NCBI GenBank assembly: GCA_947650365.1
Contig: CANTAL010000028.1
Span: 806,001-870,000 of the forward strand
Direction of reading: 5' to 3'
Length of the DNA stretch: 64,000 nucleotides
From: Chamaelirium japonicum
Taxonomy: Eukaryota; Streptophyta; Magnoliopsida; Liliales; Melanthiaceae
This document shows, piece after piece, positions 1 to 64,000 of the stretch. A program made the translations under genes and the position numbers. The notes under the pieces are model-generated. The model was not told the origin of the DNA and searched no databases. It was given only the letters and a program-made list of their open reading frames with translations. Numbering within the stretch: position 1 is the first letter of the stretch; every line of letters starts with the position of its first letter.

Positions 1-175
1 TCTAATTCCTTCGGACGATCCATTCTAATTCATTCGTACGATCTATTCTAATTCATTCGTACGATCCATTCTAATTCATTCGTACGATCCATTCTAATTC
101 CTTCGTACGATCCATTCTAATTCATTCGTACGATCCATTCTAATTCATTCGTACAATCTATTCGAATTCATTCGT
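1..175 (+). repeat. F block 1
   Basis: Plain 23-bp units with two CCTTCG variants. It ends at a class a switch. Its left end lies outside the window. Confidence 0.9.
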
Positions 176-560
176 ACGAATGGATACATTCGTGTGAATG
201 AATTAGAATGGATCGTACGAATGAGTAAGAATGGATCGTACGAATGAAATAGAATGGATTGCACGAATGAATTAGAATGGATCGTACGAATGAATTAGAA
301 TGGATCGTGTGAAAGAATTAGAATGGATTGTATGAATGAATTAGAATGGATCGTACGAAGGAATTAGAATGGATCGTACGAATGAATTAGAATAGATCGT
401 ACGAATGAATTAGAATAGATCGTACGAATGAATTAGAATGGATCGTACGAATGAATTAGAATGGATCGTGTGAAAAAATTAGAATGGATCGTACGAATGA
501 ATTAGAATGGATCGTGCGAATGAATTAGAATAGATTGCGCGAATGAATTAGAATGGATCG
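1..560. repeat. Left copy of a 2,961-bp spaced duplication
   Basis: ACAATCTATT before the class a switch is at 153 and again at 3,114, and the CGAAGGAATT variant is at 356 and 3,317, both 2,961 bp apart. The copy may begin before the window. The same order is also found at the three supermonomer class a sites. Confidence 0.8.
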
Positions 561-1068
561 TGCGAATGAATTAGAATGGATCGTATGAATGAATTAGAAT
601 GGATCGTACGAATGAATTAGAATAGATTGCGCGAATGAATTAGAATGGATCGTACGAATGAATTAGAATGGATCGTACGAATAAATTAGAATGGATCGTA
701 CGAATAAATTAGAATGAATTAGAATGGATCGTACGAATAAATTAGAATGGATACATTTGTCCGAATGAATTAGAATGGATCATACGAATGAGTAAGAATG
801 GATCGTATGAATGAAATAGAATAGATTGTATGAATGAATTAGAATGGATTCGTACGAATGAATTAGAATGGATACATTCGTGCGAATGAATTAGAATGGA
901 TCATACCAATGAGTAAGAATGGATCGTACGAATGAAATAGAATGGATTGTGCGAATGAATTAGAATGCATCGTACGAATGAATTAGAATGGATCGTGTGA
1001 AAGAATTAGAATGGATTGTATGAATGAATTAGAATAGATCGTATGAATGAATTAGAATGGATCGCACG
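176..1068 (-). repeat. R block 2
   Basis: Starts with cassette K (28-bp unit with GTGTG). Many units carry TTGCGCG or CGTATG changes. Three K starts (178, 752, 868). Ends at a class e switch. Confidence 0.9.
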
Positions 1069-3136
1069 AATGTATCCATTCTAATTCATTCGTACGAATC
1101 CATTCTAATTCATTCGTACAATCCATTCTATTTCATTCGTACGATCCATTCTTACTCATTCGTATGATCCATTCTAATTCATTCGCACGAATGTATCCAT
1201 TCTAAATCATTCGTACGATCCATTCTAATTCATTCGTACGATCCATTCTAAATCATTCGTACAATCCATTCTATTTCATTCGTACGATCAATTCTAATTC
1301 ATTAGCACGATCCATTCTAATTCATTCGTACGATCAATTCAAATTCATTCACACGATCCATTCTAATTCATTCGTACAATCCATTCTATTTCATTCGTAT
1401 GATCCATTCTTACTCATTCGTATGATCCATTCTAATTCATTCGCACGAATGTATCCATTCTAATCCATTCGTACGATCCATTCTAATCCATTCGTACGAT
1501 CCATTCTAATTCATTCGCATGAATGTAACCATTCTAATTCATTCATTTGATCCATTCTAATTCATTCGTACGATCCATTCTAATTCATTCATCCGATCCA
1601 TTCTAATTCATTCTCACGAATGTATCCATTCTAATTCATTCGTACGATCAGTTCTAATTCATTCACAAAATCTATTCTAATTCATTCATACGATCCATTC
1701 TAATTTATTCACACGAATGTATCCATTCTAATTCATTCATACGATCCATTCTAATTCATTCGTACGATCCATTCTAATTCACTCATACGATCCATTCTAA
1801 TACATTCATACGATCCATTCTAAATCATTTGCATGAATATATCCATTCTAATTCATTCGTACGATCCATTCTAATTCATTCGTACGATCTATTCTATTTC
1901 ATTCGTACGATCCATTCTTACTCATTCGTACGATCCATTCTAATTCATTCGTCCGATCCATTCTAATTCATTCGCACGAATGTATCCATTCTAATTCATT
2001 TACACGATCCATTCTAATTCATTTCTATGATCTATTCTAATTCATTCGTACGATCCATTCTAATTCATTCTAATTCATTCGTACGATCCATTCTATGATC
2101 CATTCTAATTCATTCATACGATCCATTCTAATTCATATGCACAAAGGTATCCATTCTAATCCATTCGTAGGATCCATTCTAATCCATTCGTACGATACAT
2201 TCTAATTCATTCGTGCGATCCTTTCTAATTTATTCGCACGAATGTATCCATTCTAATTCATTCGTACGATCCATTCTAATTCATTCGCACAATCTATTCT
2301 AATTCATTCATACGATCCATTCTAATTCATTCGCACGAATGTATCCATACTAATTCATTCATACGATCCATTCTACTTCATTCGTACTATCCGTTCTAAT
2401 TCACTCATACGATCCATTATAATTCATTCATACGATCCATTCTAATTCATTTGCACAAAGGTATCCATTCTAATTCATTTGTACGATCCATTCGAATTCA
2501 TTTGCACGATCCATTCTAATTCATTCGTACGATCCATTCTAATTCATTCGTACGATCCATTCTAAATCATTCGCACGATCCATTTTAATTCATTCGTACA
2601 ATCTATTCTATTTCATTCGTACGATCCATTCTTACTCATTCGTATGATCCATTCTAATTCATTCGGACGAATGTATCCATTCTAATTTATTCGTACGATC
2701 CATTCTAATTCATTCGTACGATCCATTCTAATTCATTCGTACGATCCATTCTAATTCATTCGTCCGATCCATTCTAATTCATTCACACGATCTATTCTAA
2801 TTCATTCGTACGATCCATTCTAATTGCTTTATATAATCCATTTTAATTCATTCGTACGATCCATTCTAATTCACTCAGACGATCCATTCTAATACATTCA
2901 TACGATCCATTCTAATTCATTAGCATGAATATATCCATTCGAATTCATTCGTATGATCCATTCTAATTCCTTCGTACGATCCATTCTAATTCATTCGTAC
3001 GATCTATTCTAATTCATTCGTATGATCCATTATAATTCATTCGTACGATCCATTCTAATTCCTTCGTACGATCCATTCTAATTCATTCGTACGATCCATT
3101 CTAATTCATTCGTACAATCTATTCTAATTCATTCGT
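1069..3136 (+). repeat. F block 3
   Basis: A long F run with about a dozen 28-bp units, cassette M near 1,528 and an N unit near 2,120. A partial unit is stacked at 2,085-2,100 (CTATGATCCATT). Near 2,825 a TTGCTTTATATAATCC unit is unusually diverged. Confidence 0.9.
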
Positions 3137-3521
3137 ACGAATGGATACATTCGTGTGAATGAATTAGAATGGATCGTACGAATGAGTAAGAATGGATCGT
3201 ACGAATGAAATAGAATGGATTGCACGAATGAATTAGAATGGATCGTACGAATGAATTAGAATGGATCTTGTGAAAGAATTAGAATGGATTGTATGAATGA
3301 ATTAGAATGGATCGTACGAAGGAATTAGAATGGATCGTACGAATGAATTAGAATGGATCGTACGAATGAATTAGAATAGATCGTACGAATGAATTAGAAT
3401 GGATCGTACGAATGAATTAGAATGGATCGTGTGAAAGAATTAGAATGGATCGTACGAATCAATTAGAATGGATCGTGCGAATGAATTAGAATAGATTGCG
3501 CGAATGAATTAGAATGAATCG
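2962..3521. repeat. Right copy of the 2,961-bp spaced duplication
   Basis: It shares with 1-560 the CCTTCGTACG variants, the class a switch and the following R run (28-bp unit, GAGTAAG, GAAATAG, TTGCACG, GTGAAAG). Beyond about 3,521 the monomer order differs. Confidence 0.75.
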
Positions 3522-4342
3522 TACGAATGAATTAGAATGGATCGTACGAATGAATTAGAATAGATTGCACGAATGAATTAGAATGGATCGTACGAATGAA
3601 TTAGAATGGATCGTACGAAGGAATTAGAATGGATCGTACGAATGAATTAGAATGGATCGTACGAATGAATTAGAATGGATCTTACGAAATGAATGAATTA
3701 GAATGGATCGTACGAATGAATTAGAATGGATACATTCGTGTAAATGAATTAGAATGGATCGGACGAATGAATTAGAATGGATCGTACGAATAAATTAGAA
3801 TGGATCGTACGAATGAATTAGAATGGATCGTACGAATAAATTAGAATGGATCGTACCCATGAGTAAGAATGGATCGTACGAATGAAATAGAATGGATCGT
3901 GTGAAAGAATTAGAATAGATCGTATGAATGAATTAGAATGGATCCTATGAATGAATTAGAATTGATCGTACGAATGAAATAGAATGGATTGCACGAATGA
4001 TTTAGAATGGATCGTACGAATGAATTAGAATGGATCGTGTGAAAGAATTAGAATGCATTGTATGAATGAATTAGAATGGATCGTACGAATGAATTAGAAT
4101 GGATCGTACGAAGGAATTAGAATGGATCGTACGAATGTATTAGAATGTATCCCATGAATGAATTAGAATGGATCGTACGAATGAATTAGAATGGATCGTA
4201 CGAATGAATTAGAATGGATACATTTGTGCGAATGAATTAGAATGGATCGTACGAATGGATTAGAATGGATCGTACGAATGGATTAGAATGGATACATTCG
4301 TGCGAATGAATTAGAATGGATCATACGAATGAGTAAGAATGG
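3137..4342 (-). repeat. R block 4
   Basis: Opens with the class a/K order shared with block 2. CTTACGAAATG near 3,682 is an irregular-length unit. Ends abruptly in GAGTAAGAATGG joined to TCTAATTC, with about four bases of the unit missing. Confidence 0.9.
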
Positions 4343-4393
4343 TCTAATTCATTCGTACGATCCATTCTAATTCATTCGTATATTCCTTTCTCA
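4343..4393 (+). repeat. F block 5, short and irregular
   Basis: About two F monomers, the last one strongly diverged (TATTCCTTTCTCA at 4,381-4,393) and fused to an R unit starting GATCCTACG. Both edges are one-off junctions not seen elsewhere in the window. Confidence 0.8.
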
Positions 4394-5694
4394 GATCCTA
4401 CGAATGAATTAGAATGGATCGTACGAATGAATTAGAATGGATCGTACGAATGAATTAGAATGGATCGTGCGAATGAATTAGAATGGATCGTACGAATGAA
4501 TTAGAATGGATCGTACGAATGAATTAGAATGGATCGTGCTAATGAATTAGAATTGATCGAACGAATGAATTAGCATGGATCGTGCTAATGAATTAGAATG
4601 GAACGTACGAATGAATTAGAATGGATCGTGTGAAAGAATTAGAATGGATCGTGTGAAAGAATTAGAATGGATCGTGTGAAAGAATTAGAATGGATCGTAC
4701 GAATGAATTAGAATGGATTGTGCGAATGAATTAGAATGGACCGTACCAATGAATTAGAATGGATCGTATGAATAAATTAGAATGGATACATTCGTGCGAA
4801 TGAATTAGAATGGATCGGACGAATGAATTAGAATGGATCGTACGAATGAATTAGAATGGTTACAATCATGCGAATGAATTAGAATGGATCGTACGAATGG
4901 ATTAGAATGGATCGTACGAATGAATTAGAATGGATCATACGAATGAGTAAGAATGAATCGCACGAATGAATTAGAATGGATACATTTGTGCGAATGAATT
5001 AGAATGGATCGTACGAATGAATTAGAATGGATCGTACGAATGAATTAGAATGGATACATTTGTGCGAATGAATTAGAATGGATCGTACGAATGAATTAGA
5101 ATGGATCGTATGAATGAATTAGAATGGATCGTACGAATGAATTAGAATGGATCGTACGAATGAATTAGAATGGATCGTACGAATGAATTAGACTGGATCG
5201 TACGAATGAATTTGAATGGATACATTTGTGCGTATGAATCTAAATGGATTGTATGAATTAATTACAATGGATTGTACGAATGAATTAGAATGGATCGTAC
5301 GAATGAATTAGAATAGCTCATACGAATGAATTAGAATGAATCGTATGAATGAATTAGAATGGTTACATTCGTGCGAATGAATTAGAATAGATCGTACGAA
5401 TGAATTCGAATGGATCGTACGAATAAATTAGAATGGATCGTGGGAATGAATTAGAATGGATCGTACGAATGAATTAGAATGGATCCACCGAATGAGTTAG
5501 AATGGATCATACAAATGAATTAGAATGGATTGTACGAATGAATTAGAACGGATTGTGCGAATGAATTAGAATGGATCGTATGAATGAATAAGAATGGATC
5601 ATACGAATGAATTAGAATGGATCGTGCGAATGAATTAGCATGAATCGTACGAATGTATTAGAATGGATCGTACGAATGAATTAGAATGAATCGT
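4394..5694 (-). repeat. R block 6
   Basis: Holds cassette L in R orientation (4,532-4,600), a run of three GTGTGAAAG units (4,627-4,690) and the AATCTAAATGG and CCACCG markers. Ends at a class h switch. Confidence 0.9.
4532..4600 (-). repeat. Cassette L in R orientation, 69 bp
   Basis: This is the reverse complement of the F cassette L: GTGCTAATG, then GATCGAACG with TTAGCATG, then GTGCTAATG. R copies also lie near 55,868, 59,936 and 61,207. It shows that cassettes already marked by substitutions were inverted. Confidence 0.85.
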
Positions 5695-5800
5695 ACGATC
5701 CATTCTAATTCATTCGTATGATCCATTCTAATTCATTCGCACGAATGTATCCATTCTAGTTCATTCGTACGATCCATTCTAGTTCATTCGTACGATCCAC
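5050..5800. repeat. Older third relative of the 14.8/20.9-kb segment
   Basis: AATCTAAATGG near 5,236 and CCACCGAATGAG near 5,485 are both 9,603 bp left of their counterparts at 14,839 and 15,088. The class h switch at 5,694 matches those at 15,297 and 21,361. More single-base differences than the other two copies share suggest an earlier split. Confidence 0.72.
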
Positions 5801-6511
5801 TCTAATTCATTTGTACGATCCATTCTAATTTATTCGTATGATCCATTCTAATTAATTCGTATGATCCATTCTAATTCATTCGTACGATCCATTCTAATTC
5901 ATTCATACAATCCATTCTAATTCATTCGCACGAATGTATCCATTCTAATTAATTCGTACGATCCATTCTAATTCATTCGTATGATCCATTCTTATTCATT
6001 CGCACGATCCAGTCTAATGGATTCGCACGATCCATTCTAATTCATTCGCACGAATGTATCCATTCTAATTCATTCGTACGATTCATTCTAATTCATTAAT
6101 ATGATCCATTCTAATTCATTCGCACGATCCATTCTAATTCATTCGTACGATCCATTCTAATTCATTCATACGATCCATTCTAATTCATTCGCACGATCCA
6201 TTCTAATTCATTCGTACAATCTATTCTATTTCATTCGTACGATCCATTCTTACTCATTCGTATGATCCATTCTAATTCATTCGGACGAATGTATCCATTC
6301 TAATTTATTCGTACGATCCATTCTAATTCATTCGTACGATCCATTCTAATTCATTCGTATGATTCATTCTAATTCAATCTTCCGATCCATTCTAATTCAT
6401 TCGCACGAATGTATCCATTCTAATTCATTCGTACGGTCCATTCTAATTCATTCGCACAATCCATTCTATTTCATTCGTACGATCCATTCTTACTCATTCG
6501 TATGATCCATT
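5695..6511 (+). repeat. F block 7
   Basis: 28-bp units near 5,732, 5,926 and 6,046, GATCCAGTCTAATGG near 6,006, then CTATTTC/CTTACTC/GGACGAATG. Ends at CCATTATGG (class d). Confidence 0.9.
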
Positions 6512-6828
6512 ATGGATACATTCTTCGAATGAATTAGAATGGATCATACGAATGAGTAAGAATGGATCGTGCGAATGAATTAGAATGGATCGTACGAATG
6601 AATTAGAATGGATCGTGTGAAAGAATTAGAATGGATTGTATGAATGAATTAGAATCGATCGTATGAATGAATTAGAATGGATCGTACGAATGAATTAGAG
6701 TGGATCGTACGAATGAACTAGAATGGATACATTCGTGCGAATGAATTAGAATGGATCGTACGAATGAATTAGAATGGATCGTACGAATGAATTAGAATGG
6801 ATCTTACGAATGAATTAGAATGGATCGT
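6512..6828 (-). repeat. R block 8
   Basis: Starts with a shortened 28-bp unit (ACATTCTTCG), then part of cassette K. Ends at a class m switch. Confidence 0.9.
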
Positions 6829-7442
6829 GCGATCCATGCTAATTCATTTGTTCGATCAATTCTAATTCATTAGCACGATCCATTCTAATTCATTCATACG
6901 ATCCATTCTAATTCATTCGCACGATCCATTCTAATTCATTCGTACGATCCATTCTAATTCTTTCACACGATGCATTCTAATTCATTCGTACGATCCATTC
7001 TAATTCATTCCTATGATCTATTCTAATTCATTCGTACGATCCATTCTAATTTTATTCGTACGATCCATTCTAATTCATTCGCTCGAATGTATCCATTCTA
7101 ATCTATTCATTCGATCCATTCTAATCCATTTGTACGATCCATTCTAATTCATTCACATGAATGTAACCATTCTAATTCATTCATTTGATCCATTCTAATT
7201 CATTCGTACGATCCATTCTAATTCATTCGTCCGATCCATTCTAATTCATTCGCACGAATGTATCCATTCTAATCCATTCGTAAGATCCATTCTAATTCAT
7301 TCGTACAATCCATTCTAATTCATTCGTATGATCCATTCTAATTCATTAATATGATCCATTCTAATTCATTCGTACGATCCATTCTAATTCATATGCACAA
7401 AGGTATCCATTCTAATTCATTTGTACGATCCATTCTAATTCA
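6829..7442 (+). repeat. F block 9
   Basis: Order L, CTTTCACAC, GCTCGAATG 28-bp unit, M and N. It is copied as block 13 at 2,125 bp distance. Ends at class i. Confidence 0.9.
7380..7407 (+). repeat. Cassette N in F orientation (28-bp variant)
   Basis: A 28-bp unit with ATATGCACAAAGGTATC. F copies also lie near 2,120, 9,505, 36,751, 47,008 and 57,895. Confidence 0.85.
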
Positions 7443-7923
7443 GGATCGTACGAATGAATTAGAATGGATACATTCGTGCGAATGAATTAGAATTGATCGT
7501 ACGAATGAATTAGAATGGATCGTGCGAATGAATTAGAATGGATCGTACGAATGAATTAGAAAGGATCGTACGAATGAACTAGAATGGATACATTCGTGCG
7601 AACGAATTAGAATGGATCGTACGAATGAATTAGAATGGATCGTACGAATGAATTAGAATGGATCATACGATTGAATTAGAATGGATACATTCGTGCGAAT
7701 GAATTAGAATGGATCGGACGAATGAATTAGAATGGATCGTACGAATGAATTAGAATGGATCAAATGAATGAATTAGAATGGATCGTACGAATGAATTAGA
7801 ATGGATCGTACGAATGAATTAGAATGGATCGTACGAATGAATTAGAATGGATACATTCGTGCGAATGAATTAGAATGGATCGGACGAATGAATTAGAATG
7901 GATCGTACGAATGAATTAGAATG

Positions 7924-7974
7924 GATCAAATGAATGAATTAGAATGGTTACATTCATGCGAATGAATTAGAATG
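7924..7974 (-). repeat. Cassette M in R orientation, 51 bp
   Basis: GATCAAATGAATG followed by a 28-bp unit starting GTTACATTCATGCG, the exact reverse of cassette M. Other R copies lie near 10,073, 28,140, 38,397, 48,654, 52,036 and 62,581. Confidence 0.85.
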
Positions 7975-8164
7975 GATCGTACGAATGGATTAGAATGGAT
8001 CGTACGAATGGATTAGAATGGATACATTCGAGCGAATGAATTAGAATGGATCGTACGAATGAAATTAGAATGGATCGTACGAATGAATTAGAATAGATCG
8101 TACGAATGAATTAGAATGGATTGTACGAATGAATTAGAATGGATCGTACGAATAAATTAGAATG

Positions 8165-8353
8165 GATACATTCGTCCGAATGAATTAGAATGGATCATAC
8201 GAATGAGTAAGAATGGATCGTACGAATGAAATAGAATAGATTGTACGAATGAATTAGAATGGATCCTACGAATGAATTAGAATGGATCGTGTGAAAGAGT
8301 TAGAATGGATTGTATGAATGAATTAGAATGGATCCTATGAATGAATTAGAATG
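8165..8353 (-). repeat. Cassette K: eight-monomer higher-order unit, 189 bp
   Basis: In order: a 28-bp unit starting GATACATTCG, then seven 23-bp units marked by CATACGAATGAGTAAG, GAAATAG, TTGTACG, CCTACG, GTGTGAAAG, TTGTATG and CCTATG. The same order, whole or partial, starts near 178, 3,142, 10,313, 16,859, 22,880, 25,177, 28,629, 31,719, 35,480, 49,757, 55,106 and elsewhere. Its reverse reading (CTATTTC, CTTACTC, then a 28-bp unit) is common in F blocks. This is the clearest old higher-order repeat in the array. Confidence 0.85.
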
Positions 8354-8387
8354 GATCATGAGAATGAATTCGAATGGATCGTACGAA

Positions 8388-8793
8388 TTCATTCTAATTC
8401 ATTCATACAATCCATTCTAATTCTTTCACACGATCCATTCTAATTCATTCGTACGTTCCAATCTAATTCATTAGCACGATCCATGCTAATTCATTCGTTC
8501 GATCAATTCTAATTCATTAGCACGATCCATTCTAATTCATTCGTATGATCCATTCTAATTCCTTCGTACGATCCATTCTAATTCATTCGTATGATCTATT
8601 CTAATTCATTCGTACGATCCATTCTAATTCCTTCGTACGATCCATTCTAATTCCTTCGTACGATCCATTCTAATTCATTCGTACGATCCATTCTAATTCA
8701 TTCGTGCAATCCATTCTATTTCATTCGTATGATCCATTCTTACTCATTCGTACGATCCATTCTAATTCATTCACACGAATGTATCCATTCGTA
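8388..8793 (+). repeat. F block 11
   Basis: CATACAAT, CTTTCACAC, L, several CCTTCG units, CTATTTC/CTTACTC, then a 28-bp unit leading to class b. Copied as block 15. Confidence 0.9.
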
Positions 8794-8953
8794 CGAATGA
8801 ATTAGAATAGATTGTACGAATGAATTAGAATGGATCGTACGAATGAATTAGAATGGATCGTACGAATGAATTAGAATGGATCGTACGAATGAATTAGAAT
8901 GGATCGTACGAATGAATTAGAATGGATCTTATGAATGAATTAGAATGGATCGT
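8794..8953 (-). repeat. R block 12
   Basis: About seven plain R monomers between a class b and a class m switch. It begins the second 2.1-kb copy. Confidence 0.9.
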
Positions 8954-9567
8954 GCGATCCATGCTAATTCATTCGTTCGATCAATTCTAATTCATTAGCA
9001 CTATCCATTCTAATTCATTCGTACGATCCAATCTAATTCATTCGCACGATCCATTCTAATTCATTCGTACGATCCATTCTAATTCTTTCACACGATGCAT
9101 TCTAATTCATTCGTACGATCCATTCTAATTCATTCCTATGATCTATTCTAATTCATTCGTACGATCCATTCTAATTTTATTCGTACGATCCATTCTAATT
9201 CATTCGCTCGAATGTATCCATTCTAATCTATTCGTACGATCCATTCTAATCCATTCGTACGATCCATTCTAATTCATTCGCATGAATGTAACCATTCTAA
9301 TTCATTCATTTGATCCATTCTAATTCATTCGTACGATCCATTCTAATTCATTCGTCCGATCCATTCTAATTCATTCGCACGAATGTATCCATTCTAATCC
9401 ATTCGTAAGATCCATTCTAATTCATTCGTACAATCCATTCTAATTCATTCGTACGATCCATTCTAATTCATTAATATGATCCATTCTAATTCATTCGTAC
9501 GATCCATTCTAATTCATATGCACAAAGGTATCCATTCTAATTCATTCGTACGATCCATTCTAATTCA
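8954..9567 (+). repeat. F block 13
   Basis: Near-copy of block 9 with isolated base changes (CGTTCG for TGTTCG at the start). Ends at class i. Confidence 0.9.
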
Positions 9568-10535
9568 GGATCGTACGAATGAATTAGAATGGATACATTC
9601 GTGCGAATGAATTAGAATTGATCGTACGAATGAATTAGAATGGATCGTGCGAATGAATTAGAATGGATCGTACGAATGAATTAGAAAGGATCGTACGAAT
9701 GAACTAGAATGGATACATTCGTGCGAACGAATTAGAATGGATCGTACGAATGAATTAGAATGGATCGTACGAATGAATTAGAATGGATCGTACGAATGAA
9801 TTAGAATGGATCATACGAATGAATTAGAATGGATACATTCGTGCGAATGAATTAGAATGGATCGGACGAATGAATTAGAATGGATCGTACGAATGAATTA
9901 GAATGGATCAAATGAATGAATTAGAATGGATCGTACGAATGAATTAGAATGGATCGTACGAATGAATTAGAATGGATCGTACGAATGAATTAGAATGGAT
10001 ACATTCGTGCGAATGAATTAGAATGGATCGGACGAATGAATTAGAATGGATCGTACGAATGAATTAGAATGGATCAAATGAATGAATTAGAATGGTTACA
10101 TTCATGCGAATGAATTAGAATGGATCGTACGAATGGATTAGAATGGATCGTACGAATGGATTAGAATGGATACATTCGAGCGAATGAATTAGAATGGATC
10201 GTACGAATGAAATTAGAATGGATCGTACGAATGAATTAGAATAGATCGTACGAATGAATTAGAATGGATTGTACGAATGAATTAGAATGGAACGTACGAA
10301 TAAATTAGAATGGATACATTCGTCCGAATGAATTAGAATGGATCATACGAATGAGTAAGAATGGATCGTACGAATGAAATAGAATAGATTGTACGAATGA
10401 ATTAGAATGGATCCTACGAATGAATTAGAATGGATCGTGTGAAAGAATTAGAATGGATTGTATGAATGAATTAGAATGGATCCTATGAATGAATTAGAAT
10501 GGATCGTGAGAATGAATTCGAATGGATCGTACGAA
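9568..10535 (-). repeat. R block 14
   Basis: Near-copy of block 10 with one additional plain monomer near 9,770 and GGAACGTACG near 10,287. Ends at class c. Confidence 0.9.
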
Positions 10536-10941
10536 TTCATTCTAATTCATTCATACAATCCATTCTAATTCTTTCACACGATCTATTCTAATTCATTCGT
10601 ACGTTCCAATCTAATTCATTAGCACGATCCATGCTAATTCATTCGTTCGATCAATTCTAATTCATTAGCACGATCCATTCTAATTCATTCGTATGATCCA
10701 TTCTAATTCCTTCGTACGATCCATTCTAATTCATTCGTACGATCTATTCTAATTCATTCGTACGATCCATTCTAATTCCTTCGTACGATCCATTCTAATT
10801 CCTTCGTACGATCCATTCTAATTCATTCGTACGATCCATTCTAATTCATTCGTGCAATCCATTCTATTTCATTCGTATGATCCATTCTTACTCATTCGTA
10901 CGATCCATTCTAATTCATTCACACGAATGTATCCATTCGTA
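10536..10941 (+). repeat. F block 15
   Basis: Near-copy of block 11. Ends at class b. Confidence 0.9.
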
Positions 10942-11364
10942 CGAATGAATTAGAATAGATTGTACGAATGAATTAGAATGGATCATACGAATGAATTAGA
11001 ATGGATCGTACGAATGAATTAGAATGGATCGTACGAATGAATTAGAATAGATCGTACGAATGAATTAGAATGGATCGTACGAAGGAATTAGAATGGATCG
11101 TACGAATGAATTAGAATGAATATATTCGTCCAAATGAATTAGAATGGATCGTATGAATGTATTAGAATGGATCGTATGAGTGAATTAGAATGGATCGTAC
11201 GAATGAATTAGAATGGATTGTATGAATGAATTAGAATGGATCGTACGAATGAATTAGAATGGATCATACGAATTAATTAGAATGGATCATACGAATGAAT
11301 TAGAATGGATCATACGAATGAATTAGAATGGATCGTATGAATGAATTAGAATGGATACATTCGT
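10942..11364 (-). repeat. R block 16
   Basis: Plain and CATACG units with ATATTCGTCCAAATG near 11,108. It ends inside a 28-bp unit (ACATTCGTGCGATCC), a junction seen once. Confidence 0.9.
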
Positions 11365-12463
11365 GCGATCCATTCTAATTCATTCGCACAATCCATTCTA
11401 TTTCATTCGTACGATCCATTCTTACTCATTGGTACGATCCATTCTAATTCATTTGCACGAATGTATCCATTCTAATTCATTCGTACGAATCCATTCTAAT
11501 TAATTCGTAGAATCTATTCTATTTCATTCGTTAGATCCATTCTAATTCATTCGTACGATCCATTCTAATTCATTCGTACGATCCATTCTAATTCATTCAT
11601 AGGATCTATTCTAATTCATTCATACAATCCATTCTAATTCATTCGCACGAATGTATCCATTCTAATTCATTCGTACGATCAGTTCTAATTCATTCACAAA
11701 ATCTATTCTAATTCATTCATACGATCCATTCTAATTCATTCACACGAATGTATCCATTCTAATTCATTCATACGATCCATTCTATTCATTCGTACGATCC
11801 ATTCTTACTCATTGGTACGATCCATTCTAATTCATTCGCACGAATGTATCCATTCTAATTCATTCGTACGAATCCATTCTAATTCATTCGTACGATCCAT
11901 TCTAATACATTCATACGATCCATTCTAATTCATTTGCACGAATATATCCATTCTAATTCATTCGTACGATCCATTCTAATTCCTTCGTACGATCCATTCT
12001 AATTCATTCGTACGATCTATTCTAATTCATTTGTACGATCCATTCTAATTCATTCGTACGATCCATTCTAATTCCTTCGTACGATCCATTCTAATTCATT
12101 CGCACGAATGTATCCATTCTAGTTCATTCGTACGATCCATTCTAATTCAATCGTACGATCCATTCTAATTCATTCATACGATCTATTCTATTTCATTCAT
12201 ACAATCCATTCTAATTCTTTCACACGATCCATTCTAATTCATTCGTATGATCCATTCTAATTCATTCGTACGATCCATTCTAATTCATTTGTACGATCCA
12301 TTCTAATTCATTCGTACAATCCATTCTATTTCATTCGTACGATCCATTCTTACTCATTCGTATGATTCATTCTAATTCATTCGCACGAATGTATCCATTC
12401 TAATTCAATCATACAATCCATTCTAATTCATTCCGTATGATCCATTCTAATTCATTCGTACGA
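11365..12463 (+). repeat. F block 17
   Basis: Several 28-bp units, CATAGGATC, GATCAGTTC with CACAAAATC, and an ATTCCGTATG unit one base longer near 12,431. Ends in the perfect palindrome. Confidence 0.9.
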
Positions 12464-12488
12464 TCGTACGAATGAATTAGAATGGATC
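12439..12488. repeat. Perfect 50-bp spacer-free palindrome at a switch
   Basis: An F monomer and an R monomer meet at a shared GATC (12,462-12,465), giving 25-bp arms that pair without a mismatch. The first mismatch outward is a T against G at 12,438/12,489, the kind of change CpG loss would give. The same junction type at 60,485-60,516 has 16-bp perfect arms. It could form a cruciform or hairpin. Confidence 0.93.
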
Positions 12489-12812
12489 GTACGAATGAAT
12501 TAGAAAAGATTGTACGAATGAATTAGAATGGATCCTATGAATGAATTAGAATGGATCGTGTGAAAGAATTAGAATGGATCGTACAAATGAATTAGAATGG
12601 ATCGTACGAATGAATTTGAATGGATCATACGAATGAGTAAGAATGGATCGTACAAATGAAATAGAATGGATTGTACGAATGAATTAGAATGGATCGTACG
12701 AATGAATTAGAATGGATCGTGTGAAAGAATTAGAATGCATTGTATGAATGAATTAGAATGGATCGTATGAATGAATTAGAATGGATCGTGCGAATGAATT
12801 CGAATGGATCGC
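12464..12812 (-). repeat. R block 18
   Basis: Plain units, GTGTGAAAG, GAGTAAG and GAAATAG, then GAATTCGAATGG into the hairpin. Confidence 0.9.
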
Positions 12813-12827
12813 ATGATCCATTCGAAT
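12798..12827. repeat. Short hairpin inside an R block (class p)
   Basis: Arms ATTCGAATGGATC and GATCCATTCGAAT enclose a GCAT loop; all 13 bp pair. R monomers lie on both sides, so only about 15 bp are inverted. Confidence 0.93.
12813..12827 (+). repeat. F block 19, hairpin arm only
   Basis: Only about 15 bp in F orientation, the right arm of the class p hairpin. Confidence 0.85.
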
Positions 12828-13475
12828 AGAATTGATCGTATGAATGAATTAGAATAGATCGGGTGACTGAATTAGAATGGATTGTTGGAATGAATTAGAA
12901 TGGATCGTATGAATGAATTAGAATGGATCGTATGAATGAATTAGAATGGATCGTGCGAATGAATTAGAATGGATCGTACGAATGAATTAGAATGGATCAT
13001 ACGAATGAATTAGAATGGATCATACGAATGAGTAAGAATGGATCGTACGAATGAAATAGAATGGATTGTACGAATGAATTAGAATGGATACATTCGTGCG
13101 AATGAATTATAATGGATCGTACGAATGAATTAGAATGGATCGTACGAATGAATTAAAATGGATCGTACGAATGAATTAGAATGGATCTTACGAATTAATT
13201 AGAATGGATCGTACGAATGGATTAGAATGGATACATTCGTGCGAATGAATTAGAATGGATTGTATGAATGAATTAGAATGGATCGTACGAATGAATTAGA
13301 ATGGATCGTACGAATGGATTAGAATGGATTGTACGAATGAATTTGAATGGATCCTACGAATGAATTAGAATGGATCGTGTGAAAGAATTAGAATGGATTG
13401 TATGAATGAATTAGAATGGATCGTATGAATGAATTAGAATGGATCGTGCGAATGAATTCGAATGGATCGTACGAA
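12828..13475 (-). repeat. R block 20
   Basis: Includes GGGTGACTG and TTGTTGGAATG variants, K units and GAATGGATTAG types. Ends at class c. Confidence 0.9.
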
Positions 13476-13546
13476 TTCATTCTAATTCATTCATACAATT
13501 CATTCTAATTCTTTCGCACGATCCATTCTAATTCATTCGTACGTTC

Positions 13547-13615
13547 CATTCTAATTCATTAGCACGATCCATGCTAATTCATTCGTTCGATCAATTCTAA
13601 TTCATTCGCACGATC
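13547..13615 (+). repeat. Cassette L in F orientation, 69 bp
   Basis: Three monomers marked by TTAGCACGATC, CATGCTAATT with CGTTCGATC, and AATTCTAATT. The cassette recurs near 6,832, 8,486, 8,955, 10,620, 15,822, 19,587, 21,885, 26,540, 29,992, 40,249, 58,896 and 61,531. The four diagnostic substitutions together make chance convergence unlikely. Confidence 0.85.
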
Positions 13616-14279
13616 CATTCTAATTCATTCATACGATCCATTCTAATTCATTCATATAATCCATTCTAATTCTTTCACACGATCCATTCTAATTCATTCG
13701 TAGGATCCATTCTAATTCATTCGTACAATCCATTCTAATCCATTCGTACGATCCATTCTAATTCATTCGTACGATCCATTCTAATTCATTCGTACGATCC
13801 ATTCTAATTCATTCATACAATCCATTCTAATTCATTCGCATGAATGTATCCATTCTAATCCATTCGTACGATCCATTCTAATTCATTCGTACGATCTATT
13901 CTAATTCATTCGTCCGATCCATTCTAATTCATTCGCACGAATGTATCCATTCTAATTCATTCGTACGATCCATTCTAATTCATTCGTACGATCCATTCTA
14001 ATTAATTCGTATGATCCATTCTAATTCATTCGTACGATCCATTCTAATTCATTCGTACGAATCCATTCTAATTCATTCGTACAATCTATTCTATTTCATT
14101 CGTACGTCCATTCTTACTCATTCGTATGATCCATTCTAATTCATTCGGACGAATGTATCCATTCAAATTTATTCGTACTATCCATTCTAATTCATTCGTA
14201 CGATCCATTCTAATTCATTCGCTCGAATGTATCCATTCTAATCCATTCGTACGATCCATTCTAATCCATTCGTACGATC

Positions 14280-14330
14280 CATTCTAATTCATTCGCATGA
14301 ATGTAACCATTCTAATTCATTCATTTGATC
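14280..14330 (+). repeat. Cassette M in F orientation, 51 bp
   Basis: A 28-bp unit with GCATGAATGTAAC followed by a 23-bp unit with CATTTGATC. F copies also lie near 1,528, 7,165, 9,289, 25,849, 29,301, 32,057, 36,917, 39,558, 51,533, 52,824 and 63,332. The R form is at 7,924-7,974. Confidence 0.85.
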
Positions 14331-14444
14331 CATTCTAATTCATTCGTACGATCCATTCTAATCCATTCGTACGATCCATTCTAATTCATTCGCATGAATG
14401 TAACCATTCTAATTCATTCATTTGATCCATTCTAATTCATTCGT

Positions 14445-15297
14445 ACGAATGAACTAGAATGGATACATTTGTGCGAATGAATTAGAATGGATCATACGAA
14501 TGAATTAGAATGGATCGTACGAATGAATTAGAATGGATCTGACGAATGAATTAGAATGGATCGTACGAATGAATTAGAATGGATCGTACGAATGAATTAG
14601 AATGGATACATTCGTGCGAATGAATTAGAATGGATCGGACGAATGAATTAGAATGGATCGTACAAATGAATTAGAATGGATCAAATGAATGAATTAGAAT
14701 GGATCGTACGAATGAATTAGAATGCATATTACGAAAGAATTAGAATGGATATATTCGTGCGAATGAATTAGAATGGATCGTACGAATGAATTAGACTGGA
14801 TCGTACGAATAAATTTGAATGGATACATTTGTGCGAATGAATCTAAATGGATTGTATGAATGAATTACAATGGATCGTACGAATGAATTACAATGGATCG
14901 TACGAATGAATTAGAATAGCTCATACGAATGAATTAGAATTAATCATATGAATGAATTAGAATGGTTACATTCATGCGAATGAATTAGAATAGATCGTAC
15001 AAATGAATTAGAATGGATCGTACGAATAAATTAGAATGGATCGTGGGAATGAATTAGAATGGATCGTACGAATGAATTAGAATAGATCCACCGAATGAGT
15101 TAGAATGGATCATACGAATGAATTAGAATGGATTGTACGAATGAATTAGAATGGATTGTGCGAATGAATTAGAATGGATCGCATGAATGAATAAGAATGG
15201 ATCGTACGAATGAATTAGAACAGATCGTGCGAATGAATTAGCATGAATCGTACGAATGTATTAGAATGGATCATACGAATGAATTAGAATGAATCGT
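14445..15297 (-). repeat. R block 22
   Basis: Has GAACTAG, CTGACG, CATATTACGAAAG, AATCTAAATGG and CCACCGAATGAG markers. Ends at class h. Confidence 0.9.
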
Positions 15298-16681
15298 ACG
15301 ATCCATTCTAATTCATTCGTACGATCCATTCTAATTCATTCGCACGAATGTATCCATTCTAGTTCATTCGTACGATCCATTCTAATTCATTCGTACGATC
15401 CATTCTAATTCATTCGCATGATCCATTCTAATTCGTTCGTACGATCCATTCTAATTCATTCGCACGAATGTATCCATTCTAGTTCATTCGTACGATCCAT
15501 TCTAATTCATTCGTACGATCCATTCTAATTCATTCGCACGAATATATCCATTCTAATTCTTTCGTACGATGCATTCTAATTCATTCGTACGATCCATTGT
15601 AATTCAATCATTTGATCCATTCTAATTCATTCGTACGATCCATTCTAATTCATTCGTCCGATCCATTTTAATTCATTCGCACGAATGTAGCCATTCTAAT
15701 TCATTCGTACGATCCATTCTAATTCATTCGTACGATCCATTCTAACTCATTCGTAAGATCCATTCTAATTTATTCGTACGATCCATTCTAATTCATTCGT
15801 ACGATCCATTCTAATTCATTAGCACGATTTATGCTAATTCATTCGTTCGATCAATTCTAATTCATTAGCACGATCCATTCTAATTCATTCGTACGATCCA
15901 TTCTAATTCATTCGCACGATCCATTCTAATTCATTCATAGGATCCATTCTAATTCATTCATACAATCCATTCTAATTCATTCGCACGAATGTATCCATTC
16001 TAATTCATTCGTACAATCAGTTCTAATTCATTCACAAAATCTATTCTAATTCATTCATACGATCCATTCTAATTCATTCACACGAATGTATCCATTCTAA
16101 TTCATTCATACGATCCATTCTAATTCATTCGTACGATCCATTCTAATTCACTCATACGATCTATTCTAATACATTCATATGATCCATTCTAATTCATTTG
16201 CACGAATATATTCATTCTAATTCATTCGTACGATCCATTCTAATTCCTTTGTACGATCCATTCTAATTCGTTCGTACGATCTATTCTATTTCATTCGTAC
16301 GATCCATTCTTACTCATTCGTACGATCCATTCTAATTCATTCGTCTGATCCATTCTAATTCATTCGCACGAATGTATCCATTCTAATTCATTCGTTCGAT
16401 AAATTCTAATTCATTAGCACGATCCATTCTAATTCATTCGTACGATCCATTCTAATTCATTCGCACGATCCATTCTAATTCATTCGTAAGATCCATTCTA
16501 ATTCATTCGTACGATCCATTCTAATTCATTCGTACGATCCATTCTAATTCATTCGCACGAATGTATCCATTCTAGTTCATTCGTACAATCCATTCTAATT
16601 CATTCATACAATCCATTCTAATTCATTCGCACGAATGTATCCATTCTAATTCATTCGTAAGATCAGTTCTAATTCATTCGT
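15298..16681 (+). repeat. F block 23
   Basis: 28-bp units at 15,341 and 15,461 lie 120 bp apart, a local period of four 23-bp units plus one 28-bp unit. L near 15,822; CACAAAATC near 16,033. Ends at class g. Confidence 0.9.
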
Positions 16682-17153
16682 GCGAATGAATTAGAATGGA
16701 TCCACCGAATGAGTTAGAATGGATCATACGAATGAATTAGAATGGATTGTACGAATGAATTAGAATGGATTGTGCGAATGAATTAGAATGGATCGTACGA
16801 ATGAATAAGAATGGATCCTACGAATGAATTAGAATGGATCGTACGAATGAATTAGAATGGATACATTCGTGTGAATGAATTAGAATGGATCATACGAATG
16901 AGTAAGAATGGATCGTACGAATGAAATAGAATGGATTGTACGAATGAATTAGAATGGATTTGTACGAATGAATTAGAATAGATACATTCGTGCGAAAGAA
17001 TTAGAATGGATCATACGAATGAGTAAGAATGGATCGTACGAATGAAATAGAATAGATTGTACGAATGAATTAGAATGGATCCTACGAATGAATTAGAATA
17101 GATCATGTAAAAGAATTAGAATGGATTGTATGAATGAATTAGAATGAATTTGT
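16682..17153 (-). repeat. R block 24
   Basis: CCACCG unit, two K starts (16,859 and 16,980) with a 24-bp GGATTTGTACG unit between them. Ends at a T-variant of class f (GAATTTGTACG). Confidence 0.9.
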
Positions 17154-18001
17154 ACGATCCATTCGAATTCATTCACACGATCCATTCTAATTCATTCATA
17201 CGATCCATTCTAATTCATTCATACAATCCATTCTAATTCTTTCACACGATCCATTCTAATTCATTCGTAGGATCCATTCTAATTCATTCGTATGATCCAT
17301 TCTAATTCATTCGTACGATCCATTCTAATTCATTCGTCCGATCCATTCTAATTCATTCGCACGAATGTATCCATTCTAATTCATTCGTACGATCCATTCT
17401 AATTCATTCATACGATCCATTCTAATTCATTCGTAAGATCCATTCTAATTCATTTGTACGATCCATTCTAATTTATTTGTACGATCCATTCTAATTCATT
17501 TGCACGAATGAATCCATTCTAGTTCATTCGTACGATCCATTCTAATTCATTCGTACGATCCATTCTAATTCATTCGCACGATCCATTCTAATTCATTCGT
17601 ACGATCCATTCTAATTCATTCATACGATCCATTCTAATTCATTCGTACGATCCATTCTAATTCATTGGCACAAATGTATCCATTCTAATTCATTCGTACG
17701 ATCCATTCTAATTCATTCGTACGATCCATTTTAATTCATTCGCACGAATGTATCCATTCTAATTCATTCGTACGATATATTCTAATTCATTCGTACGATC
17801 CATTCTAATTAATTCGTACGATCGATTCTAATTCATTCGTATGATCCATTCTAATTCATTCGTACGATCCATTCTTACTCATTCGTACGATCCATTCTTA
17901 TTCCTTCGTACGATCCATTCTAATTCCTTCGTAAGATCCATTCTAATTCATTCGCACGATCCATTCTAATTCTTTCATACAATCCATTCTAATTCTTTCG
18001 T
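17154..18001 (+). repeat. F block 25
   Basis: Plain units, 28-bp units near 17,357, 17,498, 17,667 and 17,743, then CTTTCATAC. Ends at class g. Confidence 0.9.
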
Positions 18002-19502
18002 GCGAATGAATTAGAATGGATACCTTTGTGCATATGAATTAGAATGGATCGTACGAATGAATTAGAATGGATCATATTAATGAATTAGAATGGATCGTAC
18101 GAATGAATTAGAATGGATACATTCGTGCGAATGAATTAGAATGGATCGTGCGAATCAATTAGACTAGATCGTGCGAATGAATAAGAATAGATCATACGAA
18201 TGAATTAGAATGGATCGTACGAATTAATTAGAATGGATACATTCGTGCGAATGAATTAGAATGGATTGTATGAATGAATTAGAATGGATCGTACGAATGA
18301 ATTAGAATGGATCATACGAATTAATTAGAATGGATCATACGAATGAATTAGAATGGATCGTACGAATGAATTAGAATGGATCGTACGAATGAATTAGAAT
18401 GGATCGTGCGAAAGAATTAGAATGGATCGTACGAATGAATTAGAATGGATACATTTGTGCGAATGAATTAGAATGGATTGTACGAATGAATTAGAATGGA
18501 TCTTATAAATGAATTAGAATGGATCGTACGAATGAATTAGAATGGATCGTGCGAATGAATTAGAATAGATCGTACGAATGAATTAGAATGGATCGTGTGA
18601 AAGAATTAGAATGGATCGTACGAATGAATTAGAATGGATCGCGCGAATGAATTAGAATGGATCGTACGAATGAACTAGAATGGATACATTCATGCGAATG
18701 AATTAGAATGGATCGTACAAATGAATTAGAATGGATCGTACGAATGAATTAGAATGGATCTTACGAATGAATTAGAATGGATCGTACGAATGAATTAGAA
18801 TGGATCGTACGAATGAATTAGAATGGATACATTCGTGCGAATGAATTAGAATGGATCGGACAAATGAATTAGAATGGATCGTACGAATGAATTAGAATGG
18901 ATCGTACGAATAAATTAGAAAGGATACATTCATCCGAATGAATTAGAATGGATCATATGAATGAGTAAGAATGGATCGTACGAATGAAATAGAATAGATT
19001 GTACGAATGAATTAGAATGGATTCGTTCGAATGAATTAGAATGGATACATTCGTCCGAATGAATTAGAATGGATCGTACCAATGAGTAAGAATGGATCGT
19101 ACGAATGAAATAGAATGGATTGTGCGAATGAATTAGAATGGATCGTACGAATGAATTAGGATGGATCGTGTGAAAGAATTAGAATGGATTGTATGAATGA
19201 ATTAGAATAGATCGTAATGGATACATTCGTGCGAATTAATTAGAATGGATCGTATGTACGAATGATTTAGAATGGATACATTCGTGCGAATGAATTAGAT
19301 TGGATTGTGCGAATGAATTAGAATGGATCGTACGAATGAATTACAATGGATCGTACGAATGGATTAGAATGGATCCTACGAATGGATTAGACTGGATACC
19401 TTTGTGCATATGAATTAGAATGGATCGTACGAATGAATTAGAATGGATCATATGAATGAATTAGAATGGATCGTGCGAATGAATTCGAATGGATCGCACG
19501 AA
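18002..19502 (-). repeat. R block 26
   Basis: N units at 18,020 and 19,395, AATCAATTAGAC near 18,153, K starts near 18,925 and 19,040, and a truncated unit near 19,212-19,260 (GATCGTAATGG, CGTATGTACG). Ends at class c with GCACG. Confidence 0.9.
19395..19422 (-). repeat. Cassette N in R orientation (28-bp variant)
   Basis: GATACCTTTGTGCATATG, the reverse of cassette N. R copies also lie near 18,020, 24,158, 28,328, 38,585, 48,842, 52,233 and 62,764. Confidence 0.85.
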
Positions 19503-20381
19503 TTCATTCTAATTGATTCATACAATCCATTCTAATTCTTTCACACGATCCATTCTAATTCATTCGTACGTTCCATTCTAATTCATTAGCACGATCCATG
19601 CTAATTCATTCGTTCGATCAATTCTAATTCATTAGCATGATCCATTCTAATTCATTCGTACGATCCATTCTAATTCATTCGCACGATCCATTCTAATTCA
19701 TTCATAGGATCCATTCTAATTCATTCATACGATCTATTCTAATTCTTTCGCACGAATGTATCCATTCTAATTCATTCGCACGAATGTATCCATTCTAATT
19801 CATTCGTACGATCCATTCTAATTCATTCGTACGATCTATTCTATTTCAATCGTACGATCAATTCTTACTCATTCGTACGATCCATTCTAATTCATTCGTC
19901 CGATCCATTCTAATTCATTCGCATGAATGTATCCATTCTAATTCATTCGTACGATCCATTCTAAGTCATTCGCACGATCCATTCTAATTCATTCGTACGA
20001 TCCATTCTAATTCTTTCACACGATCCATTCTAATTCATTCGTATGATCCATTCTAATTCATTCGCACGATCCATTTTAATTCATTCGTACGATCCATTCT
20101 AATTCCTTCATACGATCCATTCTAATTCATTCGTACGATCCATTCTAATTCATTCGCACAAATGTATCCATTCTAATTCATTCGTACGATCCATTCTAAT
20201 TCATTCGCACGATCCATTCTAATTCATTCGTACGATCCATTCTAATTCATTCGTACGATCCATTCTAATTCATTCGTATGATCCATTCTAATTAATTCGT
20301 ATGATCCATTCTAATTCATTCGTATATTCCATTCTAATTCATTAGCACGATCCATTCATTCGTACGATCCATTCTAATTCA
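19503..20381 (+). repeat. F block 27
   Basis: Order CATACAAT, CTTTCACAC, L, two adjacent 28-bp units (19,750-19,800), CTATTTC/CTTACTC. A truncated unit lies at 20,345-20,362. Ends at class i. Confidence 0.9.
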
Positions 20382-21361
20382 GGATCGTATGAATGAATTA
20401 GAATGGATACATTCGTGCGAATGAATTAGAATTGATCGTACGAATGAATTAGAATGGATCGTGCGAATGAATTAGAATGGATTGTACGAAAGAATTAGAA
20501 TGGATCGTACGAATGAACTAGAATGGATACATTCGTGCGAATGAATTAGAATGGATCGTACGAATGAATTAGAATGGATCATACGAATGAATTAGAATGG
20601 ATCTTACGAATGAATTAGAATGGATCGTACGAATGAATTAGAATGGATCGTACGATTAAATTAGAATGGATACATTCGTGCGAATGAATTAGAATGGATC
20701 GGATGAATGAATTAGAATGGATCGTACGAATGTATTTGAATGGATCAAATGAATGAATTAGAATGGATCGTACGAATGAATTAGAATGCATCGTACGAAA
20801 GAATTAGAATGGATATATTCGTGGGAATGAAATAGAATGGATCGTACGAATGAATTAGACTGGATCGTACGAATGAATTTGAATGGATACATTTGTGCGA
20901 ATGAATCTAAATGGATTGTATGAATGAATTACAATGGATCGTACGAATGAATTAGAATGGATCGTACGAATGAATTTGAATAGCTCATACGAATGAATTA
21001 GAATGAATCGTATGAATGAATTAGAATGGTTACATTCGTGCGAATGAATTAGAATAGATCGTACGAATGAATTAGAATGGATCATACGAATAAATTAGAA
21101 TGGATCGTGGGAATGAATTAGAATGGATCGTACGAATGAATTGGAATGGATCCACCGAATGAGTTAGAATGGATCATACGAATGAATTAGAATGGATTGT
21201 ACGAATGAATTAGAATGGATTGTGCGAATGAATTAGAATGGATCGTATGAATGAATAAGAATGGATCGTACGAATGAATTAGAATGGATCGTGCGAATAA
21301 ATTAGCATGAATCGTACGAATGTATTAGAATGGATCGTACGAATGAATTAGAATGAATCGT
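20382..21361 (-). repeat. R block 28
   Basis: Copy of the block 22 order with GAATCTAAATGG and CCACCG. Several units have lost the CTAATT stop triplet by substitution (for example AATTTGAATGG and AATTACAATGG). Ends at class h. Confidence 0.9.
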
Positions 21362-22699
21362 ACGATCCATTCTAATTCATTCGTACGATCCATTCTAATT
21401 CATTCGCACGAATGTATCCATTCTAGTTCATTCGTACGATCCATTCTAATTCATTCGTACGATCCATTCTAATTCATTCGCATGATCCATTCTAATTCAT
21501 TCGTACGATCCATTCTAATTCATTCGCACGAATGTATCCATTCTAGTTCATTCATATGATCCATTCTAATTCATTCGTACGATCCATTCTAATTCATTCG
21601 CACGAATATATCCATTCTAATTCTTTCATACGATGCATTCTAATTCATTCGTACGATCCATTCTATTTCATTCATTTGATCCATTCTAATTCATTCGTAC
21701 GATCCATTCTAATTCATTCGTCCGATCCATTCTAATTCATTCGCACGAATGTATCCATTCTAATTCATTCGTACTATCCATTCTAATTCATTCGTACGAT
21801 CTATTCTAATTCATTCGTAAGATCCATTCTAAATCATTCGTACGATCCATTCTAATTCATTCGTACGATCCATTCTAATTCATTAGCACGATCCATGCTA
21901 ATTCATTCGTTCGATCAATTCTAATTCATTAGCACGATCCATTCTAATTCATTCGTACGATCCATTCTAATTCATTCGCACGATCCATTCTAATTCATTC
22001 ATAGGATCCATTCTAATTCATTCATACAATCCATTCTAATTCATTCGCACGAATGTATCCATTCTAATTCATTCGTACGATCAGTTCTAATTCATTCACA
22101 AAATCTATTCTAATTCATTCATACGATCTATTCTAATTCATTCACACGAATGTATCCATTCTAATTCATTCATACGATCCATTCTAATTCATTCGTACGA
22201 TCCATTCTAATTCACTCATACGATCCATTCTAATACATTCATACGATCCATTCTAATTCATTTGAACGAATATATCCATTCTAATTCATTCGTACGATCC
22301 ATTCTAATTCATTTGTACGATCTATTCTATTTCATTCGTACGATCCATTCTTACTCATTCGTACGATCCTGTCTAATTCATTCGTCCGATCCATTCTAAT
22401 TCATTCGCACGAATGTATCCATTCTAATTCATTCGTTCGATCAATTCTAATTCATTAGCACGATCCATTCTAATTCATTCGTACGATCCATTCTAGTTAA
22501 TTCAAACGTTCCATTCTAATTCATTCGTAAGATCCATTCTAATTCATTTGTACGATCCATTCTAATTCATTCGCACGAATATATCCATTCTAGTTCATTC
22601 GTACGATCCATTCTAATTCATTCATACAATCCATTCTAATTCATTCGCACGAATGTATACATTCTAATTCATTCGTACGATCAGTTCTAATTCATTCGT
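21362..22699 (+). repeat. F block 29
   Basis: 28-bp units at 21,406 and 21,526 again 120 bp apart. L near 21,885. GTTAATTCAAACGTTCC near 22,496 is diverged. Ends at class g. Confidence 0.9.
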
Positions 22700-23171
22700 G
22701 CGAATGAATTAGAATGGATCCACCGAATGAGTTAGAATGGATCATACGAATGAATTAGAATGGATTGTACGAATGAATTAGAATGGATTGTGCGAATGAA
22801 TTAGAATGGATCGTATGAATGAATAAGAATGGATCGTACGAATGAATTAGAATGGATCGTACGAATGAATTAGAATGGATACATTTGTGCGAATGAATTA
22901 GAATGGATCATACGAATGAGTAAGAATGGATCGTACGAATAAAATAGAATGGATTGTACGAATGAATTAGAATGGATTCGTACGAATGAATTAGAATGGA
23001 TACATTCATGCGAATGAATTAGAATGGTTCATACGAATGAGTAAGAATGGATCGTACGAATGAAATAGAATAGATTGTACGAATGAATTAGAATGGATCC
23101 TACGAATGAATTAGAATAGATCGTGTGAAAGAATTAGAATGGATTGTATGAATGAATTAGAATGAATTTGT
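22700..23171 (-). repeat. R block 30
   Basis: Copy of block 24: CCACCG, two K starts, a 24-bp GATTCGTACG unit. Ends at the T-variant of class f. Confidence 0.9.
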
Positions 23172-24139
23172 ACGATCCATTCGAATTCATTCGCACGATC
23201 CATTCTAATTCATTCATACGATCCATTCTAATTCATTCATACAATCCATTCTAATTCTTTCACACGATCCATTCTAATTCATTCGTAGGATCCATTCTAA
23301 TTCATTCGTACAATCTATTCTATTTCATTCGTATGAACCATTCTTACTCATTCGTATGATCCATTCTAATTTATTCGGACGAATTTATCCATTCTAATTT
23401 ATTTGTACGATCCATTCTAATTCATTCGTACAATCCATTCTAATTCATTCGTATGATCCATTCTAATTCATTCGTCCGATCCATTCTAATTCATTCGCAC
23501 GAATGTATCCATTCTAATTCATTCGTACGATCCATTCTAATTCATTCGTACGATCCATTCTAATTCATTCGTAAGATCCATTCTAATTCATTCGTATGAT
23601 CCATTCTAATTTATTTGTACGATCCATTCTAATTCATTCGCACGAATGTATCTATTCTAGTTCATTCGTACGATCCATTCTAATTCATTCGTACGATCCA
23701 TTCTAATTCATTCACACGATCCATTCAAATTCATTCGTACGATCCATTCTAATTCATTCATACGATCCATTCTAATTCATTCGTATGATCCATTCTAATT
23801 CATTGGCACAAATGTATCCATTCTAATTCATTCGTACAATCCATTCTAATTCATTCGTACGATCCATTCTAATTCATTCGCACGAATGTATCCATTCTAA
23901 TTCATTCGTACGATCCATTCTAATTCATTCGTACGATCCATTCTAATTAATTCGTACGATCCATTCTAATTCATTCGTATGATCCATTCTAATTCATTCG
24001 TACGATCCATTCTTACTCATTCGTACGATCCATTCTAATTCCTTCGTTCGATCCATTCTAATTCCTTCGTACGATCCCTTCTAATTCATTCGCACGATCC
24101 ATTCTAATTCTTTCATACAATCCATTCTAATTCTTTCGT
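23172..24139 (+). repeat. F block 31
   Basis: Copy of the block 25 order, extended on the left by CTATTTC/CTTACTC/GGACGAATT units. Ends at class g. Confidence 0.9.
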
Positions 24140-25494
24140 GCGAATGAATTAGAATGGATACCTTTGTGCATATGAATTAGAATGGATCGTACGAATGAAT
24201 TAGAATGGATCATATTAATAAATTAGAATGGATACATTCGTGCGAATGAATTAGAATGGATCGTGTGAATCAATTAGACTGGATCGTGCGAATGAATAAG
24301 AATAGATCATACGAATGAATTAGAATGGATCGTACGAATTAATTAGAATGGATACATTCGTGCGAATGAATTAGAATGGATTGTATGAATGAATTAGAAT
24401 GGATCGTACGAATGAATTAGAATGGATCATACGAATTAATTAGTATGGATCATATGAATGAATTAGAATGGATCGTACGAATGAATTAGAATGGATCGTA
24501 CGAATGAATTAGAATGGATCGTGCGAATGAATTAGAATGGATCGTACGAATGAATTAGAATGGATACATTTTTGCGAATGAATTAGAATGGATCGTATGA
24601 ATGAATTAGAATGGATCGTACGAATGAATTAGAATGGATCGTGCGAATGAATTAGAATGGATCGTACGAATGAATTAGAATGGATCGTGTGAAAGAATTA
24701 GAATGGATCGTACGAATGAATTAGAATGGATCGTGCGAATGAATTAGAATTGATCGTACGAATGAATTAGAATGGATTGTTTTATGCGAATAAATTAGAA
24801 TGGATCGTACGAATGAATTAGAATGGATCGTATGAATGAATTAGAATGGATCGTACGAATGAATTAGAATGTATCGTGCGAATGAATTAGAATGGATCGT
24901 ACGAATGAATTAGAATGGATCGTACGAATGAACTAGAATGGATACATTCGTGCGAATGAATTAGAATGGATCGTACGAATGAATTAGAATGGATCGTACG
25001 AATGAATTAGAATGGATCTTACGAATGAATTAGAATGGATCATACGAATGAATTAGAATGGATCGTACGAATGAATTAGAATGGATCGGATGAATGAATT
25101 AGAATGGATCATAAGAATGAATTACAATGGATGGTACGAATGAATTAGAATGGATCGTACGAATAAATTAGAATGGATACATTCGTCCGAATGAATTAGA
25201 ATGGATCATACGAATGAGTAAGAATGGATCGTACGAATGAAATAGAATAGATTGTACGAATAAATTAGAATGGATCCGTACGAATGAATTAGAATGGATA
25301 CATTCGTGCGAATGAGTTAGAATGGATCGTACCAATGAGTAAGAATGGATCGTACGAATGAAATAGAATGGATTGTGCGAATGAATTAGAATGGATCGTA
25401 CGAATGAATTAGAATGGATCGTGTGAAAGAATTAGAATGGATTGTATGAATGAATTAGAATAGATCGTATGAATGAATTAGAATGGATCGCACG
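24140..25494 (-). repeat. R block 32
   Basis: N at 24,158, AATCAATTAGAC near 24,267, an irregular GATTGTTTTATGCG unit near 24,776, and two K starts (25,177 and 25,297) with a 24-bp GATCCGTACG unit. Ends at class e. Confidence 0.9.
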
Positions 25495-26052
25495 AATGTA
25501 TCCATTCTAATTCATTCGTACGAATCCATTCTAATTCATTCGTACAATCCATTCTATTTCATTCATACGATCCATTATTACTCATTCGTATGATCCATTC
25601 TAATTCATTCGCAAGAATGTATCCATTCTAAATCATTCGTACGATCCATTCTAATTCATTCGTACGATCCATTCTAAATCATTCGTACAATCCACTCTAT
25701 TTCATTCGTACGATCAATTCTAATTCATTAGCATGATCCATTCTAATTCATTCGTACGATCCATTCAAATTCATTCGCACGATCCATTCTAATCCATTCG
25801 TACGATCCATTCTAATCCATTCGTACGATCCATTCTAATTCATTCGCATGAATGTAACCATTCTAATTCAATCATTTGATCCATTCTAATTCATTCGTAC
25901 GATCCATTCTAATTCATTCGTCCGATCCATTCTAATTCATTCTAATTCATTCTCACGAATGTATCCATTCTAATTCATTCGTACGATCAGTTCTAATTCA
26001 TTCACAAAATCTATTCTAATTCATTCATACGATCCATTCTAATTCATTCGCA
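25495..26052 (+). repeat. F block 33
   Basis: Includes TTATTACTC, AAATCATTCG, M near 25,849 and a doubled TAATTCATTC near 25,935 (a 10-bp repeat). Ends at class k. Copied as blocks 37 and 47. Confidence 0.9.
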
Positions 26053-26457
26053 CCAATGAGTAAGAATGGATCGCACGAATGAATTAGAATGGATCATATG
26101 AATGAATTAGAATGGATTGTGCGAATGAATTAGAATGGATCGTACGAATGAATTAGAATGGATCGTGTGAAAGAATTAGAATGGATTGTATGAATGAATT
26201 AGAATAGATCGTATGAATGAATTTGAATGGATCGTACGAATGAATTAGAATGGATCGTACGAATGAATTAGAATGGATACATTCGTGCGAATGAATTAGA
26301 ATGGATACATTCGTGCGAAAGAATTAGAATAGATCGTATGAATGAATTAGAATGGATCGTACGAATGAATTAGAATGGATCGTACGAATGAATTAGAATA
26401 GATCGTATGAATGAATTAGAATGGATCGTGTGAATGAATTCGAATGGATCGTACGAA
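26053..26457 (-). repeat. R block 34
   Basis: Starts GAGTAAG, includes two 28-bp units in a row near 26,274-26,330. Ends at class c. Copied as blocks 38 and 48. Confidence 0.9.
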
Positions 26458-27329
26458 TTCATTCTAATTCATTCATACAATACATTCTAATTCTTTCAAA
26501 CGATCCATTCTAATTCATTCGTACGTTCCATTCTAATTCATTAGCACGATCCATGCTAATTCATTCGTTCGATCAATTCTAATTCATTAGCACGATCCAT
26601 TCTAATTCATTCGTACGATCCATTCTAATTCATTCACACGATCCATTCTAATTCATTCATAGGATCCATTCTAATTCATTCATACGATCTATTCTAATTC
26701 TTTCGCACGAATGTATACATTCTAATTCATTCGCACGAATGTATCCATTCTAATTCATTCGTACGATCCATTCTAATTCATTCGTACGATCCATTCTAAT
26801 TCATTCGTAAGATCCATTCTAATTCATTCGTACGATCCATTCTAATTCATTCGTACGATCCATTCTAATTCATTCGCACGAATGTATCCATTCTAGTTCA
26901 TTCGTACGATCCATTCTAATTCATTCGTACGATCCATTCTAATTCATTCGCACGATCCATTCTAATTCATTCGTACGATCAATTCTAATTCATTCGCACG
27001 AATGTATCCATTCTAATTCATTCATACGATCCATTCTAATTCATTCGTACGATCCATTCTAATTCACTCATACGATCCATTCTAATACACTCATACGATC
27101 CATTCTAATTCATTTGCACGAATATATCCATTTTAATTCATTCGTACGATCCATTCTAATTCCTTCGTACGATCCATTCTAATTCATTCATACGGTCTAT
27201 TCTAATTCATTCGTACGATCCATTCTAATTCATTCGTACGATCCATTCTAATTCCTTCATACGATCCATTCTAATTCATTCGTACGATCCATTCTAATTC
27301 ATTCGTACAATCTATTCTAATTCATTCGT
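26458..27329 (+). repeat. F block 35
   Basis: L near 26,540, 28-bp units near 26,704 and 26,732, then the GTAAGATCC unit (26,807) that marks the start of segment X. Ends at class a. Confidence 0.9.
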
Positions 27330-28944
27330 ACGAATGGATACATTCGTGTGAATGAATTAGAATGGATCGTACGAATGAGTAAGAATGGATCGTACGAATG
27401 AAATAGAATGGATTGCACGAATGAATTAGAATGGATCATACGAATGAATTAGAATGGATCGTGTGAAAGAATTAGAATGGATTGTATGAATGAATTAGAA
27501 TGGATCGTACGAATGAATTAGAATGGATCGTACGAAGGAATTAGAATGGATCGTACGAATGAATTAGAATGGATCGCACGAATGAATTAGAATAGATCGT
27601 ACGAATGAATTAGAATGGATCGTACGAATGAATTAGAATGGATCGTACGAAGGAATTAGAATGGATCGTACGAATGAATTAGAATGGATCGTACGAATGA
27701 ATTAGAATAGATCGTACGAATGAATTAGAATGGATCGTACGAAGAAATTAGAATGGATCGTACGAATGAATTAGAATTGATCGTATTAATGAATTAGAAT
27801 GGATACATTCGTGCGAATGAATTAGAATTGATCGTATGAATGAATTAGAATGGATCGTGCGAATGAATAAGAATGGATCGTACGAATGAATTAGAATGGA
27901 TCGTACGAATGAACTAGAATGGATACATTCGTGCGAATGAATTAGAATGGATTGTACGAATGAATTAGAATGGATCGTACGAATGAATTAGAATGGATCT
28001 TACGAATGAATTAGAATGGATCGTACGAATGAATTAGAATGGATCGTACGAATGAATTAGAATGGATACATTCGTGCGAATGAATTAAAATGGATCGGAC
28101 GAATGAATTAGAATGGATCGTACGAATGAATTAGAAAGGATCAAATGAATGAATTAGAATGGTTACATTCATGTGAATGAATTAGAATGGATCGTACGAA
28201 TGGATTAGAATGGATCGTACGAATGGATTAGAATGGATACATTCGAGCGAATGAATTAGAATGGATCGTACGAATTAATTAGAATGGATCGTACGAATGG
28301 ATTAGAATGGATCCTACGAATGGATTAGAATGGATACCTTTGTGCATATGAATGGATTAGAATGGATCCTACGAATGGATTAGAATGGATCATATTAATG
28401 AATTAGAATGGATCGTACGAATGAATTAGAATGGATACATTCGTGCGAATGAATTAGAATGGATCGTGCGAATCAATTAGACTGGATCGTGTGAATGAAT
28501 AAGAATAGATCATACGAATGAATTAGAATGGATCGTACGAATTAATTAGAATGGATACATTCGTGCGAATGAATTAGAATAGATTGTATGAATGAATTAG
28601 AATGGATCGTACGAATAAATTAGAATGGATACATTCGTCCGAATGAATTAGAATGGATCATACGAATGAGTAAGAATGGATCGTACGAATGAAATAGAAT
28701 AGATTGTACGAATGAATTAGAATGGATCCGTACGAATGAATTAGAATGGATACATTCGTGCGAATGAGTTAGAATGGATCGTACCAATGAGTAAGAATGG
28801 ATCGTACGAATGAAATAGAATGGATTGTGCGAATGAATTAGAATGGATCGTACGAATGAATTAGAATGGATCGTGTGAAAGAATTAGAATGGATTGTATG
28901 AATGAATTAGAATAGATCGTATGAATGAATTAGAATGGATCGCA
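27330..28944 (-). repeat. R block 36
   Basis: Segment X and the following K units: CGAAGG units, CGTATTAATG, M in R (28,140), N in R (28,328), AATCAATTAGAC, K at 28,629 and 28,750. Ends at class e. Confidence 0.9.
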
Positions 28945-29504
28945 CGAATGTATCCATTCTAATTCATTCGTACGAATCCATTCTAATTCATTCGTACAAT
29001 CCATTCTATTTCATTCATACGATCCATTATTACTCATTCGTATGATCCATTCTAATTCATTCACAAGAATGTATCCATTCTAAATCATTCGTACGATCCA
29101 TTCTAATTCATTCGTACGATCCATTCTAAATCATTCGTACAATCCACTCTATTTCATTCGTACGATCAATTCTAATTCATTAGCATGATCCATTCTAATT
29201 CATTCGTACGATCCATTCAAATTCATTCGCACGATCCATTCTAATCCATTCGTACGATCCATTCTAATCCATTCGTACGATCCATTCTAATTCATTCGCA
29301 TGAATGTAACCATTCTAATTCAATCATTTGATCCATTCTAATTCATTCGTACGATCCATTCTAATTCATTCGTCCGATCCATTCTAATTCATTCTAATTC
29401 ATTCTCACGAATGTATCCATTCTAATTCATTCGTACGATCAGTTCTAATTCATTCACAAAATCTATTCTAATTCATTCATACGATCCATTCTAATTCATT
29501 CGCA
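28945..29504 (+). repeat. F block 37
   Basis: Copy of block 33 at 3,452 bp, including the 10-bp doubling near 29,387. Ends at class k. Confidence 0.9.
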
Positions 29505-29909
29505 CCAATGAGTAAGAATGGATCGCACGAATGAATTAGAATGGATCATATGAATGAATTAGAATGGATTGTGCGAATGAATTAGAATGGATCGTACGAA
29601 TGAATTAGAATGGATCGTGTGAAAGAATTAGAATGGATTGTATGAATGAATTAGAATAGATCGTATGAATGAATTTGAATGGATCGTACGAATGAATTAG
29701 AATGGATCGTACGAATGAATTAGAATGGATACATTCGTGCGAATGAATTAGAATGGATACATTCGTGCGAAAGAATTAGAATAGATCGTATGAATGAATT
29801 AGAATGGATCGTACGAATAAATTAGAATGGATCGTACGAATGAATTAGAATAGATCGTATGAATGAATTAGAATGGATCGTGCGAATGAATTCGAATGGA
29901 TCGTACGAA
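29505..29909 (-). repeat. R block 38
   Basis: Copy of block 34 with one AATAAATT change near 29,816. Ends at class c. Confidence 0.9.
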
Positions 29910-30792
29910 TTCATTCTAATTCATTCATACAATACATTCTAATTCTTTCAAACGATCCATTCTAATTCATTCGTACGTTCCATTCTAATTCATTAGCACG
30001 ATCCATGCTAATTCATTCGTTCGATCAATTCTAATTCATTAGCACGATCCATTCTAATTCATTCGTACGATCCATTCTAATTCATTCACACGATCCATTC
30101 TAATTCATTCATAGGATCCATTCTAATTCATTCATACGATCTATTCTAATTCTTTCGCACGAATGTATACATTCTAATTCATTCGCACGAATGTATCCAT
30201 TATAATTCATTCGTACGATCCATTCTAATTCATTCGTACGATCCATTCTAATTCATTCGTACGATCCATTCTAATTCATTCATACGATCTATTCTAATTC
30301 ATTCATACAATCCATTCTAATTCTTTCACACGATCCATTCTAATTCATTCGTACGATCCATTCTAATTCATTCGCACAATCCATTCTATTTCATTCGTAC
30401 GATCCATTCTTACACATTGGTACGATCCATTCTAATTCATTCGCACGAATGTATCCATTCTAATTCATTCGTACGAATCCATTCTAATCCATTCGTACAA
30501 TCTATTCTATTTCATTCGTACGATCCATTCTTACTCATTCGTATGATCCATTCTAATTCATTCGGACGAATGTATCCATTCTAATTTATTCGTACGATCC
30601 ATTCTAATTCATTCGTACGATCCATTCTAATTCATTCGTACGATCCATTCTAATTCATTCGTCCGATCCATTCTAATTCATTCGCACGAATGTATCCATT
30701 CTAATTCATTTGTACGGTCCATTCTAATTCATTCGCATAATCCATTCTATTTCATTCGTACGATCCATTCTTACTCATTCGTATGATCCATT
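29910..30792 (+). repeat. F block 39
   Basis: L, two 28-bp units with GTATAC then GTATCC, CTTACACATTGG, GGACGAATG. Ends at class d. Confidence 0.9.
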
Positions 30793-31937
30793 ATGGATAC
30801 ATTCGTGCGAATGAATTAGAATGGATCATACGAATGAGTAAGAATGGATCGTACGAATGAAATAGAATGGATTGTGCGATTGAATTAGAATGGATCGTAC
30901 GAATGAATTAGAATGGATCGTTTGAAAGAATTAGAATGGATTGTATGAATGAATTAGAATGGATCGTACGAATGAATTAGAATGGATCGTATGAGTGAAT
31001 TAGAATGGATACGAAGGAATTAGAATGGATCGTACGAAGGAATTAGAATGGATCATACGAATGAAATAGAATGGATCGTACGAAGGAATTAGAATGGATC
31101 GTACGAAGGAATTAGAATGGATCGTACGAATGAATTAGAATGGATATATTCATGCAAATGAATTAGAATGGATCGTATGAATGAAATAGAATGGATCGTA
31201 TGAGTGAATTAGAACGGATAGTACGAATGAAGTAGAATGGATCGTATGAATGAATTAGAATGGATACTTTCGTGCGAATGAATTAGAATGGATCGTATGA
31301 ATGAATTAGAATAGATTGTGCGAATGAATTAGAATGGATCGTACGAATGAATTAGAATGGATACATTCGTGCGAATAAATTAGAATGGATTGTATGAATG
31401 AATTAGAATGGATCGTACGAATGAATTAGAATGGATCTTACGAATGAATTAGAATAGATTGCGCGAATGAATTAGAATGGATCATACAAATGAATTAGAA
31501 TGGATCGTACGAAGGAATTAGAATGGATTGTACGAATGAATTAGAATGGATCGTACGAATGAATTAGAATGGATCGTACGAAGGAATTAGAATGGATCGT
31601 ACGAATGAATTAGAATGGATCGTACGATTGAATTAGAATGGATCATACGAATGAGTAAGAATGGATTCGAATGGATCGTGCGAATAAATTAGAATGGATC
31701 ATACGAATAAATTAGAATGGATACATTCGTCCGAATGAATTAGAATGGATCATACGAATGAGTAAGAATGGATCGTACGAATGAAATAGAATAGATTATA
31801 CGAATGAATTAGAATGGATCCTACGAATGAATTAGAATGGATCGTGTGAAAGAATTAGAATGGATTGTATGAATGAATTAGAATGGATCGTATGAATGAA
31901 TTAGAATGGATCGTGCGAATGAATTCGAATGGATCGT
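30793..31937 (-). repeat. R block 40
   Basis: Rich in CGAAGG units (31,012-31,120). A shortened GATACGAAGG unit near 31,008 and a fused GATTCGAATGG near 31,664. K near 31,719. Ends at class n. Confidence 0.9.
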
Positions 31938-32980
31938 ATGATCCATTCTAATTCATTCATACAATCCATTCTAATTCATTCGCACGAATGTATCCATTCT
32001 AATCCATTTGTACGATCCATTCTAATCCATTCGTACGATCCATTCTAATTCATTCGCATGAATGTAACCATTCTAATTCATTCATTTGATCCATTCTAAT
32101 TCATTCGTACGATCTATTCTAATTCATTCGTCCGATCCATTCTAATTCATTCGCACGAATGTATCCATTCTAATTCATTCGTACGATCCATTCTAATTCA
32201 TTCGTACGATCCATTCTAATTCATTCGTAAGATCCATTCTAATTCATTCCCACGATCCATTAATCCATTCTAATTTATTCGTACGATCCATTCTAATTCA
32301 TTCGTACGATCTATTCTAATTCATTCGCACGAATGTAACCATTCTAATTCATTCATACGATTCATTCTAATTCATTCGTATGAGCTATTCTAATTCATTC
32401 GTACTATCCATTCTAATTCATTCTTACGATCCATTGTAATTCATTCATACAATCCATTTAGATTCATTCGCACAAATGTATCCATTCAAATTCATTCGTA
32501 CGATCCAGTCTGATTCATTCGTACGATCTATTCTAATTCATTCGTTCGAATGTATCCATTTTAATTCATTCGTACGATCCATTCTAATTCATTCATACGA
32601 TGTAATTCATTCGTACGATCCATTCTAATTCATTCGTACGATCGATTCTAATTCATTCGCACTATCCATTCTAATTCATTCGTACGATCCATTCTAATTC
32701 ATTCGTATGATCCATTCTAATATATTCATTCAAATATATCCATTCTAATTCATTCATACGATCCATTCTAATTCATTCGCACGATCCATTCTAATTCATT
32801 CGCACGAATGTATCCATTCTAATTCATTTGCACGATCCATTCTAATTCATTCCGATGATCTATTCTAATTCATTCGTACGATCCATTCTAATTCATTCTA
32901 ATTCATTCGTACGATACATTCTACGATCCATTCTAATTCATTCGTATATTCTATTCTAATTCATTAGCACGATCCATGCT
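31938..32980 (+). repeat. F block 41
   Basis: M near 32,057, a doubled CATTAATCCATTC near 32,257, a truncated CATACGATGTAATTC near 32,603 and ATATATTCATTCAAATATATCC near 32,723. More irregular than most blocks. Confidence 0.9.
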
Positions 32981-33001
32981 AATGAATTAGAATGGATCGT
33001 A
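32981..33001 (-). repeat. R block 42, single-monomer island
   Basis: About one R monomer between F runs. It enters by class l (CATGCTAATGAATT) and leaves by TCGTACGATCC. Confidence 0.88.
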
Positions 33002-34353
33002 CGATCCAATCTAATTCATTCATACGATCCATTCTTACTTATTTGTATGATCCATTCTAATTCAATCGTACGATCCATTCTAATTCATTCGTACGATCCA
33101 TTCTAATTACTTCGTACGATCTATTCTAATTCATTCGTACGATCCGTTCTAATTCGTTCGTACGATCCATTCTAATTCATTCGTACGATCCATTCTAATT
33201 CATTCGCGCAATCTATTCTAATTCATTCGTACGATCCATTCTAATTCATTCGTACGATCCATTCTAATTCATTCATACAATCCATTCTAATTTATTCGCA
33301 CGAATGTATCCATTCTAATTCATTCATACGATCCATTCTAATTCATTCGCACAATCTATTCTAATTCATTCATACGATCCATTCTAATTCATTCGCACGA
33401 ATGTATCCATTCTAATTCATTCATACGATCCATTCTACTTCATTCTTACTATCCGTTCTAATTCACTCATACGATCCATTCTAATTCATTCATACGATCC
33501 ATTCTAATTCAATTGTACGAATATATCCATTCTAATTCATTCGTACGATCCATTCTAAGTTCTTAGTACGATCCATTCTAATTCCTTCGTACCATTCTAA
33601 TTCCTTCGTACGATCCATTCTAATTCCTTCGTACGATCCATTCTATTACATTCGTATGATCCATTCTAATTCCTTCGTACGATCCATTCTAATTCCTTCG
33701 TGTCCATTCTAATTCACTCATACGATCCATTCTAATTCATTTGTACGATCCATTCTAATTCATTCATACAATCCATTCTAATTCAATCGCACGAATGTAT
33801 CCATTCTAATTCATTCGTACGATTAGTTCTAATTCACTCACAAAATCTATTCTAATTCATTCATACGATCCATTCTAATTCATTCACACGAATGTATCCA
33901 TTCTAATTCATTCATACAATCCATTCTAATTTATTTATACGATCCATTCTAATTCACTCATACGATCCATTCTAATACATTCATATGATCCATTCTAATT
34001 CATTTGCACGAATATATCCATTCTAATTCATTCGTACGATCCATTCTAATTCCTTCGTACGATCCATTCTAATTCATTCGTACGATCTATTCTAATTCAT
34101 TCGTACGATCCATTCTAATTCATTCGTACGATCCATTCTAATTCCTTCGTACGATCCATTCTAATTCATTCGTACGATCCATTCTAATTTATTCATACGA
34201 TCCATTCTAATTCTTTCACACGATCCATTCTAATTCATTCGTACGATCCATTCTAATTCATTTGTGCAATCCATTCTATTTCATTCGTACGATCCATTCT
34301 TACTCATTCGTATGATCCATTCTAATTCATTCACACGAATGTATCCATTCGTA
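33002..34353 (+). repeat. F block 43
   Basis: Holds shortened units: CGTACCATTC near 33,588 (18 bp, five bases lost) and CGTGTCCATTC near 33,699. TAAGTTCTTAGTACG near 33,555 is diverged. Ends at a class b variant with ACCAATG. Confidence 0.9.
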
Positions 34354-35718
34354 CCAATGAATTAGAATAGATTGTACGAATGAATTAGAATGGATCGTAC
34401 GAATGAATTAGAATGGATCGTACGAATGAATTAGAATGGATACATTCGTGCGAATAAATTAGAATGGATTGTGCGAATGAATTAGAATGGATCGTACGAA
34501 TGAATTAGAATGGATATATTCGTGCAAATGAATTAGAATGGATCGTATGAATGTATTAGAATGGATCGTATGCGTAAATTAGAATGGATCGTACGAATGA
34601 ATTAGAATGGATTGTATGAATGAATTAGAATGGATCGTACGAATGAATTAGAATGGATCATACGAATTAATTTGAATGGATCGTACGAATGAATTAGAAT
34701 GGATCGTACGAATGAATTAGAATGGATCGTACGAATGAATTAGAATGGATGCATTCGTGCGAATGAATTAGAATGGATTGTGCGAATGAAAAAGAACAGA
34801 TCGTGCGAATGAATTAGAATGGATCGCACGAATGAATTAGAATGGATCGTGCGAATGAATTAGAATGGATTGTACGAATGAATTAGAATGGATACATTTG
34901 TGCGAATGAATTAGAATGGATCGTACAAATGAATTAGAATGGATCGTATGAATAAATTAGAATGGATCGTACGAATGAATTAGAATGGATCGTGCGAATG
35001 AATTATAATGGATCGTACGAATGAATTAGAATGGATCGTGTGAAAGAATTAGAATGGATCGTACGAATGAATTAGAATGGATCGTGCGAATGAATTAGAA
35101 TGGATCGTACGAATGAATTAGAATGGATACATTTGTGCGAATGAATTAGAATGGATCGTACGAATGAATTAGAATGGATCGTATGAATGAATTAGAATGG
35201 ATCGTACGAATGAATTAGAATGGATCGTACGAATAAATTAGAATGGATACATCCGTCCGAATGAATTAGAATGGATCATACGAATGAGTAAGAATGGATC
35301 GTACGAATGAAATAGAATAGATTGTACGAATGAATTTGAATGGATCCTACGAATGAATTAGAATGGATCGTGCGAAAGAATTAGAATGGATTGTATGAAT
35401 GAATTAGAATGGATCGTATGAAAGAATTAGAATGGATCGTACGAATGAATTAGAATGGATCGTACGAATAAATTAGAATGGATACATTCGTCCGAATGAA
35501 TTAGAATGGATCATACGAATGAGTAAGAATGGATCGTACGAATGAAATAGAATAGATTGTACGAATGAATTAGAATGGATCATACGAATGAGTAAGAATG
35601 GATCGTACGAATGAAATAGAATAGATTGTACGAATGAATTAGAATGGATCCTACGAATGAATTAGAATAGATCGTGTGAAAGAATTAGAATGGATTGTAT
35701 GAATGAATTAGAATGAAT
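34354..35718 (-). repeat. R block 44
   Basis: ATATTCGTGCAAATG, GAAAAAGAACAG near 34,788, K near 35,248 and 35,480, then a second GAGTAAG/GAAATAG pair (35,585). Ends at class f. Confidence 0.9.
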
Positions 35719-37586
35719 TCGTACGATCCATTCGAATTCATTCGCACGATCCATTCTAATTCATTCATACGATCCATTCTAATTCATTCATACAATCCAT
35801 TCTAATTCTTTCACACGATCCATTCTAATTCATTCGTAGGATCCATTCTAATTCATTCTTACAATCTATTCTATTTCATTCGTACGATCCATTCTTACTC
35901 ATTCGTATGATCCATTCTAATTCATTCGGACGAATGTATCCATTCTAATTTATTCGTACGATCCATTCTAATTCATTCGTACGATCCATTCTAATTCATT
36001 CGTACGATCCATTCTAATTCATTCGCACGAATGTATCCATTCTAATTCATTCGTACGATCCATTCTAATTCATTCGTACGATCCATTCTAATTCATTCGC
36101 ACGAATGTATCCATTCTAGTTCATTCGTTCGATCCATTCTAATTCATTCGTACGATCCATTCTAATTCATTCGCACGATTCATTCTAATTCATTCGTCCG
36201 ATCCATTCTAATTCATTCATTCGATCCATTCTAATTCATTCGTACCATCCATTCTAATTCATTCGCACAAATATATCCATTCTAATTCATTCGTACGATC
36301 CATTCTAATTCATTCGCACAATCCATTCTAATTCATTCGTCCGAACCATTCTAATTCATTCGCACGATCTGTTCTTATTCATTCGCACAATCCATTCTAA
36401 TTCATTCGCACGAATGTATCCATTCTAATTCATTCGTACGATCCATTATAATTCAGTCGTATGATCCATTCTAATTAATTTGTATGATCCATTCTAATTC
36501 ATTCGTACGATCCATTCTAATTCATTCATACAATCCATTCTAATTCATTCGCACGAATGTATCCATTCTAATTAATTCGTACGATCCATTCTAATTCATT
36601 CGTATAATCTATTCTTATTCAATCACACGATCCAGTCTAATTGATTCGCACGATCCATTCTAATTGATTCGCACGAATGTATCCATTCTAATTCATTCGT
36701 ATGATCCATTCTAATTCATTAATATGATCCATTCTAATTCATTCGTATGATCCATTCTAATTCATATACACAAAGGTATCCATTCTAATCCATTCGTAGG
36801 ATCCATTCTAATCCATTTGTACGATCCATTCTAATTCATTCGTACGATCCATTCTAATTCGTTCGCTCGAATGTATCCATTCTAATCCATTCGTACGATC
36901 CATTCTAATTCATTCGCATGAATGTAACCATTCTAATTCATTCATTTGATCCATTCTAATTCATTCGTACGATCCATTCTAATTCATTCGTCCGATCAAT
37001 TCTAATTCATTCGCACGAATGTATCCATTCTAATTCATTCGTACGATCCATTCTAATTCATTCGTAAGATCCATTCTAATTCATTCGTACGATCCATTCT
37101 AATTCATTCGTACGATCCATTCTAATTCATTCGCACGAATGTATCCATTCTAGTTCATTCGTACGATCCATTCTAATTCATTCGTACGATCCATTCTAAT
37201 TCATTCGCACGATCCATTCTAATTCATTCGTACGATCAATTCTAATTCATTCGCACGAATGTATCCATTCTAATTCATTCATACGATCCATTCTAATTCA
37301 TTCGTACGATCCATTCTAATTCACTCATACGATCCATTCTAATACACTCATACGATCCATTCTAATTCATTTGCACGAATATATCCATTTTAATTCATTC
37401 GTACGATCCATTCTAATTCCTTCGTACGATCCATTCTAATTCATTCATACGGTCTATTCTAATTCATTCGTACGATCCATTCTAATTCATTCGTACGATC
37501 CATTCTAATTCCTTCATACGATCCATTCTAATTCATTCGTACGATCCATTCTAATTCATTCGTACAATCTATTCTAATTCATTCGT
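35719..37586 (+). repeat. F block 45
   Basis: Includes GATCTGTTC near 36,366, N at 36,751, M near 36,917 and the copy-two start near 37,017. 28-bp units at 37,132 and 37,252 are 120 bp apart. Ends at class a. Confidence 0.9.
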
Positions 37587-39201
37587 ACGAATGGATACAT
37601 TCGTGTGAATGAATTAGAATGGATCGTACGAATGAGTAAGAATGGATCGTACGAATGAAATAGAATGGATTGCACGAATGAATTAGAATGGATCATACGA
37701 ATGAATTAGAATGGATCGTGTGAAAGAATTAGAATGGATTGTATGAATGAATTAGAATGGATCGTACGAATGAATTAGAATGGATCGTACGAAGCAATTA
37801 GAATGGATCGTACGAATGAATTAGAATGGATCGCACGAATGAATTAGAATAGATCGTACGAATGAATTAGAATGGATCGTACGAATGAATTAGAATGGAT
37901 CGTACGAAGGAATTAGAATGGATCGTACGAATGAATTAGAATGGATCGTACGAATGAATTAGAATAGATCGTACGAATGAATTAGAATGGATCGTACGAA
38001 GAAATTAGAATGGATCGTACGAATGAATTAGAATTGATCGTATTAATGAATTAGAATGGATACATTCGTGCGAATGAATTAGAATTGATCGTATGAATGA
38101 ATTAGAATGGATCGTGCGAATGAATAAGAATGGATCGTACGAATGAATTAGAATGGATCGTACGAATGAACTAGAATGGATACATTCGTGCGAATGAATT
38201 AGAATGGATTGTACGAATGAATTAGAATGGATCGTACGAATGAATTAGAATGGATCTTACGAATGAATTAGAATGGATCGTACGAATGAATTAGAATGGA
38301 TCGTACGAATGAATTAGAATGGATACATTCGTGCGAATGAATTAAAATGGATCGGACGAATGAATTAGAATGGATCGTACGAATGAATTAGAAAGGATCA
38401 AATGAATGAATTAGAATGGTTACATTCATGCGAATGAATTAGAATGGATCGTACGAATGGATTAGAATGGATCGTACGAATGGATTAGAATGGATACATT
38501 CGAGCGAATGAATTAGAATGGATCGTACGAATTAATTAGAATGGATCGTACGAATGGATTAGAATGGATCCTACGAATGGATTAGAATGGATACCTTTGT
38601 GCATATGAATGGATTAGAATGGATCCTACGAATGGATTAGAATGGATCATATTAATGAATTAGAATGGATCGTACGAATGAATTAGAATGGATACATTCG
38701 TGCGAATGAATTAGAATGGATCGTGCGAATCAATTAGACTGGATCGTGTGAATGAATAAGAATAGATCATACGAATGAATTAGAATGGATCGTACGAATT
38801 AATTAGAATGGATACATTCGTGCGAATGAATTAGAATAGATTGTATGAATGAATTAGAATGGATCGTACGAATAAATTAGAATGGATACATTCGTCCGAA
38901 TGAATTAGAATGGATCATACGAATGAGTAAGAATGGATCGTACGAATGAAATAGAATAGATTGTACGAATGAATTAGAATGGATCCGTACGAATGAATTA
39001 GAATGGATACATTCGTGCGAATGAGTTAGAATGGATCGTACCAATGAGTAAGAATGGATCGTACGAATGAAATAGAATGGATTGTGCGAATGAATTAGAA
39101 TGGATCGTACGAATGAATTAGAATGGATCGTGTGAAAGAATTAGAATGGATTGTATGAATGAATTAGAATAGATCGTATGAATGAATTAGAATGGATCGC
39201 A
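37587..39201 (-). repeat. R block 46
   Basis: Supermonomer copy of block 36. CGAAGCAATT near 37,790 replaces CGAAGGAATT. Confidence 0.92.
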
Positions 39202-39761
39202 CGAATGTATCCATTCTAATTCATTCGTACGAATCCATTCTAATTCATTCGTACAATCCATTCTATTTCATTCATACGATCCATTATTACTCATTCGTAT
39301 GATCCATTCTAATTCATTCACAAGAATGTATCCATTCTAAATCATTCGTACGATCCATTCTAATTCATTCGTACGATCCATTCTAAATCATTCGTACAAT
39401 CCACTCTATTTCATTCGTACGATCAATTCTAATTCATTAGCATGATCCATTCTAATTCATTCGTACGATCCATTCAAATTCATTCGCACGATCCATTCTA
39501 ATCCATTCGTACGATCCATTCTAATCCATTCGTACGATCCATTCTAATTCATTCGCATGAATGTAACCATTCTAATTCAATCATTTGATCCATTCTAATT
39601 CATTCGTACGATCCATTCTAATTCATTCGTCCGATCCATTCTAATTCATTCTAATTCATTCTCACGAATGTATCCATTCTAATTCATTCGTACGATCAGT
39701 TCTAATTCATTCACAAAATCTATTCTAATTCATTCATACGATCCATTCTAATTCATTCGCA
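39202..39761 (+). repeat. F block 47
   Basis: Supermonomer copy of block 37. Confidence 0.92.
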
Positions 39762-40166
39762 CCAATGAGTAAGAATGGATCGCACGAATGAATTAGAATG
39801 GATCATATGAATGAATTAGAATGGATTGTGCGAATGAATTAGAATGGATCGTACGAATGAATTAGAATGGATCGTGTGAAAGAATTAGAATGGATTGTAT
39901 GAATGAATTAGAATAGATCGTATGAATGAATTTGAATGGATCGTACGAATGAATTAGAATGGATCGTACGAATGAATTAGAATGGATACATTCGTGCGAA
40001 TGAATTAGAATGGATACATTCGTGCGAAAGAATTAGAATAGATCGTATGAATGAATTAGAATGGATCGTACGAATAAATTAGAATGGATCGTACGAATGA
40101 ATTAGAATAGATCGTATGAATGAATTAGAATGGATCGTGCGAATGAATTCGAATGGATCGTACGAA
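39762..40166 (-). repeat. R block 48
   Basis: Supermonomer copy of block 38, keeping its AATAAATT change. Confidence 0.92.
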
Positions 40167-41049
40167 TTCATTCTAATTCATTCATACAATACATTCTAAT
40201 TCTTTCAAACGATCCATTCTAATTCATTCGTACGTTCCATTCTAATTCATTAGCACGATCCATGCTAATTCATTCGTTCGATCAATTCTAATTCATTAGC
40301 ACGATCCATTCTAATTCATTCGTACGATCCATTCTAATTCATTCACACGATCCATTCTAATTCATTCATAGGATCCATTCTAATTCATTCATACGATCTA
40401 TTCTAATTCTTTCGCACGAATGTATACATTCTAATTCATTCGCACGAATGTATCCATTATAATTCATTCGTACGATCCATTCTAATTCATTCGTACGATC
40501 CATTCTAATTCATTCGTACGATCCATTCTAATTCATTCATACGATCTATTCTAATTCATTCATACAATCCATTCTAATTCTTTCACACGATCCATTCTAA
40601 TTCATTCGTACGATCCATTCTAATTCATTCGCACAATCCATTCTATTTCATTCGTACGATCCATTCTTACACATTGGTACGATCCATTCTAATTCATTCG
40701 CACGAATGTATCCATTCTAATTCATTCGTACGAATCCATTCTAATCCATTCGTACAATCTATTCTATTTCATTCGTACGATCCATTCTTACTCATTCGTA
40801 TGATCCATTCTAATTCATTCGGACGAATGTATCCATTCTAATTTATTCGTACGATCCATTCTAATTCATTCGTACGATCCATTCTAATTCATTCGTACGA
40901 TCCATTCTAATTCATTCGTCCGATCCATTCTAATTCATTCGCACGAATGTATCCATTCTAATTCATTTGTACGGTCCATTCTAATTCATTCGCATAATCC
41001 ATTCTATTTCATTCGTACGATCCATTCTTACTCATTCGTATGATCCATT
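40167..41049 (+). repeat. F block 49
   Basis: Supermonomer copy of block 39, with the same CTTACACATTGG variant. Confidence 0.92.
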
Positions 41050-42194
41050 ATGGATACATTCGTGCGAATGAATTAGAATGGATCATACGAATGAGTAAGA
41101 ATGGATCGTACGAATGAAATAGAATGGATTGTGCGATTGAATTAGAATGGATCGTACGAATGAATTAGAATGGATCGTTTGAAAGAATTAGAATGGATTG
41201 TATGAATGAATTAGAATGGATCGTACGAATGAATTAGACTGGATCGTATGAGTGAATTAGAATGGATACGAAGGAATTAGAATGGATCGTACGAAGGAAT
41301 TAGAATGGATCATACGAATGAAATAGAATGGATCGTACGAAGGAATTAGAATGGATCGTACGAAGGAATTAGAATGGATCGTACGAATGAATTAGAATGG
41401 ATATATTCATGCAAATGAATTAGAATGGATCGTATGAATGAAATAGAATGGATCGTATGAGTGAATTAGAACGGATAGTACGAATGAAGTAGAATGGATC
41501 GTATGAATGAATTAGAATGGATACTTTCGTGCGAATGAATTAGAATGGATCGTATGAATGAATTAGAATAGATTGTGCGAATGAATTAGAATGGATCGTA
41601 CGAATGAATTAGAATGGATACATTCGTGCGAATAAATTAGAATGGATTGTATGAATGAATTAGAATGGATCGTACGAATGAATTAGAATGGATCTTACGA
41701 ATGAATTAGAATAGATTGCGCGAATGAATTAGAATGGATCATACAAATGAATTAGAATGGATCGTACGAAGGAATTAGAATGGATTGTACGAATGAATTA
41801 GAATGGATCGTACGAATGAATTAGAATGGATCGTACGAAGGAATTAGAATGGATCGTACGAATGAATTAGAATGGATCGTACGATTGAATTAGAATGGAT
41901 CATACGAATGAGTAAGAATGGATTCGAATGGATCGTGCGAATAAATTAGAATGGATCATACGAATAAATTAGAATGGATACATTCGTCTGAATGAATTAG
42001 AATGGATCATACGAATGAGTAAGAATGGATCGTACGAATGAAATAGAATAGATTATACGAATGAATTAGAATGGATCCTACGAATGAATTAGAATGGATC
42101 GTGTGAAAGAATTAGAATGGATTGTATGAATGAATTAGAATGGATCGTATGAATGAATTAGAATGGATCGTGCGAATGAATTCGAATGGATCGT
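41050..42194 (-). repeat. R block 50
   Basis: Supermonomer copy of block 40. Private changes include TTAGACTGG near 41,234 and CGTCTGAATG near 41,985. Confidence 0.92.
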
Positions 42195-43237
42195 ATGATC
42201 CATTCTAATTCATTCATACAATCCATTCTAATTCATTCGCACGAATGTATCCATTCTAATCCATTTGTACGATCCATTCTAATCCATTCGTACGATCCAT
42301 TCTAATTCATTCGCATGAATGTAACCATTCTAATTCATTCATTTGATCCATTCTAATTCATTCGTACGATCTATTCTAATTCATTCGTCCGATCCATTCT
42401 AATTCATTCGCACGAATGTATCCATTCTAATTCATTCGTACGATCCATTCTAATTCATTCGTACGATCCATTCTAATTCATTCGTAAGATCCATTCTAAT
42501 TCATTCCCACGATCCATTAATCCATTCTAATTTATTCGTACGATCCATTCTAATTCATTCGTACGATCTATTCTAATTCATTCGCACGAATGTAACCATT
42601 CTAATTCATTCATACGATTCATTCTAATTCATTCGTATGAGCTATTCTAATTCATTCGTACTATCCATTCTAATTCATTCTTACGATCCATTGTAATTCA
42701 TTCATACAATCCATTTAGATTCATTCGCACAAATGTATCCATTCAAATTCATTCGTACGATCCAGTCTGATTCATTCGTACGATCTATTCTAATTCATTC
42801 GTTCGAATGTATCCATTTTAATTCATTCGTACGATCCATTCTAATTCATTCATACGATGTAATTCATTCGTACGATCCATTCTAATTCATTCGTACGATC
42901 GATTCTAATTCATTCGCACTATCCATTCTAATTCATTCGTACGATCCATTCTAATTCATTCGTATGATCCATTCTAATTTATTCATTCAAATATATCCAT
43001 TCTAATTCATTCATACGATCCATTCTAATTCATTCGCACGATCCATTCTAATTCATTCGCACGAATGTATCCATTCTAATTCATTTGCACGATCCATTCT
43101 AATTCATTCCGATGATCTATTCTAATTCATTCGTACGATCCATTCTAATTCATTCTAATTCATTCGTACGATACATTCTACGATCCATTCTAATTCATTC
43201 GTATATTCTATTCTAATTCATTAGCACGATCCATGCT
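42195..43237 (+). repeat. F block 51
   Basis: Supermonomer copy of block 41, with its truncated units. One change is TTTATTCATTC near 42,979. Confidence 0.92.
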
Positions 43238-43258
43238 AATGAATTAGAATGGATCGTA
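43238..43258 (-). repeat. R block 52, copied single-monomer island
   Basis: Supermonomer copy of block 42. Confidence 0.9.
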
Positions 43259-44610
43259 CGATCCAATCTAATTCATTCATACGATCCATTCTTACTTATT
43301 TGTATGATCCATTCTAATTCAATCGTACGATCCATTCTAATTCATTCGTACGATCTATTCTAATTACTTCGTACGATCTATTCTAATTCATTCGTACGAT
43401 CCGTTCTAATTCGTTCGTACGATCCATTCTAATTCATTCGTACGATCCATTCTAATTCATTCGCGCAATCTATTCTAATTCATTCGTACGATCCATTCTA
43501 ATTCATTCGTACGATCCATTCTAATTCATTCATACAATCCATTCTAATTTATTCGCACGAATGTATCCATTCTAATTCATTCATACGATCCATTCTAATT
43601 CATTCGCACAATCTATTCTAATTCATTCATACGATCCATTCTAATTCATTCGCACGAATGTATCCATTCTAATTCATTCATACGATCCATTCTACTTCAT
43701 TGTTACTATCCGTTCTAATTCACTCATACGATCCATTCTAATTCATTCATACGATCCATTCTAATTCAATTGTACGAATATATCCATTCTAATTCATTCG
43801 TACGATCCATTCTAAGTTCTTAGTACGATCCATTCTAATTCCTTCGTACCATTCTAATTCCTTCGTACGATCCATTCTAATTCCTTCGTACAATCCATTC
43901 TATTACATTCGTATGATCCATTCTAATTCCTTCGTACGATCCATTCTAATTCCTTCGTGTCCATTCTAATTCACTCATACGATCCATTCTAATTCATTTG
44001 TACGATCCATTCTAATTCATTCATACAATCCATTCTAATTCAATCGCACGAATGTATCCATTCTAATTCATTCGTACGATCAGTTCTAATTCATTCACAA
44101 AATCTATTCTAATTCATTCATACGATCCATTCTAATTCATTCACACGAATGTATCCATTCTAATTCATTCATACAATCTATTCTAATTTATTTATACGAT
44201 CCATTCTAATTCACTCATACGATCCATTCTAATACATTCATACGATCCATTCTAATTCATTTGCACGAATATATCCATTCTAATTCATTCGTACGATCCA
44301 TTCTAATTCCTTCGTACGATCCATTCTAATTCATTCATACGATCTATTCTAATTCATTCGTACGATCCATTCTAATTCATTCGTACGATCCATTCTAATT
44401 CCTTCGTACGATCCATTCTAATTCATTCGTACGATCCATTCTAATTCATTCATACGATCCGTTCTAATTCTTTCACACGATCCATTCTAATTCATTCGTA
44501 CGATCCATTCTAATTCATTTGTGCAATCCATTCTATTTCATTCGTACGATCCATTCTTACTCATTCGTATGATCCATTCTAATTCATTCACACGAATGTA
44601 TCCATTCGTA
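43259..44610 (+). repeat. F block 53
   Basis: Supermonomer copy of block 43, with its 18-bp unit. It has more private changes than other blocks (for example near 43,355, 43,692, 43,880, 44,174 and 44,459). Confidence 0.92.
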
Positions 44611-45975
44611 CCAATGAATTAGAATAGATTGTACGAATGAATTAGAATGGATCGTACGAATGAATTAGAATGGATCGTACGAATGAATTAGAATGGATAC
44701 ATTCGTGCGAATAAATTAGAATGGATTGTGCGAATGAATTAGAATGGATCGTACGAATGAATTAGAATGGATATATTCGTGCAAATGAATTAGAATGGAT
44801 CGTATGAATGTATTAGAATGGATCGTATGAGTAAATTAGAATGGATCGTACGAATGAATTAGAATGGATTGTATGAATGAATTAGAATGGATCGTACGAA
44901 TGAATTAGAATGGATCATACGAATTAATTTGAATGGATCGTACGAATGAATTAGAATGGATCGTACGAATGAATTAGAATGGATCGTACGAATGAATTAG
45001 AATGGATGCATTCGTGCGAATGAATTAGAATGGATTGTGCGAATGAAAAAGAACAGATCGTGCGAATGAATTAGAATGGATCGCACGAATGAATTAGAAT
45101 GGATCGTGCGAATGAATTAGAATGGATTGTACGAATGAATTAGAATGGATACATTTGTGCGAATGAATTAGAATGGATCGTACAAATGAATTAGAATGGA
45201 TCGTATGAATAAATTAGAATGGATCGTACGAATGAATTAGAATGGATCGTGCGAATGAATTATAATGGATCGTACGAATGAATTAGAATGGATCGTGTGA
45301 AAGAATTAGAATGGATCGTACGAATGAATTAGAATGGATCGTGCGAATGAATTAGAATGGATCGTACGAATGAATTAGAATGGATACATTTGTGCGAATG
45401 AATTAGAATGGATCGTACGAATGAATTAGAATGGATCGTATGAATGAATTAGAATGGATCGTACGAATGAATTAGAATGGATCGTACGAATAAATTAGAA
45501 TGGATACATCCGTCCGAATGAATTAGAATGGATCATACGAATGAGTAAGAATGGATCGTACGAATGAAATAGAATAGATTGTACGAATGAATTTGAATGG
45601 ATCCTACGAATGAATTAGAATGGATCGTGCGAAAGAATTAGAATGGATTGTATGAATGAATTAGAATGGATCGTATGAAAGAATTAGAATGGATCGTACG
45701 AATGAATTAGAATGGATCGTACGAATAAATTAGAATGGATACATTCGTCCGAATGAATTAGAATGGATCATACGAATGAGTAAGAATGGATCGTACGAAT
45801 GAAATAGAATAGATTGTACGAATGAATTAGAATGGATCATACGAATGAGTAAGAATGGATCGTACGAATGAAATAGAATAGATTGTACGAATGAATTAGA
45901 ATGGATCCTACGAATGAATTAGAATAGATCGTGTGAAAGAATTAGAATGGATTGTATGAATGAATTAGAATGAAT
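44611..45975 (-). repeat. R block 54
   Basis: Supermonomer copy of block 44. CGTATGAGTAAATT near 44,825 against CGTATGCGTAAATT in block 44. Confidence 0.92.
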
Positions 45976-47843
45976 TCGTACGATCCATTCGAATTCATTC
46001 GCACGATCCATTCTAATTCATTCATACGATCCATTCTAATTCATTCATACAATCCATTCTAATTCTTTCACACGATCCATTCTAATTCATTCGTAGGATC
46101 CATTCTAATTCATTCTTACAATCTATTCTATTTCATTCGTACGATCCATTCTTACTCATTCGTATGATCCATTCTAATTCATTCGGACGAATGTATCCAT
46201 TCTAATTTATTCGTACGATCCATTCTAATTCATTCGTACGATCCATTCTAATTCATTCGTACGATCCATTCTAATTCATTCGCACGAATGTATCCATTCT
46301 AATTCATTCGTACGATCCATTCTAATTCATTCGTACGATCCATTCTAATTCATTCGCACGAATGTATCCATTCTAGTTCATTCGTTCGATCCATTCTAAT
46401 TCATTCGTACGATCCATTCTAATTCATTCGCACGATTCATTCTAATTCATTCGTCCGATCCATTCTAATTCATTCATACGATCCAATCTAATTCATTCGT
46501 ACCATCCATTCTAATTCATTCGCACAAATATATCCATTCTAATTCATTCGTACGATCCATTCTAATTCATTCGCACAATCCATTCTAATTCATTCGTCCG
46601 AACCATTCTAATTCATTCGCACGATCTGTTCTTATTCATTCGCACAATCCATTCTAATTCATTCGCACGAATGTATCCATTCTAATTCATTCGTACGATC
46701 CATTCTAATTCAGTCGTATGATCCATTCTAATTAATTTGTATGATCCATTCTAATTCATTCGTACGATCCATTCTAATTCATTCATACAATCCATTCTAA
46801 TTCATTCGCACGAATGTATCCATTCTAATTAATTCGTACGATCCATTCTAATTCATTCGTATAATCTATTCTTATTCATTCACACGATCCAGTCTAATTG
46901 ATTCGCACGATCCATTCTAATTGATTCGCACGAATGTATCCATTCTAATTCATTCGTATGATCCATTCTAATTCATTAATATGATCCATTCTAATTCATT
47001 CGTATGATCCATTCTAATTCATATACACAAAGGTATCCATTCTAATCCATTCGTAGGATCCATTCTAATCCATTTGTACGATCCATTCTAATTCATTCGT
47101 ACGATCCATTCTAATTCGTTCGCTCGAATGTATCCATTCTAATCCATTCGTACGATCCATTCTAATTCATTCGCATGAATGTAACCATTCTAATTCATTC
47201 ATTTGATCCATTCTAATTCATTCGTACGATCCATTCTAATTCATTCGTCCGATCAATTCTAATTCATTCGCACGAATGTATCCATTCTAATTCATTCGTA
47301 CGATCCATTCTAATTCATTCGTAAGATCCATTCTAATTCATTCGTACGATCCATTCTAATTCATTCGTACGATCCATTCTAATTCATTCGCACGAATGTA
47401 TCCATTCTAGTTCATTCGTACGATCCATTCTAATTCATTCGTACGATCCATTCTAATTCATTCGCACGATCCATTCTAATTCATTCGTACGATCAATTCT
47501 AATTCATTCGCACGAATGTATCCATTCTAATTCATTCATACGATCCATTCTAATTCATTCGTACGATCCATTCTAATTCACTCATACGATCCATTCTAAT
47601 ACACTCATACGATCCATTCTAATTCATTTGCACGAATATATCCATTTTAATTCATTCGTACGATCCATTCTAATTCCTTCGTACGATCCATTCTAATTCA
47701 TTCATACGGTCTATTCTAATTCATTCGTACGATCCATTCTAATTCATTCGTACGATCCATTCTAATTCCTTCATACGATCCATTCTAATTCATTCGTACG
47801 ATCCATTCTAATTCATTCGTACAATCTATTCTAATTCATTCGT
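45976..47843 (+). repeat. F block 55
   Basis: Supermonomer copy of block 45. Copy three starts near 47,274. 28-bp units near 47,389 and 47,509 are again 120 bp apart. Confidence 0.92.
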
Positions 47844-49983
47844 ACGAATGGATACATTCGTGTGAATGAATTAGAATGGATCGTACGAATGAGTAAGAAT
47901 GGATCGTACGAATGAAATAGAATGGATTGCACGAATGAATTAGAATGGATCATACGAATGAATTAGAATGGATCGTGTGAAAGAATTAGAATGGATTGTA
48001 TGAATGAATTAGAATGGATCGTACGAATGAATTAGAATGGATCGTACGAAGGAATTAGAATGGATCGTACGAATGAATTAGAATGGATCGCACGAATGAA
48101 TTAGAATAGATCGTACGAATGAATTAGAATGGATCGTACGAATGAATTAGAATGGATCGTACGAAGGAATTAGAATGGATCGTACGAATGAATTAGAATG
48201 GATCGTACGAATGAATTAGAATAGATCGTACGAATGAATTAGAATGGATCGTACGAAGAAATTAGAATGGATCGTAGGAATGAATTAGAATTGATCGTAT
48301 TAATGAATTAGAATGGATACATTCGTGCGAATGAATTAGAATTGATCGTATGAATGAATTAGAATGGATCGTGCGAATGAATAAGAATGGATCGTACGAA
48401 TGAATTAGAATGGATCGTACGAATGAACTAGAATGGATACATTCGTGCGAATGAATTAGAATGGATTGTACGAATGAATTAGAATGGATCGTACGAATGA
48501 ATTAGAATGGATCTTACGAATGAATTAGAATGGATCGTACGAATGAATTAGAATGGATCGTACGAATGAATTAGAATGGATACATTCGTGCGAATGAATT
48601 AAAATGGATCGGACGAATGAATTAGAATGGATCGTACGAATGAATTAGAAAGGATCAAATGAATGAATTAGAATGGTTACATTCATGCGAATGAATTAGA
48701 ATGGATCGTACGAATGGATTAGAATGGATCGTACGAATGGATTAGAATGGATACATTCGAGCGAATGAATTAGAATGGATCGTACGAATTAATTAGAATG
48801 GATCGTACGAATGGATTAGAATGGATCCTACGAATGGATTAGAATGGATACCTTTGTGCATATGAATGGATTAGAATGGATCCTACGAATGGATTAGAAT
48901 GGATCATATTAATGAATTAGAATGGATCGTACGAATGAATTAGAATGGATACATTCGTGCGAATGAATTAGAATGGATCGTGCGAATCAATTAGACTGGA
49001 TCGTGTGAATGAATAAGAATAGATCATACGAATGAATTAGAATGGATCGTACGAATTAATTAGAATGGATACATTCGTGCGAATGAATTAGAATAGATTG
49101 TATGAATGAATTAGAATGGATCGTACGAATGAATTAGAATGGATCATACGAATTAATTAGAATGGATCATACGAATGAATTAGAATAGATCATACGAATG
49201 AATTAGAATGGATCATACGAATGAATTAGAATGGATACATTCGTAGGAATGAATTAGAATGGATTGTGCGAATGAATAAGAACAGATCGTGCGAATGAAT
49301 TAGAATGGATCGTACGAATGAATTAGAATGGATACATTTGTGCGAATGAATTAGAATGGATCGTACGAATGAATTAGAATGGATCGTATGAATGAATTAG
49401 AATGGATCGTACGAATGAATTAGAATGGATCGTGCGAATGAATTAGAATGGATCGTATGAATGAATTAGAATGGATCGTACGAATGAATTAGAATGGATC
49501 GTACGAATGAACTAGAATGGATACATTCGTGCGAATGAATTATAATGGATCGTTTGAATGAATTAGAATGGATCGTACGAATAAATAAGAATGGATCTTA
49601 TGAATGAATTAGAATGGATCGTACGAATGAATTAGAATGGATCATACGAATGAATTAGAATGGATACATTTGTGCGAATGAATTAGAATGGATCAGACGA
49701 ATGAATTAGAATGGATCGTACGAATGAATTAGAATGGATCGTACGAATAAATTAGAATGGATACATTCGTCCGAATGAATTAGAATGGATCATACGAATG
49801 AGTAAGAATGGATCGTACGAATGAAATAGAATAGATTGTACGAATGAATTAGAATGGATCCTACGAATGAATTAGAATGGATCGTGTGAAAGAATTAGAA
49901 TGGATTGTATGAATGAATTAGAATGGATCGTATGAATGAATAAGAATGGATCGTGCGAATGAATTCGAATGGATTGTACGAAC
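47844..49983 (-). repeat. R block 56
   Basis: Copies block 36 up to 49,130, then continues differently (CATACGAATTAATT, AATAAGAACAG near 49,276, K near 49,757). Ends at a class c variant with AACTC. Confidence 0.9.
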
Positions 49984-50366
49984 TCATTCTAATTCATTCA
50001 TACAATCCATTCTAATTCTTTCACACGATCTATTCTAATTCATTCGTAGGATCCATTCTAATTCATTCATTCAATCTATTCTATTTCATTCGTACGATCC
50101 ATTCTTACTCATTCGTATGATCCATTCTAATTCATTTGGACAAATGTATCCATTCTAATTTATTCGTACGATCCATTCTAATTCATTCGTACGATCGATT
50201 CTAATTCATTCATACGATCCATTCTAATTAATTCGTCCGATCCATTCTAATTCATTCGCACGAATGTATCCATTCTAATTCATTCGTACGGTCCATTCTA
50301 ATTCATTTGCACAATCCATTCTATTTCATTCGTACGATCCATTCTTACTCATTCGTATGATCCAGT
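49984..50366 (+). repeat. F block 57
   Basis: CATACAAT, CTTTCACAC, CTATTTC/CTTACTC and 28-bp units near 50,150 and 50,260. Ends at a class d variant, CCAGTATGG. Confidence 0.9.
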
Positions 50367-51435
50367 ATGGATACATTCGTGCGAATGTATTAGAATGGAT
50401 CATACGAATGAGTAAGAATGGATCGTATGAATGAAATAGAATGGATTGTGCGAATGAATTAGAATGGATCGTATGAATGAATTAGAATGGATCGTGTGAA
50501 AGAATTAGAATGGATTGTATGAATGAATTAGAATAGATTGTATGAATGAATTAGAATGGATCGTACGAATGAATTAAAATGGATCGTACGAATGAACTAG
50601 AATGAATACATTCGTGCGAATGAATTAGAATGGATCGTACGAATGAATTAGAATGGATCGTACGAATGAATTAGAATGGATCTTTCAAACGAATTAGAAT
50701 GGATCGTACGAATGCACGATCCATGCGAATGAATTAGAATAGATCGTACGAATGAACTAGAATGGATACATTCGTGCGAATGAATTAGAATGGATCGTAC
50801 GAATGAATTAGAATAGATCGTACGAATGAATTAGAATGGATCTTACGAATGAATTAGAATGGATCGTACGAATGAATTAGAATGGATAGTACGAATGAAT
50901 TAGAATGGACACATTCGTGCGAATGAATTAGAATGGATCGGACGAATGAATTAGAATGGATCGTACGAATGAATTACAATGGATCGTACGAATGAATTAG
51001 AATGGATCGTACGAATGAATTAGAATAGCTCATACGAATGAATTAGAATGATTCGTATGAATGAATTAGAATGGTTACATTCGTGCGAATGAATTAGAAT
51101 GGATCGTACGAATGAATTAGAATGGATCATATTAATGAATTAGAATGGATCGTACGAATGAATTAGAATGGATACATTCGTGCGAATGAATTAGAATGGA
51201 TCGTGCGAATCAATTAGACTGGATCGTGTGAATGAATAAGAATAGATCATACGAATGAATTAGAATGGATCGTACGAATTAATTAGAATCTATACATTCG
51301 TGCGAATGAATTATAATGGATTGTATGAATGAATTAGAATAGATCGTACGAATGAATTAGAATGGATCATACTAATTAATTAGAATGGATCATACGAATG
51401 AATTAGAATGGATCGTACGAATGAATTAGAATGGG
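50367..51435 (-). repeat. R block 58
   Basis: K units, then an 11-bp F fragment CACGATCCATG at 50,715-50,725 that interrupts one monomer. AATCAATTAGAC near 51,208. Ends at GAATGGGTACGATCC, seen once. Confidence 0.88.
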
Positions 51436-51784
51436 TACGATCCATTCTAATTCATTCGCTCGAATGTATCCACTCTAATCCATTCGTACGATCCATTCTA
51501 ATCCATTCGTACGATCAATTCTAATTCATTCGCATGAATGTAACCATTCTAATTCATTCATTTGATCCATTATAATTCATTCGTACGATCCATTCTAATT
51601 CATTCGTCCGATCCATTCTAATTCATTCGCACGAATGTATCCATTCTAATTCATTCGTACGATCCATTCTAATTTATTCGTACGATCCATTCTAATTCAT
51701 TCGTAAGATCCATTCTAATTCATTCGTACGATCCATTCTAATTCATTCGTACGATCCATTCTAATTCATTCGCATGATCCATGC
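51436..51784 (+). repeat. F block 59
   Basis: GCTCGAATG 28-bp unit, M near 51,533, plain units. Ends at class l. Confidence 0.9.
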
Positions 51785-52350
51785 TAATGAATTTGAATGT
51801 ATCGTACGAATGAATTAGAATGGATCGTACGAATGAATTAGAATGGATCTTATGAAAGAATAAGAATGGATCGTACGAATGAATAAGAATGGATCATACG
51901 AATGAATTAGAATGGATCGTACGAATGAATTAGAATGGATCGTACGAATGAATTAGAATGGATACATTCGTGCGAATGAATTAGAATGGATCGGACGAAT
52001 AAATTAGAATGGATCGTACGAATGAATTAGAATGGATCAAAGGAATGAATTAGAATGGTTACATTCATGCGAATGAATTAGAATGGATTGTACGAATGGA
52101 TTAGAATGGATCGTACGAATGGATCGTACGAATGGATTAGAATGGATACATTCGAGCGAATGAATTAGAATGGATCGTACAAATGAATTAGAATGGATCG
52201 TACGAATGGATTAGAATGGATCCTACGAATGGATTAGAATGGATACCTTTGTGCATATGAATTAGAATGGATCATACGAATGAATTAGAATGGATCATAT
52301 TAATGAGTTAGAATGGATCGTATGAATGAATTAGAATGGATACATTCGTG
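51785..52350 (-). repeat. R block 60
   Basis: Has TATGAAAGAATAAG, M in R (52,036), an extra CGTACGAATGGAT stutter near 52,114 and N in R (52,233). Ends at class j. Confidence 0.9.
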
Positions 52351-53863
52351 CACGATCCATTCTAATTCATTCGCACGAATGTATCCATTCTAATTCATTC
52401 GTACGATCCATTCTAATTCATTAATATGATCCATTCTATTTCATTCGTACGATCCATTCTTACTTATTCGTATGATCCATTCTAATTCATTCGCACGAAT
52501 GTATCCATTCTAAATCATTCGTACGATCCATTCTAATTCATTCGTACGATCCATTCTAAATCATTCGTACAATCCATTCTATTTCATTCGTACGATCAAT
52601 TCTAATTCATTAGCACGATCCATTCTAATTCATTCGTACGAACCATTCAAATTCATTCACACGATCCATTCTAATTCATTCGTACAATCCATTCTATTTT
52701 ATTCGTACGATCCATTCTTACTCATTCGTATGATCCATTCTAATTCATTCGCACGAATGTATCCATTCTAATCCATTCGTACGATCCATTCTAATCCATT
52801 CGTACGATCCATTCTAATTCATTCGCATGAATGCAACCATTCTAATTCATTCATTTGATCCATTCTAATTCATTCGTACGATCCATTCTAATTCATTCGT
52901 CCGATCCATTCTAATTCATTCGCACGAATGTATCCATTCTAATCCATTCATACGATCCATTCTAATTTATTCGTATGATCCATTCTAATTCATTCGCACG
53001 AATGTATCCATTCTAATTCATTCGTACGATCCATTCTAATTCATTAATATGATCCATTCTAATTCATTCGTACGATCCATTCTAATTCATTCGCACGAAT
53101 GCATCCATTCTTGTTCATTTATACGATCCATTCTAATTCATTCGCACGATCCATTCTAATTCATTCGTACGATCCATTGTAATTCATTCATACGATCCAT
53201 TCTAATTCAATCGTATGATCCATCCTAATTCATTCGCACGATCCATTCTAATTCATTCGTACGATCCATTCTAATTCTTTCACACGATATATTCTAATTC
53301 ATTCGTACGATCCATTCTAATTCATTCGCACGATCCATTCTAATTCATTTGTACGATCCATTCTAATTCATTCATACGATCCATTCTAATTCATTTGTAC
53401 GATCCATTCTAATTCATTCGCACAAATGTATCCATTCTAATTCATTCGTATGATCCATTCTAATTCATTCGCACGATCCATTCTAATTCATTCGTACGAT
53501 CCATTCTAATTCATTCGCACGGTCTGTTCTTATTCATTCGCACAATCCATTCTAATTCATTCGCACGAATGTATCCATTCTAATTCATTCGTACGATCCA
53601 TTCTAATTCATTCGTACGATCCATTCTAATTCATTCGTATGATCCATTCTAATTAATTCGTATGATCCATTCTAATTCATTCGTACGATCCATTCTAATT
53701 CGTTCATACAATCCATTCTAATTCTTTCACACGATCCATTCTAATTCATTCGTACGATCCTTTCTAATTCATTCGTGCAATCCATTCTATTTCATTCGAA
53801 CGATCCATTCTTACTCATTCGTACGATCCATTCTAATTCATTCACATGAATGTATCCATTCGT
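52351..53863 (+). repeat. F block 61
   Basis: TTAATATG, two CTATTTC/CTTACTC sets, M near 52,824 with GCAACC, GGTCTGTTC near 53,521. Ends at class b. Confidence 0.9.
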
Positions 53864-54602
53864 ACGAATGAATTAGAATAGATTGTACGAATGAATTAGA
53901 ATGGATCGTACGAATGAATTAGAATGGATCGTACGAAGGAATTAGAATGGATCGTACGAATGAATTAGAATGGATCGTATGAATGAATTAGAATGGATCA
54001 TACGAATGAATTAGAATGGATCGTGCGAATGAATTAGAATGGATCGTACGAATGAATTAGAATGGATATATTCGTGCAAATGAATTAGAATGGATCATAT
54101 GAATGAATTAGAATGGATCGTATGAGTGAATTAGAACGGATAGTACGAATGAAGTAGAATGGATCGTATGAATGAATTAGAATGGATACATTCGTGCGAA
54201 TAAATTAGAATGGATCGTATGAATGAATTAGAATAGATTGTGCGAATGAATTAGAATGGATCGTACGAAGGAATTAGAATGGATACATTTGTGCGAATAA
54301 ATTAGAATGGATTGTGTGAATGAATTAGAATGGATCGTACGAATGAATTAGAATGGATCGTACGAATGAATTAGAATATATTGCACGAATGAATTAGAAT
54401 GGAATTAGAATGGATCGTACGAAGGAATTAGAATGGATCGTACGAATGAATTAGAATGGATCGTACGAATGAATTAGAATGGATCGTACGAAGGAATTAG
54501 AATGGATCATACGAATGAATTAGAATGGATCGTACGATTGAATTAGAATGGATCATACGAATGAGTAACAATGGATCGTATGAATGAATTAGATTGGATC
54601 GT
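53864..54602 (-). repeat. R block 62
   Basis: CGAAGG units, a doubled GGAATTAGAATGG near 54,391. Ends at GGATCGTACGATCC, seen once. Confidence 0.9.
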
Positions 54603-54625
54603 ACGATCCATTCTAATTCATTAGC
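54603..54625 (+). repeat. F block 63, single-monomer island
   Basis: About one F monomer between R runs, ending in TTAGCATGG. Confidence 0.82.
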
Positions 54626-55200
54626 ATGGATCGTGCTAATGAATTAGAATGGAATATACAAATGAATTAGAATGGATCGTAGAATGGATCGTACGAATGA
54701 ATTAGAATGAATTAGAATGGATCGTACGAATGAATTAGAATAGATCATAGGAATGAATTAGAATGGATCGTGCAAATGAATTAGAATGGATACTTTTGTG
54801 CGAATGAATTAGAATGGATCATGCGAATGAATTAGAATGGATCGTACGAATGAATTAGAATGGATATATTTGAACGAATAAATTAGAATGGATCATACGA
54901 ATGAATTAGAATGGATCGTACGAATGAATTAGAATGGATAGTGTGAATGAATTAGAATCGATCGTACGAATGAATTAGAATGGATCGTACGAATGAATTA
55001 GAATGGATCATACGAATGAGTAAAAATGGATCGTACGAATGAATTAGAATGGATCGTACGAATGAATTAGAATGGATCGTACAAATAAATTAGAATGGAT
55101 ACATTCGTCCGAATGAATTAGAATGGATCATAAGAATGAGTAAGAATGGATCGTAGAATGAAATAGGATAGATTGTACGAATGAATTAGAATGGATCCTA
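54626..55200 (-). repeat. R block 64
   Basis: Irregular: GTAGAATGG truncations near 54,680, a doubled GAATTAGAATG near 54,706, and CGTAGAATG near 55,152. K near 55,106. Ends at GGATCCTAGTACG, seen once. Confidence 0.88.
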
Positions 55201-55405
55201 GTACGATCCATTCTAATTCATTCGTACGATCCATTCTAATTCATTCATACAATCCATTCTAATTCTTTCACACGATCCATTCTAATTCATTCGTACGATC
55301 CATTCTAATTCATTCGTGCAATCCATTCTATTTCATTCGTACGATCCATTCTTACTCATTCGTACGATCCATTCTAATTCATTCACACGAATGTATCCAT
55401 TCATA
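55201..55405 (+). repeat. F block 65
   Basis: A short F run with CATACAAT, CTTTCACAC, CTATTTC/CTTACTC and one 28-bp unit. Ends at class b with CATACG. Confidence 0.9.
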
Positions 55406-56002
55406 CGAATGAATTAGAATAGATTGTACAAATGAATTAGAATGGATCGTACGAATGAATTAGAATGGATCGTACTAAGGAATTAGAATGGATCGTACGA
55501 ATGAATTAGAATGGATCGTACGAATGAATTACAATAGATCGTACGAATGAATTAGAATGGATCATATGAGGAATTAGAATGGATCGTACGAATGAATTAG
55601 AATGGATCGTGTGAAAAAATTAGAATGCATTGTATGAATGAATTAGAATAGATCGTATGAATGAATTAGAATGGATCGTACGAATGAATTAGAATGGATC
55701 GTACGAGTGAATTAGAATGGATCGTACGAATGAATTAGAATGGATACATTCGTGCGAAAGAATTAGAATAGATCGTATGAATGAATTAGAATGGATCCTA
55801 TGAATGAATTAGAATGGATCGTCCGAATGAATTAGAATGGATCGTACGAATGAATTAGAATGGATCGTGCTAATGAATTAGAATTGATCGAACGAGTGAA
55901 TTAGCATCGATCGTGCTAATGAATTAGAATGGAACGTACGAATGAATTATAATGGATCGTGTGAAAGAATTAGAATGGATTGTATGAATGAATTAAAATG
56001 AA
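55406..56002 (-). repeat. R block 66
   Basis: Contains cassette L in R near 55,868 and an ATATGAGGAATT shortened unit near 55,565. Ends at class f. Confidence 0.9.
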
Positions 56003-58545
56003 TTCGTACGATCCATTCGAATTCATTCGCACGATCCATTCTAATTCATTCATACGATCCATTCTAATTCATTCGTACGATCCATTCTAATTCATTCGCA
56101 CAAATGTATCCATTCTAATTCATTCGTACGATCCATTCTAATTCATTCGCACGATCCATTCTAATTCATTCTTACGATCCATTCTAATTCATTTGCACGA
56201 TCCATTCTAATTCATTCGTACGATCCATTCTAATTCATTCATACAATCCATTCTAATTCATTCGTACGATCCATTCTAATTCATTCGCACAAATGTATCC
56301 ATTCTAATTCATTCGTACGATCCATTCTAATTCATTCGCATGATCCATTCTAATTCATTCGTACGATCCATTCTAATTCTTTCACACGATCCATTCTAAT
56401 TCATTCGTACGATCCATTCTAATTCATTCACACGATCCATTCTAATTCATTCGTACGATCCATTCTAATTCATTCGCACGAATGTATCAATTCTAGTTCA
56501 TTCGTACGATCCATTCTAATTCATTCGTACGATCCATTCTAATTCCTTCGCATGATCCATTCTAATTCATTCGTACGATCCATTCTAATTTATTCATACG
56601 ATCCATTCTAATTCATTCGTACAATCTATTCTAATTCATTCGCACAAATGTATCCATTCTAATTCATTCGTACGATCCATTCTAATTCATTCGCACGATC
56701 CATTCTAATTCATTCGTACGATCCATTCTAATTCATTCGCACGATGTGTTCTTATTCATTCGCACAATCCATTCTAATTCATTCGCACGAATGCATCCAT
56801 TCTAATTCATTCGTACGATCCATTCTAATTTATTCGTACGATCCATTCTAATTCATTCGTATGATCCATTCTAATTAATTCGTATGATCCATTCTAATTC
56901 ATTCGTACGATCCATTCTAATTCATTCATACAATCCATTCTAATTCATTCGCACGAATGTATCCATTCTAATTAATTCATACGATCCATTCTAATTCATT
57001 CGTATGATCTATTCTTATTCATTCGCACGATCCAGTCTAATTGATTCGCACGATCCATTCTAATTCATTCGTACGATCCATTCTAATTCATTCGCATGAA
57101 TGTATATATTCTAGTTCATTCGTACGATCCATTCTAATTCATTCGTACGATCCATTCTAATTCATTCGCACGATACATTCTAATTCATTCGTACGACCCA
57201 TTTTAATTCATTCATACGATCCATTCTAATTTATTCTTACGATCCATTCTAATTCATTCGCACAAATGTATCCATTCTAATTCATTCGTACGATCCATTC
57301 TAATTCATTCGCATGATCCATTCTAATTCATTCGTACGATCCATTCTAATTTTTTCACACGATCCATTCTAATTCATTCGTACGATCCATTCAAATTCAT
57401 TCGCACGATCCATTCTAATTCATTCGTACGATCCATTCTAATTTATTCGTAAGATCCATTCTAATTCATTCGTACGATCCATTCTAATTCATTCGTACGA
57501 TCCATTCTAATTCATTCGCACGAATGTATCCATTCTAGTTCATTCGTACGATCCATTCTAATTCATTCGTACGATCCATTCTAATTAATTCGTATGATCC
57601 ATTCTAATTCATTCGTACGATCCATTCTAATTCATTCATACAATCCATTCTAATTCATTCGCACGAATGTATGCATTCTAATTAATTCGTACGATCCATT
57701 CTAATTCATTCGTATGATCCATTCTTATTCATTTGCACGATCCAGTCTAATGGATTCGCATTCATTCGCACGATCCAGTCTAATGGATTCGCACGATCAA
57801 TTCTAATTCATTCGCACGAATGTATCCATTCTAATTCATTCGTACGATCCATTCTAATTCATTAATATGATCCATTCTAATTCATTCGTACGATTCATTC
57901 TAATTCATATGCACAAAGGTATCCATTCTAATCCATTCGTAGGATCCATTCTAATCCATTCGTACGATCCATTCTAATTCATTCGTACGATCCATTCTAA
58001 TTCATTCGCTCGAATGTATCCATTCTAATCCATTCGTACGATCCATTCTAATTCATTCGCACAAATGTATCCATTCTAATTCATTCGTACGATCCATTCT
58101 AATTCATTCGCACGATCCATTCTAATTCATTCGTACGATCCATTCGAATTCATTCGCAGAATCCATTATAATTCATTCGTACGATCCATTCTAATTCATT
58201 CGTACAATCCATTCTAATTCATTCGCACGATCCATTCTAATTCATTCGTACAATCTATTCTATTTCATTCGTACGATCCATTCTTACTCATTCGTATGAT
58301 CCATTCTAATTCATTCGGACGAATGTATCCATTCTAATTTATTCGTACGATCCAATTTAATTCACTCGTACAATCCATTCTAATTCATTTGTACGATCCA
58401 TTCTAATTCATTCGTCCGATCCATTCTAATTCATTCGCACGAATGTATCCATTCTAATTCATTCGTACGGTCCATTCTAATTCATTCGCACAATCCATTC
58501 TATTTCATTCGTACGATCCATTCTTACTCATTCGTATGATCCATT
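56003..58545 (+). repeat. F block 67, longest uniform run
   Basis: About 2.5 kb in F. A partial unit doubling lies at 57,757-57,785 (GATTCGCATTCATTCGC). N at 57,895. Ends at class d. Confidence 0.92.
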
Positions 58546-58894
58546 ATGGATACATTCGTGCGAATGAATTAGAATGGATCATACGAATGAGTAAGAACGG
58601 ATCGTACGAATGAAATAGAATGGATTGTGCGAATGAATTAGAATGGATCGTACGAATGAATTAGAAAGGATCGTGTGAAAGAATTAGAATGGATTGTATG
58701 AATGAATTAGAATACATCGTATGAATGAATTAGAATGGATCGTACGAATGAATTAGAATGGATCGTACGAACGAACTAGAATGGATACATTCGTGCGAAT
58801 GAATTAGAATGGATCGTACGAATGAATTAGAATGGATCGTACGAATGAATTAGAATGGATCTTACGAATGAATTTGAATGGATCGTACGAATGC
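58546..58894 (-). repeat. R block 68
   Basis: Part of K, GAACTAG, CTTACG. Ends at GAATGCACGATCC, joining straight into cassette L. Confidence 0.9.
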
Positions 58895-59303
58895 ACGATC
58901 CATGCTAATTCATTCGTTCGATCAATTCTAATTCATTAGCACGATCCATTCTAATTCATTCGTACGATCCATTCTAATTCATTCGCACGATCCATTCTAA
59001 TTCTTTCACACGATCCATTCTAATTCATTCGTACGATCCATTCTAATTCATTCGTACGATCTATTCTAATTCATTCGTACGATCCATTCTAATTCATTCG
59101 TACGATCCATTCTAATTCCTTTGTACGATCCATTCTAATTCATTCATACAATCCAGTCTAATTCTTTCACACGATCCATTCTAATTCATTCGTACGATCC
59201 ATTCTAATTCATTCGTGCAATCCATTCTATTTCATTCGTACGATCCATTTTTACTCATTCGTATGATCCATTCTAATTCATTCACACGAATGTATCCATT
59301 CGT
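58895..59303 (+). repeat. F block 69
   Basis: L, CTTTCACAC, CTATTTC, TTTTACTC, 28-bp unit. Ends at class b. Confidence 0.9.
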
Positions 59304-60072
59304 ACGAATGAATTAGAATAGATTGTACGAATGAATTAGAATGGATCGTATGAATGAATTAGAATGGATCGTCCGAATGAATTAGAATGGATCGTGCGAA
59401 TGAATTAGAATGGATCGTACGAATGAACTAGAATGGATACATTCGTGCGAATGAATTAGAATGGATCGTACGAATGAATTAGAATGGATCGTACGAATGA
59501 ATTAGAATGGTCGTATGAATGAATTAGAATGGATCATACGAATGACTTAGAATGGATCATACGAATGAGTAAGAATGGATCGTACGAATGAAATAGAATG
59601 GATTGTACGAATGAATTAGAATGGATCGTACGAATGAACTAGAATGGATCGTGTGAAAGAATTAGAATGGATTGTATGAATGAATTAGAATGGATCATAT
59701 GAATGAATTAAAATGGATCGTGCGAATGAATTCGAATGGATCGTACGAATGAATTAGAATGGATCGTACGAATGAATTACAATGGATACATTCGTGCGAA
59801 TGAATTAGAATGGATACATTCGTGCGAAAGAATTAGAATATATCATATGAATGAATTAGAATGGATCCTATGAATGAATTAAAATGGATCGTGCGAATGA
59901 ATTAGAATGGATCGTACGAATGAATTAGAATAGATCGTGCTAATGAATTAGAATTGATCGAACGAATGAATTAGCATGGATCGTGCTAATGAATTAGAAT
60001 AGAACGTACGAATGAATTAGAATGGATCGTGTGAAAGAATTAGAATGGATTGTATGAACGAATTAGAATGAA
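59304..60072 (-). repeat. R block 70
   Basis: Includes a shortened GGTCGTATG near 59,509, two adjacent 28-bp units near 59,786 and L in R near 59,936. Ends at class f. Confidence 0.9.
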
Positions 60073-60500
60073 TTCGTACGATCCATTCGAATTCATTCGC
60101 ACGATCCATTCTAATTCATTCATACGATCCATTCTAATTCATTCATACAATCCATTCTAATTCTTTCACACGATCCATTCTAATTCATTCGTAGGATCCA
60201 TTCTAATTCATTCGTACAATCTATTCTATTTCATTCGTACGATCCATTCTTACTCATTCGTATGATCCATTCTAATTCATTCGGACGAATGTATCCATTC
60301 TAATTTATTCGTACGATCCATTCTAATTCATTCGTACGATCCATTCTAATTCATTCGTACGATCCATTCTTACTCATTCGTATGATCCATTCTAATTCAT
60401 TCGTACAATCCAATCTAATTCATTCATACGATCCATTCTAATTCAATCGCACAATCTATTCTAATTCATTCGTATGATCCATTTTAATTCATTCGTACGA
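60073..60500 (+). repeat. F block 71
   Basis: CATACAAT, CTTTCACAC, GTAGGATCC, CTATTTC/CTTACTC and GGACGAATG, resembling the starts of blocks 31 and 45. Ends at class o. Confidence 0.9.
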
Positions 60501-60516
60501 TCGTACGAATGAATTA
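60485..60516. repeat. 32-bp palindrome at a class o switch
   Basis: F meets R at CGTACGATCGTACG, giving 16-bp perfect arms. It is a shorter sister of the palindrome at 12,439-12,488. Confidence 0.9.
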
Positions 60517-60901
60517 GAATGGATCGTACGGAATGAATTAGAATGGATTGTATGAATGAATTAGAATGGATACATTCGTGCGAATGAATTAGAATGGATC
60601 ATACGAATGAGTAAGAATGGATCGTACGAATGAAATAGAATGGATTGTACGAATGAATTAGAATGGATCGTACAAATGAATTAGAATGGATCGTACGAAT
60701 GAATTAGAATGGATCATACGAATGAGTAAGAATGGATCGTACAAATGAAATCGAATGGATTGTACGAATGAATTAGAATGGATCGTACGAATGAATTAGA
60801 ATGCATCGTGTGAAAGAATTAGAATGCATTGTATGAATGAATTAGAATGGATCGTATGAATGAATTAGAATGGATCATGCGAACGAATTCGAATGGATCG
60901 C
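60501..60901 (-). repeat. R block 72
   Basis: A CGTACGGAATG unit one base longer near 60,525, K near 60,568. Ends in the class p hairpin. Confidence 0.9.
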
Positions 60902-60916
60902 ATGATCCATTCGAAT
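60887..60916. repeat. Second copy of the class p hairpin
   Basis: The same 13-bp arms and GCAT loop as at 12,798-12,827, again followed by an AGAAT-type R monomer. The flanks are also alike (TTCGAATGG before, a CGTATG unit after), so both come from one event that was copied 48 kb apart. Confidence 0.92.
60902..60916 (+). repeat. F block 73, hairpin arm only
   Basis: The 15-bp right arm of the second hairpin. Confidence 0.85.
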
Positions 60917-61449
60917 AGAATGGATCGTATGAATGAATTAGAATGGATCGGGCAAATGAATTAGAATGGATTGTAGGAATGAATTAGAATGGATCGTATG
61001 AATGAATTAGAATGGATCGTGCGAATGAATTAGAATGGATCGTACGAATGAATTAGAATGGATCATACGAATTAATTAGAATGGATCATACGAATGAGTA
61101 AGAATAGATCGTACGAATGAAATAGAATGGATTGTACGAATGAATTAGAATGGATACATTCGTGCGAATGAATTAGAATGGATCGTACGAATGAATTCGA
61201 ATGGATCGTGCTAATGAATTAGAATTTATCGAACGAATGAATTAGCATGGATCGTGCTAATGAATTAGAATGGATCGTACGAATGAATTAGAATGGATCG
61301 TGCGAATGAATTAGAATGGATCATACGAATGAATTAGAATGGATACATTTGTGCGAATGAATTAGAATGGATCGTACGAATGAATTAGAATGGATCGTAT
61401 GAATGAATTAGAATGGATCGTGCGAATGAATTCGAATGGATCGTACGAA
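60917..61449 (-). repeat. R block 74
   Basis: Follows block 20 closely at first (GGGCAAATG, TTGTAGG), then L in R near 61,207. Ends at class c. Confidence 0.9.
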
Positions 61450-62305
61450 TTCATTCTAATTCATTCATACAATCCATTCTAATTCTTTCACACGATCCAT
61501 TTTAATTCATTCGTACGTTCCATTCTAATTCATTAGCACAATCCATGCTAATTCATTCGTTCGATCAATTCTAATTCATTAGCACGATCCATTCTAATTC
61601 ATTCGTACGATCCATTCTAATTCATTCGCACGATCCATTCTAATTCATTCATAGGATCCATTCTAATTCATTCATACGATCTATTCTAATTCTTTCGCAC
61701 GAATGTATCCATTCTAATTCATTCGCACGAATGTATCCATTCTAATTCATTCGTACGATCCATTCTAACTCATTTGTACGATCCATTCTAATTCTTTCGT
61801 ACGATCCATTCTAATTCTTTCATACGATCTATTCTAATTCATTCATACAATCCATTCTAATTCTTTCACACGATCCATTCTAATTCATTCGTACGATCCA
61901 TTCTAATTCATTCGCACAATCCATTCTATTTCATTCGTACGATCCATTTTTACTCATTGGTACGATCCATTCTAATTCATTCGCACGAATGTATCCATTC
62001 TAATTCATTCGTACGAATCCATTCTAATTCATTCGTACAATCTATTCTATTTTATTCGTACGATCCATTCTTACTCATTCGTATGATCCATTCTAATTCA
62101 TTCGGACGAATGTATCCATTCTAATTTATTCGTACGATCCATTCTAATTCATTCGTACGATCCATTCTAATTCATTCTTACGATCCATTCTAATTCATTC
62201 GTCCGATCCATTCTAATTCATTCGTACGATCCATTCTAATTCATTCGTACGATCCATTCTAATTCATTCGTACGATCCATTCTAATTCATTCGCACGATC
62301 CATGC
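61450..62305 (+). repeat. F block 75
   Basis: CATACAAT, L near 61,531, two adjacent 28-bp units near 61,700 and 61,728, TTTTACTCATTGG. The order matches blocks 35 and 39. Ends at class l. Confidence 0.9.
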
Positions 62306-62881
62306 TAATGAATTAGAATGTATCGTACGAATGAATTAGAATGGATCGTACGAATGAATTAGAATGGATCTTACGAATGAATTAGAATGGATCGTACGAA
62401 TGAATTAGAATGGATCGTACGAATGAATTAGAATGGATCTTACGAATGAATTAGAATGGATCGTACGAATGAATTAGAATGGATCGTACGAATGAATTAG
62501 AATGGATACATTCGTGCGAATGAATTAGAATGGATCGGACGAATGAATTAGAATGGACCGTACGAATGAATTAGAATGGATCAAACGACTGAATTAGAAT
62601 GGTTACATTCATGCGAATGAATTAGAATGGATCGTACGAATGGATTAGAATGGATCGTACGACTGGATTAGAATGGATACATTCGAGCGAATGAATTAGA
62701 ATGGATCGTACGAATGAATTAGAATAGATCACACGAATGGATTAGAATGGATCCTACGAATGGATTAGAATGGATACCTTTGTGCATATGAATTAGAATG
62801 CATCGTACGAATGAATTAGAATGGATCATATTAATGAATTAGAATGGATCGTACGAATGAATTAGAATGGATACATTCGTG
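62306..62881 (-). repeat. R block 76
   Basis: Two CTTACG units, M in R (62,581) with AAACGACTG, N in R (62,764), CATATTAATG. Ends at class j. Confidence 0.9.
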
Positions 62882-64000
62882 CACGATCAATTCTAATTCA
62901 TCCGCACGAATGTATCCATTCTAATTCATTCGTACGATCCATTCTAATTCATTAATATGATCCATTCTATTTCATTCGTACGATCCATTCTTACTCATTC
63001 GTATGATCCATTCTAATTCATTCGCACGAATGTATCCATTCTAAATCATTCGTACGATCCATTCTAATTCATTCGTACGATCCATTCTAAATCATTCGTA
63101 CAATCCATTCTATTTCATTCGTACGATCAATTCTAATTCATTAGCACGATCCATTCTAATTCATTCGTACGATCCATTCAAATTCATTCGCACGATCCAT
63201 TCTAATTCATTCATACAATCCGTTCTATTTCATTCGTACGATCCATTCTTACTCATTCGTATGATCCATTCTAATTCATTCGCACGAATGTATCCATTCT
63301 AATCCATTCGTACGATCCATTCTAATTCATTCGCATGAATGTAACCATTCTAATTCATTCATTTGATCCATTCTAATTCATTCGTACGATCCATTCTAAT
63401 TCATTCGTCCGATCCATTCTAATTCATTCGCACGAATGTATCCATTCTAAACCATTCATACGATCCATTCTAATTTATTTGTACGATCCATTCTAATTCA
63501 TTCGCACGAATGTATCCGTTCTAATTCATTCGTACGATCTATTCTAATTCATTCGTACGATCTATTCAAATTCATTCGTAAGATCCATTCTAATTCATTC
63601 GTATGATCCATTCTAATTCATTCGTACGATCCATTCTAATTCATTCGGACGAATGTATCCATTCTAGTTCATTTATACGATCCATTCTAATTCATTCGCA
63701 CGATCCATTCTAATTCATTCGTACGATCCATTCTAATTCATTCATACGATCCATTCTAATTCATTCGTACGATCCATTCTAATTTATTCGCACAAATGTA
63801 TCCATTCTAATTTATTCGTACGATCCATTCTAATTCATTCGCACGATCCATTCTAATTCATTCGTACGATCCATTCTAATTCTTTCACACGATCCATTCT
63901 AAATCATTTGTACGATCCATTCTAATTCATTCGCACGATCCATTCTAATTCATTCGTACGATCCATTCTAATTCATTCATACGATCCATTCTAATTCATT
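62882..64000 (+). repeat. F block 77
   Basis: TTAATATG, CTATTTC/CTTACTC sets, M near 63,332, 28-bp units near 63,016, 63,284, 63,429 and 63,510. It runs off the right end of the window. Confidence 0.9.

What the first reader, a model, noticed from the sequence alone, without database searches (positions are those of the whole stretch)
1..64000. Satellite array switches orientation about 76 times in 64 kb
Most simple satellites stay head-to-tail over long runs. Here F and R blocks alternate at a mean of about 0.8 kb, and the two orientations are nearly balanced (about 33.3 against 30.7 kb by my block edges). Near balance plus palindromic switch points suggests a recurrent inversion process such as template switching, palindrome extrusion or exchange between sister arrays, not a few rare inversions. 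It could also give transcripts of both senses from one locus, hence double-stranded RNA. That last step is inference.
Basis: partly seen in the sequence, partly recalled or inferred. Interest (0 to 1): 0.78.

Follow-up and report, generated by a model that had tools for sequence, protein, structure and literature searches.

The report
Satellite DNA that keeps flipping orientation
A 64,000-base stretch built from one short repeat changes direction about every 900 bases, mostly because a limited set of flip points has been copied, moved and turned around inside the array, so it looks like a dense example of a pattern already seen in some animal satellites rather than a new kind of thing.

Summary
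The window is a 23-bp satellite end to end; a two-strand profile parse finds 72 orientation switches (66-72 for penalties -10 to -28; reader: about 76), 30,807 against 33,193 bp. Turning all blocks one way gives 0 switches.

"One inversion per switch" does not hold. By flanking sequence the 72 switches form about 21 junction classes (13-24 by threshold), two with 15 and 12 copies. 57 of 72 lie inside near-identical tracts of 400 bp or more shared with another place. Four masked direct copies carry 22 switches.

Flipping did recur: both big classes occur in both directions (9/6, 5/7), the tree of one forces at least 3 orientation changes, and outside those copies long shared tracts are as often inverted (22) as direct (20), against 0-1 in shuffles.

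Switch axes sit on the monomer's CGTACG palindrome in 8 of 21 classes, against 19 of 472 simulated inversion joins. Arms are mostly not long palindromes. Near balance is uninformative.

Closest known: Tribolium macro-dyad satellites and human BSat/HSat "mosaic inversion" arrays. Host, raw reads, function and double-stranded RNA were not testable.

The parts
1..64000 (.). 23-bp satellite array, unit GAATGAATTAGAATGGATCGTAC on +, 73 blocks of alternating orientation
   Evidence: TRF; profile parse, 72 switches; three 50-bp-window stretches under 72% match, lowest 70%, so no sizeable insert seen
8364..8415 (.). junction class A (+ to -), representative at 8,390; 15 copies at 8390, 10538, 13478, 19505, 26460, 29912, 40169, 49985, 61452 (one direction) and 17150, 23168, 35719, 45976, 56004, 60074 (other direction)
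   Evidence: same 15 members at flanks of 50 and 100 bp; tree of 10 copies
3113..3164 (.). junction class b (- to +), representative at 3,139; 12 copies at 178, 3139, 27332, 37589, 47846 (one direction) and 8789, 10937, 34349, 44606, 53860, 55401, 59300 (other direction)
   Evidence: tree of 8 copies
32981..33004 (+). 24-bp mini-block between junctions i and J; direct copy at 43238-43261, inverted relative at 54607-54620 inside a 599-bp inverted tract
26766..38887 (+). large direct duplication: 12,122 bp, 99.81% identical to 37023-49144 (shift 10,257)
37023..49144 (+). second copy of the large duplication, carrying 11 switches (masked in the corrected counts)
25138..26871 (+). direct duplication, 1,734 bp, 99.42% to 28590-30323 (and to 38847-40580)
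6738..8953 (+). direct duplication with 8863-11101: 949 bp at 98.63% (shift 2,125) and 1,350 bp at 99.19% (shift 2,148)
14441..18095 (+). older direct duplication with 20505-24233: 1,841 bp 97.0%, 801 bp 97.6%, 847 bp 97.0%
35564..36098 (.). inverted copy of a junction-bearing tract: 535 bp, 98.13% to 49602-50136 reversed, spans switch 35,719
59539..60163 (.). longest inverted near-identical tract: 625 bp, 95.84% to 61359-61983 reversed, spans switch 60,074
62114..62484 (.). the one switch (62,307) with a fold-back-like pair of near-identical arms: 62114-62291 against 62307-62484 reversed, 178 bp
   Evidence: arm identity 0.967
14441..15301 (+). block bounded by two switches both on the CGTACG axis (14,441 and 15,302): candidate simple inversion (inference)
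   Evidence: axes

Best explanation
It is a single-family satellite array in which orientation is scrambled in two steps. (1) Founder switches: breaks rejoin in the opposite sense, preferentially on the CGTACG palindrome that every monomer carries. A palindrome reads the same on both strands, so any two monomers, although in tandem, share inverted microhomology there, and rejoining in the wrong sense keeps the repeat in phase. (2) Spread: segments that already hold a switch are copied directly (tandem or segmental duplication up to about 12 kb here), and homologous exchange between oppositely oriented blocks (inversion by recombination, or gene conversion that does not care about orientation) turns and redistributes tracts of up to about 0.6 kb. 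Shown: the switches, the shared junction classes, copies in both directions, the direct duplications, the bias to the CGTACG axis. Inferred: the repair pathway, the order of steps and the role of recombination between opposite blocks.
For: About 21 classes for 72 switches, two holding 27; 57 of 72 switches inside shared tracts of 400 bp or more, 52 in direct and 28 in inverted ones. Class A 9/6 and class b 5/7 in the two directions; class A tree (10 of 15 copies, 5 dropped as products of the masked duplications) needs 4 orientation changes, starred branches force 3. With one copy of four duplications removed, tracts of 400 bp or more: 20 direct, 22 inverted; 0-1 of either in seven shuffles. 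The monomer variants of the two orientations are then one pool (overlap 0.673, block permutations 0.666 +/- 0.016). The near-identical stretches of 800 bp or more are direct only, 11 against 0. Axis on CGTACG in 8 of 21 classes, 4 of each polarity, against 19 of 472 simulated random joins, p about 9e-7.
Against: The axis bias covers 8 of 21 classes strictly; by eye A, b, C, P, S and U sit on the same element with small indels or a 28-bp monomer beside it, untested, and k, d, g, i, o, Q, r do not. Equality of direct and inverted matches below about 300 bp is mostly chance similarity: at 200 bp or more shuffles give 143-338 per orientation against 493 and 497, so the argument rests on 42 long tracts that are not independent, since many belong to classes A and b. 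Class b does not by itself need more than 1 change (18% of bootstrap trees have 1). Before masking the two orientations' variant spectra did differ (overlap 0.657 against 0.727, 1 in 1,000). The bootstrap of tree A had not settled. Inversion and conversion are not told apart.
Confidence: 0.6

Rival explanations
1. Each switch is a separate fold-back: the replication fork meets a cruciform or hairpin at the palindrome and switches to the opposite strand, giving a long palindrome each time.
For: Switch axes favour a palindrome. One switch of 72 (62,307) has a 178-bp near-identical inverted tract on its flanks, and the arms of class l (0.950) and class o (0.933, 0.967) exceed those of all other classes compared; class F (0.917) equals the best.
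Against: Across the 21 representatives tested (class b left out because it lies too near the window start) own-arm identity minus other-arm identity averages -0.007, Wilcoxon p 0.56. Most switches are copies. Old fold-backs could have lost the signal, so this weakens rather than kills the idea for founders.
Confidence: 0.15
2. Orientation was scrambled once, long ago, and only copying and gene conversion between blocks has happened since; conversion tracts that span a junction overwrite other junctions and need no new inversion.
For: Inverted near-identical tracts are no longer than 625 bp, which fits conversion tracts; conversion explains both many copies and both directions without changing the number of switches.
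Against: About 21 sequence classes, 10 of which have no more than 2 copies by my list, mean many separate join events at some time. The sequence alone does not date them.
Confidence: 0.15
3. The alternation is kept by selection, because opposed arrays fold into hairpins or loops that matter for pericentromeric chromatin, as proposed for Tribolium.
For: Conserved inversion sites are reported in Tribolium madens (PMC13081366, abstract, passages and section 7 part 1 read). Here two junction classes are also repeated many times.
Against: Switch windows are not copied more than interior windows: mean 2.98 other copies (n 50) against 14.9 (n 120), same tolerance (the interior figure is inflated by chance similarity). 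Block lengths and balance are as random dealing gives. Location in the chromosome is unknown.
Confidence: 0.07
4. Assembly or library artefact: fold-back chimeric reads or wrong joins.
For: No raw reads could be seen. The 99.81% duplication over 12,122 bp could in principle be an assembly error.
Against: Fold-back reads give near-perfect long arms, found at 1 of 72 switches. Wrong joins should not prefer one of 23 phases nor recur as 2-5% diverged copies in both directions.
Confidence: 0.05

Closest known systems
Macro-dyad satellites of Tribolium (TmSat1/TmSat2, T. madens; PMC13081366: abstract, passages, section 7 part 1)
   Same: Arrays of one satellite change orientation; inversion sites fall into a few types repeated many times (2,044 INV_1a and 3,486 INV_1b sequences in the paper); overall symmetry of the two orientations; short inverted repeats inside the units.
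   Different: Their units are 225 and 704 bp, arrays mostly hold two subarrays of several kb, two satellites are intermingled, and the two predominant TmSat1 inversion types are highly uniform (98-99%). Here the unit is 23 bp, there are 73 blocks of 0.9 kb in 64 kb and about 21 classes, and no second satellite was seen.
Human BSat and HSat arrays with 'mosaic inversion structure' (T2T-CHM13, PMC9186530, passages only)
   Same: Repeated orientation changes inside one satellite family.
   Different: Junction sequences and axes of those arrays were not compared here; the dedicated centromere paper (10.1126/science.abl4178) is not held.
Mouse MaSat/MiSat arrays (PMC10880262, passages only)
   Same: Direction switches occur.
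   Different: Reported in 0.85% of MaSat and 1.92% of MiSat arrays (the Discussion gives 1.7% and 1.9%), that is, rare.
Ordinary head-to-tail minisatellite or satellite arrays
   Same: Tandem 23-bp units, variant monomers, a loosely regular 28-bp variant, recent direct duplications.
   Different: Orientation is not kept.

Membership tests
Satellite / minisatellite DNA | Long tandem array of one unit without coding content | tested here: met
   0 ORFs of 120 aa or more; 0 tRNAs; 0 Rfam matches
Orientation-mosaic satellite (as in human BSat/HSat) | Many orientation switches within one family | tested here: met
   72 switches, 0 after turning all blocks one way
Orientation-mosaic satellite (as in human BSat/HSat) | Same junction types or ancestry as the human arrays | not tested
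   No eukaryote genome could be searched; family membership is not claimed
Tribolium-type macro-dyad satellite | Arrays mostly of two opposed subarrays of several kb | tested here: not met
   73 blocks, mean 877 bp
Tribolium-type macro-dyad satellite | Few, highly uniform inversion-site types repeated many times | tested here: inconclusive
   Two classes hold 27 of 72 switches, but about 21 classes in all
Tribolium-type macro-dyad satellite | Pericentromeric location, two intermingled satellites | not testable with these tools
   Host and chromosome unknown; no own genome held. No second satellite seen in the window
Fold-back (palindrome-extrusion) junctions | Arms more alike to each other than to arms of other junctions | tested here: not met
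   Mean difference -0.007, p 0.56 over 21 representatives; exceptions class l, class o and, on equal terms, class F

The most novel reading that the evidence does not exclude
The palindrome in the monomer makes the array orientation-free: a staggered break at CGTACG leaves ends that can join either way round without loss of phase, so the array behaves as one freely mixing pool in which strand has no lasting meaning. The 28-bp monomer, whose extra ACATT makes CATTCGTGCGAATG beside the same element, would be the same strand-switching event cut short after five bases. Orientation would then be a neutral, fast-changing character, with direct copies losing their common orientation after about 1-2% divergence.
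Probability: 0.15. Interest if true: 0.65.

Novelty: new variant of a known kind. Interest (0 to 1): 0.42.

Why it matters
Orientation switches in satellites are usually counted as if each were an event. Here most are copies of a smaller set of junctions, and the junctions themselves have been flipped, so switch counts overstate inversion rates. The link between a palindrome inside the monomer and the switch axis gives a prediction that can be checked in complete genomes: families whose unit carries a palindrome should switch more, and at that palindrome. If orientation is neutral, it also tempers claims that opposed arrays are selected for.

Tried and rejected
Host identification failed: no own genome is held (error); exact 34- and 24-base patterns in viral contigs, exact 34- and 20-base patterns in genome contigs and megablast of a 1,204-base block in plasmids and phages (low-complexity filter on) gave nothing. 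Most likely a eukaryote (inference). Six strings of the unit searched in the paper library gave one paper with a 12-base match, which is a dust-mite primer (PMC13091095, passage): chance.

Counting all near-identical matches as common descent was rejected: direct and inverted counts agree from 40 bp up, but monomer shuffles reproduce most matches under about 300 bp. Only tracts of 400 bp or more are used.

Loose clustering of junctions was rejected: at identity 0.90 or 0.92 with 75-bp flanks 4 or 6 classes result, but random interior pairs reach 0.933 at their 95th percentile. With 26-bp flanks and up to 5 edits single linkage gave 14 clusters, one of which mixed several junctions. The first offset measure depended on where the parse put the join and was replaced by the axis.

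A functional excess of copies at switches was looked for and not found. The HSat1A paper PMC9909926 was searched for inversion terms and held nothing useful. PMC7004042, PMC12692304, PMC8997354 and PMC4022460 (passages) gave background only.
Full report
What is there. The window is one satellite from end to end. The unit on the + strand is GAATGAATTAGAATGGATCGTAC. A profile parse that allows indels and a switch of strand gives 72 switches and 73 blocks of 13 to 2,542 bp, mean 877. The count is stable at 66-72 for switch penalties -10 to -28 and rises to 170 only at the loosest setting, where 67 blocks are under 60 bp; turning all blocks to one strand leaves 0 switches. There is no ORF of 120 aa, tRNA or Rfam match, and no stretch that falls below 70% match to the unit in a 50-bp window.

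Balance. The 30.8/33.2 kb split looks striking but follows from alternation: block lengths of the two orientations have one distribution (KS p 0.97) and 39% of random dealings are at least as balanced.

The switches are mostly copies. Flanks of 50 or 100 bp group the 72 switches into 19 or 21 classes at the thresholds used; 13-24 over thresholds from the 95th percentile of random interior pairs upwards. Class A has 15 members and class b 12, identical membership at both flank lengths. 57 of 72 switches lie inside a tract of 400 bp or more that is near-identical to another place (52 in direct, 28 in inverted tracts, 23 in both). Four direct copies that I masked (97.0-99.8% identical to their partners) hold 22 switches, leaving 50 in 44,176 bp. 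After masking, 27 of 50 switches lie in such tracts and 23 do not.

The copies have been turned. Class A occurs 9 times in one direction and 6 in the other, class b 5 and 7. A tree of 10 of the 15 class A copies needs 4 changes of direction and its starred branches force 3; the bootstrap had not settled. For 8 of 12 class b copies 2 changes are needed but only 1 is forced. So junction-bearing pieces have been inverted, or copied in inverted sense, more than once.

Old against young copies. With the four duplications masked, tracts of 400 bp or more number 20 direct and 22 inverted, against 0-1 of each in seven shuffles of the monomers; of 500 bp or more 12 and 8 (20 and 23 at 400 bp in the slightly different count). 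Below about 300 bp most matches are chance: at 300 or more, real 60 and 76, shuffles 3-23. The variant spectra of the two orientations then do not differ, although they did before masking. In contrast, the 11 near-identical matches of 800 bp or more are all direct. In identity bands, with masking and at 300 bp or more, 98-99% gives 3 direct and 4 inverted, 97-98% gives 10 and 24, and 99% or more gives 1 and 0. The simplest reading is that new long copies are made in direct orientation and lose that bias within about 1-2% divergence; numbers in the top bands are small.

Where the founders broke. The axis of symmetry of a switch can fall on any of 23 phases. In 8 of 21 classes (E, F, J, N of + to -; h, l, m, t of - to +) it falls on the centre of CGTACG; F is scored by two of its three members. 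Simulated random joins put 19 of 472 there, p about 9e-7. By eye, A, b, C, P, S and U lie on the same element with a small indel or a 28-bp monomer beside it; this was not tested. Classes k and d lie on other dyads; g, Q and r on none that I see. Equal numbers of both polarities are what two-break inversions would leave (inference).

Fold-back or inversion. A fold-back makes arms that mirror each other. Over 21 representatives (class b not included) own arms are no more alike than arms of other classes: mean difference -0.007, p 0.56. Exceptions are class l, class o and, on equal terms with its best rival, class F; switch 62,307 of class o has a 178-bp inverted tract on its flanks, the only one of 150 bp or more found so placed. 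Fold-back therefore happens at times but is not the general source.

Are switches favoured? Switch windows of 120 bp have fewer other copies (mean 2.98, n 50; 77 direct, 72 inverted) than interior windows (mean 14.9, n 120; 887 direct, 904 inverted), so there is no sign that junctions are preferentially multiplied; the interior figure includes chance matches.

Comparison. In Tribolium madens the two major satellites change orientation within arrays and their inversion sites fall into a few conserved types; the authors state that macro-dyad symmetries were documented only in Tribolium (PMC13081366). The complete human genome paper mentions a mosaic inversion structure in some BSat and HSat arrays (PMC9186530, passages). 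In mouse, direction switches are rare (PMC10880262, passages). The present array works like these but is much denser, with a far shorter unit. I file it as a variant of orientation-mosaic satellites and not as a member of the Tribolium type, whose two-subarray layout is not met.

Limits. The host, the chromosome position and the reads are unknown. The ten paper searches cover open-licence papers only, so absence of this satellite from print is not claimed beyond the six strings. Double-stranded RNA is possible in principle, since both senses lie close together, but nothing here tests it.

Noticed in passing
window 1-64000: A 28-bp monomer (insert ACATT, making CATTCGTGCGAATG around the CGYRCG element) makes up 340 of 2,654 monomers and is spaced 3-6 monomers apart far more often than chance (118 intervals against about 58 expected geometrically, masked sequence), a loose higher-order repeat that also shows as 97-, 120- and 143-bp periods.
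   Followed up: partly
26766-49144: A 10,257-bp direct duplication (12,122 bp at 99.81%) with a further partial copy of 1,865 bp at 47280-49144.
   Followed up: partly
4343-4393: A 51-bp reversed block bounded by two unique junctions (classes Q and r), ending in a stretch (tattcctttctca) unlike the unit.
   Followed up: no
32981-33004 and 54607-54619: Blocks of 24 and 13 bp, the smallest switch pairs in the parse; they belong to one junction pair seen in both directions.
   Followed up: partly
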